In this document: positions 1 to 64,000 of the stretch, piece by piece
How positions within the stretch are numbered: the first letter of the stretch is position 1
How the letters are laid out: each line of letters starts with the position of its first letter
Assembly: GCA_030710605.1 (NCBI GenBank)
Contig: CP092870.1
Coordinates: 49,817,061-49,881,060, forward strand
Length of the DNA: 64,000 nt
Reading direction: 5' to 3'
DNA from: Cordylochernes scorpioides
Taxonomy: Eukaryota > Arthropoda > Arachnida > Pseudoscorpiones > Chernetidae
The notes under the pieces: generated by a model
What the model was told of the DNA's origin: nothing
Seen by the model: only the letters and a program-made list of their open reading frames with translations
Databases searched by the model: none
Translations under genes and position numbers: made by a program

Positions 1-760
1 CAATACTTAAAATATACAGCCTGAAGAATCTATTAAACTTGATGTATTGGTCTTTATTGTAAACAACTTGTTTTGTATTTGTCAGGTAAAGTTGGTTTTC
101 TTCCCTTAGATCAGAAGCTAACGGACGTAAGCCATTGAAATACGGCATGTTAAGTAGATTAACATTTATATCAACGTGGTAAGAGAGAAAGAAGGTGTGT
201 GTTAACTAGAAACCTTTAAAAAATGAATATATAAATAAATATAAAAAATGATAAAACTTACCAACATTAAAGGTTGAAGCTGCTAAAGCGTACACCAAGG
301 AAGAAGAAAAACACAAAAATAAAAGGTAAAATAAAAATAACAATAATAAACAAAGAGAGAGTTTCAAAATAATAGTTAAAACCACCAACAAAAAAGTAAA
401 TTAAAAGGTAATGAAGGCCGGGTGTCACCATTGATTTAACATTATACGTTTCATGATACTTCATCCATCAAGCTGCTGCTGGAAGAAAGAAAAAACATTA
501 AATATAGACCTCTCAAACTATGTAAAACTATTTTAAAATATTCCCCTACTTTTTAAAAATGAAAACCTCTCAAAATTGACATTTTTTTCTTTTTCAAAAA
601 AGCGCACAGGAAGAGAACAAAGATAAACTTTCTAAAAATATTGGCAAAATGCGCATTACTTTAATAGTTGCATTTTCTGGGTTTCTTCTTAAAAGTATAT
701 ATAAAGAGGGTAAATAAATACATATGATTAAATAGTTTCCTTCTATATAAATCTCTGCTA
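1..760. other. AT-rich intronic sequence, no recognised element
   Basis: No gene or repeat recognised. On the minus strand 262-279 is an 18-nt stretch bracketed by a good acceptor and GTAAGT donor; see the findings. Confidence 0.4.
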
Positions 761-1111
761 CAGTAGAACAACCTTCACGAGAGGACATTCCCGCTAGAGG
801 ACACCTCTCTACAAAAAACAGTTTTCATTTGTAAAATTGCTGTTATTACTATTTAGAAACTCTCCGGTAAGAGGACATCTCTCCCTAAAGAACACTTTGG
901 TTCTGCAATTAGGTATCCTTTACAGGGAGATTCTACTGTAGCAACTCTCTGGTAAGAGGACACCTCTCCCTGAAGGACACTTTGGCTCTGCAATTAGGTG
1001 TCCTTTACAGGGAGGTTCTACTGTAGTAACTCTCTGGTAAGAGGACACCTCTCTCTAAAGGACACTTTGGCTCTGCAATTAGGTGTTGTCCTTTAGAGGG
1101 AGGTTCTACCA
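761..1111. mobile_element. MITE A, pogo-like, internally tandem
   Basis: Begins after TA with CAGTAGAAC and ends with the inverted GGAGGTTCTAC, carrying about three internal copies of an 85-90 bp unit (gagaggacacctctcc...gcaattaggtgtcc). TA flanks and CAGTAGAAC-type ends suggest a pogo/Tigger-like non-autonomous DNA transposon. Related copies are at 16834-17009, 48971-49106 and 62387-63148. Confidence 0.6.
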
Positions 1112-1139
1112 TATCTGTATATAAACATGTTAGCGTCCA

Positions 1140-1640
1140 AGTCTAGTTCAACTCTTGGTGGCTATGTGGACAAATATTTTCCAATATTTGATGCCTCAAC
1201 GTAGCAAAGGGGTATTCCTAGGCGAATTACGTCTGGGCCTTAGGATCCTTGTAAGACCAACCAAGGGGTGAAGGCTCCTCACGAGGTATGGGGGCCAGTA
1301 GGCCACCCCAGCTAATTTCCAGCAGATCTGTGGAAGGGACCTTGCCATAGAATTCCTATTCCCGCCCATTGTATCAATGTCGAACCAACAACATGAACTA
1401 TGCGATCCGGGTATCCTCCGGCGCAATGGGTTAAGGCCCATAAGTGTAAAATAAGATGGCTGGCGTCGTGTTTGGAATGCAGTACGTACAGTGAACGATA
1501 ACGTTTGATCGCGGAGAATATGATATTACTATATGAACCTGAATAATTCCCACTTACTATATATACAGCAGTGGATGGACACTCTTTTGGAGACGAGATC
1601 CGAGCAATTCTCAGCGAGGATGAAGAGAACATATAAACCA
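1140..1640. repeat. Degraded LINE-like repeat fragment
   Basis: Bases 1455-1520 read like the LINE tail at 14368-14508 (GATGGCTGGCGTCGTGTTTGG, then a CAGTACGTACAGT-like stretch). The upstream part resembles 12640-12800. No intact frame. Confidence 0.4.
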
Positions 1641-2317
1641 GGGGATCTATTGCAAAAGCTAATATCTAGAAAGGTTTTCTCTTTTTACTTGCTACTATGT
1701 GTTGCTTAGTGTCATTGTTGTTTCTTATCATCTTGTGAAAATATTACACGAATTCCATGAGTTAATTCTTTTCCAGCTGTTTATAGACATTGTTGTTTCT
1801 TATCCCCTTGTGTAAATATTACACGAATTCCATCAGTTCATGCACCTCAAGCTGATCTCATGGAATGGAGTGTAGAGGTGCAGCTTTCGTTGATCATGGC
1901 ACCATGATCCAGGCACACTTTGGTGAAAGTCTGACTCTAATTTGAGGCCGTTTCTAACATGGAAGCTATTGCTGCCGACTCTAACATGAGTACAGACCTC
2001 CGTATCTCTGGAGAGGACCCTTACTGAGATCCATCAATCGGGTCAGTTGAACTCAGGATTTTTAAAGAGTTCTTTCTCTTCTAACAACGCTACTGTTGGT
2101 CCTCGACTGCTTATCGTCAGAGTTATTGCTGTTTCATAGCTGCCCTAGTTCATATCTGAAGGTTGTTCCCCTATCTACCACCTGGGGATGTGTCCTGTAG
2201 CAGTCAGTTCTGCCGAGGGGTGTTTCTCAGTGAATTATTGATACCATGACAACCGCCCTAATATCTCCATAGGATCTATATAAGGATGGTCCCAGCAGCA
2301 AGCGGGTATGTCCTCAC
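1640..2317. other. Intronic sequence with a short tandem duplication
   Basis: A roughly 54-bp segment containing ATATTACACGAATTCCAT occurs at about 1711-1764 and again at 1788-1841. Nothing else recognised. CELF downstream exons were sought on the minus strand and not found. Confidence 0.4.
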
Positions 2318-2467
2318 CAGGAGCGGGGTAGCAGCACTGGCGGCAGCGGAGGAGGCGGCTAGGGTGCTGTACGGGTATCCCTGCAGCACGGCCATCTGCT
2401 GTCTCTTCTTCTGCTCCTTCTCCTGCGGGGTGTCGGCAAACTTCACCTGCAGGGGGCCGCGGCAGCC
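2318..2467 (-). CDS. CELF: CELF/Bruno-like exon: end of RRM2 and start of divergent linker (150 nt)
   Basis: Fourth CELF exon in transcript order, 50 codons, phase 0 at both ends. Acceptor GTTCCCCAG|GGC, donor CTG|GTGAGG. It opens with GCRGPLQVKFADTPQEKEQK, the CELF signature after RRM2 (GCSSPxVVKFADTxKxKEQ). The basic KEQKKRQQ run is closest to CELF1/2 and fly Bruno-1 (arrest) rather than CELF3-6/Bruno-3 (KERTxRR). It then enters a low-complexity Ala/Ser stretch (LAASSAAASAATPLL), typical of the linker between RRM2 and RRM3. Reading past the donor gives a stop after 13 codons. Downstream exons with RRM3 are not recognisable left of this exon and probably lie outside. The upstream frame to the start of an EYGENGVPQ extension is intronic. 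Confidence 0.93.
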
Positions 2468-2624
2468 CTGGGGAACACCATTCTCGCCATACTCTCTAGG
2501 AAGAAAGAAAACTGCCATAAATTTTATAAACAGCAGCAATGCGTTTCTTTAATCGTGCAAAGTACAAACTTTCGGATCTTTATAATCCTTCCACAGACAT
2601 GGCTTTGAGTTGAAATAATGAGGA

Positions 2625-2990
2625 TATATATTAAAAATAAAAAAGACATATCCCGACTGAGCTCACATGAGCATTTTTGATGGCAGAGCGCCATCTAGTG
2701 GAATAAAAATAAACTAAACGTTTATTCAACTTGTTCCATGATATTTGGCCAACCCAATTTCTTGATAAATCAAGAAAAGTCAGACATGAACGCGTTTCGG
2801 GCTCTTGACCCTCGTCAAAGTGGTGCTGACTGTACCTCTACGACCAAAATTTGGTCCCAGAAGCTTCCTGAGAAATCAAGAAATATAAAAATATTAAAAA
2901 CAAAGAAGGCATATCCTGAACAGGAGCACATGTGCTTTTTAGATGGCAGAGCGCTATCTAGTGGAACAGAACGTTGATTTAGCCTGTTCC
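2625..2990 (-). mobile_element. Family B element(s), hammerhead-like core degraded
   Basis: Carries the family-B hallmark GATGGCAGAGCGCCATCTAG twice, so two fused units. The minus-strand core near 2786-2826 reads TTTGACGA, then a GGGTCAAGAGCCC hairpin, GAAA and CGCGTT. It is the family hammerhead with C3 of the core changed to T. Confidence 0.6.
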
Positions 2991-3049
2991 CTCATTTTTT
3001 CTATTATTTTTTCACATATATAAATATGTTATAAAGGACTGCGGCGGGT

Positions 3050-3390
3050 GATTATAAACAATACTTAAAGTTACACCGCATAAGTTTCTTTTCTATGAAA
3101 AATCAATATTTAGTTCAAATAGAAATATTTACTATTTCTAACTTTTTTTTTTAAATGAAGTATGAGAGGGTGAAAATATGAAGAGTAATGGCGAACGGAA
3201 AAATAAAAGTGTCCAGGGGCGGGAATTTTTTATTTTTATAAAGTTTCATATTTTCTCTCTCTCTCTCTCTCTCTCACCCTCTCATACTTCATTTTAAAAA
3301 AAAGTTAGAAATAGTAAATATTTCTCTTTGAAATAAATATTGATTTTTCATAGAAAAGAAACTTATGCAGTGTAACTTTAAGTATTTATA
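3050..3390. mobile_element. Foldback element G (palindromic MITE)
   Basis: Arms of about 110 bp (3060-3170 and 3270-3390) are reverse complements, with sequence such as AAGTTTCTTTTCTATGAAAA. The centre holds TGTCCAGGGGCGGGAA, the reverse complement of the 3' end of the tRNA-like sequence seen in the copy at 5645-6040. Confidence 0.65.
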
Positions 3391-3639
3391 TAAATGTGTA
3401 AATAATATTGAATATTTATATATCCTCATTCCCTCAACATATAGCCATGCCTGTAAAAGGATTATAAAGATCCGAAAGCTTGTACTTTGCACGAATAAAG
3501 ACGCATTGCTACTGGTTATACTCTAATCTCATAGCTACCGAATAGAGAGAGAGAGAGATATGTGATGAAATTACTAATATTGGATGTAGTATTTGTGTGC
3601 TATATGTGTGCATATTTCTATATCCGACCTAATTATAAT

Positions 3640-3765
3640 ATTAACATGACGCTCTAACCAATTGAGCTAACATTAGAGTAGGTAACACCCTCGATTCCCG
3701 ACGGCCATGAACCGGGATTGAATCCCGCGTTAACATTTTGTTTAATATGTGAATAACCTTCATAT
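3640..3765. mobile_element. SINE-like repeat 2
   Basis: Shared with 61235-61345 (ACCCTCGATTCCCGAC...GGCCATGAACCGGGATTG...GCGTTAACATTTTG). It contains box-B-like and box-A-like stretches (TTAGCTCAATTGGTTAGAGC on the minus strand), suggesting tRNA derivation. Confidence 0.45.
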
Positions 3766-4638
3766 ATTATTCATTTTGTAAATATCATAAACTAGGTTGC
3801 TTTTGTTGAGCGGTACCTAATATAGTGATTTTGGAAGAGGATATAATATAAACTTTAGGTTTCATTATTGTTTCGGATTTGAACAACGGAACACACACAC
3901 TATACTGACCAAGCTCTATTATCTCAAGTTGCCTGAGAAGTGTAATTGTTTGGTTTATATATACACGATGAAGTGTATAGGAGCGCCATTATTGCATATT
4001 ACAATATTGTAGCAAAGTATTTATTATTTTATTAACAAAGTATCATTTTTATGTTTTTATTTATAGATTTGGTCTTTTTACCTTGTATTTATAATCTATA
4101 ATCCAAATTGAACCCTATTACGATATACTTTAATAAATAGAAAAATTTAGATTTTTTGATAATTCAATATAAGATTTTTTAAAACTCTATGCGTTACCAA
4201 ATTTTATTTACAGAGGAAATCTATAAAAGTGGATGAAAGATAACAATGTGTTGCCTTTGAATAAAGTGGGTGAAAATCTCAAACAGAGTGTGAATGAGCA
4301 ATGAGGTAGGAGTTTCATAATTTTCTATAGTCTATTATTTTTCATGGTGTTCTGTGATGCTTACTTCTTGATCCATTTGGGTCGTGGAAAGGAAAGTGAA
4401 TTAACATGTCCTTAAGTGCAAGTTGTGTATCTTAAGTGTCTACTCTGCAAACTTCCCTCGTTGCTTATCTTTTGTTGATCATTCATAGTTTGTTCTTGCT
4501 TATAATTGCTGTGTCATCCTGAAGTTTGTCTTTCCTAAGTTTCCACGTGGCAATATGATCAGGTGGAATAGAAAGGAGTGAATTGTATGTTGGGGAAGAC
4601 GTTTTAAGGAATCATCGATAGGGCAATATGCGACATAC
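3766..4638. other. Intronic, no recognised element
   Basis: AT-rich single-copy-looking sequence. No convincing ORF or repeat. Confidence 0.35.
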
Positions 4639-4718
4639 CTGGACGGTCTGCGAGTTGTTGAGGCCCTTGATGGCTTGTAGGGCGCTCTGGCGAGAGGTGA
4701 ACGTCACGAAGGCGCAGC
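4639..4718 (-). CDS. CELF: CELF/Bruno-like exon: C-terminal half of RRM2 (80 nt)
   Basis: Third CELF exon in transcript order, 80 nt, the same length as the conserved CELF exon at this place. Minus strand: acceptor GTGTTCCAG|GC, donor CAG|GTATGT. With the phase-1 G from the previous exon it encodes GCAFVTFTSRQSALQAI, then KGLNNSQTVQ. GCAFVTFT is the RNP1 motif with the RNA-stacking aromatics of an RRM. The family equivalent is GCAFVTFTTRAMAQTAI...QTME. It ends in phase 0 and leads to GCRGPLQVKFADT in the exon at 2318-2467. A GC-rich island in AT-rich intron supports coding constraint. Confidence is high. Confidence 0.93.
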
Positions 4719-5569
4719 CTGGAACACCACCAGCTCACTCTGAGGGAAAATTGATCAAGGATTCGACAATCTTAAAAAAAAAAACAGATGAAAAGGTATG
4801 AACAAACTTGTCCCTTTATCTCTCTCTCTCTCAAATAATAATAAATATATATATGTTGTGTTGTAGTTTATGCTGTAGGATGACTGTAGTGTGGCATGTT
4901 GGTTAGAAGCAGTCGTGGTGGTTGAGTGATGGGTGGTAAGGACACACAGGATCCAGAGGCCCCGTGAGGAAATAGATCGGGGAGGAAATAGAGAAGGTCC
5001 GAGGACCACCATGGGAACAACTGGTGTCGAGACTACCTCGGTGAGAACTGTCCCCTAACAATCACATCCAGCCGCTTTTAAACCGATTTGAGTAAGATAA
5101 ATCCCCTAGGGGAGAGTGAAGACACTTGTTTACCAAGGGGGTTGTTTTACTCTGGCTATCTTCCCTTGTACTCAGGCCATTCTATTGATATATTTCCGAA
5201 TATTATGACACACATATATATTAGAGAGAGAGAGAGAAATTTGCTTAAGGGCAACATATTCATGAGAGAGCTCTCATCATATTTCTCTTTAATGAATACA
5301 AGTACTGTATCCTCTCTGTGAACATACCACCTGTGGAAACTACCATATGAGCGAATGGTAACTAGGCCTGTTTCCTACAATGGGTTGTCATTCTGTCACA
5401 GCGACATTAACAACTGACATTATATATGATGGACGAATAAATGTGGAAAAAATTAAGGCAACTTTACTTTTTTTAAATTAAAAGTTGAGTATCATCCAGT
5501 TTGGATCTAATTTGCTTATAAGTATCTTACTATACTTATTACTAGTATATGTATAGTATATTTATTTAA

Positions 5570-5640
5570 TTGACATATCGGACGCGATATCCCAGCTTGG
5601 GATACTTGCGCCTAAATACATTTTAGCAGCTTATATACTA
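5570..5640. mobile_element. LINE 3' tail fragment
   Basis: GCGATATCCCAGCTTGGGATA then CTTGCGCCTAAATACATT. The same type of tail ends the LINE arms at 51150-51180 and 51780-51830 and the fragment at 29780-29830. Confidence 0.45.
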
Positions 5641-5644
5641 TACT

Positions 5645-6040
5645 AAATATAGTATTTCGTTTAAAAGAAACACATGCGGGATTATTTTCAAATGTCGTTT
5701 TACAATCATAAGCCGCACATAATATTGTATTATAAATTACCTCATATAATATTTACGAACGGAAAAATATGTCCAGGGTAGCCTAGTGGACATGGCATCT
5801 GCCCGGTAAGCGGAACACTGTGGGTTCGATTCCCATCCCTGGACACTTTTATTTTTCCGTTTATCTCTCTCTCTCTCTCTCTCTCATTACTCTTCACAAT
5901 CAATCCTTTCATACTTTATACCTAAGGTTAGAAATAATCGCTGTTTATCCTTTAAATAAATTTCGATTTTTCGTTTAAAAGAAACACATGCGAGATAATT
6001 TTCAAATGTCGTTCTACAATCATAAGCCGCATTATACTAA
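5645..6040. mobile_element. Foldback element G with complete tRNA-like core
   Basis: Arms containing AAAGAAACACATGCGGGAT / reverse complement flank a full tRNA-like sequence (5772-5844) and a (TC)n tract. Other copies (3050-3390, 7455-7790, 60150-60400) keep at most the last part of the tRNA sequence. Confidence 0.6.
5772..5844 (+). tRNA. tRNA-like sequence (SINE head or tRNA pseudogene)
   Basis: It folds as a cloverleaf. Acceptor TCCAGGG/CCCTGGA pairs over 7 bp, followed by TA, a 3-bp D stem (GCC/GGC), an anticodon stem TCTGC/GCGGA and a T arm GTGGG-TTCGATT-CCCAT. Box B (GGTTCGATTCC) is perfect. The anticodon loop CCGGTAA would give anticodon GGT (Thr) but has C instead of the invariant U at position 33. 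It also sits inside a foldback repeat, so I favour a tRNA-derived mobile element over a working tRNA. Confidence 0.55.
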
Positions 6041-6599
6041 ATATACTAGAACATATAGCAGTATATTACTATACTTAACCCAGACACCAGCGTTACCACC
6101 GTGCCCTCAGTATGGAGTAGAAACTGTACAGAGGCAACCATTTGACCGGATCAAACCAGCACTCTGACCGCTAGTTTTTACAATCAAATGTCCCAATGGT
6201 ATGTGATTGTCCAACCTGAGTCCTGGTAACCAAACAACGCTCTCTGATACCTTACAAGAACAGAGTCGAAGTGCCTTCTACTTGTGATACATTTACAGTA
6301 TAATACAGTTGCAAACTACTTACAACCTCTCCTCTACATGACGGCCGGTAGAAGCAGCACAAGTAAGACCTGTAGTACGGTGTCGTGAGCCGCTACGGTA
6401 ACTGTGAACTGTGGCTGACTAACTGGAGTCACATGGAGTGGACAAGACACCACCACTACTACTTACCACATCCAGGTATACATGTTTGAATTTAAAGTGA
6501 AAACATATTAATAGTTGAGAGAGTCCAGTACTTTGAATTTATGAAAAACACTTCGATTTTTGCTTCAAAGCGGTACCTAATTTTTTCACATATTTATTA

Positions 6600-6880
6600 C
6601 TTTAACGCAGTTACCGTGTTAGGAGGAGATTAATAGAATCGCCGAATGTCATGGTCCATTTGGATGAGGAAAGCGAAGACTAAAACGCGGCTGATTCCAC
6701 ACTCGTCTTTTCAGTGAAACGCTAACCTATGTACGGTGGATTCTTTGCCCCTGGACATGTGTCGGAACTGGAGGCTGTTGGGTTCTGCAATGCCTGGAGT
6801 ATAGGAGCTCCATCTATGTTTCCTTCCTGTGGTGAATCTGTATAAGACTGGTGGTCTTAATAAAGCTGTTTGTCTGTACT
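6600..6880 (+). mobile_element. LINE 3' end-like repeat H
   Basis: Shares long stretches with 31440-31735 and, inverted, 57160-57400: GGAGATTAATAGAATCGCCG, GACATGTGTCGGAACTGGAG, and an ATAAAG-containing end. No intact frame. Confidence 0.5.
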
Positions 6881-6889
6881 GTAACGGTT

Positions 6890-7150
6890 TTAAAAAATGG
6901 AAGCATTGAAGTACGGATGTTTTTTAAATGTAAAACAAAAATCTACCGTCCTTACTGCGATGAAAAGTATTGGAAGGGCTTGACTCATCAGTGGTGAACC
7001 CTTCCAGCAGTTTCGCCAATTTAATCTACCAGACCGCTTCTTAGAGTTCTAATAATGTATTGAACGATTCTGCTTATATATGCTGCAATGAAGGGGGGGA
7101 TCTTAGAAATGGTATTCAAGCAAACTATGGACATAAACCTTTATACCGGT
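6890..7150. mobile_element. MITE C fragment
   Basis: Contains TCCTTACTGCGATGAAAA, GGCTTGACTCATCAGTGGTG and the CCAGCAGTTTCGCCAATTTA core shared with about 20 copies in the window. Confidence 0.6.
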
Positions 7151-7190
7151 CTTGTTGGTGATTCACCTCGATCAAAATAGAAGAACCTAC

Positions 7191-7316
7191 CTTTACTCTG
7201 ATTGTTGGAGTCCCTCAATATAGCGCATTCCTCAATGGCGCCGTAGGGGGAAAAGAGCATCCGCACGTGCTCTTCCGTGAACTCCCGGGATAGCATGCCG
7301 ATGAAGAGTTTCCGAT
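7191..7316 (-). CDS. CELF: CELF/Bruno-like exon: N-terminal half of RRM2 (126 nt)
   Basis: Second CELF exon in transcript order. The minus strand reads acceptor GTGATTCAG, then a 126-nt exon, then donor AAAG|GTAGGT. The incoming phase-1 G makes Asp, giving [13 protein letters not shown], followed by a segment ending [18 protein letters not shown] is the RNP2 strand of CELF RRM2 (family form [11 protein letters not shown] or RKLFIGMISKK). The later [15 protein letters not shown] matches the family FSPFGxIEECxxLRD. RRM2 binds GU-rich RNA with RRM1. The exon ends in phase 1 and the next exon starts GC-TGC, restoring the Gly-Cys of RNP1. Divergence from insect Bruno in the helix ([10 protein letters not shown]) suggests a non-fly arthropod. 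Both reading frame and splice sites are clear. Confidence 0.93.
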
Positions 7317-7454
7317 CTGAATCACAATATATTTACATCAATCATTCGCTCAATATACGGGAACCCATCCCCTAATGTGATATAGCAAAATGGTTGACTT
7401 GTTTGGATGGGAAATGAACACAATTTTATCTTTGCATCTTTATCATTAATACAA

Positions 7455-7790
7455 TATAATGCGGCTTATGATTGTAAAACGACATTTGGCAATTATACCG
7501 CAAATGTTTCTTTTGAACGAAAAATATAAATTTATTTTAAGGAGAAATAACTATTATTTCTAACCTTAGGGATGAAGTATGAATGGATGAATTGTGAAGA
7601 GTAATGATGAATGAAAAATAAAAGTATCCAGGGATGAACATTTTTTTCGATTTATCTCATTACTCTTCACAAGTAATCCTATCATACTTCATCCCTAAGG
7701 TTAGAAATAATCGTTATTTCTCCTTAAAATAAATTTCGATTTTTCGTTCAAAAGAAATATCTGCGGTATAATCTTTATGATTGTCACCCA
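7455..7790. mobile_element. Foldback element G
   Basis: Palindromic: AAATGTTTCTTTTGAACGAA at 7505 and its complement near 7760. Arms also pair at CCTTAGGGATGAAGTATGA. The centre is a tRNA 3'-end remnant (GTATCCAGGGATG). Confidence 0.65.
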
Positions 7791-7939
7791 GTTTATTAAA
7801 CCGACTTACTTCCAGTCTTTGTTAGAGCGCTGAATTTTATTTTAAATCTTTCGTTCGTTCATTTGTTAGATATTGACAAGTTTCGATTATTTACAATACA
7901 TTGGAGATATGAAAGGGGTTTTACAAGGTAGAGACATAT

Positions 7940-8150
7940 TTATATTATAAAATAAATAAAGCTTCCAGGGTTAAGTTTCTTGTTCAAATTTTTATTTTCA
8001 AGCTTTCGGACTTGTCAGTCCTTCAACAGGATTATCACGATAATAAATTGATGATATATTCTATTTTTATATACAAATTAATTTTTACATTAAACTTACA
8101 AGAAACTTAACCCTGGAAGCTTTATTTATTTTATAATATTATAAATATAT
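7940..8150 (-). mobile_element. Hammerhead-type element N, decayed core
   Basis: Tails AAGCTTCCAGGGTTAAGTTT and their complement lie at both ends. The minus-strand core CTGTTGA (8023-8029), stem II GGAC-TGACAA-GTCC and GAAA (8004-8007) is followed by GCTTGAAAATA. It matches the intact copy at 56798-56823 except A6 to T. Confidence 0.6.
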
Positions 8151-8890
8151 CAGGGTAAAACATGTTTATATTATTTATATAAAGGAAAAGTGGCAGAGAT
8201 GGAATGTTTTAAAGGTTAGAGCTAGGTGTTACGTATGTTAACGTTATAAATTGTGACATATATATAATCCACAACAAAAACAAATTTTTATTATTATTTT
8301 TAAAAAAATATTTTACTACTCTCTCTTTTAGTTTTAATTGATATATTCATTGGTCGAAGAGATTGGTATGAGAATCAGGTAGCAAGGTCGAAACTCTCGC
8401 CGGGTTTACTTTTGATAAGACCCGGCCCGGTACCAATCTCTTTCCATCCTGATTGAACCATTATGTTTTCCATTAACACAAAAGAAACAATTTTGACTCC
8501 AATTTGCACTAAAAAAATATTGAAGGTGTTATTAACACAAAAAAAAGGAAAAAAAAAAAACAAAACTTTTGAAAATACTTTAAAAAAAATAAAATTTATT
8601 TCTTTTTATCTTTAAACGTTTGATAAAAGGTTAACATGGTTCTGTCTTTGCTCTTTTTCTTATCCTAATACCTTCAATTCTTATTTTTTCCCTAATGTTC
8701 TGCTTCTATGACGCGTAACTGCCGAAGCTACAGCGTTAACTTGTTATAACCCTATGTTGTTACTTAAAATACAAAACCTTTTTGATACCTTAAAAGTAAT
8801 ATTTTTATAATTTGTTTTTAATTATCAATACTCCTTCTCTAATACCAACTATCTTTCATATAAATTATATTTAATTATACTCACATATAT
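8150..8890. other. AT-rich sequence with a family-I fragment
   Basis: 8700-8870 (GACGCGTAACTGCCGAAGCT, AACCTTTTTGATACCTTA) is shared with 17100-17200 and with the palindrome at 59800-60070. The rest is unrecognised. Confidence 0.4.
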
Positions 8891-9150
8891 ATATTAAATG
8901 AAAATGTTATTTTATTTGAAAATTATAATTTATAGAAATATTACTCTGTTAATTCGACCGCCAGAGGTCGCCGCTTTCTCTATATAAATCCATTGTTGTT
9001 TTTTCCCGTTGGCCGGCTCAAACCTTTTGTACATATGTAAATAGGTCTTTTGTTTCATTTATTCTATTCACCTTAAAACAGGTAGTACTTTATTAAATTA
9101 TATATTTATGTTCCATAAGCTTAATTAAATCTATTTCTGATCTTAACTAT
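8890..9150 (+). mobile_element. Family E repeat
   Basis: CGACCGCCAGAGGTCGC, TTCCCGTTGGCCGGCTCAAA, TTTTGTACATATGTAAATA and a CACCTTAAAACAGGTAGTAC-type segment. Shared with 17745-18240, 23510-23930, 33680-34010, 48590-48960, 56830-57060, 57430-57830 and 58310-58690. Non-autonomous; class uncertain. Confidence 0.5.
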
Positions 9151-10190
9151 TTTTATTTATACAATGTACAAATGTATATTGTTGCATCATGATTAATGCG
9201 CGTATTTTTGAAATTATTTAAAATATTATTTTTAATATATTTTTAAAATTTTAATTATATATTTATTTATTTTTATTTAAAACAGGTTATTTAGATTACC
9301 ATCATTCCTTTTGTAATATTTTATTGTACATATATCTTTATTGGTTATTTGAGCGAGAGAGGACCTAGACCAAGACTGCGGATCACGACCTACGAGGAAG
9401 ACAAGAATAAATAAACACACTAACTTTAAAAGGTAATTTATTTGTATTTACCTTTATTTATTTGCTTTGACTATGGAAATTCGCTCGGGAAACGTGTATA
9501 ATACCAAGAAGGAAGAAACCAAAGTCGACGAACCTGCAAAGCTGCAACTTGGTGCAACAATATATATGTACAAATGTATATATATTAGAAACAGAATAGG
9601 CATATCCTGAGCACTTACATGAGGTTTACGGATGGAGCTCTGCTATATAAAAATTCGTGTGAACGGTCAGGATCAGGATATGTCTATTTTATTTTTAATA
9701 TCAACACCTGATCTTTTTCAATTTTAAATTACGAGTATTTATATATCAAAAATTACAATCTGTCCATAAAATATATTGTATTTTTATTGTATATAATATA
9801 TATAAATTGTAAACTACCTTAAGTTCGAGTAGTTTGTAGAACATGGTAGAAACAATTAGGTGCGGGCTAGAGAATAAAATAATTGAAAGGAAGATCCATC
9901 ATACGCCCGCCTACCCTCCCTGACAAAATAAAAACGGCAAGAGTTGTGATTATTTGAAGTGGATCTGTGATATTCATTTGTCAAGTAATAGCTGCTATTT
10001 ACTCAGGATAATTCTGTTTTATTAAAGTTTACATTAAGATGCAAATATTCTTAATTTAGTTTGGTGATTAAGTGATTTAATGAAATTCCTTTAATAATTC
10101 TCCCCCTCCCTGAAGGAAGTTTTATTAGAGCGGGGTTTAATGAAATTCTCTATTGGAATCAGATTGTTATTTTTAGAGACAGACACGATA
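9150..10190. other. AT-rich sequence with a family-B remnant
   Basis: 9590-9720 carries GGCATATCCTGAGCAC and GGATCAGGATATGTCTATTT, ends of family B without the core. Nothing else recognised. Confidence 0.35.
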
Positions 10191-10215
10191 TATATGTTGA
10201 CTTTTATATAGTGAG

Positions 10216-10262
10216 ATTGTTTCTGATGAAGACGATTTTTGTCGAAATGTCGAAGAGTGTCT
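10216..10262 (+). ncRNA. Hammerhead ribozyme motif, family M
   Basis: CTGATGA at 10223-10229, stem II GAC...GTC (10231-10243), GAAA at 10244-10247, then UGUC with predicted cleavage after C10251. Flanks pair weakly as stem I (GAA with TTT, then further A-U/G-U pairs). All core nucleotides are canonical. Function is inferred from family knowledge. Confidence 0.6.
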
Positions 10263-10594
10263 GTTATTTCAACAACAATGAATACCAACTAGGCACTCTT
10301 CAACAAAAAGATGTACGAGTTAAATTGACAAAATAGAAACTGATATTTTGACCATATTTTTAATATATTTAATATTCTTTACGCATAAGAGATATATTTA
10401 CGATAATAGCCAATGAAATAACATAATTGGAGGTAAGGGGGAACTAACTTGTGTTTATACACATAGCGTAATCGCGCCATACATATGTAATTGAAGTAAG
10501 TAAGAAGGACGTAACCAATTTAACGTTACATATTATTGATTATTAATAGCAATTATACAAAACAAAGTGGAGTCGGTGGAAGGATGGTCTAAAC

Positions 10595-11016
10595 CAGGCC
10601 TGGCCAACCCGCGACCCGCAGTAAAAAAATTTGCGGCTCGCCATTTAACTTTATATTTCTTCTGTAACTTTCATTTCTCGTCTGTATATTCAAAAACTGA
10701 AAATATATTGAAATAATTATAATATTTTTTATTTTAAATATATCCCACAATTTCTAAAATACATATTTGATTCTAAAAAAAGGAAGAAAAAAGTTAGGAA
10801 TAATGGTAATTAATAGAGAAATATTTTATTTTAAATTTTTATTATTATTTTTATCTAAAAAAAAGCAGCCGAAAAATAATAAATAAAAACATTAAGCATC
10901 AAGGAAGTAATAAGTATTTTTTAAAATTCATTTTAAAGTTAAAATTTTGATAAAGTTTTTAGACCTTGTTCACGATTCCGTGCGGCCCGTGGCGTCATTT
11001 AGGTTGGCCAGGGCTG
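10595..11016. mobile_element. hAT non-autonomous element with 8-bp TSD
   Basis: Terminal inverted repeats CAGGCCTGGCCAACC and (right, reversed) CAGCCCTGGCCAACC. Exact 8-bp duplication GTCTAAAC at 10587-10594 and 11017-11024. It is inserted in the head of a tRNA-derived SINE and has no transposase ORF. Confidence 0.88.
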
Positions 11017-11300
11017 GTCTAAACCGTTGGTTTTAGACCATTACGACCCGGGTTCGATTCCCGCATTGGGCACTTTTTCTGATAAAAAAAATGCTCCAAT
11101 GGCCCCCGATTCTTGCAAAAGTCCAACCCCACCAACGAGTACAAGTAACCAAAAGGGGCTCTGGCACATTTGTAAGTGCAAATTCGAACTGCTTTTCACA
11201 TGTGTAGACATGTGGTGCCCTTTCCAGTAAAAGCAGTCGCCTACTTCTACCCACCATGATTATCATGGCCTGTACCACATGTACTAGGAATAAATAAATA
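11017..11300 (+). mobile_element. tRNA-derived SINE 1 (head split by hAT; left part 10568-10594)
   Basis: Head GTCGGTGGAAGGATGGTCTA / AAACCGTTGG with box B GGGTTCGATTCCCGCATTGG. The body includes CAAAAGTCCAACCCCACCA and ACATGTGTAGACATGTGGTG, and the tail TGTACCACATGTACTAGGAA. Other copies: 24345-24630, 24800-24905, 41560-41835, 44645-44755 (-), 52510-52625, 53485-53787 (-). Confidence 0.8.
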
Positions 11301-11469
11301 CAAAACAAATCTTGGTATATATTTCACATGAAAACAACAAAAACCTAATTATTATATATGTACAAGTTCCTTTTCAAACACGAGCTCATCTATAGCCATT
11401 GTTACTCTGTGTAGTATTCCAACAAAATTGATTGATTTATACACGGGAATTTTTCTTGTTCAGAATAAA

Positions 11470-11600
11470 ACAAAAACTCAACACTGTCCATCTGCGATGA
11501 AAAGAAATATTTGGAGGGCCTGGATCATCAGTAGTGAACCCTCAAAGCGGTTTCGCCAGTTTAATCCACCATACCGCTCTAATATATCCGGCAGCCGATA
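11470..11600. mobile_element. MITE C half
   Basis: Carries CCATCTGCGATGAAAAGAAA and GCGGTTTCGCCAGTTTAATC. Confidence 0.5.
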
Positions 11601-11714
11601 TGAAATCATGGTGAAGGCATCTAATGAAACTAAAGATACTCTAGAGTGTTCGATACTAAAGCAGAGAACCCCCCTAGAGAGGGTCGTAGATTAAGCTTTG
11701 TAGAATAAGACTCT

Positions 11715-11860
11715 ACACTAACCTAGCAGCGTTTGTACTCCATTGTTAGGAGCGGCTGCACATGGTGTCTGTTCCTCATGTCAGAGGCGGCCATTTCTTT
11801 TGGAGCTAAGTCGGCCTACCACTGAGTTGTGCTCCCAGTCTTAATGACAAAGGCAGACGC
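11715..11860 (+). mobile_element. Repeat K (LINE 3'-region-like)
   Basis: CAGCGTTTGTACTCCAT..GGAGCGGCTGCACATGGTG..CAGTCTTAATGACAAAGGC, also at 27035-27175. Likely the end of a LINE copy; no domain seen. Confidence 0.45.
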
Positions 11861-12014
11861 ATTTTATTTCATCCAATCTCATAATGGTTGTGAGATAAGA
11901 TAGAAAAAGACTCTACCCTGATGAACCCTCACCATAGCAAGAAAATATTGTTACCAATTCCAACCCTGCATCGTGCTCCCACATACCACACGCTAACAAC
12001 CAGGCTGTTTGAGA

Positions 12015-12430
12015 GTGAAGTAGATATTTGACACGTCTTAGAACATGCAATGCTCTACAAATATAGAGGCTTGAACCGACCTTCTGAACAAAATGAAGAA
12101 TCCAAGAGAACAAACACGGTGCATTCCAACGGTAAGAGGTATGCACCGTGAAGTAGATATTTGACACGTCTTAGAACATGCAATGCTCTACAATTATAGA
12201 GGCATGAACCGACCATCTGAACAAAATGAAGAATCCAAGAAAACAAACACGTTACATTCCAGCGGTAAGAGGTATGCACCGAGAAGTAGATATTTGACAC
12301 GCGGCGGCGCTTTAGAATATGCAATGCTCTACAAATATAGAGGCATGAACCGACCATCTGAACAAAATGAAGAATCCAAGAAAACAAACACGGTACATTC
12401 CAGCGGTAAGAGGTATGCACCGTGATTAGG
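12015..12430. repeat. Tandem repeat, about 133-bp unit, three copies
   Basis: AAGTAGATATTTGACACG starts units at 12018, 12151 and 12284. Each unit contains AACCGACCATCTGAACAAAA and ends at GGTATGCACCG. Long frames across it are a by-product of repetition. Confidence 0.85.
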
Positions 12431-12950
12431 TATTGATTGCCAGCTGGCTCCAATCAATTCGCCAGGTGGCCCCCTCCAATTACATAAATGGCCTTGATAA
12501 ATAGAAGCCGCAACATGCCATTTGTCATAAATAAACTTTACGGCCAACCTTCCAATAAGGCAAAGAGGCCTTAAAATGCAACCTCTCCAGAAATGGCAGA
12601 GAAATTGGATTTAAACTTGGGATCAACTTCTATTCGGGAATAGAATTCCTGCACGTAGGCGCGCTCCAATTGGGATTCGGGGAGTACCGCCCAAATTTAT
12701 ATCGATGTTGAATCGATGACCGCTGGAAATTATCCTGCAGCCACGTGTCGGGTATGCTGACTCCGTGATGGCCTGGGAGTAATACAGTAATGTGCGGGGA
12801 TAATTTTGAGGCAGAACTAACTTACTATATATTGATGCACCGGATTTGGGAGACTCTTCAGCCTTGATTCTCTCCTACGCTTTGTCTTGCATCTTACCAG
12901 AGCGTGTTTCAACCATCCACACATTTATATAAGTGGAGATAACTCTACTT
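12431..12950. other. Degraded repeat, related to 1140-1640
   Basis: Contains segments resembling the LINE debris near base 1200-1640 (GAATAGAATTCCTG and similar). No frame. Confidence 0.35.
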
Positions 12951-12954
12951 TATA

Positions 12955-13290
12955 TTATGATGCATTAGCGCGCCATCTGTTATCAAAATACGAAGCTATT
13001 TTAGACGCGTATATTTATTTTTAAAAATAAAACAATATTTACTGCTCTTACTGCAATGGAAAAATTAAGGGGGGGGGGGCTGGCTCATCAGTGGTGAACC
13101 CTCCCAGCGGTTTCGTATAACAGTGGTATGGTAGATTAAACTGGCGAAACCGCTGGGAGGGTTCATCACTGATGAGCCAGGCCCTCCCCTTAATTTTTCC
13201 ATTGCAGTAAAGACAGTAGAAATTGTTTAATTTTTAAAAGAATCATACGTGTCTATAATAGTTTCGTATTTTGATAACTCTACTTTAAGT
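12955..13290. mobile_element. MITE C, palindromic full unit
   Basis: Outer arms ATTAGCGCGCCATCTGTTAT..ATTTTAGACGCG and complement. Inner arms GGCTCATCAGTGGTGAACCC / complement around a GTATAACAGTGGTATGG centre. Includes G10 at 13070-13079. Confidence 0.75.
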
Positions 13291-13414
13291 AGCCTCCAGA
13301 AAAATCTATTTATTTCTCTGTGAAGTCACACAGTGTACCAAAATACAAATGGTGATTTTATAGTACATAATCTATTTATATTACATATTCTGTTTAATAA
13401 AATAAATAAATATA

Positions 13415-13725
13415 AATATTAAAAATAAAGAAGACATACTCTGACTAAAAGAACATGTGCTTTTTACATGGCAGAGCGCCATCTAGTGGAACAGAAATCA
13501 CCTGAACATTGATTTAATCTGTTCTCTGATATTTGGTCAACCCATTTTCTCGATAAATCAAGAAAGGCCATCCTCGAACGAGTTTCGCGCTGTTGGTGCT
13601 CGTCAGCCTGGAGCAGGCTGTACCACTGAGATCAAAGATTTCTTGAGAAACCAATAAATAGGCATTCAAGGCCAAACTTGCGTAAATACGCTTAATACAA
13701 GAGAAAACAATAGAAAAAACAATCA
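13415..13725 (-). mobile_element. Family B element with hammerhead core
   Basis: GGCAGAGCGCCATCTAGTGG at the left. The minus-strand core CTGACGA (13600-13606), stem II GCAC/GCGC (one mismatch) and GAAA (13583-13586) is followed by CTCGTTCGAG. Confidence 0.7.
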
Positions 13726-14367
13726 ATTTGAATTTAAAATATATTAAAAATATTATAATAAAAAATAAAATAAAATAGGTGCATTAGCTATGATGCAACT
13801 ATCTTTACCTGCAATCATCTGTATGAAGAAAGGAAATCACCTTTTAATAATACGAGCGCTAATCATTTATCACTCTGCTGCCAGAAACGGTGGAAAGTAG
13901 ACACAATAGATTTATACAAATTTTGTGAGAAGGATGAGAAACATGTGTAAATAGTGTTATTTATTGTGGGCTCATGTTGAATTGTATATAGTACTTGATA
14001 TATGTTCAATTATAACCATTGCTAGGAGAATCCTGTATGGGGCTTGATCCCTAATAAAGGTTTGTGTGTGTGGATAGTGTTACAGTTAATCCTATAAACC
14101 TAGAGTGATTTGAAATTTTGAATGCATTATCTTCTCTTTATGATAAATTGCGACACAAATATATCAAGAAAAACTATACCCATTGCTTCTTGAAACATGT
14201 GTTCTTAATCATCGCAGGTACAAGAGATATCAAAGCTATGAAACATTAGCGTTCCTTGAAAATCTAAGAGCAACGATTATTTTTGAGTGGGCACCTTATT
14301 AACGTGTAACGCAGGGGAATGGAGTACACCATACTGACCTAAAAGACGTCTGGGCGACACATACCTG

Positions 14368-14508
14368 GACGCCCACCACTTCGTGTACCAATTAAAGGAA
14401 CTCAGTGGCTTAACGGTCGCCGAGATGGTACATCGAGCTATAGACAGAGATGGCTGGTGTCGTGTTTGGGATGTAATACGTACAGTACAACGTTCTATCG
14501 CGCAATAA
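14368..14508 (+). pseudogene. LINE ORF2 C-terminal fragment
   Basis: A 46-codon frame ending in TAA encodes a segment containing LTVAEMVHRAIDRDGWCRVW, then DVIRTVQ. The motif (A-x-DR-x-x-W-R) resembles the last residues of many LINE polyproteins. Echoes occur at 1455-1520 and 25700-25770. It lacks any catalytic domain; a 5'-truncated copy is likely. LINE clade uncertain. Confidence 0.45.
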
Positions 14509-15528
14509 AATGATTCATTAACAAAGAGAATAGAAAAACTTCAGGTAAATGAATTCCTAACTATATATTGTAGGACTGAAGGTTTAAAGTATTGTAAGAT
14601 GTAAATGCCTAGAGAATGTGCCGAAACTATGAGCCGCTCTAAAGTAGAAGAAATGGTCATCAAGCGGTCTCTACCAACTATCACCAATTTGAACGCCAAT
14701 CAACGAAAATGGAAATTCAAAGAGAGCTATTTTATTTAATTACTCCGATACTACACATTTCGTTATTTAGCCTAATGAAAATAGAGCTTTTATAATAGAA
14801 GGCTTGAATCGTTAAAGAACTATTGGAAAACGAGCAATGAATAATGGTTTTAACTAAATCCCCTGTAAGCAAAAATAGTTTTAATTATAAATTTGGTGAC
14901 GTAGACAGAAATAAAAGAGACACAGCTATTGTTTTGAAACCTAATTATCAACTTGAATAGTTTAAATATATTTATACGCACATTAGCTTAAACTACATTT
15001 TCGCAGGTTTCTTAAGAAATCTCTTGACACCTCACTGTGTAAGTTCTTTGAGGTACACCTCACGTCGTATCTGGTTGCTTATAATTTCAATTTATCAAGA
15101 ATTATCTATTGTCACCAACGTTTAGTTAGAATTTAGGCTTTTACATTACATGTGGAGGGTAGTAGAGAGGGACTCCAATAGTTATTTCAACAACACAGCT
15201 CTCAGAGCTGCTGTAGTGGATGCAATGGTTAACCCCAAGACCCATCTCATTACTGTCTGCAGTCTGCTTCGAAAGGGTATAGAACCTGTTATTGCCGTTC
15301 ATTAAATGTCGTCCTTCAGGTATGTGTTAATCTATATAAAACTTTAATGTATAATAAATGCAATTTTCTCTTTTGTCTTTGTCTAAATGGCGGAATATTC
15401 AACTTCTAGTTGATTGACAGCTCCTCCTCATATTGCTTTTACTACTTTGTTTTCCTCAAAATATATTTCTATATATTTATTAGTATTATATATTATATGT
15501 TGTATATAAATTTCAGCAAACCCAGTGT
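14509..15528. other. No recognised element
   Basis: AT-rich, no repeat shared with the rest of the window noticed and no supported ORF. Confidence 0.35.
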
Positions 15529-15860
15529 AACTACAAAATGGCGTCAATAAAACGGATACCCGGGAGAGAAAGGGACGGTGAGCCGGGAAGGATAATATAA
15601 ACAAGAGAGATTTATAAACATATTGGTCGTGGTGGTCCCTGATTGGACGTCCTCTCTCTCTGACGTCACTATTAGGATATAAGCTGGGGCTCTCAGCCCA
15701 GACAGTAGAAGGCGGAATAATTGTTACTACTCTCAGCCCAGACATCAGTAGGGTAGGAGAAAGCGATGTCGCCAAGCTGCCCGATTGACCAGAACGGTCC
15801 CAGAACTCCCCCTTAGTCCATCTCACCTTCCCGGGAACCACCCCTAAACCGAGGTAACCA
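15529..15860 (+). mobile_element. Possible solo LTR or promoter-like repeat
   Basis: TGTAACTAC...GGTAACCA ends. It contains TGACGTCAC followed by ATATAAG and a GGGGCTCTCAGCCCAGAC stretch, with CTCTCAGCCCAGACA occurring twice. The GC-rich TATA-bearing layout suits an LTR. No clear target duplication. Confidence 0.3.
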
Positions 15861-16530
15861 TGTTCCTATGTGTGTGGTCTTCTTTTGTCTTCACGCTAGT
15901 GCGCCTTCACTTCCGGCCCATGACTGCATATTAGATAAGGAGTCCCACTGTGACGTTGTCGGCTCCACTCATTTTACAACATATATATTACTATTTTCCA
16001 ATAACTTTCAGGCTTATATCTTTTTACTTTTTGCAGATAAGTGTAGTTATCAGAATAGAAACATATTAGGGCAAATATACTGGGTTGCATTATTTAAGAT
16101 AAATGAAGTATTAGGTTCATATACATCCATTAGTTTGAGATAGATATACCCTTATTTACTGTGACGACGATGGTGAAACGTAAAAAAAGTCGGCAATCTT
16201 AAATACATTATTAGATGATAAAGCCTTTCAAAATTAATTTAAAATTAGCCATGCGTTTAGGGGTAATTATAGACGAATTGGCTAATTAAATTGGCTCGGT
16301 TCAGATTCGATTTCACTGAGCCCATTTGAATTGTCGCACGGAATTATAAAATATAGAATAATTATATAAAACATTTATATCACATGCATTTTTATCTAAT
16401 GAGAAAATTTCAGATGGAATTAACAGCTAGGCTTTTATCTCGCCATACTACTAGTTTAAAAGATTGAATAAAATACTATTTTATCGAGACAGGCGTATAT
16501 CATATATAAATATTAGATAGTAAAAAGGTA
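15861..16530. other. No recognised element
   Basis: No convincing ORF or shared repeat. Confidence 0.3.
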
Positions 16531-16534
16531 TATA

Positions 16535-16800
16535 TGGGATTGAATAAAATATTTATTTACCAATATTTCGGCTGGCTGAACGCCCCCCAAACTTACATTT
16601 TTGTATTTTAAATGATTTTACAACTTTGTATTTTAAATGATTTCAGCTGTGATATTAAAACACTATGCGGCGCTGAGTTTGTATTTACAAAAATGTAATG
16701 CCTCGATAAAGGTTGGCGTTAGCCAACCGAAATATTGGCAAATAAATCCCTCATTCAATCCAATATATTCCTTTTTACTATCTAATGATTCAAGCATGGA
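16535..16800. mobile_element. Family D element, palindromic
   Basis: AATATTTCGGCTGGCTGAAC on the left, GATAAAGGTTGGCGTTAGCC and CCGAAATATTGGCAAATAAA on the right. Two inverted units around CACTATGCGGCGCTGAG. Confidence 0.65.
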
Positions 16801-16833
16801 TTGCTCTATTTTCAAAATATATAAATATATATA

Positions 16834-17009
16834 CAGTAGAACATCTCTTTAGCAGATACCACGCTAGAGGACACCTCTCTACAAAGGACAGTTTTCACTT
16901 GCAAAATTACCATTTTTACAATTTAGCAACTCTCCGGTAAAGAGGACACCTCTCCATAAAGGACACTTTGGCTCTGTAATTAGATGTCCTTTACAGGGAG
17001 GTTCTACTG
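16834..17009. mobile_element. MITE A, single unit with TA flanks
   Basis: TA-CAGTAGAACATCTCT...GGGAGGTTCTACTG-TA. Inverted ends and a TA duplication fit a pogo-like Tc1/mariner element. Confidence 0.7.
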
Positions 17010-17379
17010 TATATAAATGTTAACATGGTTCTGTCTTTTATTTTTTTTCTCATTTTAATATCTTCAATTCTTCCCTTTATATTCTTATGTTCCGCTTATA
17101 TGACGCGCAACTGCCGAAGCTTCAGCGCGAACTTGTTATAGCCCTTGTTGCTTAAAAAAATAATAAAAAACCTTTTTGATACCTTATGATATTCATTATC
17201 CACTTTCCTTTAACTTTATTTTTTTTTAATTCTTGATCTATTTTAATACATATATATGTGTAAAAGAATAGATATAATATTACTGTTAATTTCTGTACGG
17301 TAATTGCTTGCTATACTGACAACATATTATCAATGCAATATCAATTTATCCCAATAATTAGTTTAATTAGTGTAATATA

Positions 17380-17720
17380 TATATATTAAAAATAAAAATG
17401 GCATATCATGACCAGAAGCACATGTGCTTTTCAGAAAGCAGAGCGCCATCTGGTGGAACAGAAATCAACTAATCATTGATTTAACCAGTTCCCTGATATT
17501 TGGTAACCTGATTTCTTGATAAATTAAGAAAAGCGATCCACAAACGTTTGGCGCTCGTCAGCGTGGAGTAGGCTGTACCACTGCGACCAAAATATTTTTG
17601 GTCCCAGTGGCTTCTTGAGAAACCAAGAAATGGGTATTTAAGGCCAAACTTGCGTAAATACGCTTAACACATGATGTGCCATTTTTATTTTTAATATCAA
17701 CACCTGACCTATTTATTTTT
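17380..17720 (-). mobile_element. Family B element, stem II deleted
   Basis: The minus strand reads CCACGCTGACGAGCGCCAAACG: the core box is kept but the stem-II loop and GAAA are lost. Both family ends are present. Confidence 0.65.
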
Positions 17721-17744
17721 TTCTATTGTTTTTTCATATATATA

Positions 17745-18240
17745 TTATATTAAAATAATATTTTATTTAAAATTATATTTCATAGATTCAAATATTCTGT
17801 TTATATTTATCACCAGATGTCGGGACTTTCCCTATATAAAACCGATTGTTGTTGGTTCCCGATGGCCGGCTCAAATCTTTTGTACATTATGTAAATAATC
17901 TTTTGTTTTTTCTTGTTCTACTCGCCTTAAGCCAGGCAGAACTTTTATCGAATTATGTTTTTTTAAAAATATATTCCTTTAGTTCAATTAAAGCTATTTT
18001 GATAACTAATTTTATTTAATTATTGCCACGACTGCAGAAGATTATCACATACTCATTAATAAGCAAAATTGAAGCAATTACTGATCAAAACCATTTTTAT
18101 TATTATACTTTCAAGATTTTAACCACGACTGCATTACCATAGCATAATCCTCAAGATGATCAAAATCAGTAGAGAATCTCATTTTTTTTTTTACAAAATA
18201 TATATATAATACAATAATATTTCTGCTGATTTTGGAATTC
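17745..18240 (+). mobile_element. Family E repeat
   Basis: Includes TTCCCGATGGCCGGCTCAAA, GCCTTAAGCCAGGCAGAACT and CCACGACTGCATTACCATAG. Confidence 0.55.
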
Positions 18241-18514
18241 GAGTTATGGAATTATTACTCACTGATTGATATGGAGAATTGAGTATTTGCTTGAGGTTGG
18301 TAAACATGAGTGTTTAAATTGTCGTGAAATAATAAAACATATTATAATTTGCTTCAAAAGAATAAAACGATGGTCAGATATTTGGTTCGAGACACGAGTT
18401 GATAAAGAATATTAAAATTTTAAACGATCCGCTTTAGTAGTTCGACGTTCTTCATGAATGTTATCCCCTACCCGTGAGTTCTGCACAGGCGTGGTAAACA
18501 GAAAGTAAACAGGG

Positions 18515-20670
18515 CCGGGAAGTAGGGAGAGACCATGTGGCCCACCCTCAGTAGAGGAATACACTGAAGGAAGGAGATATGGAGAGACCATGTGGCCCAC
18601 CCTCAGTAGAGGAATACACTGAAGGAAGGAGATATAGAGAGACCATGTGGCCCACCCTCAGTAGAGGAATACACTGAAGGAAGGAGATATGGAGAGACCA
18701 TGTGGCCCACCCTCAGTAGAGGAATACACTGAAGGAAGGAGATATGGAGAGACCATGTGGCCCACCCTCAGTAGAGGAATACACTGAAGGAAGGAGATAT
18801 AGAGAGACCATGTGGCCCACCCTCAGTAGAGGAATACACTGAAGGAAGGAGATATGGAGAGACCATGTGGCCCACCCTCAGTAGAGGAATACACTGAAGG
18901 AAGGAGATATGGAGAGACCATGTGGCCCACCCTCAGTAGAGGAAGACACTGAAGGAAGGAGATATGGAGAGACCATGTGGCCCACCCTCAGTAGAGGAAT
19001 ACACTGAAGGAAGGAGATATGGAGAGACCATGTGGCCCACCCTCAGTAGAGGAAGACATTGAAGGAGGGAGATGTGGAGAGACCATGTGGTCCACCCTCA
19101 GTAGAGGAAGACATTGAAGGAGGGAGATATGGAGAGACCATGTGGCCCACCCTCAGTAGAGGAATACACTGAAGGAAGGAGATATGGAGAGACCATGTGG
19201 CCCACCCTCAGTAGAGGAATACACTGAAGGAAGGAGATATGGAGAGACCATGTGGCCCACCCTCAGTAGAGGAAGACACTGAAGGAAGGAGATATGGAGA
19301 GACCATGTGGCCCACCCTCAGTAGAGGAATACACTGAAGGAAGGAGATATGGAGAGACCATGTGGCCTACCCTCAGTAGAGGAAGACATTGAAGGAGGGA
19401 GATGTGGAGAGACCATGTGGCCCACCCTCAGTAGAGGAAGACATTGAAGGAGGGAGATATGGAGAGACCATGTGGCCCACCCTCAGTAGAGGAATACACT
19501 GAAGGAAGGAGATATGGAGAGACCATGAGGCCCACCCTCAGTAGAGGAAGACACTGAAGGAAGGAGATATGGAGAGACCATGAGGCCCACCCTCAGTAGA
19601 GGAATACACTGAAGGAAGGAGATATGGAGAGACCATGAGGCCCACCCTCAGTAGAGGAAGACACTGAAGGAAGGAGATATGGAGAGACCATGAGGCCCAC
19701 CCTCAGTAGAGGAAGACACTGAAGGAAGGAGATATCGAGAGACCATGAGGCCCACCCTCAGTAGAGGAATACACTGAAGGAAGGAGATATGGAGAGACCA
19801 TTAGGCCCACCCTCAGTAGAGGAAGACACTGAAGGAAGGAGATATGGAGAGGCCATGAGGCCCACCCTCAGTAGAGGAAGACACTGAAGGAAGGAGATAT
19901 GGAGAGACCATGAGCCCCACCCTCAGTAGAGGAAGACACTGAAGGAGGTAGTTATGGAGAGACCATGTGGCCCACCTCAGTAGAGGGAAGACATTGAAGG
20001 AATGAGATATGGAGAGACCATGAGGCCCACCCTCAGTAGAGGAAGACACTGAAGGAGGGAGATATGGAGAGACCATGTGGCCCACCCTCAATAGATGAAG
20101 ACATTGAAGGAGGGAGATAGGGAGAGACCATGTGGCCCACCCTCAGTAGAGGAAGACACTGAAGGAAGGAGATATGGAGAGACCATGTGGCCCACCCTCA
20201 GTAGAGGAATACACTGAAGGAAGGAGATATGGAGAGACCATGTGGCCCACCCTCAGTAGAGGAATACACTGAAGGAAGGAGATATGGAGAGACCATGTGG
20301 CCCACCCTCAGTAGAGGAAGACACTGAAGGAAGGAGATATGGAGAGACCATGTGGCCCACCCTCAGTAGAGGAATACACTGAAGGAAGGAGATATGGAGA
20401 GACCATGTGGCCCACCCTCAGTAGAGGAAGACATTGAAGGAGGGAGATGTGGAGAGACCATGTGGCCCACCCTCAGTAGAGGAAGACATTAAAGGAGGGA
20501 GATATGGAGAGACCATGAGGCCCACCCTCAGTAGAGGAAGACACTGAAGGAGGGAGATATGGAGAGACCATGTGGCCCACCCTCAATAGATGAAGACATT
20601 GAAGGAGGGAGATAGGGAGAGACCATGTGGCCCACCCTCAGTAGAGGAAGACACTGAAGGAGGGAGATAT
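18515..20670. repeat. 55-bp minisatellite, about 39 copies
   Basis: Unit GGAGAGACCATGTGGCCCAC / CCTCAGTAGAGGAATACACT / GAAGGAAGGAGATAT. Variants (GAATACACT/GAAGACACT/GAAGACATT; TGTGG/TGAGG) alternate in blocks, suggesting higher-order amplification. The array continues at 22968-23353 after an inserted retroelement. Confidence 0.97.
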
Positions 20671-22967
20671 GACAATTAAAACCACTTTATTGACTATTGG
20701 TCAATATTTCACTCCGAAGAGTTAAGAGGAAAGTGACTATTTACATTAGTGGGTGGAGCTCACACCGAGGGGACGCCTGGGTCCCGTCAGGAGTTTAGGG
20801 CCTTCCTGAAGTTGGCCAATCTTTGGCGAATATGGTTATCGCAGTGCTGGGCGCGCCAGATGACGATGTCAATGAAACCAGCAAAGATGATCTTCTGGCT
20901 AGGCGAGAGTTGCGCAATGAGAAGCGCCCTCTCGTTTCTGTGTAGGATTGCCTCGATGAGATCGTACGTGCTGAACCCTGAGTCGAGTAAAGGTTTTAAT
21001 TCAGTGTCTGAATTCAACTCATCAAATAGGTCCTCCATCAAGTCCTCGTGGTCTACATGTTCCTCCTCCATCGGGGTAGGCAGTGGAGGCGGAGGTGTCG
21101 CCATGGCCGGTTTAGTCTCTACTCCGTGGGGAACGGGTGGTGTTGGCCCGGCAGGCCGAGGCGCAGGCAGTGGGGGTGTTGGAGGCACTGCCGCCAGTCC
21201 TTTTTTCAATTCGGATTTGACCTGGTGTAAGATCTTATATACATTGGTATTGCCTGCGGGCTTCAGGCCAAGGATTTGTTCAATCAGACCGGCAAGAGCA
21301 TCGGTCTGCGGAGGTGTCAGTAGCCCGCGTTTTCTTTGGGCCTTGGTCCTCGATGAGAGGAGGTCCAAGACCTCCTCCCGCCCGAGACCAAGAGCGTCCG
21401 TCCCAGTAAAGGACACGGTGGGGCTTCTCTGGATGAACGCCACGAGGTCATCTCTCATGGATGTCCTGCTCGATGATGTGGAGGAAGCGGAGGACTCCTC
21501 GATGGCGGTCATTTCAATGTCCTGAGCGGGGGGTCCCGACTTCGTTGATTGGAGGCTCACGGAACCCCCAGGAGCCCGCAAGGACGGAGCAGGGGTCACA
21601 GGTGGAGGGGCAGGAGGCGCCATCTCCACAGGTACGGCTGGGGCGACTGGTGTAGATGGCCGAGGTGCTGCAGATGGGGTCACAGCCCGGGCCGCAGGAG
21701 AAGCGCTGGGGGTCTCCATGGCTGGACTGGGGGACGCCGGAGGTGGAGGATGGGCAGAAGGCTGCCGAGGCAGCCCAGGCGCGGTCACTGGTGGGACGCT
21801 GGTGGGAGAGATAGGTGTGGCCGGTCTAGGAGCGTTGGTTCGCCCTGCAAGCAGGGGGCAGTTGGCCCTGCGATGTCCTTGGCCGTGGCACCTGGAGCAC
21901 TTGATGCCCGAGGACAAATAAGCGGGCCATGCCTCGCCTTTAATAGGGATCTCAAGGCAGGTGGGGAGCCTCTCAGTTGTCATTCCCTCGCGGAGGACAA
22001 TGAATGCCTCGCGGCGGCCGTCGTTGTAGGTGTATGGGCCGGCCTTCATCAGTTTGGGCGCAATTGATGTTACGCGCCCATAAGGTTTTAGGGCGCTGAT
22101 GATGGCGGAGTCCTCCACGAAGAAGGGGAGGTTGCCCACAGTTATCCTTTCCGCTCTTTTGCGGAAAGGAAAGGCCCTGAGGAGTGTGCCCTCAACCTCG
22201 AGGCCCTCGTTTATGAGGCGCTCGGCCAGGCCTCTGTTCGCCAGTCCCAGGAGTTGGTGGCCGTTCACCTTGGAGACTTGGATGACTCCGGCGGTTCCTC
22301 CGAGCATCCTGTCCAGCGCCCTCAGGTAGTGGAAGGGCTGTAGCTCGGGGCCGTGCTCCAGGTACACACAGTGGTCCTCAGATGAGGATGCCTGCCGCGC
22401 CCGGGCCTCTGTGATGTGGGCCCTGGTTGTTCTTATTTCCTGTGCCCGGGGCACAGATCCTGCCGAAGATTGCGGTCGGCGACTGGTTCTTGCACCTCCG
22501 ATGTTGGAGGATGGTGCAGCCGCTGTAGGCGAGTTCGCAGATTCGCGGCGCCTCTTTTTGGTCCTCACGACGGTAAAGTCGTCGTCCGCTCCAGGGCCTT
22601 GATCTTCAGGGCAGTCCGCCCAGTTTCTCAGGGCACGGGCAGCGCCATTGGATGACGTAGCCGGCGGCGAGCCGGACGTGACGTCACCGCGCGCGACGGC
22701 CAGATTTACATTTCCGCCGTCAGCCGGCGGATTTACATATTCACGAGAATTAGATTTTTCTCTATAGATTTCTCTATGAAATTCGTTTTTGGCCGAATTT
22801 TCGCTACCGGTTGGAGGTAGGATGCTGGGCCTTCCAGGCTCTTGTCCAGCAGGTCCTGGGCTCCCCGGTGATGCCGAATTCGGCATGTTTATGAGTGATT
22901 CATCGCTCGCCAGAAGCGAAAAATGCGGAGCTCGTGCGACGCGTGGCCGCACGGTCTTTGTATTATG
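20671..22967 (-). mobile_element. Gag-only non-LTR-type retroelement inside the minisatellite
   Basis: The array unit stops at GGGAGATAT (20670) and resumes at AAGGAGGGAGATAT (about 22971), so that string may be the target duplication. The element ends, on the minus strand, with CAATAAAGTGGTTTTAATTG, i.e. a polyadenylation signal close to the end. It carries one ORF (20787-22886) and no reverse transcriptase. GC-rich, unlike its surroundings. Confidence 0.75.
20787..22886 (-). CDS. ORF1/Gag-like protein with CCHC zinc knuckle (699 aa)
   Basis: Retroelement nucleic-acid-binding ORF1 protein. I chose the ATG at 22884-22886 (MPNSASPGSPG) because the longer open frame runs back into minisatellite. 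Residues about 1-185 are low-complexity with a basic KKRRRES patch. About 186-327 form an RRM-like/ORF1 core (ERITVGNLPFFVEDSAI, DGRREAFIVLREG). A zinc knuckle CSRCHGQGHRRANC (CX2CX4HX4C) is at about 330-343. Then come a Pro/Ala-rich linker and a helical C-terminal region. This architecture resembles ORF1 of Tx1- and Jockey/I-type LINEs. The frame is uninterrupted, implying recent insertion. No endonuclease or RT follows before the 3' end. It could be a gag-only element (the HeT-A type of organisation) or a deletion copy. Confidence 0.85.
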   Translation of the reverse strand: MPNSASPGSPGPAGQEPGRPSILPPTGSENSAKNEFHREIYREKSNSREYVNPPADGGNVNLAVARGDVTSGSPPATSSNGAARALRNWADCPEDQGPGADDDFTVVRTKKRRRESANSPTAAAPSSNIGGARTSRRPQSSAGSVPRAQEIRTTRAHITEARARQASSSEDHCVYLEHGPELQPFHYLRALDRMLGGTAGVIQVSKVNGHQLLGLANRGLAERLINEGLEVEGTLLRAFPFRKRAERITVGNLPFFVEDSAIISALKPYGRVTSIAPKLMKAGPYTYNDGRREAFIVLREGMTTERLPTCLEIPIKGEAWPAYLSSGIKCSRCHGQGHRRANCPLLAGRTNAPRPATPISPTSVPPVTAPGLPRQPSAHPPPPASPSPAMETPSASPAARAVTPSAAPRPSTPVAPAVPVEMAPPAPPPVTPAPSLRAPGGSVSLQSTKSGPPAQDIEMTAIEESSASSTSSSRTSMRDDLVAFIQRSPTVSFTGTDALGLGREEVLDLLSSRTKAQRKRGLLTPPQTDALAGLIEQILGLKPAGNTNVYKILHQVKSELKKGLAAVPPTPPLPAPRPAGPTPPVPHGVETKPAMATPPPPLPTPMEEEHVDHEDLMEDLFDELNSDTELKPLLDSGFSTYDLIEAILHRNERALLIAQLSPSQKIIFAGFIDIVIWRAQHCDNHIRQRLANFRKALNS

Positions 22968-23353
22968 TATAAAGGAGGGAGATATGGAGAGACCATGTGG
23001 CCCACCCTCAGTAGAGGAAGACATTGAAGGAGGGAGATATGGAGAGACCATGTGGCCCACCCTCAGTAGAGAAAGACATTGAAGGAGGGAGATATGGAGA
23101 GACCATGTGGCCCACCCTCAGTAGAGGAAGATATTGAAGGAGGGAGATATGAAGAAACCAAGTGGCCTACCCTCATTAGAGGAAGACACTGAAGGAAGGA
23201 GATATGAAGAAACCAAGTGGCCTACCCTCAATAGAGGAAAACACTGAAGGAGGGAGATATGGAGAGACCATGTGGCCCACCCTCAATAGAGGAAGACACT
23301 GAAGGAGGGAGATATGGAGAGACCATGTGGCCCACCCTCAATAGAGGAAGACA
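22968..23353. repeat. 55-bp minisatellite, right block
   Basis: About seven more units, more diverged (GAAGAAACCAAGTGGCCTAC). Continuous with 18515-20670 before insertion. Confidence 0.95.
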
Positions 23354-23379
23354 TGCTTAAGGAATATTCATTACATATC

Positions 23380-23930
23380 CACATATCTACAGAAAGAGCC
23401 GGCCAACAGGAAACAACAACAATAGATTTATATAGGGAAATCCGAGAATCTTAAGGTGGACTTTACAGAGTAATTTGTTCTAGGAATTATAATTTTAAAA
23501 TAAAATAAAATTATATAATATATATGTTATATAAAAATATCATTTTATTTAAAAAATTATATTTCATAGATTCAAATACTCTTTCAAATCGACCGCCAGA
23601 GGTTACGCTTCCCTTATAAAAACTCATTGTTGTTGTTTCCCGATGGCCAGCTCAAAACCTTTTGTACATTATGTAAATAAGTTTTTAAAATTAGTTTTCC
23701 TTGTTCTACTCGCCTTAAGACAGGCAGTACTTTTATCAAATTATGTTTATATTAATAGGCAAAATTAAAGCAATAATGATCAGAACTATTTTTAGCATTA
23801 TTACCACGACTGCAAAACAATATCGTGAAATACTCATGGATACCAAAATCGAGCAACAGCTAATAATTCTGTATATTTAAAAATCAAGCATAAAATCTCA
23901 TTTTTATAACAGATATATATATATACAGCG
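23380..23930. mobile_element. Family E, two inverted units
   Basis: The minus-orientation part (GAGCCGGCCAACAGGAAACA) at 23395-23510 faces a plus-orientation copy at 23510-23930. Confidence 0.55.
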
Positions 23931-24019
23931 AGTAGAGCCTTTTTCTCTACATCAGGTATTGTCGACGCGGAGAGCCAAGTGGACGGATACAAAGCGCTAA
24001 TGTCCCTATTGTATGTTCC

Positions 24020-24340
24020 ACATAAATGTTAAGTATTAAAGGAAAACGTGTGTCCATTAGCTTTTATGACACAAGGCTTGTTATGTTCCTCTGTAAGAAG
24101 CCACCTGAGTGTCCGGGGGGGTGTTTCCATGGAGATGTCAGACAGTTTCCGGCGATTATCCGGATTGAAACAGTTGCGGCTTCCATCTCCGGAGGAAATT
24201 GGCCTTTAGCCCTCTCTCCCACTCGAGGTCGATCGACTCGGCTTCTCACCTCCGGCAGTCCTTTGGGCACATTCCTATATGTATTCTGTTTACCGCGCCT
24301 GTGCAGAACACACGTTTCGGTGATAACATTCCTGAAGAGC
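24020..24340. other. Unclassified repeat-like segment
   Basis: TTTACCGCGCCTGTGCAGAA...CGTCGAACTAAA recurs, inverted, at about 18425-18510. No domain seen. Confidence 0.35.
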
Positions 24341-24344
24341 GTCG

Positions 24345-24630
24345 AACTAAACCGGTGGTTCTCGACCGCTACGACCCGGGTTCAATTCCCACATTAGGCA
24401 CTTTTTTTCTGATTTGAAAATAAATGCTCCAATGGCCCCCGATTCTTGCAAAAGTCCACCCCCACCAGCGAGTGCTAGTAACCAAACTCTGGCATATTTG
24501 TAAGTGCAAAGTCGAACTGCTTTCCACATGTGTAGACATGTGGTGAACTTACAGTAAAAGCAGTCGCCTACTTCTACTCACCATGATTATCAGGACTGTA
24601 CCACGTGTACTAGGGATAAGAAAAAAATAG
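24345..24630 (+). mobile_element. SINE 1 copy
   Basis: CGACCGCTACGACCCGGGTT box B region through the ACATGTGTAGACATGTGGTG body and GTACCACGTGTACTAGGGAT tail; head truncated. Confidence 0.75.
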
Positions 24631-24799
24631 AAAAAGGATATAACGTTAGCAAGTTGTTGAATTATGACTGGAAGGAGGCTCAGTCGTAATTTTGTCCTCA
24701 AAATATGCAAATTATCCAAAAACGAACCATCCATATTGAACCAGTGCAGCAAACAACATTATAGAAGAAAGGACGTGGAGCGTTATAGAGGAAAGTCAA

Positions 24800-24905
24800 A
24801 AGATTTGGGCAAACATGTGGTGTGCTTACAGTAAAAGCAGTCGTCTTCTTCTATCCGCCATGATTATCAGGCCTGTACTACGTGTACTAGGGATAAGCAA
24901 AAAAA
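24800..24905 (+). mobile_element. SINE 1 tail fragment
   Basis: AACATGTGGTGTGCTTACAG to GTACTACGTGTACTAGGGAT. Confidence 0.65.
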
Positions 24906-25369
24906 TCGACAAACGATAACGACATTATAGAAGAAATGTCACCAAGCAACATACCAAGTCGAGGTGACGTCCGAGTTTCTAACGATGGAGGAATGGACGC
25001 CTACTTCCCCCAGAGATATAATAAAATTCAATTTCCTTCCCTCTCCATATATAAAATACCGTCCCATTTTGTGATGCGCCAGAAATGTATTTTGTGAGAA
25101 ATATTTCACCCGAAAAAATTTAACAACCTTCAAGCTTTATTATTTGCCGAGAGAAATGCAGATATATTGTGACGGGGAATGGATTATTTAATTTCGCGAG
25201 GAGGAATTTGACTGATATAATTCTGCTTTGTTTCTCCCTTTTCCCCTGACTTCTTATTTCTAACTTAGCTGTAAGTTTGTTTATACCTTTTATATTCTTT
25301 TATGCTACGTATAACTTAAGTATAGTAAAAAGAAATATGATATAATGTGTGAAAAACAATACAAAAAAT

Positions 25370-25665
25370 AAAAGGTCAGGTGTTGATATTAAAAATGACG
25401 AAGGCATATCCTGACCACAAGCACATGTGCTTTTTAGATGGCAGAGCGCTATCTAGTGGAACAGAAATCAACTAAACGTTGATTTAACCTGTTCCCTGAT
25501 ATTTGGCCAACCCAATTTCTTGTTAAATCAAGAAAAGCCATCCAAGAACGAGTTACGGGCTGTTGGCCCTCTTCAGCGTGGTGTAGACTGTACCTCTACG
25601 GCCAAATTTGGTCCTAGAGGCTTCCTGAAAAATCAAGAAATGGGTATTTAAGATGGCGCTCTGCC
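25370..25665 (-). mobile_element. Family B element, core nearly intact
   Basis: The minus-strand CTGAAGA, GGGC-CAACA-GCCC stem II, then GTAA where the family has GAAA: a single change in the catalytic box (25543-25585). Confidence 0.7.
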
Positions 25666-26340
25666 ATCTAGAAATTCTCATGTGAGCCTATTATATAGCA
25701 TATGCTTATACGGTCGCCGAGATGGTACATTGAGCTCAAGACAGAGATGGCTGGTGTCGTCTATTTCAGCACTCATATTGACTTTCACAAAGTTAAATAG
25801 AAGTGTAATATTAGTGAGAAATATTCCCGAGGTATAATTAGGGGAGAAAAAACGCCAACCTCGTTTTTCCCACATGGTTTATAAAGTGTTTGTTTTGCGA
25901 GCCTAAATTACACGTTGAGATTAATTAGTGTGTGGCAATTAAGATGCCCATTAAGATAACTGTCCCGCGTGGCCCACATGAAAAAGATTTGTTCGCATCT
26001 TAATTAATGGTGGAAATTGACAAATCATTTGGTGTTTCAATTCTAGTTAGTTTGTCGCACCTTACCCATGTTGTGTATTTACTTATATTGTATCTGCACT
26101 ATTTTGCAGTTATGCTTTTAGATAATAGACAATTAAAATAATTTTATTGACAACTTGACAAAGTGCACAGTGTGTACTATTAAAAAAAGATAATAATATA
26201 TATATGAATCATACTATGTACAATGAATATGGCGTCTCTGCCACCGCTGCAGAGTTTGGTAGATCACCAGCGGGTCTCCAGCGACACCACGTATTTCGGG
26301 ATCTACGAAGAATACGTAGATCGCGTATGCTTTTAGAAGA
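25666..26340. other. Mostly unrecognised
   Basis: 25700-25770 repeats the LINE tail (CGGTCGCCGAGATGGTACAT). The rest has no supported feature. Confidence 0.35.
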
Positions 26341-26500
26341 TAGCATAATTATATTATAAGATTATAAACTCAAAAGGAGTTTCTTCTATAAAAAAGGTCC
26401 CGTTGAAAAATAAATTTGTTCGAAAGCTATCGAAATAAACATGTTTTATAGAAGAAGCTCATTTTGAGTTTATAATCTTATAATAAAGGTAATCGAAAGT
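26340..26500. mobile_element. Element F fragment, hammerhead-like
   Basis: TTCGAAAGCTATCGAAATAA with inverted ends TATAAACTCAAAAGGAG and CTCATTTTGAGTTTATAATC. Same family as 51180-51290 and 51660-51780. Confidence 0.55.
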
Positions 26501-26560
26501 TGATGTCTACACACTATTTTGTATAGTTATTGATTTAAGACGAATAATCCTTTCAATAAT

Positions 26561-26712
26561 TATAATAACGAATAGATTCAAAAAGGATAAGTTTCTTTAT
26601 TTGAAAAATCAATTCGAGCTTTCAGGCGTAGAAGGGCAGCTTGCGCCCGAAAGCTCGAATTGATTTTTCAAATAAAGAAACTTATCCCTTTTGAATCTAT
26701 TCGTTATTATAG
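26561..26712 (+). mobile_element. Inverted pair of Penelope-tail-like hammerhead units
   Basis: Arms 26561-26622 and 26649-26712 are reverse complements. The right unit reads CGTAGA, a GGGC..GCGCCC hairpin, GAAA (26649-26652), then GCTCGAATTG and AAAGAAACTTATCCC, homologous to the Penelope-like tail at 39414-39490. Confidence 0.6.
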
Positions 26713-27034
26713 TTATTGATTGTAAGATATAAATACCGTTGTCAGTGTTAGTCCTTTAGCACGTTAAGTTAGTCTTGTACCTTATCTTGTATTGGCAATA
26801 AAATTTACCCACGTGTTAATGTTTGGAGAGACACAACAACACAACAGTGGGTTCAAAGTAAAATACGACCTTACGCACGTTTGTATAAACTATTCTCTAA
26901 TAAAACTCCGCCTTTGCCAGTCCCAAGCCCGGATGAAAAAGGAGGAGGGGAAGCAGAAACAAGCTCGCTAAAAAACCTGGGTTCAGCTGGCCCGGCTGAT
27001 AGTACCCTGGAAAGGCTCCTAATCCAGGGATACA

Positions 27035-27180
27035 GGCTGAGCAGCGTTTGTACTCCATGTTAGGAGCGGCTGCACATGGTGTCTGTTCCTCATGTCAAAG
27101 GCGGCCATTTATTTTGGAGCTAAGTCGGCCTGATACTGAGTAGTGCTCCCAGTCTTAATGACAAAGGCAGACTTCACCCA
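27035..27180 (+). mobile_element. Repeat K copy
   Basis: Same segment as 11715-11860. 26880-27034 (CCTGGAAAGGCTCCTAATCC) may be its upstream part. Confidence 0.45.
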
Positions 27181-27590
27181 GTGTGGAGATAAGGAAGAAG
27201 ATTGTCTGATAAAATATCAGAATCAACACCTAAATATTCCAATTATATAGACAATGTCCCCTTTTGGCTAGTCTTGAATTGCTTTCCTTCCGATGTTTTT
27301 TGATTGCTCTCAAACAAATAACATTTTTGAGAAATTTTAAGTGAAATAACTGGAGACCCCTTTTTTTGGTATTTTATCACTATTTTATTGTTTACTAGTG
27401 GCTCAGAGATATAATCTGGTTTTCATATGAATGAAATATACAAGTATAGTGTTACCTGGAACAACTCTCTGGTATTGACAGAATTGATGGACTCTCCTTT
27501 TTAAATTATATCTCGCCTATAGTTCATTCTCAAATGATAAAGCACAATTTGGATTATAGATACAAAAAAAAAAGACCAAATCCAAATAAA
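27181..27590. other. No recognised element
   Basis: AT-rich, nothing supported. Confidence 0.3.
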
Positions 27591-28240
27591 TAAATAGTGT
27601 GTGACGCTTCGGTAACAGCGTTGTTACCATCATCAGACAAAAGAATGAATCATTGATGTCTATTAAAAAATGATAAAGCACAATTTGGATTATAGAATAT
27701 AGCTACAAGAAAATAAGACCTAATACAGATAAATTATGAAAATTCAAAACTATTTTAAACGCGTAAGATTCTTTTTGAAATTAAACAATTTCTACTGCCC
27801 TTACTGCGATGCAAAAATTAATCTTACGCGTTTAAAATAGCTTCGAATTTTCATAACAGATGGCGCGCTAGTGCATCGTATTATACAGATAAATAAATAG
27901 TGTGTGACGCTTTGGTAACAGCGTTGTTACCTTCATCAGACAAAAGAATGAATCATTGTATTATAGATTATAGCTACAAGGTAATAAGACCTAATCCAAA
28001 TAAATAAATAGTGTGTGACGTTTCGGTAACAGCGTTGTTACCATCATCAGACAAAAGAATGAATCATTGAAGTCTATTATAAATAATGAAGCACAAATTG
28101 TATTATAGATTATAGCTACAAGAAAATAAGAATTAATCCAGATACACATTAATAGTGTTTGAGGTTTGGGAAACAGCGTTGTTACCGACACGTAACACAC
28201 TATTACTTTATTTGGATTTGGTCTTATTTTCTTGTATCTA
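27590..28240 (-). mobile_element. Family L hammerhead elements, four tandem units
   Basis: Repeats of AATAAATAGTGTGTGACG...GGTAACAGCGTTGTTACC...CAGACAAAAGAATGAATCAT at about 27590, 27890, 28005 and 28130. The second unit boundary holds a MITE C copy (27725-27885). Only the third unit keeps a fully canonical ribozyme core. Confidence 0.75.
28010..28058 (-). ncRNA. Hammerhead ribozyme motif, family L (canonical)
   Basis: On the minus strand: CTGATGA (28044-28050), 7-bp stem II GGTAACA/TGTTACC with ACGC loop (28025-28042), GAAA (28021-28024), then CGTC (28017-28020) with predicted cleavage after C at 28017. Stem I starts ACA/TGT. Sister units have GAAG (27600s), AAAG (27900s) or decayed cores. 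Confidence 0.75.
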
Positions 28241-28559
28241 GTTAATTCTCAAGTAATCAATATACAAGATGCGTTGATTAATTTCCAGGGTTTTTTCGTA
28301 TTTAAAAAAATAATAATAATTAAAAAAAAAACGAATTGAATATTTTTAAAAATATGCCACTCCTGCCTCAATACATCTGTGCCATCTTTTTTTCCCCCTA
28401 ATTCTCGAAGTAGGAGATAAAAGCATCTTTTGAAAGACTGCTCAAGGTTGCCTTCGATTCAGCTTGTAACGGCATGCCTACAGGATATTCTTGTATAGTA
28501 AATTATCAGTGAGCACATCACTGATCTGTGGAGTTGACTTATTGTAATATATACTCTGA

Positions 28560-29068
28560 AAAAGGCATCTCCTTATCGTGCAACTGAAAGTTGCTGATGG
28601 CTTGCGCTATCTATCGGAATAAATATCATATTCTCGTTGATTTTTAATTATTCCAGAATTGGCCAATTGCCCATTCTTGATTAATCAAGAAAAGCTAACC
28701 ACGGACGCGTTTATGGCTGTTGGCCCTCATCAGCGTGGTGCAAGCTGTACCTCAACGACCAAAAAACTGGTCATTCAAGGCATCCTGAAAAATCATGAAA
28801 CGGGTAGTTAAGGCTAGAATTGCCGTTTCATGATTTTTCAGGATGCCTTGAATGACCAGTTTTTTGGTCGTTGAGGTACAGCTTGCACCACGCTGATGAG
28901 GGCCAACAGCCCGAAACGCGTCCGTGGTTAGCTTTTCTTGGTTAATCAAGAATGGGCAATTGGCCAATTCTGGAATAATTAAAAATCAACGAGAATAGTT
29001 GATATTTATTCCGATAGATGGCGCAAGCCATCAGCAACTTTCAGTTGCACGATAAGAAGATGCCTTTT
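28560..29068. mobile_element. About 510-bp palindrome of two family-B-type units
   Basis: Arms 28560-28803 and 28823-29068 are near-perfect reverse complements around a 19-nt centre. Each carries a hammerhead: intact on the right arm, GAAA changed to ATAAA on the left (28703-28740, minus). Confidence 0.88.
28887..28928 (+). ncRNA. Hammerhead ribozyme motif, family B (canonical, best in window)
   Basis: Stem I ACCACG (28887-28892) pairs with CGTGGT (28923-28928), 6 bp. CTGATGA is at 28893-28899, stem II GGGC/GCCC with CAACA loop at 28900-28912, and GAAA at 28913-28916. CGCG then U28921 and C28922, so A-CGCG-U is self-complementary and cleavage is predicted after C28922. The loopless stem III implies a dimer or circular/tandem template for activity, as known for minimal type-I hammerheads of Penelope-like elements and retrozymes. 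Confidence 0.82.
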
Positions 29069-29199
29069 TTTCATAATTATACACCTTATCCCAGTACAAT
29101 ATCACATTTGTACTATTTTTCACAATATGTAAATCGACATGTAAACTTATGTCGGGAGTTGCTAAAGGAAATAAAGACTTTTAATCTTCCAGATACTTA

Positions 29200-29640
29200 T
29201 TGCTACTTAACGTCAAATAACAAACACGAGGACGTTACACAGCTTGTATCATATCAACTTTGTCAAATTTCCTTCCTTTTAACTCTTCAATTTCAATTTA
29301 GGATAGAAGATAAAGAGTCATTGGGAGCTAAGTCTGGGGAATAGGATGGATGAGATCTGTTTGGTTGAATGCTTTGCCAAGAACTGCTAAACAATATGGG
29401 CTGTGTGTGGTCGCGCCTTATCGAAGAAAAAGATCAAAATGGCTATCTTCTCATGCCTCTCAATGTAACACGTCAAAGATTCGCAAAGATTACTCTGATT
29501 CGTTGGCCAATGAGAACTTAGTCAACCAATTCCACAGTTCAATAGACAAGCTGACACCAGATCATCTTCTATTGGGTTGCCCTCTGACTAACCAAATTGC
29601 TTACTTTGACATAATGCCATCTTTCTGTATATACTCAATC
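29200..29640 (-). pseudogene. Tc1/mariner transposase remnant
   Basis: The minus strand translates, with frameshifts and stops, to FFDKARPHTAHIV then (after a stop) FLAKHSTKQIS and a YSPDLAPND-like stretch split by a frame change (about 29309-29345). These are the second and third catalytic-Asp regions of mariner transposases (HDNARPH and YSPDLAPSD). The Asp of DKARPH is encoded at 29420-29422. The N-terminal helix-turn-helix region is not recognised. Clearly dead. Confidence 0.75.
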
Positions 29641-29769
29641 TTATGAAAACTTTGTCAAGTTTAGAGCTATTTGTACACAGATTTATAAATCACTACTAAT
29701 TCATCGTGTAAATAATTAAAGATATATATGTAAATAATTCTAATATAGCACAATTTTATTATTATTTTT

Positions 29770-30480
29770 TTTTATATCAATTCAAAACGCTATGTCCCCC
29801 TAGGGACACTTGCGCTAAATGTACATACAAATATAACAAAGAAAATATTCAACATGGAAACATACACAGAAAGTAACTTAGAAAGATTCATAAATATTAT
29901 TTACAAATAGAGATATTCTTTGAATTTTATTTACAGTTAGATCATTAAATTTAAAATATATACATATAAACACACATATACACGCATACACCTATATATT
30001 GTTTACAGCCATATAATATGTTCAATATTTCCTTGAGATCGTTACATCAAAGACCATTTTTCTTAATGAAATCCAAAATATATTTACAAAGGAAATTAAA
30101 TTTTATATATGTGTCCTTACTTGAAATTAAATCACTAGGGTCTTAAGCTATTAAATCGTTGTTGACTCTGTAATCTTGAAAGACAGGGCACTCCAGCAAG
30201 CGATGTATTGAAGTTTGTTCCCCCAATCCACAGAAACATGCCGTATCTTGCACAGCCTGAATTTTCTTAAGAAAAAAACCTGAAATTTCCATGATCTGTG
30301 ATAAATTGTGAATTATAATAGTTTGGTCGAAAATATTTCGGAATTTCATAAGGAAAGAAACTTTGAAATGTTTGATTAGTATTATTTTTCAGTAAATTAA
30401 TCCTTGATATAATGAAATCTTTGAGTATACCTAGAATATACAAATCATAAAATTGTTTATCTTCTGTTAATAAATTATTC
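29770..30480 (-). pseudogene. LINE 3' end with C-terminal zinc finger
   Basis: The minus-strand frame at 30143-30349 holds ACFCGLGEQTSIHRLLECPV followed by FQDYR: the C-x-C...H...C finger that ends many LINE ORF2 proteins. Toward 29780 it runs into a 3' end with AGCGCAAGTGTCCCTAGGGG, analogous to the tails at 5570 and 51160. 5'-truncated. Confidence 0.65.
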
Positions 30481-30830
30481 AACTCATATAACCTATAATT
30501 CTAGATTCCATATAATGAGTGATCAAAGGAATATTGGCTAAGGTGTGAACACAGTTATAACTGGTTGTTTTATATGTTTGGGTACACCACAATAGTGTGA
30601 TAGACTTCTGTAATAATAAAATGAAATAAAAAATAAGACAAGCTGAGAATAGCGTTTTAATGTTGGATAAAATAGCTAAGAGACACATGCAGGTTTTGGT
30701 GTAATAACAGTTCATATACTGAAGCCTACATAATAATTTGATTTATTCCCCACACAATATCTCTTTCCTTCAATTCCTAAAATACTCAAATATTTTCAAT
30801 AATTCAATTCCGTGTAAAAATTATTTAGAA
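30481..30830. other. Unrecognised, possibly more of the same LINE
   Basis: No confident domain; a minus frame at 30479-30715 has no recognised motif. Confidence 0.3.
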
Positions 30831-30869
30831 ATAGATTTCCGTAACATTTATTGCATCAATTAACACAAA

Positions 30870-31110
30870 GCAATAACGCGCCATCTATATATATAAAATG
30901 AAAGGATTTAAAAGCACGAATGTTTCTTTTATACAGTATTAGAGCTCTGAAAAGCGGTCTGGTGGATTAAATTGGCGAAACCGCTGGGAGGGTTCACCAC
31001 TGATGAGCCAAGCCCTCCCAATATATTTTTTCATCGCAGTAAGGATAGTAGAAGTTTGTATTATGTATAAAAGAAACATTCGTGCTTGTAAATCCTTTCA
31101 TTTTATATTT
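30870..31110. mobile_element. MITE C, palindromic
   Basis: AACGCGCCATCTATATATAT, AAGCGGTCTGGTGGATTAAA, GGCGAAACCGCTGGGAGGGT, CATCGCAGTAAGGATAGTAG, with inverted outer ends. Confidence 0.7.
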
Positions 31111-31439
31111 ATTGCATCATCTCTTATTTATTCCGATTTTTATAGGATTTTTAATAGAGATTAAGTTTTCTTTACCAAAAATAGACGAAATGAATATTTA
31201 AATGAAACTGTCGAAGTATGGATGTTTAGGCGATGGAATTTAGACCCTCTAAATTTCTACATGAATGGCGAATTTCTATCATAAATATTATAATTTATTT
31301 TTAATTTAGAAAGAGAGGTTGCCTCCAGAATTGTTTATAACCGAGATTTTGATTGATATGTGAATATTTTGACGCTGTATTGGAGGTTCATAGTGAAGTG
31401 TTTTTCCAACTTAGTTTCTATAGGAATGTACTCGCAATT

Positions 31440-31735
31440 GTTCTTTATACATTGAAATTACGTTCGGAGGATATTAATAGAATCGCCGAATGCCGTGGTC
31501 CATTTGGACGAGGAAAGTGAAGACTAGAACGTGGCTGATTCCACACTAGCCTGTTCAGTGATTAGCTAACCATGCACGAAGGAACGTAGGGCATTGGACA
31601 TGTGTCAGACCTGGAGGCTGTTGTTGGGTTCTACGCTGCCTGGAGTACAGGATATACTCCATCTATTATTTCTTACTGTGACGAATCTGTACAAGACCGA
31701 TGGTCGTGATAGAGCTTTGTGTGTGTATATATATT
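31440..31735 (+). mobile_element. LINE 3' end-like repeat H
   Basis: Same as 6600-6880, here with GACATGTGTCAGACCTGGAG. Confidence 0.5.
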
Positions 31736-31789
31736 GAAATTATCACGTAAGTTTATCAAAGCTATGTGTCTCGTAATAATGAGATATGC

Positions 31790-32100
31790 CAACATGTTTT
31801 ATATCAAACAGCGCATTAACGGAAACATATCCTTAAATACCCATATCTTGATTTCTCTTAGGAAGCCTCTAGGACCAATATTTTTGGTAGTAGAGGTACA
31901 GCCTACACCACGTTGACGAGGGCCAACAGCTCGAAACATGTACATGGTTCGCTTTTCTTGATTTATCAATAAAATGGGTTGGCCAAATATCACGGAATAA
32001 GTTAAATCAACGTTTAGTTGAGTTTTGTTCCAATAGATGGCGCTCTGTAATCTAAAATGCTCGTGTCAACAGTCAAGATATGCTAATTTTGTTTTCAATA
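31790..32100 (+). mobile_element. Family B element, hammerhead near-canonical
   Basis: Core TTGACGA (31913-31919; C3 to T), stem II GGGC/GCTC, GAAA (31933-31936), then CATGTAC with ATGG able to pair back to CCAC. Ends AATAGATGGCGCTCTG. Confidence 0.68.
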
Positions 32101-32209
32101 TATACCACATATATATAAATGTTTTATAATTTTTAAGGAAAGTTATAGAACATTTTGATTTCGAATTGTCGAATTTAACTTAACTTATATATAAAAATAT
32201 ATATCAGAT

Positions 32210-32500
32210 AATAAAAAGACATATATTGGATTGAGAGAGAGAATAAAATATTTATTTGCCAATATTTCGGCTGGCTGAACGCAACCTTTATCAAGGCATT
32301 ACATTTTTGTATACACAAACTCAGCGCCGCATAGTGCTATAATATCAGAGTTGAAACCATTTAAATCATTTGTATATACAAAAGTGTAATGCCTTGATAA
32401 AGGTTGGCGTTCAGCCAGCCGAAATATTGGCAAATAAATCTTTCAATAAATCCAATATATGCCTTTTTATTATCTAATGATTTAAGTATGGGTTGCTCTA
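32210..32500 (+). mobile_element. Family D element, palindromic, hammerhead-like
   Basis: Right unit: TTGATAA (32394-32400), stem II GGTTGGC-GTTCA-GCCAGCC (32402-32420), GAAA (32421-32424), TATT, then GGCAAATAAAT pairing GGC with the GCC before the core. It deviates from the hammerhead consensus at C3 and G8. Confidence 0.65.
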
Positions 32501-32684
32501 TAATATATATATATATATATGGTAATTTAAGCCAACAAACCCATATTGTATATAACTTATGACAAGATTTTAATGTTGTATAATAGAAACACATCTGTAA
32601 ATGATTATACGCATTATTGACATGTGTCTTTACATCATCATATGTAATGTAATTTGTACAAACTGAGGATAAATAAATAAACTC

Positions 32685-33303
32685 TGTAATAGATTAAGAG
32701 TTGAGCTAAGCAAGAGATAGAAGTCCTAACGTCAAAATCGAGATAGATTTAGAATTCCCACAACAAGGTCTAAAAATGGGCCAGACCACCCACACTCTTG
32801 ACATCTGGTGGAATGCAAAGCTCCCTCTCACATCTGGTGACATGCAAAGCCCCCTTTCTCAGAAATGGCCCCTGTCGCATAAGGCCCCCCGTCTTAACCT
32901 ATAAATACAGTCACTTTACAGTCACTTGACAGTTAGTTCACCTCAGCGCAAGCCCACGTCGGTTATCACCAAGGTCCTCCTTATCCACCATGTAGTCAGT
33001 AAGAAATCTTCTATCTCTCCATCTTTCGCTCCTAGCTCAACTTTTATCTGTGCACGGAACTTTCTTAGTGCAACTGTGTCTTCGTTTTTTGTGTGGACAT
33101 TCCCAAGCTTTCCACTCTGCCTCGACCACGACTGCCTGCACTCTGTGAGAACTTTTAAAGTACTTACAAGGTGCAGAGAGGTACTGGAAAACTCCCCATC
33201 CTGACTGTTCCTCTTGGTCAACACAGTATAGCGAGAGTCAACACTTCATCATCACAAAGTTAGTCGACAGGATTCTACAAGAGCTACCAGAACTTCAACT
33301 TAT

Positions 33304-33307
<4 letters not shown>
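32685..33307 (+). mobile_element. Possible solo LTR with TATA box
   Basis: Starts TGTAATAG and ends ATTACA (TG...CA, short inverted ends), about 620 bp and GC-richer than its surroundings. CTATAAATACAG at about 32900 is followed by repeated CAGTCACTTNACAGT. Its right flank is the (TA)n tract, so no target duplication can be seen. Frames inside are unrecognised on both strands. Confidence 0.35.

Positions 33308-33385
<78 letters not shown>
33308..33385. repeat. (TA)n microsatellite
   Basis: Uninterrupted AT dinucleotides, about 75 bp. Confidence 0.97.
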
Positions 33386-33387
<2 letters not shown>

Positions 33388-33653
33388 CACCCATACCTCG
33401 CATTGCGTCGGGGTAATGTTCCAAAAAAACACGACGCAAATTGAAACGACGCAAAGTGGAAATAAATTGGCGCAATCAAAAACAAAAGTGTTGCCATATT
33501 TTAGGAAAAAAAAATTAAAAAATTAAAGACTCGAATCCAAAACAACGCAATCTCGAAAATCTAACGACGCACAGTGAAAATCAGTAAAAATTAAGCAGCG
33601 ACGCAACTTCGAAAAAAACGCAAAACGAAACGAAGCAAAGCGAGGTATTGGTG
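33388..33653. mobile_element. Pogo/Tigger-like MITE with TA duplication
   Basis: TA-CACCCATACCTCGCATTGCG ... inverted CACCAATACCTCGCTTTGC-TA. Internal units repeat CGACGCAA. TIR and TA target fit pogo-type Tc1/mariner. Confidence 0.8.
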
Positions 33654-33679
33654 TATATATCTTATGTAAAAAAAAAAAG

Positions 33680-34010
33680 AGATTTTCTGTTGTATTTTGA
33701 TTGCTATTTATATAGAATTATTAGCTGTTGCTTGATTTTAGTATGCAGTCGTGGAAAAGATTATAATAAAATTAGTTATCAAAAATAGCTTTAATTGCGC
33801 TAAAGGAATATATAAAAACATAATTTGATAAAAGTACTGCCTGGCTTAAGGCGTAAGAATCTAAAAAAATGAAAAGCTTATTTACATAATTTAAGCCGGC
33901 CATCGGGAAACAACAACAATGGGTTATCTGGCGGTCGATCCAACAGAGTAATTTAATCTATGAAATTATAATTCCGAAATAAAATAATTATTCTATAACA
34001 TATATATATA
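33680..34010 (-). mobile_element. Family E repeat, minus
   Basis: AAAAGTACTGCCTGGCTTAA and GCCGGCCATCGGGAAACAAC. Confidence 0.55.
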
Positions 34011-34289
34011 TATATATACTAGGCTGTATTTAAAGTTCGTTACCATAACTGAAATTTTAAAATACACCTTTTAGTAATAATATATAAACAAAAAATAATT
34101 ATTCATTGAAGTAGAGACGGTCATTTTAATAACAGCCAGCCATATTTTGGCTTTCAATTTGATAACGATACCATTTTAGGAATTGAAAAAGTCACGACAT
34201 GAAATTTCGACGTCTAGGAATGTTTCAAAGTGCATTTCCCTTAGAATGGAGCCATGAACCGAATTAATTCAAAATTAGATGGAGGCAAT

Positions 34290-34425
34290 ATCCGAGCAGC
34301 GTGAAACAGGCTGTACCACTGCGAACAAAAAATATTTTTAGTCTCAGAGGCTTCTTGAAAAACCAAGAAATGGTATTTTAAAGCCAAACATGCGTAAATA
34401 CGCTTACAACATGAGAAAATAATAG
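34290..34425 (-). mobile_element. Family B fragment, core lost
   Basis: CAGGCTGTACCACTGCGAAC to AAACATGCGTAAATACGCTT. Confidence 0.45.
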
Positions 34426-34549
34426 AATAAAATATAGCTTTAGTAACTTAGTGAGATAGCTACCAAACAAACAGTAGGATATACATATATAAGCTACTAC
34501 CTTCAACCAGTAATCTAGCGTGGGGTCCATATTTACATAGGTAAGTGTT

Positions 34550-34905
34550 TATATTATGATGCACTAGCGCGCCATCTGTTATGAAATTTGAGACTATTTT
34601 AGACGCGTAAGATTCTTTTTGAAATTGATCAATTTATATAAACAATGTAATTCAACTGCTCTCAAAGCTTATGTCCATAGTTTATCTAAAATACCCATTC
34701 TAAGGGTCTAGTAACAGTATCACTATAAAAGGAAGTTCCAAAAATGCAATATAACAGCGGTATGGTAGATTAAACTGGCGAAACCCCCTGGAGGGTTCAC
34801 CACTGATGAACCAGGGGCCCTCCCATTAATTTTTCCATTGCAGTAAGGGCAGTAGAAATTGTTTAATTTCAAAAAGAATCTTACGCGTCTAAAATAGTAT
34901 TCATA
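34550..34905. mobile_element. MITE C, palindromic
   Basis: ACTAGCGCGCCATCTGTTAT on the left, TCTTACGCGTCTAAAATAGT on the right; centre GCGGTATGGTAGATTAAACT. Confidence 0.75.
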
Positions 34906-35682
34906 GGTAAGTGTGGAGTGAAAATTCCGTGGAACAACAAAGAGAGAGATGAATTGGGTTAAAATCTAATAAAAACTTTGACAGGACGTTGACACATTTA
35001 TCATTTAACTTCCGCAAAGTTGAGAGTAATTTAAAACAATTCCGTAATGGTTCCAAAATTAGAATTGACAATGTGAACATGATAGATTCCGGTCGTAAAC
35101 CAATTAGTGGCCTTCAACTTGTGACTACAGAGTTCTCCACAGAATGGAATAATTTCTCTTTTCATTGAAGGTAGAATATAACATCAGCGGGGTCGGTGGA
35201 AGGATGGTTTAAATCAGGGGTAAGCAAACTGCGGTTCGCGAGCTACATGCGGCTCTTTGGATGTGAAGCTCTTTATATAGTTCCATATGTAAATATTGTT
35301 TATGTGAATACTATTTATATATGTATATTTTAATACTTCAAATATAATCTGTGATAACCAAACAGCAAAAAAAAAAAAACATAAACAGATGCATTAAAAT
35401 ATCAGAAACATACAAAAAAAATATGGGCAAATACTATCCCATAGATGTCTTCTATATATAACACAATAGTTCACGAATTTATTAAATTTAATTTGAAGTC
35501 TCGAGATATCGTTCAACCAGCACGTATCATCCACCATGCACGTATATTTTCAAATATTTGTTATTAACACAGAAAGAATGTAATATATTTTCTCTCTCAA
35601 TATCACAAGTATATTTAAAATATGTAAATAATAATTTGTATATAAAAATAGTATTTATCATTAATTAATTAAGGTGATATCC

Positions 35683-35770
35683 CTGTTGAAGGACGGACAA
35701 GTCCGATAGCTTGAAAATAAAATTTGTACAAGAAACTTAACCCTGTGGAAGCTTCATTTATTTTATTCTA
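35683..35770 (+). mobile_element. Family N hammerhead fragment
   Basis: CTGTTGA (35683-35689), GGAC...GTCC, then GATA for GAAA, and the tail GTACAAGAAACTTAACCCTG. Confidence 0.55.
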
Positions 35771-35849
35771 TTTAATATTGGTAATAAAAAATATTGTGGC
35801 TCTTTAAAAAAAATTGATATTTAGTAAATTCGATCAAATAATCCCTTGA

Positions 35850-38757
35850 ATTATAATTAAAATAAAAACATAAAGCCTCCAGGGAAAAGTTTCTTTTAAA
35901 AATATTTTTTATTTAAAAAATCTCGAGCTTTCGGGCAAGTACGCCCTTCTACGGGAGAAAATGCTTCATATGATTAACACGCCAATGAAATATGATTTAA
36001 AATTAAATAAAGTCAATTTTCTGTTTACATTTGCTTTAAAAGCACGATCAACGCGGGCTTCTGTTGCGCGTGCTTCACTTGGAGGTTATGGGCTGGGCTC
36101 AGGGAATATCTATATATATAAAAATGAATGTTTGTATGTTTGTTGGTCTGTTGGTATGTCCGGTATACAAATTCGCAGTAGTTCACTAATTCAAACCAAA
36201 ATTTCCATACATAGGTAAAAAATAACGGGGGTGACGATAGGCTATTTTAAAAAATATATAAATCAATTATTAAAACTATATATTCAAATTATTCAACTTA
36301 GCTCACGAGCAGCGCCCTCTATCAATACTAAAAGGTTATAAATACGTTTAAACCAATCGTGATGAAACTTTGGGAAGATGTTTAGTATACTACCGGGATG
36401 GTTTCTGGCTAATTACTCTTTAGAAATAACCTTTCGTTGCATTTTTATTTACAATAAAACGTAAATTCACTAGCAATCAGCGCCCCCTCGCGGCAGACGT
36501 ATGGCCTTAAATAGCCTCGCATGAGCTTATTTGTAACGTCAAGCTTAGCCTATAGGTTAGGTACACAGCTTCGTACCCCCGCAACCTAGGTTCGAGGCTC
36601 AGGGTGGGTGTTTTTTTTTTTTCATTTCTTTTATATTATTGTAGCAAATTATTAAAAATATTATTTTAATTAAAATGTACGTTATATATATATAAAAATA
36701 TATATAAAAAATATATATATAAAAATATATAAAAAAAATATATATATAAAATATATAAAAACATATATATAAAAATGAATGTTTGTATGTTTGTTTGTTG
36801 GTATGTCCGGTATACAAATTCGCAGTAGTTCACTAATTCAAACCAAAATATCCATACATAGGTAAAAAATAACGGGGGTGACGATAGGCTATTTTAAAAA
36901 TATATATAAATCAATTATTAAAACTATATATTCAAATTATTTAACTTAGCTCACGAGCAGCGCCCTCTATCAATACTAAAAGGTTATAAATACGTTTAAA
37001 ATCTAAATCTTCTCAATATTTTATTAATAATAGTTCGCTTAATAACACATATAATATAAATATTTATATAATAACTGCTCTAATTTGAAATATTTGGTAG
37101 GTTTTATTTATTTATATATTTTCATTTTTAGATATAACTGATCTAATTCGCCGTTTAAAATATCTAATAATAGTTCGCTTAATAACTAACTGATCTAATT
37201 CGCCGTTTAAAATAGTTCGCTTAATAACACATATAATATAAATATTTATATAATAACTGCTCTAATTTGAAATATTTGGTAGGTTTTATTTATTTATATA
37301 TTTTCATTTTTAGATATAACTGATCTAATTCGACGTTTAAAATAACTGCTCTTGAAATATTTGGTATGTTTTATTTATTTATATATTTTCATTTTTAGAT
37401 ATAACTGATCTAATTCGCCGTTTAAAATAACTGCTCTAATTCGAAATATTTGGTATGTTTTATTTGTGTTCACTATATTTCTATTTATTTGAGGTATTAT
37501 AATTTCCATGTTTCAAAAACCTATTTCAAAAAGGTCGTTAGAAATATGTAAGGCCTGAAATAGCTTTACATGCGAATATTTATGATGCCAAGCGTGGCTT
37601 AATGGTTAGGTGTATGGCTTCGTATTTCCACAACCTTGGTTCCAAACTTAGCCTGGGTGCTTTTTTTTTAAATATTATTGAAGCAAAGTTTTTTTTTTTT
37701 ACAGTACCAAAATTTCCATATATAGGTAAACAAATACGAGGAAAACGATAGGCTATTTTAAATTATATATAAATTAAATATTAAAACTATATATTCAAAT
37801 TATTCTACTTAGCTCACGAACAGCGCCCTCTATCAAGGTTATAAATACGTTTAAAATCGATATCTTCTCAAAATTTTATTAATAATAGTGTGTTCGCTTA
37901 ATAATTAGAATACTTGATCTAAATCGAGATATTTATAGACGCTCGCTCGATTTGAAGCTTTACACATGTGTATATCGTAACTAATCTAACTGTAAAGTTT
38001 GGAGCGGGACGTTTCACAAAAGTGACGTCCACGGTGCCAATTTATAATTGTAACGAATAGTATTTGAATAAAAACATTTAATCGGGTAAAACCCGGGCGT
38101 TGCCCGGGTCATTCGTCTAGTAATGTTATAAATTTCCGGAATATCTATTCTTCTGTTGATGCTATTGTGCTTTCTAGATATGATGGATTCTATTATTAGT
38201 CTCTGTAGTCTATTGGGGATGTTGGAGTAATGGGTCTTTGGTTCTGATAGGGAGAAGGAATGGCCTGTTTCTCTTATATGTTGGTATACTAAAGATCTAC
38301 TGTCTTGATTATCGATATTTCGTTTATGTTCTGATACTCTTATATTTAAATGTCTGCCGGTTTCGCCGACATATTTGGTTTTGCATTCGTTGCATTCTAT
38401 GGAGTATATGGCATTCTTAATATTGGAAGGATAATAAATGGTATTGTTCTTTGTTATGGGGTTTCTTAGTAACGAATTTAAATTAGGTGAGTTTCTGAAA
38501 AAGGTTTTGATTCCAAATTTCTTCAGATGACGGGCTATAGAAACAGATACTGGTGAATAAGGAATACTGCTAATAGATTTATAGATTGGGGAATTCTGAA
38601 TTTCAGAGGGGCTATAGAAATGTCTTAGAATAAATGATAAAGGGTATTGACAAGTCTTTAGATTTCTTATAATATTCTGAATTTCTTCTGTTTTAAAAGT
38701 TTGAAGTGAACAATGGCTATGGATACGTTTAGTTAAGGTCTTTACGGTATTGATTTT
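35850..38757 (-). pseudogene. Penelope-like element fragment (minus copy), split by a Helitron
   Basis: Minus-strand copy of the element at 38795-39517, in two parts (38121-38757 and 35850-36108). It extends further 5' than its partner, covering residues before YKSISSIPYSPVS (HFYSPSEIQNSPIYKS and upstream, where the RT C-terminal part should lie). It encodes the GIY-YIG endonuclease region, then the 3' tail with a hammerhead-like motif (35929-35954). It is broken by the Helitron at 36109-38120 just before the ORF stop. 5'-truncated. Confidence 0.8.
36109..38120 (+). mobile_element. Helitron (non-autonomous), 2,012 bp
   Basis: Starts TCTATATATATAAAAATG after target A (36108) and ends with the hairpin ACCCGGGCGTTGCCCGGGT followed by CTAG (38117-38120) before target T (38121). 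The other Penelope copy shows the empty site AT. The 5' end segment recurs internally at about 36764-36990, so a second Helitron or tandem copy is nested. No Rep/helicase ORF; internal part rich in diverged tandem repeats (CTGATCTAATTCGCCGTTTA). Confidence 0.9.
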
Positions 38758-39282
38758 ATGGCTGAGTGGGCAGTAGGAGGAAAAACGGATATAGTCTATA
38801 AATCTATTAGCAGTATTCCTTATTCACCAGTATCTGTTTCTATAGCCCGTCATCTGAAGAAATTTGGAATCAAAACCTTTTTCAGAAACTCACCTAATTT
38901 AAATTCGTTACTAAGAAACCCCATAACAAAGAACAATACCATTTATTATCCTTCCAATATTAAGAATGCCATATACTCCATAGAATGCAACGAATGCAAA
39001 ACCAAATATGTCGGCGAAACCGGCAGACATTTAAATATAAGAGTATCAGAACATAAACGAAATATCGATAATCAAGACAGTAGATCTTTAGTATACCAAC
39101 ATATAAGAGAAACAGGCCATTCCTTCTCCCTATCAGAACCAAAGACCCATTACTCCAACATCCCCAATAGACTACAGAGACTAATAATAGAATCCATCAT
39201 ATCTAGAAAGCACAATAGCATCAACAGAAGAATAGATATTCCGGAAATTTATAACATTATATTCCCTGAGCCCAGCCCATAA
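38758..39282 (+). CDS. Penelope-like GIY-YIG endonuclease domain (partial, 174 codons)
   Basis: C-terminal part of a Penelope-like polyprotein. The start codon lies in the junction with the inverted copy, so the native N-terminus (reverse transcriptase) is missing. Residues about 20-65 (IARHLKKFGIKTFFRNSPNL) form the RT-endonuclease linker. About 70-105 hold NAIYSIECNECKTKYVGETG followed by RHLNIRVSEHKR: the CX2C zinc-binding pair, the YVGETGR GIY-YIG core and the catalytic Arg region. The later HIRETGHSF supplies the His. The family cuts target DNA for insertion. The frame is open to the stop, so the copy is young; it cannot act alone without RT. Confidence 0.88.
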   Translation: MAEWAVGGKTDIVYKSISSIPYSPVSVSIARHLKKFGIKTFFRNSPNLNSLLRNPITKNNTIYYPSNIKNAIYSIECNECKTKYVGETGRHLNIRVSEHKRNIDNQDSRSLVYQHIRETGHSFSLSEPKTHYSNIPNRLQRLIIESIISRKHNSINRRIDIPEIYNIIFPEPSP

Positions 39283-39517
39283 CCTCCAAGTGAAGCACGC
39301 GCAACAGAAGCCCGCGTTGATCGTGCTTTTAAAGCAAATGTAAACAGAAAATTGACTTTATTTAATTTTAAATCATATTTCATTGGCGTGTTAATCATAT
39401 GAAGCATTTTCTCCCGTAGAAGGGCGTACTTGCCCGAAAGCTCGAGATTTTTTAAATAAAAAATATTTTTAAAAGAAACTTTTCCCTGGAGGCTTTATGT
39501 TTTTATTTTAATTTAGT
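38795..39517 (+). mobile_element. Penelope-like element, plus copy (5'-truncated)
   Basis: Holds the GIY-YIG ORF and a 3' tail with the hammerhead-like motif, ending CCCTGGAGGCTTTATG then AT-rich. Its left end meets the minus copy, giving a tail-out inverted pair, an arrangement typical of Penelope insertions. Confidence 0.85.
39408..39450 (+). ncRNA. Hammerhead-like motif in Penelope-like tail
   Basis: Core CCGTAGA (39414-39420) in place of CUGANGA, stem II GGGC-GTACTT-GCCC (39422-39435), GAAA (39436-39439), then GCTC with A-GC-U self-complementary and predicted cleavage after C39443. GAGA pairs with TCTC just before the core as stem I. Folding is good, but the core differs at two conserved bases, so activity is doubtful. 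Mirror copy at 35929-35954. Confidence 0.55.
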
Positions 39518-39589
39518 AAATTGTAATTTTTGACTCTTCCGACTCAGAAGTTTGCCGACCCCTGCTCTAAACCGTTGGTTTTCACAAGA

Positions 39590-39655
39590 AAAGCCAACCA
39601 CGAACCCGTTTCGGGCTGTAGGCTTTCGTCAGTGTGGTGCAGGCTGTATATATAT
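39590..39655 (-). mobile_element. Family B fragment with hammerhead core
   Basis: Minus: CTGACGA (39626-39632), degraded stem II, GAAA (39609-39612), then CGGGTTCGTGG, whose GTGG pairs with CCAC before the core. Confidence 0.6.
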
Positions 39656-39779
39656 ATATATATATATATAAATATTTGGATAATTTAAAAAAGGCTTATA
39701 TTAGATTGAATACAATAAATGCCTTTTTATTTTCTAAAGATTTGTGAAATTAACTCGGGAGCGTGTATAACACCAATGT

Positions 39780-39985
39780 CAAAGGAAATTCATAATTCTT
39801 AAAATTAAATATACTTCGGCCAGTAAATCTTTTTTATTATCCCAACGTTTCGACAAAAAAGTTTTAACACCTTGCCAAATGTTTAATTTTTTGTTTGTTC
39901 CTGACGAGGACAAAAGATTTTTGTCGAAACGTCGAGATAACAAAAAGATTTACTGGCCGAGGTATCTTGAATTTTAAGAGCTATG
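39780..39985. mobile_element. Family M hammerhead elements, inverted pair
   Basis: Minus unit 39795-39870 (GTCGAAACGTTGGG on the minus strand, core lost) faces the plus unit 39887-39980. Both end with AAAAAGATTTACTGGCC-type sequence. Confidence 0.68.
39887..39946 (+). ncRNA. Hammerhead ribozyme motif, family M (canonical)
   Basis: CTGACGA (39901-39907), 7-bp stem II GACAAAA/TTTTGTC (39909-39925), GAAA (39926-39929), then CGTC with predicted cleavage after C39933. Stem I: GAG with TTC (3 bp), a 2x2 internal loop, then AACAAAAA with TTTTTGTT-type sequence (39887-39895). All core bases are canonical. Stem III is the self-complementary ACGU. Confidence 0.8.
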
Positions 39986-40100
39986 AATGCCGGCCAAGCA
40001 GCCTCTATCTTTATGATAAAAGACATTCAATCACAATACTATAAAATAGACAAAACTATTGTTCTTTTTTATCTAATTCGATGGAGAAGTTATATATATA

Positions 40101-40261
40101 CAGTTAAACCTGTCTATAGCGCCTTCCTCTCTATAGTGCCCGATTTTAAATACGTAGTACGATGCGATTTACGTTAAAAGTGACCTGTCTATAGCACCCC
40201 CTCTCTATAGCACCCTATTTTGGTGAGTCCAAAGAGGGGACGCTATAGACAGGTTTAACTG
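40101..40261. mobile_element. Pogo-like MITE, perfect 20-bp TIRs
   Basis: TA-CAGTTAAACCTGTCTATAGC and its exact complement at the right end followed by TA. Internal CTCTCTATAGCACCC repeats. Confidence 0.85.
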
Positions 40262-40680
40262 TATATATTTTAGGAGGATCTTCAGTGAAAGTGTGTGTTA
40301 AATAAAAAAAGGTAAGGATTCAGTGATCACAAATTACACAACCAACAATTTTATTTAATTTGGGAAAGTTTCACACGACACACGACAATTTATGTGAATA
40401 ATGTGACAGCTTTGTGTATGGATACCACCACTTTGTTGATTGCTTTTTTAGAATATTTTATCATGGTCTTTGTAGAATAAAGTTTTCTTGAACTAATCTA
40501 CGGATTGATAAAGTTTTTTTAATTTAGTTTCTGGTGTTGATGGCTTTCCGTGATGTTTTTATTCGACACACAATTCGGACCCGTTTCAATTCGTAAATTT
40601 CACTGTGAATTAAGGTATGCAAACTTTCGTGAAGAATTGGCACACCATTATTATAAATCGTTTTGAAAATAGAGCCATCC
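40262..40680. other. No recognised element
   Basis: AT-rich; nothing supported. Confidence 0.3.
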
Positions 40681-40684
40681 ATAA

Positions 40685-40880
40685 TTAAATCTTTAAATAA
40701 TAAAAAATACATATATTGGATTTAATAAAATATTTATTTGCCAATATTTCGGTTGGCGCTGAATTTGTTCATATAAAAATGTAATGCCTTGATAAAGGTT
40801 GGCGTTCAGCTAACCGAAATATTGGCAAAATAAATCTTTTATTCAATCCAATATATGCCTTTTTATTATCTAATTATTAG
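40685..40880 (+). mobile_element. Family D element
   Basis: GCCTTGATAAAGGTTGGCGT and ACCGAAATATTGGCAAAATA, with an inverted partner at the left. Confidence 0.6.
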
Positions 40881-40979
40881 AAATGTGAATAAAATAGTAC
40901 AAATGTGATATTGTACTGGAATAAGGTGCATAAATTATGTTTATCCCACTACAATATCACATGTGTACTATTTTTTTTC

Positions 40980-41265
40980 ACATTGATTTGTGTTCTCACG
41001 CAATTCTGGCCTTAACTACCCGATCATGATGTTTCAGAATGCCTAAATGATCAATTTTTTGTTCATTGAGGTACAGCTTGCATCACGCTGATGAGGGCCA
41101 ACAGCCCGAAACGCTTACTTGGTTAGCTTTTCTTGATTAATCAAGAATGGGTATTTGGATATTCTGGAATAATTAAAAATCAATGAATAGTTGATATTTA
41201 TTCCGATAGTTGGTGAAAGCCATCAACAACTTTTAGTTGCACGATAAGGAGATGCCCCTTTCTTT
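40980..41265 (+). mobile_element. Family B-type element with canonical hammerhead core
   Basis: CTGATGA (41088-41094), GGGC-CAACA-GCCC, GAAA (41108-41111), then CGCTTAC where other copies have CGCGTC, so the cleavage site has changed. Confidence 0.7.
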
Positions 41266-41559
41266 CTTCATAATTATTATACATTTTTCAATAGGTGTTA
41301 GACTTCACAAATTTAAATATTCTATAACAGATTGTACATTTCGTACCGATCTATTTAGGCAAAGGCACACATCTTGTGTTGAAAAAAAAAATCATTTTTT
41401 AGAATTTAGGGTTAAGAGATATTTATGTTACCTTATTTATGATGTTGACAATATATGATTGCGGTCAAAACATTTAATTATAAAAAGTACATATTTATTG
41501 GTCTTGCTATATATTTTTAAAAGAAACAGTACATTTTAAGAAATTAGAACTACAAAGAG

Positions 41560-41835
41560 TGGTCTAAATCGTTGGTTTTCGACCGCTACGACCCGGGATC
41601 AAACCCCGCATTGGGCACACTTTTCCTAATTTAAAAAATGCTTCAATAGCCCCTGATTCTTGCAAAAGTCCAACCTCACCAGCAAGTCCAAGTAACCAAA
41701 CGGGGCTCTGGTACATTTGTAAGTGCAAAGTTGAACTGCTTTTCACATGTGTAGACATGTGGTGTACTTACAGTAAAAGTAGTCGCCTACTTCTACCCAC
41801 CATGATTACCATGGCCTGTACCACGTGTACTACTA
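41560..41835 (+). mobile_element. SINE 1 copy
   Basis: Head GGTCTAAATCGTTGGTTTTC to tail TGTACCACGTGTACTA. Box B is changed to GGATCAAACC. Confidence 0.78.
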
Positions 41836-41874
41836 CAACTAATAATAATAAAAACAGTAATAATAATTATCACA

Positions 41875-42455
41875 AAGCAATAACGCTCCATCTATATATA
41901 ATTAATGAAGACATTAAGACTCGAATGTTTATTTTTCACAAATAAATCAAACTTCTACTGTCCTTACTGCGATGATAAAATATTGGGAGGGTTTGGCTTA
42001 TCAGTGGTGAACCTTCCCAGCAGTTTCGTCAATTTTTAATCTACCAGACCGCTTCTTTAGATCTCTAATACTGTATTGGATCATTCTGTTTATATATGTT
42101 ACACTGAAGGGTGTAATCCTAGAAATGGTATTTAAGTAAACTATGGACATAAGCTTTTAGGACAGTAGAATTACATTTAAATATTTACATCGAGAAATGC
42201 TCTTCATCAAACAATAAGGATAAGTTAGGTAAAACTAATTCAAAGCAATAACATGCCATCTATATATAACAAATGAAGACATTAAGATGTTAATGTTTCT
42301 TTTCACAAATAAATTCTACTGTCCTTACTGCGATGAACCAAGCCCTCCCAATATTTATTCATCGTAGTAAGGACAGTAGAAGTTTGATTTATTTGTGAGA
42401 AGAAACATTCGCATCCTAGTGTCTTCATTCGTTATATATAGATGGCGCGTTATTG
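41875..42455. mobile_element. MITE C, two units
   Basis: AATAACGCTCCATCTATATA and AATAACATGCCATCTATATA starts. The second unit is palindromic, ending in GATGGCGCGTTATTGCTTTG. Confidence 0.7.
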
Positions 42456-42480
42456 CTTTGTACTAGAATGTAATGCAGAT

Positions 42481-43204
42481 TGTGATGTAATTGTACAAAA
42501 GTGTAATTGTACAAAAGTGAAATAGTACAAAAGTAAAATTGTACAAAAGTAAAATTGTACAAAAGTGTAATTGTACAAAAGTGTAATTGTACAAAAGTGT
42601 AATTGTACAAAAGTAAAATTGTACAAAAGTGAAAATTGTACAAAAGTGAAAATTGTACAAAAGTGAAAATTGTACAAAAGTGAAAATTGTACAAAAGTGA
42701 AAATTGTACAAAAGTGAAAATTGTACAAAAGTGAAAATTGTACAAAAGTGAAATAGTACAAAAGTAAAATTGTACAAAAGTAAAATTGTACAAAAGTGAA
42801 ATAGTACAAAAGTGTAATTGTACAAAAGTGTAATTGTACAAAAGTGTAATTGTACAAAAGTGAAATAGTACAAAAGTAAAATTGTACAAAAGTAAAATTG
42901 TACAAAAGTGTAATTGTACAAAAGTGTAATTGTACAAAAGTGAAATAGTACAAAAGTAAAATTGTACAAAAGTGTAATTGTACAAAAGTAAAATTGTACA
43001 AAAGTGTAATTGTACAAAAGTGTAATTGTACAAAAGTGTAATTGTACAAAAGTGAAATAGTACAAAAGTGTAATTGTACAAAAGTGTAATTGTACAAAAG
43101 TGTAATTGTACAAAAGTGAAATAGTACAAAAGTAAAATTGTACAAAAGTAAAATTGTACAAAAGTAAAATTGTACAAAAGTGAAATAGTACAAAGGTAAA
43201 ATTG
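42481..43204. repeat. 16-bp satellite grown from an LTR start
   Basis: About 45 units of GTACAAAAGTGTAATT and variants (TAAAATT, GAAAATT, GAAATA). The first unit is preceded by TGTGATGTAATTGTACA, identical to the start of the LTR at 43602. All three minus frames stay open because the unit has no stop on that strand; these are not genes. Confidence 0.93.
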
Positions 43205-43601
43205 TGGTTCCTGTGGGATTCCTTTGAAGGTGCGGAGTGACAATTCGGATCACTATGGCAAATCAAAGGAAGCTTGTTCTGCTCCCTCTATAATAGGTGT
43301 TGTGAATGCTATTGATGAGAAGGAGTAAAGGATTCTGAAGCGAAGCCAAAGGGCGACGGATTAAAGGATTCTGATGCGAAGCCTAAGGGCGCAGGAGTAC
43401 GAGAACTGCCTCCATTGGAAGTAAAGGATCAAGTTTGGCTGACGGACCTTAACGGGGAGCCATATGTGAATTGCCCGGAGGCCAACCCACACACTTCGGA
43501 TGCTGCTGCGGATGTGGCCGGATCATCAACATCTCCTGGAAGAACAGTTCGTCCGCCCAGACGTTTTGGAGAGGACTAGAGCTAATCTCTAAGAGGGGAG
43601 A
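43205..43601 (+). pseudogene. Gypsy-like pol C-terminal remnant
   Basis: Encodes LPPLEVKDQVWLTDLNGEPY...TVRPPRRFGED-stop. A basic PPRRF tail and a VKDQVWL-type strand are usual at the end of gypsy integrases. It stops just before a purine-rich AAGAGGGGAGA tract and the LTR start. RT, RNase H and the integrase core are absent. Confidence 0.55.
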
Positions 43602-43793
43602 TGTGATGTAATTGTACATATTCAGATGTAAATATGTAAATATGGTTTTGCATATAGACGCTCGAGTTAGGATATATATAGAGATAATTGGAAGCTGTCA
43701 GTTAGTTAGTAAGTTCCGTTCTTAAATAAAGAAGTGTTCACCATCGTAGCCCGATACCTCTTAGAGAAACAAAACACAGATCACAATAGTATT
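43602..43793 (+). mobile_element. 3' LTR of gypsy-like relic
   Basis: TGTGATGTAATTGTACATAT...ACAGATCACA. It contains GATATATATAGAG and AATAAA (about 43723). Start and preceding polypurine tract are clear; the end is inferred from the CA and the TGTGAT/ATCACA inverted ends. Confidence 0.65.
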
Positions 43794-43849
43794 CTATCGT
43801 AGAAATATTCCATAATTGTCACTTTCAGGTTTCGATACTTAATGAAATG

Positions 43850-44300
43850 GCTGGTATTGGAGATGCCCTGATGAGCTAAGTACTGCCAATATTTATTCAT
43901 CGCAGTAAGGAACAGTAGAAGTTTGATTTATTTGTGAAAAGAAACATTCATGTCTCAATGTCTTTATTCGTTGAGGTATTTATTGAATTGAAGTATAATT
44001 GAAGTATTTATTGTAGTAAACCTAGATATTTGGCTTAATTGTCACTGCCGAGTACAAAAGTAGAAATATACCGAGGGAAATGTCGTACTTGATGTTTCTT
44101 TTCACAAATAAATCAAATTTCTACTGTCCTTACTGCGATGAGCAAAGCCTTCCCAATATATTTATTCATCGCAGTAAGGACAGGGGAAGTTTGATTTATT
44201 TGTGAAAAGAAACATTCGTGTTTTAATGTCTTCATTCGTTAAAGTATTTATTGAATTGAAGTATAATTGATGTATTTATTGTAGTAAACCTAGACTTAAT
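43850..44300. mobile_element. MITE C units with duplicated flank
   Basis: TTCATCGCAGTAAGGAACAG and TCATCGCAGTAAGGACAGGG. The flank TTATTGAATTGAAGTATAAT is repeated at 43980 and 44250. Confidence 0.6.
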
Positions 44301-44640
44301 CATCACTGCCAAGTACGGAGGTTAGAAATACAACGAAGTCAATGTCGTACTTGATGTAAACTTGGGGTAAGGTTGTTTAGAGAAGGATCTCCTGGGTTTA
44401 CCGTTTTTGTCAGCGGGAGAATTGTGGCGATCGATGAACAAGATAGAACGCCTATAAAAGTGGCGGTCCCGACCCTGGGGAACAATCCGTTTCCCGTCTT
44501 AACAGCTTGGGTGGCATTAACTCGGGTAATGAGGTTTCGGAGGTGGGACAATCAACCTTCTTGGCTCTAATAGATTCAATAAAAATTACTTTTTATATGC
44601 GGAATGATCTACTAAGCCGTATTAAGATCATTTTCTTTTA
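44300..44640. other. GC-richer unclassified segment
   Basis: 44390-44560 is balanced in base content, with short open frames on both strands; no homology recognised. Confidence 0.3.
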
Positions 44641-44644
44641 TTAT

Positions 44645-44755
44645 GCCTAGTACACGTGATACACGACATGATAATCATGGTTGGCAATTAGCAACTGCTT
44701 TACTGTAAGTGCACCACATATTTACACATGTGAAGCACAATGTGAGGACAGCAGA
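44645..44755 (-). mobile_element. SINE 1 tail, minus
   Basis: CCTAGTACACGTGATACACG to CACATATTTACACATGTGAA. Confidence 0.65.
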
Positions 44756-44849
44756 AGTACAACCATTTATAAATATATAAAATGCTTCGAGCAATCGCTT
44801 TTCCGCAAATATCAAATTGTGTCTTTTATTATAGCAATTATTTTTTCAT

Positions 44850-45120
44850 ATAAAATAGCCATTCCAAGAATCTAGCATCAGTATCACTATAAAAGGAAGA
44901 TCGAAAAATGCAATATAACAGCGGTATGGTAGATTAAACTGGCTAAACAGCTGGGAGGATTCACCAATGATGAGCCAGCCCCCCCCCCCCCCCCCCCCCC
45001 CCCCCATTATTTTTTCATTGCAGTAAGAACAGTAGAAATTGTTTATCTTTAAAAATAATCATACGCGTCTATAATAGTTTCGAATTTTGAAAACAGATTG
45101 CGCGCAAATGAATCATAGAA
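44850..45120. mobile_element. MITE C with poly-C expansion
   Basis: GCGGTATGGTAGATTAAACT, then an uninterrupted C run at about 44979-45005 where other copies have CCAGGCCCTCCCA. Confidence 0.75.
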
Positions 45121-45439
45121 TTTATTGTATATACATATATTTTAGGAATCAATATATTTCATCAGTTTTTTTTTTAATACAAATTTCTATGAAGTCGCTA
45201 TTTATTCCTGATATGATAAAGTGAAAAGTTTTCACGAAACTTTGCACAGAGATTCTGCAAACAATCATTCTTCAAATGTTTGCACGCTTAACCAAAAGTC
45301 AAAAGTCTGTTGGACAAAACTTTATATAGTTATTTCTATATTATAATACCAACTTAGAACAAAGAACTCCTGTTGTAGAAAGAAATTCTAAAGATTTAAG
45401 TGCTAATTTTCACAAATGGCCGTAAAATCGCATAAAAAA

Positions 45440-45620
45440 ATCATAATAAGGCACAATTTGGATTATAGATTATAAACACAAGGTAATAAGACCAAATCCA
45501 AATAAATAAATAGTGTGTGACGTTTTGGTAACAGCGTTGTTACCATCTTCAGACAAACGCTGTTACCGAAACGTCACACACTATTTATTTATTTGGTCTT
45601 ATTACCTTGTGTTTAAAAAA
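45440..45620. mobile_element. Family L elements, palindromic, decayed
   Basis: The minus core CTGAAGA, GGTAACA..TGTTACC, AAAA for GAAA, CGTC. A plus half-copy follows directly (CGCTGTTACCGAAACGTCAC). Confidence 0.65.
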
Positions 45621-45892
45621 ATTATATAAAATACCAATTTTGGAGATGGTGTTGCAAGAAATAAATTCTATATATTGCAGCAATATAGTGAATGTATAAA
45701 TTGAAAGCTACCATATATATAAGAAATGGGATTTTAAAACTGCCTCGGACTAATCCGCTCAACTAGTACAACACACTGGGCACCAAGTCGATTCGGCAAA
45801 CAAATGAGGAATCTACGAAGCTATTTCCTTTCACTCCGGCCGCGTCCTCCTATATATTGTCTCACCCATTCCTATATATCCTCTTTTTAACA

Positions 45893-45919
<27 letters not shown>

Positions 45920-45923
<4 letters not shown>

Positions 45924-46980
45924 ATGATACATTAGCGCGACATCTGTTATGAAAATTCGAAACTATTATAGACGCGTATGTTTTTTTTTTAAATAAACAA
46001 TTTCTACTGCCCTTACTGCAATGGAAAAATTAATTGGAGGGCTTGGCTCATCAGTGGGGAACCCTCCCAGCGGTTTAGCCAGTTTAATCTACCATATAGC
46101 TGTTATATTGCATTTTTCGATCTTCCTTTTATATTGATACTGTTGATAAACTTTTGGGACGGGTATTTTAGATGAATTAAGAGCTTTGAGGACCGCAGAA
46201 TTACATACAAATATAAATATATAATATGCTTCGAGCAATCGCTCTTGGTGAACCAGGCCCTCCCATTTAATTTCCATTGCAGTAGAAATTGTTTTATTTA
46301 TTTTTTATAAATATAAAGCAATAACGCGCCATTTATATACAGTAAATGAAGACATTAAGACGCGAATGTTTCTTTCACAAATAAACTTCTACTGTCCTTA
46401 CTGCGATGAAAAATATTGGGAGGGCTTGGTTGATCAGTAGTGAACCCTCCCAGCAGTTTCACCAATTCAATCTACCAGACCGCTTCTTTAGATCTCTAAT
46501 ACTGTACTGGATCATTCTGCTTTTATATGTTACACTGAAGGGTGGAATCTCAGAAATCGCATTTAAGCAAACTATGGACATAAAACACTCGCGTCTTAAT
46601 GTTTTCATTTGTTATATATATAAGACGTGTTATTTCTTTATATTAATTTATGCCAAACTGGCCTTGTCCTTATTGCTTGAGGAAGAGATTTTTTCGATTC
46701 AAATATTTATACGTAATTTTGATGTCACAAAAGCTTATGTCCATAGTTTGCTTGAATACCATTTACAAGAGTCCACCATTCAGTGTAGCATATAAAAGCA
46801 GAATGATTCAATACAGTATTAGAGCTCTAAAGAAGCGGTCTGGTAGATTAAATTGACGAAACCGCTGAGAGGATTCACTACTGACAAGCCAAGCACTTCC
46901 TATATTTTTTCATCGCAATAAAGACATTAGAAATTCGATTTATTTGTGAAAGAAACATTCGCGTCATAATGTCTTTATTT
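45920..46980. mobile_element. MITE C cluster, at least three units
   Basis: ATTAGCGCGACATCTGTTAT (45930), AATAACGCGCCATTTATATA (46320), and a longer form at 46600-46980 containing AACTGGCCTTGTCCTTATTG and GTCCATAGTTTGCTTGAATA. That internal part recurs at 53935-54060 and 55990-56110. Confidence 0.7.
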
Positions 46981-47039
46981 GCTAACTTATCTATATTGAT
47001 AAAGTAATCAGCTAGAAAATGTACAAGGAAGTTCTTGAA

Positions 47040-47190
47040 GATGATATTTTGTAAACTATGCTTTTACCTTGAAGGGTTCACCATTGACGAACCAAGCTCT
47101 CCAAATATTTTTTCATAGCAGTACAGATAGTACAAGTTTGTTTTGTGTGTAAAAGAAACATTCGCGTCTTAATTTTTATATTTGCTGTGT
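47040..47190. mobile_element. MITE C fragment
   Basis: GGGTTCACCATTGACGAACC and GAAACATTCGCGTCTTAATT. Confidence 0.5.
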
Positions 47191-47560
47191 GTAATATTGG
47201 AGTGATAATCTGTCTCAATTCTACGAAAAGCCATCCGTATTCAAGTCAAACAGAACGGTGAAATCTCAGCATAGGTTATTGTGTCCTACCAAAATGAGTA
47301 AGACGTTAAGCCGACAGGATTAGGGTCGGCAAGCAAATATTACATTGCCATAAATGTCACAATTTACTGGCTAATGATTTACTATGGAACTTTGATTGCC
47401 TGCACAGTTCTATCCTTAATGAAGTCACAATTTATACCAATGAGGTTAACGTCTAGTTTAGGAACGAGAAAGTCCTGAAGCGATCATAATATGTCGAGGA
47501 TTAGCATGTATTCACATATCTGTATATATTTATAATTGTATGTAATTATACTGTATTCGA
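47190..47560. other. No recognised element
   Basis: Nothing supported. Confidence 0.3.
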
Positions 47561-47564
47561 AGCT

Positions 47565-48010
47565 TATGTCCATAGTTCATCTAAAATACCCATTTCAAGA
47601 GTCTAGCATCAGCATCACTATAAAAGGAAGATCGAAAAATGCAATAAAACAGCGGTATGGTAGATAAAACTGGCGAAACCGCTGGGAGGGTTGACCATTG
47701 ATGAGCCAGGCCCTCCCATTATTTTTCCATTGCAGTAAGAACAGTAGATTTTTTTTTATTTTTAAAAAGAATCATACGCGTCTAAAATAGTTTCGAATTT
47801 TCATAACAGATGGCGCGCTAATGTATCAAATATCTGTAATCAAACATTACAAAAATCCCTGGAAAAATTAGAGGGAGGGCCTGGCTCATCAGTGATGAAC
47901 CCTCCCAGCGGTTTCGCCAGTTTAATCTACCATACCGCTGTTATATTGCATTTTTGGAACTTCCTTTTATAGTGCTACTGATGCTAGACTCTTGGAATGG
48001 GTATTTTAGA
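47565..48010. mobile_element. MITE C, two converging units
   Basis: GGCGAAACCGCTGGGAGGGT at 47678 and its complement at about 47903; both carry ATTACCATACCGCTG-type inner ends. Confidence 0.7.
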
Positions 48011-48470
48011 TGAACTATGGACATATTCTTTGAGGTATAGTAATGAAAGAATCCTTGGTGAAAGAGATCAACAAAGTACCAAGTTTAAAACTATATTTTC
48101 GTTATTATACAGTAATAAATGTCTTTAATAAATAAAAATTCCATCTCCCAATTTTAATATTGTTCTGTGTTTTTTATCAAAATTATTCGTAAAAATTTCT
48201 CAGCTCGATTACAAATTTTTCTTCCTATTTATTCACTCTTTAAAAAAAAACTTATATTAAGCCTTCTTCTAGAAAAACTTTTTATTTTTGGATTATTAGA
48301 TAAGCTATTTAAGCTTTATTCGGTTCCCCGGACCCAAGTAAACTGCGTAATAGAGAGAGAGATCTTTGTAGAATCTATATTTTAACGACTATATTACAAT
48401 TTTTATCTTGGGTTATATAATCTCTTTGAAAAAATTCATAAAAAGGGTCAAATCATAAGGTCAAAGGTTT
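48011..48470. other. No recognised element
   Basis: AT-rich, no supported feature. Confidence 0.3.
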
Positions 48471-48474
48471 CTTT

Positions 48475-48540
48475 CAAAGTATTTTTTTATATCATTTTGC
48501 CGAGTTTTCAAGCATTTCTGCCCTTCCACAAGAGAAAAAT
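48475..48540 (-). mobile_element. Penelope-tail-like fragment, decayed
   Basis: Minus: GTGGAAGGGCAGAAATGCTT then GAAAACTCGGC and GAAAGAAAC, aligning with the tail motif at 39414-39480. Confidence 0.45.
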
Positions 48541-48589
48541 AGAAAACGCACAAGATGATGAACTGTTTATATACATGTTATATTTAAAA

Positions 48590-48960
48590 ATGATTTCTGC
48601 TGTTGACTTTGGAATATTATTTTCTAATTATTTTTTGGATACATTGGTATGATTATGATATTGTTTTGCAGTCGTGGGGAATAATTAAATAGTTTTGATC
48701 AGAGATTGCTTTAATTGAACTAAAGGAATATATAAAAAACATAATTTGATAAAAGTACTGTGGATTAAGGCGTAAGAAAAAAGAAATGAAAACTTATTTA
48801 CATAATGTACAAAAGGTTTGAGCCGGCCATCGGGAAACAACAACAATGAGTTTTTATAGGGGAAGCATGACCTCTTGCAGTCGATTTAACAGAGTATTTG
48901 AATCTATGAAATATAATTTTAAATAAAATAATATTTTAATATAACATACATATCTGCATA
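48590..48960 (-). mobile_element. Family E repeat, minus
   Basis: GTTTGAGCCGGCCATCGGGA and CTTGCAGTCGATTTAACAGA. Confidence 0.58.
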
Positions 48961-48970
48961 TTAACATATA

Positions 48971-49106
48971 CAGTAGAACCTCCCTTTAGCGGACACCTCT
49001 CTGCAAAGGACAGTTTTAATTTACAAAATTATCTTTTTTACTATTTAGCAACTCTCCTGTAAGAGGACCCCTCTCCCTAAAGGACACTTTGACCCTGCAA
49101 TTAGGT
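48971..49106. mobile_element. MITE A, right end missing
   Basis: TA-CAGTAGAACCTCCCTTTAGC; broken off after GCAATTAGGTG. Confidence 0.6.
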
Positions 49107-49900
49107 GTTATCCAAACGATAACATATTTTTCAAATAAAATGTCAAATATATTTATTGATCAATAAAATAACGCCTTGTATATCAATATTGAGGCGATAA
49201 AATTCAGGCTTGCGGAAATATGAATTTCTATAAAAACATTTTAACATTTGTGAATTAAGATATGAAAATATAAAATTATTCCCGGATAGCCTGATATTTT
49301 CGCCTTAATATGATTTTATAATTGAAGACAATAAAAAACACTAGGTAAAACATACAAAACCTCAAATTTACATATCGGATTTTGTGCTTCTCAATATGAT
49401 ATTCAGTATTTCAATATTCATCCTCTGATTTACTGCTCTGTTGTCAAGTTATATTGACAAACATTAGCACTTTTATCTCAATATTTAGCGGGAAGAATGT
49501 TGTTTGTTAAGTGAACCAATATCTCACGTCTTCTCATTGGACGAATGTGGCCATGTTTGTATATAAGAGAGGGCTAAGGGAATGTGAGGGATATTGTGGT
49601 GGATTATTGTGTGGAGAAGCTTAAAGCATTCTCTAAGTCCGTGTCTGGTGATCTCCTCACATACCTGTGTAACCCCGATCCGATCCCTACCAACACTACA
49701 ATAAAAGTACTGTTTTGTTTTTATAACAAATCGTGGATTTTTATTTATTTCCCTTTTATTGTTGTTGTTGTACTCTTGAGTGTACGCTTTTCTCTCTCTC
49801 TCTCTCTCTCTCTCTATGTGTACAAATTATTATTACTTTCAGGCCCTAGTAAATTGCACATTGTGTGTTAACCCGTAAAAGCAACATTAGTCACTGTAAT
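49107..49900 (+). mobile_element. Possible LTR-like or promoter-bearing insertion
   Basis: It interrupts MITE A at 49106. It contains TTTGTATATAAGAGAGGGC (49556-49574), a TATA box in context, then TACAATAAAAGTACTG (about 49697), a polyadenylation signal, the order of an LTR. A (CT)n tract is at 49793-49815. Boundaries are not clear. Confidence 0.3.
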
Positions 49901-50500
49901 GTTATAGATGAGCATTTATTGAGCGATTATGTATTGGATATATTCAGGACTGTGTGAGGAACGGGAGCAATAGATGAAGGAATATCTGGATAGATGATAG
50001 TATGTGCATTCTTGCCTCTTCTCCGTTTAGAAGGATCAGCTATTCACAAGTAGCAGTTATTCGAATTATCAGTGGGCTCTCGCCAAATTCTTGAAAAAGC
50101 AAACCTTATTGCTATCTTCACACTTCTGTACCATGACTCTAATGTTTTAGTGCAAAAACTGAAGTTGGGTGCCCAAGGTTTGTCCCGGTCGCCAATTGGT
50201 TTGATTCACACATCTTGACAGAAGAAATCAATGAGTATTAATTCGTCGTCTGATATCGGTTTTAAGGATCTTTTTATTTTGATACCCAAGATGTGAGTTT
50301 ACCATTTATCCCTAAATAGGTAGGTCATGTAGAAATCTATATCAGAACATATTACTTCCCTTCAATACCGTGGACCCCACAAAGATGGTAAATATCTGAA
50401 TGTGTCCCATATTTTGAGCATACCACATATATTAGGCAGTGTCTTAAAAATTGAACTCTTAGAAGATATACACACGATATTTATATTAGATGACACCTAT
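49900..50500. other. No recognised element
   Basis: Nothing supported. Confidence 0.3.
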
Positions 50501-50519
50501 AGTACAGTATAATAAATGT

Positions 50520-52205
50520 TTTGATATATAGAAATTGAATAAAAATGATGCGTTGTGAAGGAACCGGGGATGCTTCTGCGGAGGAGAAATTTAAGACTCG
50601 AAACATCTACTTCTGGAATGTCCAATTTTTCGGGATTATAGGGAAAGAAAATTTGGTGGCATCGGACAGCTACATGAATTCGTAGATGAGAAAATAACAT
50701 ATAAAATTTTTAATCAGTTTTGTAGATATATACATGTCATAATTTGCATAATATCCAAGATGTATAATTTCTTTTCGCCAAAATAAGTATTTAAACATGT
50801 TAAGCTTGTGTTAAAATGTAAATATGCAAATTGATCCATCTATAAAAATGTACAGAAATAAACGTGGCAGACATCTCGGGCGAATGCTACGGCACGTCGC
50901 GGGTGCGCTGCTCATTTGGCTGGAACTAATTCTTGGGGATTACATGCATAACGGTTGAACCCTTCCATTCGATCACGACATATACAACTATCTTTTGAAC
51001 TGGGAAAGAGAGTAAGGAAATTGCCTTTGTATGTTTGGTTGTTTTCTCCTTGACATATTTTCTTTGGATAATTATGTAAAATAATTGAATTGTATATATA
51101 TAAGCTTGTATATAGCCAATTCGTTATGATGTTAGAAATGTATTGACGCATATATCCCTGAGTTTGGGATATCGCGTTATAGGATGTTAACTATATTGTA
51201 AGATTATAAACTCAAAAGGAGCTTCTTCTATAAAACATGTTTATTTCACTAGCTTTCAATCGACATCGTTCTTCAACGGGCGTAAAGACAAGGTGTGCAA
51301 TTATCTAGCCGTACATTGAGAGTCAAGATATATACAATTTTGTAACTAACATGATGGCTGGTAGAATTACAAATTAAGAAATAAACCAGTTGTGTAAATC
51401 CTTGTATTGGAGTGAGGTAAACAATCAAAAATAAAATAGAAATCCCCAAGATTTACCATTTATTAATGCAATAGCTATGAATCACAATTTCAGATGCATC
51501 CCTCATTTGTGTGTGTGTGCTTATTTATCTACTTAAAAAAACTTACTCTCACACAAGGATTTACACAACTGTTCATTTCTCAAATTTGTAATTCCACCTG
51601 CCATCATGTAATTTATAAATTTGTATATATATTGGCTCTCAATGTACGTGTTTTTAATTGTACACATCACACCTTGTCTTTACGCCCGTTGAAAAACGAT
51701 GTCGTTCGAAAGCTATCGAAATAAATATGTTATATAGAAGAAGCTCCTTTTGAGTTTATAATCTTATAATTAACATCCTATAATGCGATATCCCAAACTC
51801 AGGGATATTTGCGTCAATACATTTCTAACATCATAATAAATAGGCTATATACAAGCTTATACAATTCAATTATTTTACATAATTATACAAAGAAAATATG
51901 TCAAGGAGAAAACAAACAAACATACAAAAGCAATTTCCTTAAAATTTCCTTCCATCTCTTTCCCAGTTCAAAAGATAGTTAAATATATATCTACGAAATT
52001 GATTTAAAATTTTATATGTTGCTTTCTCATTTACGAATTCATGTTGCTGTGTGATGTCACCAAATTTTCTTTCCCTATAATACTGAAAAATTGGACATTC
52101 CAGAAGTAGATGTTTCGAGTCTTGAATTTCACCTCTGCAGAAGCATCCCGGTTCCTTCACAACGCATCATTTTTATTCTAATTTTGTTCATTTTCTATAG
52201 AAGAA
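50520..52205. mobile_element. Large inverted repeat of two LINE 3' ends and two element-F units
   Basis: Left arm (50528-51440, plus) and right arm (51470-52205, minus) are reverse complements. Each has a LINE zinc-finger end, a tail GATATCCCAAACTCAGGGAT and a hammerhead-like F unit (51180-51290; 51660-51780). The left arm is interrupted at about 50728-50985 by another repeat (CGGCACGTCGC...CCTTCCATTCGATCACGACA), also found at 55540-55710. Confidence 0.8.
51939..52160 (-). pseudogene. LINE ORF2 C-terminal zinc finger
   Basis: Encodes KEPGCFCRGEIQDSKHLLLE then CPIFQYYRERKFG: the C-x-C...H...C finger at the end of LINE polyproteins, related to 30143-30349. The mirror copy at about 50555-50700 has a one-base frameshift. 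5'-truncated. Confidence 0.68.
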
Positions 52206-52289
52206 TATCCTTTTGAGTTTATAATCTTATAGTTATGGTATTCGAAAGTGGATGTCTACATAGGATGTTAATAAAAAAGATGGACTTAC

Positions 52290-52338
52290 CAGATTTTTTC
52301 TCAGATTCCGCCGGTTTCATCTGCACCGGGTTGTGAAG
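52290..52338 (-). CDS. CELF: CELF/Bruno-like exon: RRM1-RRM2 linker (49 nt)
   Basis: First CELF exon of the window in transcript order. On the minus strand a pyrimidine-rich tract ending in TGTGTGTGCAG precedes the exon and the donor CTG|GTAAGTC follows. It encodes LHNPVQMKPAESEKKSG (last codon split, phase 1), matching the conserved CELF segment HHPIQMKPADSEK that follows RRM1. The 49-nt length equals the conserved vertebrate CELF1/2 exon for this segment. The split codon joins in phase to the exon at 7191-7316. CELF proteins are RNA-binding regulators of splicing, translation and mRNA decay. The preceding RRM1 exons were not found between 52.4 and 64 kb and should lie outside the window. 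Exon identity is strong because length, phase and splice sites all agree. Confidence 0.9.
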
Positions 52339-52509
52339 CTGCACACACAACTGAGGTTAAAGGAGAGAAACTTGGTCGCTTCATTCACTTCGCTATGGTC
52401 TAGTAAAGAAAACTAGGTCTAAAAACCGTTCTATGAAATTGTCACCTTCACTTGGTTCCTGAAAGTCAAAATATTAATCAACATTACTACTCTGATATAC
52501 GTATATATA

Positions 52510-52625
52510 GTTGAACTGCTTTTCACATGTGTAGACACGTGTTGTACTTACAGTAAAAGCAATAGCCTACTTCTACCCACCATGATTATCTTGGCCTGTA
52601 CCACATGTACTAGGGATAAGAAAAA
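52510..52625 (+). mobile_element. SINE 1 tail fragment
   Basis: GAACTGCTTTTCACATGTGT to ACCACATGTACTAGGGATAA, about 170 bp upstream of the first exon in transcript sense. Confidence 0.7.
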
Positions 52626-52769
52626 ATACCTCTGATATATACTTTGCCAACCCTATGAAATCCTAGAAAAAAGACCAGAAAGGAAGTCATAGGTTTTTCA
52701 TCATGACAACACACGCCATTGTTAAGACGTTTTAGAAATATATAATGTACTAATTAAATAATTAAAGAA

Positions 52770-52840
52770 GGTTCCCGGAGATGAGTTTCTTTTTAATTCA
52801 AATATCATCTCAGGCTTTCAGGCGTCTGATGCAATATATA
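52770..52840 (-). mobile_element. Penelope-tail-like fragment
   Basis: Minus: CATCAGACGCCTGAAAGCCT, then AAAAAGAAACTCATCTCCGG; aligns with the GAAAGC...AGAAACT tail of F/N/Penelope units. Confidence 0.45.
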
Positions 52841-52864
52841 ATGTACAGGTTTTGAAAATAAAGC

Positions 52865-53460
52865 AATCCATAAATAGATGCTTAATTAAAATACATATAT
52901 TGGATCAAAATATAATTTATATACCAAAATTTCAGTTATCTTGAAGATAGACGTTACCTTGCCGGCATTCATATTTCTATGATAAATAGACACTTCGGCC
53001 AGTTAGAGTTTTATTTTCTCAACGTTTCGACAAAATTCTTTTGTCTCCGTCAGGAGTAATAAAAATAAAGTATTTGGCGAAGGGTTAAAAATTTCAGTTG
53101 GCTGAACGCCAACCTTTTTCAAGGTATTATAACATATTTAATTAATACCTTGAAAAAGGTTGGCGTTCAGCCAACTAAAATATTGGTAAATGAATTATAT
53201 TTGATCCAAAATATGCTTTTTTATTTAAAGATTTATTTATGGATTGCTCCATTTTCAAAACAGTTAAATGTAATATTTACTTATATGTCAACAACTAACT
53301 CAGCGCCGCATAAATTGTTATACCTTGAAAAAGGTTGCGTTCAGCCAACTTAATATTGGAAAATTAATTATATTTGATCCAATATTTATGCCTTTTCATA
53401 TAAAGATTTATTTATGGATTGTTCTATTTTCAAAACAGTTAAATGTAATATTTACTGATT
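52865..53460. mobile_element. Family D cluster plus a family M remnant
   Basis: CAACCTTTTTCAAGGTATTA and complements at 53100 and 53150, and a third unit at about 53320. The M remnant at 53000-53060 has minus-strand CTGACGGAGAC...GTCGAAACGTTG (one inserted base in the core). Confidence 0.6.
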
Positions 53461-53484
53461 TACTCTCTTCATTTTATTTATTTT

Positions 53485-53787
53485 TTGCTTATTCCTAGTA
53501 CACGTGGTACAGACCATGATAATCATGGTGGGTAGAAGTAGGCGACTGCTTTTACTGGAAGTGCACCACATGTCTACACATGTGAAAAGCAGTTCGACTT
53601 TGCACTTACAAATGTGCCAGGGCCCACTTTGGTTACTTCCATCGCTGGTGAGGTTGGACTTTTGAAAGAATCGGGGGCCATTGGAGCATTTTTTTTTTAA
53701 ACATAAAAAGTGCCCAATGCGGGAATCGAACCCGGGTCGTAGCGGTCGAAAACCAACGGTTTAGACCATCCTTCCACCGACTCCCCA
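53485..53787 (-). mobile_element. SINE 1, full length, minus
   Basis: Head at the right (GGGAGTCGGTGGAAGGATGG on the minus strand), perfect box B GGGTTCGATTCCC, tail CACGTGTACTAGGAATAAGC. The best copy for a consensus. Confidence 0.85.
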
Positions 53788-53929
53788 CTCTCTTTATTTT
53801 ATAGCCAAACCATGTATAGGATACATTGCTTAATGCTACAAAATATAAATATCGTAATTTTAAACCTTTCAGAAATTTTCCAAGCTCACATTCCTACTTT
53901 GCTCTGGGCGACTTCATTAATTAACATTC

Positions 53930-54120
53930 CGTTCCGCCTAACTGGCCTTGTCTTTATTGGTTACTGTAGAACATTGCTCGATGCGGATATTTATATGTAG
54001 TTCTACTGTCCTTAGTTGTCCATAGTTTGTTAACTAAGATTCCATCCTTCATTGTCGCATTACATCTCTAGAGAGCGGTCGTAGAATTGAATTGGTGAAA
54101 CCGCTGGGAGGGTTCACCAC
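53930..54120. mobile_element. MITE C long-form fragment
   Basis: CCTAACTGGCCTTGTCTTTA through GAAACCGCTGGGAGGGTTCA. Confidence 0.5.
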
Positions 54121-54124
54121 TGAT

Positions 54125-54740
54125 GAGCGACCACTTCTCTTCCAGGATGGTGTCTTTCCACAATGCACCATCTGCAGGACCAAAGAGGCCTCACCAGACC
54201 ACCTCTTGGAATGTATGTGAGCCTCAAGACCGCTTCTCTTCCAGGATGGTATAACGACCTACCACAATGCACCATCTGCAGGACCAAAGAGGCCTCACCA
54301 GACCACCTCTTGGAATGTATGTGAGCCTCAAGACCGCTTCTCTTCCAGGATGGTATGACGACCTACCACAATGCACCATCTGCAGGACCAAAGAGGCCTC
54401 ACCAGACCACCTCTTGGAATGTATGTGAGCCTCAAGACCGCTTCTCTTCCAGGATGGTATAACGACCTACCACAATGCACCATCTGCAGGACCAAAGAGG
54501 CCTCACCAGACCACCTCTTGGAATGTATGTGAGCCTCAAGACCGCTTCTCTTCCAGGATGGTATAACGACCTACCACAATGCACCATCTGCAGGAACAAA
54601 GAGGCCTCACCATCTTGGAATGTATGGAAGCCTTAAGACCGCTTCTCTTCCAGGATAGTGACTTCCAACAATACATCTGCAGGATCAGAGAGGCCTCATC
54701 ATCTTGGAATGTATGGAAACCTCAAGACAGGACCCCAACC
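54125..54740 (+). repeat. 104-bp tandem repeat of a LINE zinc-finger fragment
   Basis: Units begin GACCGCTTCTCTTCCAGGAT at 54228, 54332, 54436 and 54540, with shortened units at each end. Each encodes QCTICRTKEASPDHLLECM, a C-x2-C...H...C finger like those at LINE ORF2 C-termini. Confidence 0.85.
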
Positions 54741-55129
54741 CTACCAAGATTGTAAATTTGATTTATAAACTTAGTCTCAATGACCTTGTATAATTAAATA
54801 CAATGGGATAATAATAATAAAAAACACGGATGAGAAAAACCCTCTCACTACTTTTCAATGCAGTAAAGACATTAAAAGGTTTATTTATTTGTAAAAATTC
54901 GTGTTTGGAAGTTTGATTTCTTATACACAGGTGGCACTTTATTGCATAATGATAAATTGAGCTTTTACTCTGACATGAGCAGGTACTTCTAGGAGCTTAT
55001 TGGCTCATGTTAACCTTCCCGACATTCTTTTTAGAAACCTTATGTGCGCGTAGGTTATTTCAAATAATTCTATATAGAATTATATCTATGTATAATTTCT
55101 TTTCGCCAAAATAAGTATGTTAAACTGTA

Positions 55130-55535
55130 AATATTTAATTAAAAATACATATATTGGATCAAAATATCATTTATTTTACCAATATTTCATTTGGCTGAAC
55201 GCCAACCTTTATCAAGGTATTATAACATATTAATGTGTGTCAACAACAAACTCAGAGTCACATAACGTCAATTACATCATAACTTAAATTATGTGACGCT
55301 GAGTTTGTTGTTGACATACATTAATATGTTATAATATTTAGATAAAGTATGGCGTTCAGCCAACTGAAATATTGGTAAAATAAATTATATTTTGATCCAA
55401 TATATGCCTTTTTAGTTGAATATTTTTTAAAAGACTGCTCTATTTAAGCGTTCAGCCAACTGAAATATTGGTAAAATAAATATTTTGATCCAATATATGC
55501 CTTTTTAGTTGAATATTTTTTTATGGACTGCTCTA
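55130..55535. mobile_element. Family D, palindromic cluster
   Basis: TTATCAAGGTATTATAACAT and inverted partner around CAGAGTCACATAACGTCAAT. A duplicated right end follows (GCGTTCAGCCAACTGAAATA twice). Confidence 0.65.
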
Positions 55536-55539
55536 TTTA

Positions 55540-55735
55540 AGCTTGTGTTAAAATGTAAATATACAAATTCATCCATATATAAAGATTGTACAAAAATAAA
55601 CGTGGCAGACATCGAATGCTACGGCACGTCGCTGCTCACTTGGGTTGAACTAATTCTTGTGGATTGTAAGTATAATGGTTGTACCCTTCCATTCGATCAC
55701 GACATGTATGTATTTAATTTTCTATACAACTTCGG
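55540..55735. repeat. Repeat shared with 50805-50985
   Basis: AAAATAAACGTGGCAGACAT, GCTACGGCACGTCGC, CCTTCCATTCGATCACGACA. Class unknown. Confidence 0.55.
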
Positions 55736-55924
55736 TCCAATAATTCCATGAACTTTCATACTGAACAACAAAAGAATAAAGATTAATATGATTCAAATAA
55801 ATTAATATTTTGCAAGACATTTGCGTGGCACAAAGATATATTTATACAAAGTTCTAAAATACTATTCGATTTCTAGACCACAAAATATTAGTACAAATAA
55901 ACTGTTATTGAATCATGAAAAATA

Positions 55925-56370
55925 TAAGGAACTTGCGTATTTAAATGTTTTCCATTATTATAAATAGATGTGCGTTATTGTCCTATAATTGATTTATGCC
56001 TAACTGGCCTTGTACTTATTGTTTGCGGAAGAGCATTGTTCGATGTAAATGTTTATATGTAATTCTAATGTCCTAAAACTTTATGTCTATAGTTTACTTA
56101 AATACCTTTTCTACATACCATATTCCACACTTCAGTGTAACATATATAAACAGAATGATCCAATACAGTATTAGAGCTCTATAAAAGCAGTCTGGTAGAT
56201 TAAATTGGCGAAACCGAAGGTTCACCACTGAAGAACCAAGCCCTTCCAATATAATGTTCATCGCAGTAAGGACAGTAGAAGTTTGTTTTTATGTTTATAA
56301 GAAACTTTCGTTTTTAAATGTTTTCCTTTATTATATATAGATGACTCGTTATTGCTCTATAATTAATATG
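55925..56370. mobile_element. MITE C, long palindromic form
   Basis: AACTGGCCTTGTACTTATTG ... AAGTTTGTTTTTATG, with inverted outer ends (ATAAATAGATGTGCGTTATT / ATAGATGACTCGTTATTGCT). Confidence 0.65.
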
Positions 56371-56384
56371 TATCTGTGTCCAAT

Positions 56385-56590
56385 ATTTCTATAAACCTTT
56401 TGACCACATATATTCGTGGATGGCTTTTCTTGATTCATCAAGAAATTGGGTTGGCCAAACATCACGGAGCAAGTTAAATAAACGTTTAGTTTATTTTTGC
56501 TCCACTAGATGGCGCTCTGCCATCTAAAAAAGCACATGTACTCGTGGCCAGGAGATGCCTTCTTTATTTTTAATATATTTGTTCATAAAC
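56385..56590 (+). mobile_element. Family B, tail half only
   Basis: TCGTGGATGGCTTTTCTTGA to GATGGCGCTCTGCCATCTAA; the ribozyme core is truncated away. Confidence 0.55.
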
Positions 56591-56739
56591 AAATATCTAT
56601 TAAAGACAGAACTTGTTGAATTCTTGAAAAATAGTGCTATAAACATGAATTTGCTCTAAAGAAGTAATATTTAAAACATTATTGTTAGCATAAAGTGAAA
56701 TAGGTGTATAAAACCGTATTATAATAGGTGATGTATAAT

Positions 56740-56850
56740 ATAAAATAAATAAAGCTTCCAGGGCTAAGTTTCTTGTACAAACCTTTTATTTTCAAGCTTT
56801 CGGACTTGTCAGTCCTTCATCAGGAGTATCACGTTGATAAATATATGATG
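56740..56850 (-). mobile_element. Family N hammerhead element
   Basis: Tail AATAAAGCTTCCAGGGCTAA then the ribozyme; related to 7940-8150. Confidence 0.65.
56786..56830 (-). ncRNA. Hammerhead ribozyme motif, family N (canonical core)
   Basis: Minus: CTGATGA (56817-56823), stem II GGAC-TGACAA-GTCC (56802-56815), GAAA (56798-56801), then GCUU: A-GC-U is self-complementary and cleavage is predicted after the second U. Stem I is weak (GA with TC). Confidence 0.68.
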
Positions 56851-57060
56851 TATATGTTATATAAAATATTATTTTATATTTTAAAATTATAAATTCTAGA
56901 ACAAACTACTCTGTAAAGTCGACCGCCAGATGTCGCGGCTTTCCCTATATAAACCTATTGTTGTTGTTTCCTGTTGGCCGGCTCTTTCTGTAGATATGTA
57001 AATACAGTTATTTTATTGATTCTTCACGCCTTAAGTCAGATATATAAACCCATTTCCAAA
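56850..57060 (+). mobile_element. Family E repeat
   Basis: CGACCGCCAGATGTCGCGGC and CCTGTTGGCCGGCTC. Confidence 0.55.
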
Positions 57061-57159
57061 GATCTTAGAAGAACTAACACTCATTAAAATCACATGGGCG
57101 AGCTATCTTGCAGTAAAAGAGGAAAAATTTGTAAATATGAATAAAAACCGATATCATAC

Positions 57160-57400
57160 ACAAACACATACAGCTTTATTAAGACCACCGGTCTTATATA
57201 GATTCACCACAGGATGGTGGCATAGATGGAGCTCCTATACTCCAGGCAGCACAGAACCCAACAACAGTCTACAAGTCCGACACATGTCCAGTGGCCACAC
57301 GTTCCTTCGTACGTGTTCTAGTCTTCGCCCTCCTCATCCAAATGGACCGCGACATTCAGCGATTCTATTAATCTCTTCCAAACGGTGACTGCGGTCTTGT
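57160..57400 (-). mobile_element. LINE 3' end-like repeat H, minus
   Basis: Inverted copy of 6600-6880 (GTCCGACACATGTCCAGTGG, TTCAGCGATTCTATTAATCT). Confidence 0.5.
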
Positions 57401-57429
57401 AGAATTTATATGAACCAAAATACCTTGAT

Positions 57430-57835
57430 CAAACATCATTGTATTCATCCAATTATATATGTTATATAAAAAATGATAATTCTGTTGATTTTTGGTCATC
57501 TTGAGAATTATGCTATGTTAATGCAGTCGTGGTTAAAATCTTGAAAATAAAAAGAGTTAAAATAATGAAGATTAGAAACAGCTTTAATTGAGCTTATTTG
57601 ATATATAAAAAAAACATAATTTGATAAAAGTACTGCCTGGCTTAAGGCGAGTAGAACAAGGAAAACAAAATATTATTTACATAATGTACAAACGGTTTGA
57701 GCCGGCCATCGGGAAACAACAACAATGAGTTTTTATAGGGGAAGTGTGACCTCTGGCGGTCGATTTAGCAGAGTATTTGAATCTATGAAATATAATTTTT
57801 AATAAAATAATATTTTAATATAACCTATATTTGTT
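57430..57835 (-). mobile_element. Family E repeat, minus
   Basis: GGTTTGAGCCGGCCATCGGG and GTGACCTCTGGCGGTCGATT. The most complete minus copy, with ends ATATGTTATATAAAAAATGA / ATAATATTTTAATATAACCT. Confidence 0.6.
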
Positions 57836-57839
57836 GAAA

Positions 57840-58300
57840 AAAAAACGATATCAAGAGAGGCATTCAAACATTTCTCCACAAAATATCAGAATTCTACATC
57901 ATTAGTTGATAACCTACCAACCTTACATTAAGTTTATAAATTTATTAGAAATAGTTTATCCCATTTTATTCAATTTGATTATTCTATAAAAAATTCTTGT
58001 GTCATTTTATGGCTTTCAATTGTTATAATAATTTTGCCCATTATTTTTATTATATCTTTATCGCATAAAAATCCAGCTTTAAAACAATTTGTATTGATCT
58101 TATTTCATTTGATATACAAAGCTTATCATTTATTGGACCGGGGTTGTATGAGTTTAGAATCTGTATTTACATTTTAAAACATTGTTGATGTTTATGTTAG
58201 AATTTTTGGTGGATTTATAGTAGAAACATTTAAATAGCTGTTTTGCCACTTTGAAACAGATACTTTTATTTTACAAAACGATGGTATACCAGGGAGAAAA
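57840..58300. other. No recognised element
   Basis: AT-rich, nothing supported. Confidence 0.3.
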
Positions 58301-58693
58301 TGGCAAAACTGATCCTATAAAATGTTTGTAATGTTTACTTAGTATATATATATATAAAATGGTATTTCTGTTGATTTTTGATCATGTTGAGGATTATGGC
58401 AATGGTGATGCAGTCGTGATTGAAATCTTTAAAGTATGATAATTAAAAATAGTTTTGATCAGTAATTTAATTGAGATAAAGGAATATATAAAAAAGACAT
58501 AATTTGATAAAAGTAATACCTGGCTTAAGGCGAGTAGAATAAGGAAAACAAAAGATTATTTACATAATGTACAAAAGTTTTGAGCCGGCCATCGGGGAAG
58601 AACAACAACGAGTTTTTATATGCAAAGCGTGACCTCTGGCGGTCGATTTAACAGAATATTTGAATCTATGATATATAATATATATATATATAT

Positions 58694-58803
58694 ATGGAAG
58701 CAATGGTCGCCTCTCCCGTCAAAATTAACGTCAGAATCTGACGCCATCTATGGCGTCAGATTCTGACGTTAATTTTGACGGGAGAGGCGACCATTGCTTC
58801 CAT
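58694..58803. repeat. Perfect palindrome, 54-bp arms
   Basis: Arms 58694-58747 and 58750-58803 are exact complements with a 2-nt CT spacer; contains GGTCGCCTCTCCCGTCAAAA. It is flanked by AT dinucleotides and lies just left of a Helitron. Confidence 0.95.
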
Positions 58804-58832
58804 GGATTGATTTCCTCCCGGCAAATTTTCCA

Positions 58833-59520
58833 TCTATATATATATATATATATAATTGAATGTCTGTCTGTGTGTACGCTATAGATTCAAAAACCATACA
58901 TCCAATCGCCGTTAAATTTTGGGATATTATTAGGTATATCCCCGGGAAGGTTTTTGAAAAATAATTTCCTGAATATCTTGAATATCCTTAGAGTTATTTG
59001 CAGATTTGTAGATTTAACTCGCAAGCAGCGTCACGATTGCGACGATGATAACACGTTTTTTTATCTATAAGTTTTATTATCACTAAGTTTATTATCTTAA
59101 AGATTATTTATCAAAAGTAAGATTATCTCAGGATGACACGGCAATTTATTTGAGACAAGAATAATGATACAATTCCAAGGCGAAGATACTATTCCTTTAA
59201 CTTCCAATTACCGAGAGAACCAATTAATATTGATTTTATTCAACTTATCGAGTATTTTTCAAGGGACCGGGAAAAAATGTTCACTAGATAAAATGATGAT
59301 TTTGTAAAGTAGAAAATTCGGAAAGACAAAATTCAGGATGACACGGCACACAGGGACCGGGAAAAAATGTTCACTTTATCGAGAGATTCAAATTTACGAG
59401 TTTCAAATTATCAAAATATATCTTTTTTTTATAAGTTTATAGAGAATTGTTTTAACAAATGTTCGTTAGACAAACCTTTACTCGGGTAAAACCCCGGGCG
59501 AAGCCGGGTACATCCGCTAG
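58833..59520 (+). mobile_element. Helitron (non-autonomous), 688 bp
   Basis: A-TCTATATATATATATA...GAATGTCTGTCTG at the 5' end. The 3' hairpin CCCCGGGCGAAGCCGGG is followed by TACATCCGCTAG and target T. Internal duplication of GGGACCGGGAAAAAATGTTC. No ORF. Confidence 0.88.
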
Positions 59521-59569
59521 TTTTAAATAAAATAATATTTTTATATAACATATATATATTTACGCATAT

Positions 59570-59700
59570 ATTATGGGTTGGCCAAATATCACGGAAGAAG
59601 TAAATGAACGTTTAGTTTATTTTTGTTCCACTAGATGGCGCTCTGCCATCTAGAAATGGTCATGTAAGTGGGTCAGGAAATGCCAATTTTGTTTTTAATA
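59570..59700 (+). mobile_element. Family B, tail half
   Basis: GGGTTGGCCAAATATCACGG to TGGCGCTCTGCCATCTAGAA. Confidence 0.55.
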
Positions 59701-59799
59701 CCAAACCTTTTTTATTTTATAATATTTTTTTAAGGAAAATTATAGAAAATTCCGATGTTGATTTAAGAGAATAATTGCGAATTGAGAGTATAATGTCAG

Positions 59800-60070
59800 T
59801 ATAGCAAGCTATTACTGAACGAATAAGTAGAATTAAATGTAATTTATATGAAAAGTAGTTGTAAATTAATGATGATTAAAAATAATTATTAAATATTATT
59901 ATTTGGGTATCAAAAAGGTTTTAATTCTTTATGTAACTTATATGTTATAGCCCTATATTGTTACCTAAAGAATTGAAACATTTTTGATACCCAAATAATA
60001 ATATTTAATAATTATTTTTAAAATCATCATTAATTTACAACTACTTTTCATATAAATTATATTTAATTCT
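59800..60070. mobile_element. Palindromic family-I element
   Basis: Arms of about 120 bp: AATGTAATTTATATGAAAAG / CTTTTCATATAAATTATATT, centre TATGTTATAGCCCTATATTG. Confidence 0.7.
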
Positions 60071-60149
60071 ACTATATATATATTTTTTTTTTTTCACATA
60101 TTGATTGGTGTTTTTTTTTTTAATCAACATATAGATAAAATTTTGTTAA

Positions 60150-60405
60150 ACGACGTTTGACAATTATACCGCAAATGTTTCTTTTGAGCGAAAATTTGTA
60201 ATTTATTTTAAGGAGAAATAACGACTATTTCATTCCTCAGGGATGAAGTATGAAAGGACTCTTCACAATTCATCCTTTCATACTTCATCTCTAAGGATAA
60301 AATAGTCGTTATTTCTCCTTAAATTACGATTTTTCCTTCAAAAGAAACATTTTCGTTAAATGTGTCAAACGTCGTTTTACAATCTTAAGCCGCATTATAT
60401 TTTAT
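60150..60405. mobile_element. Foldback element G, short form
   Basis: TACCGCAAATGTTTCTTTTG and CAAAAGAAACATTTTCG; inner arms GGGATGAAGTATGAAAGGA; no tRNA remnant left. Confidence 0.68.
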
Positions 60406-60870
60406 AATAAATAAACTAGTTAAAATAGAGTGAGTATATTCAAACCCACACCTCCATATCTACAATATCCATATATGCATATTAAAAGACCATAGTATAA
60501 CTCCCATTAGAAGATTGCCGTTCCATTTTGGCCAAAGATAGTAAGTATATAAGCTAGTAAAAAGAACAAAATTCTCCGTGGGTAAGTGTCAGTTTATTAT
60601 GTGAATACAAACCCACACAGAAACATGGCCTGAATATTAAAAAGGCTCTCTATCTCCACGAAATGCATGAGATTGACACTCGTTAGGTCATTTCTCCAAG
60701 TATTTGGTGATAATGGAAAGACAATTTTAAAATATGCTTACTCTTAATATCTATATATCATCTTATAGACAGAAAATATTGGCAATTATAATGTTAAAGT
60801 CATCATTAAAACAATAATTAAATTCTGTTTTCATGTAAAATTAATGAAACATTTAAAATGTTATAAATAC
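60406..60870. other. No recognised element
   Basis: Nothing supported. Confidence 0.3.
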
Positions 60871-60874
60871 AAAT

Positions 60875-61135
60875 ACAATGTGCCATCTATATATAACGAA
60901 TGAAGACTCGAATGTTTCTTTTTCACGAATAAATCAAACTTCTACTGTCCTTACTGTCCTTGGGAGGGTTTGGTTTATCAGTGGTGAACCTTCCCAGCAA
61001 TTTCGTCAATTCAATCTACCAGACCGCTTCTTTAGAGCTCTAATACTGTATTGGATCATTTTCACCGCAGTAAGGACAGTAGAAATTTGATATATTTGTG
61101 AAAAGAAACATTCGCATCTTAATGTCTTTTTTCGT
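60875..61135. mobile_element. MITE C
   Basis: TGTGCCATCTATATATAACG; CTTCCCAGCAATTTCGTCAA; GCAGTAAGGACAGTAGAAAT. Confidence 0.65.
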
Positions 61136-61234
61136 TATTTAAAATGTTTATTAGAAAAGGTCGTTTTATTCATTTACAAATATAATCTAGAATAAATTAG
61201 GAATTTGATTAATCTAGATAAGAGGTCTGAGGAC

Positions 61235-61345
61235 CAGTGGGTAACACCCTCGATTCCCGACAGCCATGAACCGGGATTGGACCCCGCGTTAACATTTTGT
61301 TTAATATGTGAATAACCTTCACATATATTATTCATTGTTCTGAAA
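61235..61345. mobile_element. SINE-like repeat 2 copy
   Basis: Same as 3640-3765 (GGTAACACCCTCGATTCCCG). Confidence 0.45.
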
Positions 61346-61354
61346 ATAGAGCAA

Positions 61355-61525
61355 TCCATTCTTAACGCTAACCTTCATCGAGGCATTACATTTTTGTATA
61401 CACAATTTTGTATGCGGGGCTGAGTTTTTGTATAAAAAAAGGTAATGCCTCGATAAAGGTTGGCGTTCAGCCAGCCGAAATATTGGCAAATAAATATTTC
61501 ATTCAATCCAATATATACTATCTAT
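61355..61525. mobile_element. Family D, palindromic
   Basis: AACCTTCATCGAGGCATTAC and complement GTAATGCCTCGATAAAGGTT. Confidence 0.62.
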
Positions 61526-61920
61526 AATTACCATTGTTGTAAATATCAAGGGCTTTGATAAGAATCATATTCCAAATATTTCTTGATCTGTTTTTTGTTC
61601 AAGAATACAAGAAAATATGTTGTAAGAGACCATTGGTAGACGCGATGAAACCCCAAGACATTTTTACTCGACTATTGTACCGGCCGTTTATTTAAGATGA
61701 TATTTATTCCGATAGATGGCGCAAATCTTCAGCAACTTTAAGTTGCACGATGAGGAGATGCCATTTTCATAATATATGATTATTAATCACAAAATAACCA
61801 TTTAAAATGACTTATTCCCAAAAGTAAACGAAAATCCGCTAACCCTCATTGTCTGAGATTGAGCGTACCAATTTTAAATAACCGATAATCTAGGGGCTCA
61901 TTAGTAAAGTTAGAAAACAC
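61526..61920. other. Mostly unrecognised
   Basis: 61690-61765 is a family-B end (CCGATAGATGGCGCAAATCT, TTGCACGATGAGGAGATGCC). Confidence 0.4.
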
Positions 61921-61989
61921 AAGTTCTTATTCCAAAGACCATTTGTTGGCTGGATTCAGATAAAACACATCAACCTATGGTTTATTTAA

Positions 61990-62032
61990 CCACCGACGTT
62001 TCAGTGACTTCCTGTCATTCTCTTCAGTGGAA
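61990..62032 (-). ncRNA. Hammerhead ribozyme motif (separate family)
   Basis: Minus: CTGAAGA (62021-62027), stem II hairpin AATGAC..GTCACT (imperfect), GAAA (61999-62002), CGTC with predicted cleavage after C at 61995, then GGTGG, which can pair with CCAC upstream. Core boxes canonical; stem II has a mismatch. Confidence 0.58.
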
Positions 62033-62259
62033 TGATTATTTTGAATTCTATTTCTGAACTAGGTTTCGCCCGGATTTTAGCAGAGGTGAATGTTTGCCTA
62101 ACAAATATTTCATTAAATATATATTTAAGCTAACATCTCTACTGAATCGATTTTTATAAAGATATATAAGATATATCAGCGGTTTCGCCAATTTAATCCA
62201 CCAGACCACTATGTAATATTGTTGCAAATGTCGAAGTATGGATAAACTGGCAGTCGTTT

Positions 62260-62299
62260 GGGTCAGGAAATCCGGGCGAAGCCGGGTACATCCACTAGT
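62260..62299 (+). mobile_element. Helitron 3' end fragment
   Basis: ATCCGGGCGAAGCCGGGT hairpin then ACATCCACTAG. Confidence 0.75.
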
Positions 62300-62386
62300 A
62301 GTAGTGCCAATACACACAATAGCTTGTATATTATATATATATACTGTGTATATATATTATACAAGCGCGCTATTGAATTGGAAATA

Positions 62387-63148
62387 CAGTAGAAACTTCC
62401 TGCAAAGAACACCTAGTTACAGAACCAAACTCTCCTTTAGGGAGAGGTGTCCTCTTACTGGAGAGTTTCTACAGTAGAACCTCCCTGTAAAGAACACCTA
62501 ATTGCAGAGCCAAAGTGTCCTTTAGAGAGAGGTGTCCTCTTACCAGAGAGTTACTATAGTAGAACCTCCCTGTAAAGGATACCTAATTGCAGAGCCAAAG
62601 TGTCCTTTAGAGAGAAGTGTCCTCTCACCAGAGAGTTGCTACAGTAGAACCTCCCTGTAAAGGACAACACCTAATTGCAGAGCCAAAGTGTCCTTTAGAG
62701 AGAGGTGTCCTCTTACCAGAGAGTTACTATAGTAGAACCTCCCTGTAAAGGATACCTAATTGCAGAGCCAAAGTGTCCTTTAGAGAGAAGTGTCCTCTTA
62801 CCAGAGAGTTGCTACAGTAGAATCTCTCTGTAAAGGACAACACCTAATTGCAGAGCCAAAGTGTCCTTTAGAGAGAGGTGTCCTCTTACCAGAGAGTTAC
62901 TATAGTAGAACCTCCCTGTAAAGGATACCTAATTGCAGAGCCAAAGTGTCCTTTAGAGAGAAGTGTCCTCTTACCAGAGAGTTGCTACAGTAGAATCTCT
63001 CTGTAAAGAACACCTAATTACAGCGCCAAAGTGTCCTTTCGGGAGAGATGTCCTCTGACCAGAGAGTTGCTAAATAGTAAAAATGGAAATTTTGTAAATG
63101 AAAACTGTCCTTTGTAGAGAGGTGTCCGCTAAAGGGGGGTTCTACTGT
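62387..63148. mobile_element. MITE A expanded to about nine 85-88 bp units
   Basis: TA-bounded element whose ends are CAGTAGAAACTTCC and GGGGTTCTACTG. Each internal unit also has AGTAGAACCTCCCTGTAAAG and AGAGAGGTGTCCTCTTACCA. Units alternate between two variants (GGATACC / GGACAACACC), so a two-unit block was amplified. Confidence 0.8.
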
Positions 63149-64000
63149 GTATAATTAAATAAATATATTTCAAGAGGTATACAAGCTATAAAGAATTTTA
63201 GCAAACGATCTAATTTACTTCAATCAATATTTCACTTCTGAACATTAATAATTCTTAATTAATGTTTGATGAGAGAAATCAGTAAATAGAAAAATAAGAT
63301 CATTTAATAACTTATAACTTCATTTTTTCCGTATAATTCCTTCTATTATCATCTCTCATTTTGTAAGCCTGAATCTAAAAATAAGTTTATTTTCCTAGAA
63401 ATTTAATATTTCTTAAAGCACACACAGAGTATTATATTAATAGATTTTCAATAGTTTGTTGGGTGTGCCTAAGGGTTTTCGAGAAAATAGTCTCAGGACC
63501 AGGCTGGAACATTTACCTCGTATAGAAGGAAAACAAACTTATATAGGGTGAAAGTTGAGGCGCCAAGTTGTTCCAAAATTCTCTCAGGGGGTTCGGCCAT
63601 GTTTATCATATAGATTAGATTCACCAAAATTTCACAACTGACTCAAAATTAAATCGCATATTTTACTTCTTCTCTTCCAACTTTTTAACAAAATATTTTT
63701 AATACAGACTCGAGTAAGGGTTAGTTTTAAAAAGTAAACACACGCTGAAAAAAGGGTTTTTATGAAAATAATTATTGTAGGAAAAAAGGCGCTTTTTAAA
63801 AATAAAACTAATATAATCTTTAAAAGGGTAAGCAGATTATATTCATTTTGAAAAATAAAAATGTTTTTCTACATTTTTTTTAATCCTTTGTCATTTTTAG
63901 ACTCGGGCTGTAGTTATGTATTGGTGGAAGTGGTCCTAGCGTGAACTGTCGTGGTTCTGTGAATAGACAGCTGCCCTAGAGACCATGCCTTCCTCTACTG
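63149..64000. other. No recognised element
   Basis: CELF RRM1 exons were sought on the minus strand here and not found. Confidence 0.35.

Follow-up and report, generated by a model that had tools for sequence, protein, structure and literature searches.

The hammerheads in the window, the whole 64,000-nt stretch of Cordylochernes scorpioides DNA analysed here, are real, and the short families that carry them look, by sequence, like Penelope-type insertions rather than DNA transposons. We put at roughly 60% the probability that these carriers are Penelope-type insertions, probably moved in trans by a Penelope reverse transcriptase and GIY-YIG endonuclease; with similar confidence, we read the sites as small type-I hammerheads with a self-complementary stem III of 2-3 bp, lying in the end regions of such insertions. 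Besides the motifs, the window directly displays a tail common to a copy with a candidate GIY-YIG ORF (P) and one short family (D), a two-arm layout, pairings of one long with one short tail and, at the better loci, target duplications. The majority of carriers measure ~110-400 bp, and no Penelope coding sequence was found in them.

Hammerhead motifs exceed shuffled expectation

Using an exact-core search (CUGANGA and GAAA, with stems I and II of at least 3 bp each), we found four sites (10223+, 28050-, 28893+ and 39901+), whereas 200 local dinucleotide shuffles averaged 0.005. Up to one core mismatch gave 7 sites (0.375 in shuffles) and up to two gave 16 (4.39). A palindromic stem III is present in 14 of those 16, compared with 1.44 in shuffles (shuffle maximum 7); one of the 14, 45275-, lies outside every hammerhead family. 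A structure-first descriptor (a Watson-Crick 3-8 pair, exact GAAA, a palindromic stem III, and minimum lengths of 3 bp for stem I and 4 bp for stem II), drawn up post hoc with the families already known, returned 14 sites against 0.065 in 400 shuffles (maximum 1), two of which (25126- and 56417-) are outside all families. These controls confirm that the order proposed in the preliminary description, namely box, stem II, GAAA, self-complementary stem III and UH (then stem I), is not a product of chance.

By homology, we counted 35 hammerhead positions in seven families (A 9, B 2, C 4, D 3, E 10, F 2, P 3) plus the singletons 10223+ and 62027-, so that the earlier figure (some 20 sites, six families or more) was right but an undercount. 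The 35 derive from 43 rows of homology to family references, minus 10 and plus 17561- and 62027-; eight rows were removed as inverted or broken arms (16591-, 26646-, 28159+, 28192-, 39874-, 40779-, 45550+ and 61381-) and two as weak (52960- and 60889+). Only nine positions keep both CUGANGA and GAAA intact, and the box or GAAA is altered in the other 26, with altered boxes in all of E (10/10), P (3/3) and F (2/2) and in two of three D copies. The consensus of each of B, C, D, E, F and P nonetheless has the motif with no more than two core mismatches. In family E, U3 and A8 occur in 10/10 boxes, replacing the C-G 3-8 core pair by U-A. Families P, F and D can be grouped by a U at position 6 of the core.

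A search model trained on 10223 plus single sites from A, B and C recovered held-out sites of E and P as well as 62027-. Its 24 matches at E < 0.5 comprise 22 in named families and the two singletons: 10213-10261 (+), a training site found by the exact-core scan with an exact core, and 61985-62037 (-), absent from the training set and found at E 0.0014. At gathering thresholds, Rfam recovered none of the 35 positions; its best hammerhead match was HH9 at 28877-28942, which at 26.1 bits falls short of the threshold of 52.

Families of hammerhead carriers

Family A holds the best hammerhead of the window, at 28883-28932 within the element 28826-29089 (+), where HH9 matched; it consists of stem I CCACG/CGUGG, CUGAUGA, GGGC/GCCC, GAAA, ACGCGU and C17. 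A second copy, 28557-28800 (-; hammerhead 28694-28743), lies head to head with it. The remaining copies are a partial tandem pair at 2618-2999 (-; 2618-2884 and 2891-2999, hammerhead 2779-2828), 13416-13636 (-; box at 13606), 17383-17631 (-; box at 17561, stem II partly lost), 25378-25641 (-; box at 25576), 31843-32101 (+; box at 31913), 41024-41277 (+; hammerhead 41078-41127) and a fragment at 39585-39648 (-; hammerhead 39593-39642). Two more copies were assigned to A, namely 56413-56576 (+), which lacks a complete hammerhead and whose 5' end was placed by hand at most 2 nt from the predicted cleavage site, and 59574-59709 (+), recognised by homology as 5'-truncated and without a hammerhead. 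Among 11 long matches in A, the 3' ends cluster at one place in seven and at another, ~35 nt away, in four, and four of the 11 begin further in, as 5' truncations; by eye, several copies start in the same neighbourhood.

Family E is represented by the two-armed elements E1 (16514-16816; hammerhead-like 16693-16746, +), E2 (32205-32501; hammerhead-like 32251-32304, -, and 32384-32438, +), E3 (40659-40872; hammerhead-like 40779-40833, +, left arm broken at loop II) and E6 (61340-61531; box 61450, +), together with the complex locus E4 (52858-53427; boxes 53122-, 53150+ and 53325+) and E5 (55135-55545; boxes 55215- and 55339+), which has a partial tandem on its right. Family B comprises a two-armed element at 39788-40024, with a full hammerhead at 39891-39943 (+), a left arm broken at loop II and a right end placed by eye, and a copy beside family E copies at 52928-53094 (-; hammerhead 53011-53063). 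Family C forms a cluster at 27534-28240, with hammerheads at 27593-27646, 27896-27949 and 28007-28060 (all -), two of them spaced 111 nt, and an inverted arm at 28156-28240 (+); C2 is a two-armed element at 45446-45613 (hammerhead 45509-45562, -). Family D includes a two-armed element at 7940-8139 (hammerhead-like box 8029, -) whose opposite end carries ~40 nt of tail in inverted orientation, a copy adjoining the left end of P at 35622-35778 (+; hammerhead-like box at 35683), and a copy joined to a family H repeat at 56731-56892 (-), whose core at 56823 is the canonical CUGAUGA. Family F has hammerhead-like boxes at 2596 (CUGUGGA; copy 2525-2630, -) and 3451 (CUGUAAA; copy 3417-3520, +). The former copy adjoins an exon-like stretch, for which a peptide near 2330-2480 (-) had no PDB match and one non-significant Pfam match; the single intron of the preliminary description is putative.

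The GIY-YIG copy shares its tail with family D

P is the only element in the window with a candidate GIY-YIG endonuclease ORF. Its right arm, 38795-39533 (+), is a 5'-truncated Penelope-like copy, identified by ORF, Pfam, motif and tail comparisons, in which the ORF (38737-39282, +) is followed by a pLTR-like region with a hammerhead-like motif (39404-39453, core CCGUAGA) and then a tail of ~75-90 nt. The left arm carries an inverted GIY-YIG ORF (38014-38823, -), with 38121-38585 being 100% complementary to 38795-39259, and a left pLTR-like region and tail lie at 35834-36153 (-; hammerhead-like motif 35915-35964), 91% identical to 39213-39533. A P-related palindromic element at 26577-26695 has a hammerhead-like box, GCGUAGA, at 26626 (+), and its left arm starts at GAAA. 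The two GIY-YIG domains score 22.5 bits (E 1.4e-4) and 22.2 bits (E 1.7e-4) in Pfam, just below the cut-off of 22.6, and the structure model of the protein (pLDDT 35.6) is too low for use. Pfam found no reverse transcriptase family in the 18 of 20 stop-to-stop ORFs of at least 110 aa that were searched, and window ORFs of at least 40 aa had no RT-like YxDD context; no element here may therefore be called an autonomous Penelope.

The D tail matches that of P over 71 nt at 76% identity (E 2.8e-10), with the similarity confined to the end region of P. The same tail sought in A, B, C, E and F gave nothing better than E 0.04.

One-sided tails and target duplications

Among nine scored two-armed loci, eight (E1, E2, E3, E5, E6, B1, C1 and C2) have an extra tail on one arm only, scored with query tails drawn from E1, B1 and C2 themselves and with A28, P and 26577-26695 left out. 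The exception is E4, with a long tail on every arm scored, and D1 showed no long/short difference. In E1, the long tail is on the right arm; E1 and E2 have a common centre without an ORF match, but the long tail lies at one end of this centre in E1 and at the other in E2. Where target duplications bound it, the difference in tail length is 32 nt in E1, ~35 in E3, 33 in E5, ~28 in C2 and 25 in E2 (overall ~25-36). The optional tail expected of Penelope-like insertions, ~30-40 nt on one of two inverted ends, is thus matched at 8/9 scored loci.

Target duplications were tested at 13 loci with boundaries placed by eye. The best are 12 bp and exact at E1 (P 0.004), 17 bp at E5 (P 0.004), 13 bp at C2 (P 0.006) and 12 bp at E3 (P 0.014), the last three with one mismatch each; they vary even within family E (12, 12 and 17 bp), and their variable length in AT-rich DNA is Penelope-like. 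Weaker cases, of 9 and 7 bp, include D1 (P 0.028) and the possible 7-bp duplication of E6 (P 0.059), and that of E2 is an AT run; six of the 13 loci (B1, A28, P, A56, A31 and A25) had no convincing duplication.

Of 24 neighbouring pairs tallied, 14 are head to head and 8 are on the same strand. Palindromic repeats without hammerheads (families I, I2 and G; control tally 12 -/+ vs 24 +/-) are also present, so the head-to-head layout by itself is not diagnostic.

Proposed insertion cycle

From these features, we infer trans mobilisation, the choice of template and any RNA cleavage. A transcript containing a hammerhead and the following tail would be bound by Penelope protein, and AT-rich target DNA would be cut on both strands. 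Reverse transcription would begin within the tail at either of two places ~25-36 nt apart and would often end early, leaving 5'-truncated copies, several of which stop at stem-loop II. Extension of both target strands would leave two truncated copies head to head, tails outward, within a short target duplication.

The earlier proposal of non-autonomous elements using Penelope machinery fared well in its Penelope link, through the D/P tail, the one-sided tails and the varied duplications; that the units are non-autonomous parasites is plausible but unproven. Self-cleavage as part of the cycle is weakened. Cleavage may be dispensable because E (10/10) and P (3/3), both multi-copy, have altered cores, and insertion by a lizard Penelope in vitro did not need it, according to PMC11167929. 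A bolder synthesis, which we consider doubtful as a whole, would make the units a guild of true non-autonomous mini-Penelopes parasitising Penelope machinery, with the hammerhead fold in some (E; P/F/D) serving as a handle for reverse transcriptase recognition rather than cutting, and with the two-tailed palindromes of E now mobile units that take one end from the inner and the other from the outer start of reverse transcription at each insertion.

Alternative origins

The units could instead be terminal pieces, either solo or 5'-truncated pLTRs, derived from a number of full-length Penelope families that reside elsewhere in the genome, each with its own hammerhead. We regard this as possible, though the odds are against it. 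Rotifer Penelopes are described as having both 5'-truncated copies and solo pLTRs (PMC3846280), P is itself truncated and without its reverse transcriptase part, and D matches only the end region of P. Yet no P-protein similarity was found near the A copies (the best match of the P protein elsewhere in the window has E 0.29), and the common starting neighbourhood of several A copies and the ORF-free centre of E1 and E2 also argue for units in their own right.

Very unlikely, in our judgement, are retrozymes, which would multiply by way of small circular RNAs produced when two hammerheads cleave and the product is ligated, even with Penelopes and Terminons proposed as helpers of animal retrozymes (PMC7761336). 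Tandem monomers with canonical type-I hammerheads, as in metazoan retrozymes, were not found as such: tandem arrangement is confined to C (the two units 111 nt apart), one partial tandem of A, and pieces of E4 and E5, and beyond these the circular RNA suggested earlier is unsupported. Against it stand the preponderance of head-to-head over same-strand neighbours, a stem III that is minimal, unlike that of the canonical retrozyme hammerhead, and the altered cores of E and P; the start of the A copy 56413 near the cleavage site is not significant by a rough estimate.

Less probable still is an origin as DNA transposons or MITEs, bounded by terminal inverted repeats and bearing hammerhead-like hairpins by accident; this is the opposing case named in the preliminary description, together with motifs at the shuffled level. 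Inverted ends do occur in E, B, C and D, and the hammerhead-free palindromes I, I2 and G show that such repeats exist here, but the best four duplications (12, 12, 13 and 17 bp) are not of one fixed length beside terminal inverted repeats, which counts against such transposons. So do the one-sided extra tail, the 5'-truncated copies and clustered 3' ends of A, the match of D ends to the end of the GIY-YIG element, and the excess of motifs over shuffles. Chance matches to a short consensus, which the alterations at 26/35 positions might favour, are refuted by the exact-core and structure-first shuffles and opposed by the consensus motifs of B, C, D, E, F and P.

Comparison with known systems

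According to PMC7761336, minimal hammerheads number in the thousands in many metazoan genomes, mostly scattered through non-coding DNA, and their activity and role in Penelopes and Terminons "are still a mystery". If they form the ends of small elements that depend on Penelope, their spread would be explained. Multi-copy families with altered cores would let the need for the motif be tested directly, as cutting versus recognition, and the one-long-one-short tail pattern offers a usable footprint of how Penelope inserts on both strands.

Metazoan non-LTR retrozymes, as portrayed in PMC7229834, are likewise small non-coding elements with type-I hammerheads, but are tandem, with canonical hammerheads and demonstrated circular RNAs. 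Minimal hammerheads in Penelopes are already published: Cervera and de la Pena 2014 (cited in PMC7761336 and PMC11167929) and Lunse et al. 2017 (cited in PMC7761336) report minimal type-I hammerheads of Penelope-like elements. As summarised in PMC7761336 and PMC6155905, these resemble ours in having little or no stem III, an end-region location, a proposed action as dimers and a broad dispersal in non-coding animal DNA. Compared through these citing papers, the carriers here differ in being mostly short units, two-armed or single, that match no Penelope coding sequence, and in the altered cores of E and P. The lizard Penelope Poseidon PAc of Anolis encodes a GIY-YIG protein and has a hammerhead close to where pLTR and ORF meet and a tail set by two internal reverse transcription start sites, and AT-rich DNA is cut and extended on both strands (PMC11167929); it is full length and biochemically active, its hammerhead cutting RNA only with protein added, whereas our evidence is sequence. 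In the account of PMC3846280, Penelopes of the rotifer Adineta vaga have inverted pLTRs, head-to-head junctions and pLTR sequences acting in trans. The copies described there are mainly ORF-bearing, in contrast to the short units without a coding match that dominate this window, and their target duplications are 8-10 bp or none, shorter than the 12-17 bp of our best cases. The 31-bp tail that one of their inverted pLTRs may carry is a published Penelope signature, matched here by the one-sided extra tail.

Hammerhead motifs recur in seven repeat families

We scanned the window for the order stem I, CUGANGA, stem II, GAAA, stem III, UH, stem I, and four exact-core sites emerged, where 200 local dinucleotide shuffles averaged 0.005; with up to one core mismatch there were seven sites (0.375 in shuffles) and with up to two there were 16 (4.39). 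When the two-mismatch scan also required a palindromic stem III, 14 sites remained, one of them outside the repeat families; shuffles averaged 1.44 and never exceeded 7. A structure-first descriptor, devised post hoc with the families already known, returned 14 sites against 0.065 in 400 shuffles, two of them outside. The hammerhead order reported in the preliminary description is thus present, and its excess over shuffled expectation holds for the exact, one-mismatch, two-mismatch and structure-first scans.

A covariance model built from four sites (28893, 39901, 28050 and 10223) and applied to the whole window, filters disabled, gave 45 matches up to E 10. Twenty-four had E <0.5, 22 in named families and the other two being the singletons 10223, a training site, and 62027. 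Held-out matches comprised 62027 on the minus strand (E 0.0014), family E (0.11–0.48), both copies of the Penelope-like P (0.29) and, more weakly, family D (1.3), E-values from such models being rough. Homology to family references produced 43 rows, from which ten were dropped (eight inverted or broken arms and two weak rows) and to which 17561 and 62027, both on the minus strand, were added. The final tally is 35 positions, two of them singletons and the rest spread over seven families; the original estimate of about 20 sites in at least six families is borne out and is an undercount. CUGANGA and GAAA are both kept in nine of the 35 (13606, 28893, 39632, 41088, 28050, 39901, 10223, 56823 and 62027). 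Rfam at gathering thresholds returned only a tRNA in the window and no hammerhead.

The recurrent CUGAUGA of repeat family I/I2 was considered as a further hammerhead and rejected, there being no GAAA at the expected place. This large palindromic family (6887–7143, 12923–13283, 30858–31156, 41844–42301, 46295–46980, 55924–56395 and others) carries CTGATGA within a hairpin and is a hammerhead look-alike.

Altered cores are shared within families

The best hammerhead (28883–28932, plus strand) has stem I CCACG/CGUGG, CUGAUGA, stem II GGGC/GCCC, GAAA, ACGCGU and C17. In clean examples the self-complementary stem III reads ACGU, ACGCGU, AGCU or AUAU. Published work describes Penelope hammerheads as minimal, with most of helix III missing, and as possibly acting as dimers (PMC7761336, PMC6155905). 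In RNA cofolding, dimer energies discriminated between no readings.

All ten counted family E boxes carry U3 together with A8 (exactly UUGAUAA in four), so the 3–8 pair is still Watson–Crick, and hammerheads may tolerate a U3–A8 pair; one dropped E arm (61381, minus strand) has U3 and G8. The boxes read CCGUAGA twice and GCGUAGA once in P, CUGUGGA or CUGUAAA in family F, and CUGUUGA in two of three D copies, U at position 6 being common to P, F and these two D copies where the canonical core has A. The 3–8 pair is broken in the F site at 3451 and the P-like site at 26626. Because altered cores are common to copies within E and within P, they are not simply single-copy decay. In the family A copy at 31913, stem III has changed from ACGCGU to ACAUGU; we rejected this as a compensatory change, as it amounts to two CpG-type transitions, and therefore did not count it as selection.

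A truncated Penelope-like copy and the search for a reverse transcriptase

P is a 5'-truncated Penelope-like copy: a candidate GIY-YIG ORF, about 130 nt further on a hammerhead-like motif, and finally a tail of some 75–90 nt. At E 1.4e-4 its GIY-YIG match to Pfam reaches 22.5 bits, just short of the 22.6 cut-off, and its ORF arms are inverted, with 465 nt at 100% complementarity. Pfam found no reverse transcriptase in 18 of the 20 window ORFs of at least 110 aa, the remaining two each being a frame of one 16-bp tandem repeat (42489–43205, about 44 copies, with three minus-strand frames open). A YxDD search of window ORFs of at least 40 aa yielded two contexts, neither RT-like, P-protein matches outside P were no better than E 0.29, and an AlphaFold model of the P fragment was unusable. 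Adjoining the right arm of P, at about 39540–39570, a CAGGGGTCGGCAAACT-like end resembles a hAT transposon terminus.

By tblastn, the P protein had no relatives in viral_contigs; the E core had no match there, and an exact-pattern search for the A core found none in viral_contigs or genome_contigs. These collections are viral and prokaryotic. The analysis draws on the 64 kb and on published work. Earlier papers already describe hammerheads in Penelopes, minimal hammerheads dispersed through genomes, head-to-head copies, the tail and action in trans; searches of the open-licence literature turned up no earlier report of small carriers with altered cores forming a set of several families.

Target duplications vary in length and tails mostly extend on one side

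Target duplications were sought at 13 loci, with boundaries placed by eye. Within family E, candidates lie at E1 (16514–16816; 12 bp, exact, P 0.004), E5 (55135–55545; 17 bp, one mismatch, P 0.004), E3 (40659–40872; 12 bp, one mismatch, P 0.014), E2 (32205–32501; 9 bp within an AT run, P 0.014) and E6 (61340–61531; 7 bp, P 0.059), and elsewhere at C2 (45446–45613; 13 bp, one mismatch, P 0.006) and D1 (7940–8139; P 0.028). The other six of the 13, namely B1 (39788–40024), P and the family A loci A28, A56, A31 and A25, had none. DNA transposons, the alternative that the preliminary description had set against itself, are disfavoured because the duplications have no single fixed length.

Families D and P share tail sequence (71-nt match, 76%, E 2.8e-10), and D1 carries about 40 nt of tail inverted at its other end; the C and E tails match weakly (33 nt, 76%, E 0.001). 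Family A contributes 14 arms to the neighbour-pair tally. The 3' ends of its 11 long matches form two clusters, one of seven and one of four, separated by about 35 nt. On the 5' side four of the 11 begin further in, the other seven being limited by the query. E, B and C were found as two-armed head-to-head units. Neighbour pairs numbered 14 head-to-head (12 unique and firm, as the D pair 7940/8098 was entered twice and the E pair 39647/39698 is weak), two tail-to-tail (both a single mixed D/P pair) and eight same-strand, against 12, 24 and 8 in control families, where orientation is arbitrary. Since palindromes also occur in the controls I, I2 and G, layout by itself proves nothing, and we dropped it as proof.

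With shuffle controls, a tail extension was seen on one side only at eight of nine two-armed loci (E1, E2, E3, E5, E6, B1, C1 at 27534–28240, and C2), a scoring that left out A28, P and the element at 26577–26695; the query tails were taken from E1, B1 and C2, and at these three loci the positive arm therefore matches itself. The tail-bearing side of C1 is a tandem cluster, both right-hand pieces of E5 carry the extension, and at E4 (52858–53427) all arms scored do. Bounded by the duplications, the long/short difference is 32 nt in E1, about 35 in E3, 33 in E5, about 28 in C2 and 25 in E2; D1 shows no such difference. For rotifer Penelopes, a 31-bp tail that may be present on one of two inverted pLTRs has been described (PMC3846280). 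In a study of lizard Penelope, two adjacent RT start sites bound the tail, and both strands are cut and extended (PMC11167929).

E1 and E2 have a common centre only with E2 reversed, which places their long tails at opposite ends. Owing to the tails, it is the unreversed alignment that has the better total score (254/350 identical columns against 246/375 reversed). Either every insertion chooses its tail anew, or recombination flipped the centre.

Other features of the window

The window is eukaryotic-looking and dense in short nested repeats, with about 31–38% GC in 4-kb steps except for a GC-rich block at 20–24 kb. A GC-rich ORF of 776 codons (20787–23117, minus strand), gag-like by appearance and with a weak zinc-finger match, is flanked by two blocks of one and the same 55-bp tandem repeat (18526–20671 and 22972–23354), one of which extends into it. 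An 85-bp tandem repeat has scattered copies at 62385–63072, 854–1109, 16807–17011 and 48886–49113, with copy ends (TACAGTAGAACCTC) that resemble transposon termini. Family A repeatedly contains CCACTAGATGGCGC (for example at about 2680–2700, with copies at 13.4, 56.5 and 59.7 kb), which is close to the CTCF binding consensus; several A copies would disperse such sites across the region. An exon-like GC-rich stretch at about 2330–2480 (minus strand) reads PLQVKFADTPQEKEQKKRQQ and is possibly CELF/Bruno-like, an identity for which database searches gave no confirmation; a family F copy (2525–2630) lies immediately upstream of the probable splice acceptor. A Twister-P1-like match at 26899–26953 (plus strand) reaches 38.3 bits where the gathering score is 67.2 (E 8.5e-5 when the window is searched, 3e-6 for 2.3 kb), its GUCCCAAGCC core matched and several outer pairs broken. 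The tRNA match (5772–5844, plus strand, 53.4 bits) lies in repeat-rich surroundings and may represent either a gene or a repeat derived from a tRNA.

Discussion

From the sequence, we favour Penelope-type insertion of small units, putatively in trans, at a probability of roughly 60%. The main rival, that the short units come from the ends of full-length Penelopes located elsewhere, seems to us a possible but distinctly less probable account. Retrozymes are unlikely, as are MITEs, in view of the varied duplication lengths, and chance matches, in view of the shuffled rates.

In B1, C2 and E3 the inverted arms break at stem-loop II or close to it, and the element at 26577–26695 breaks at GAAA; these breakpoints would fit a reverse transcriptase halted by the stem II hairpin of uncleaved RNA. 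The A copy at 56413 starts at most 2 nt from the predicted cut, positioned by hand, and was rejected as a cleavage footprint, being not significant by a rough estimate. For lizard Penelope, published work reports that hammerhead mutants left insertion unaffected in vitro (PMC11167929), a result with which the uncleaved-template reading of the window junctions would agree.
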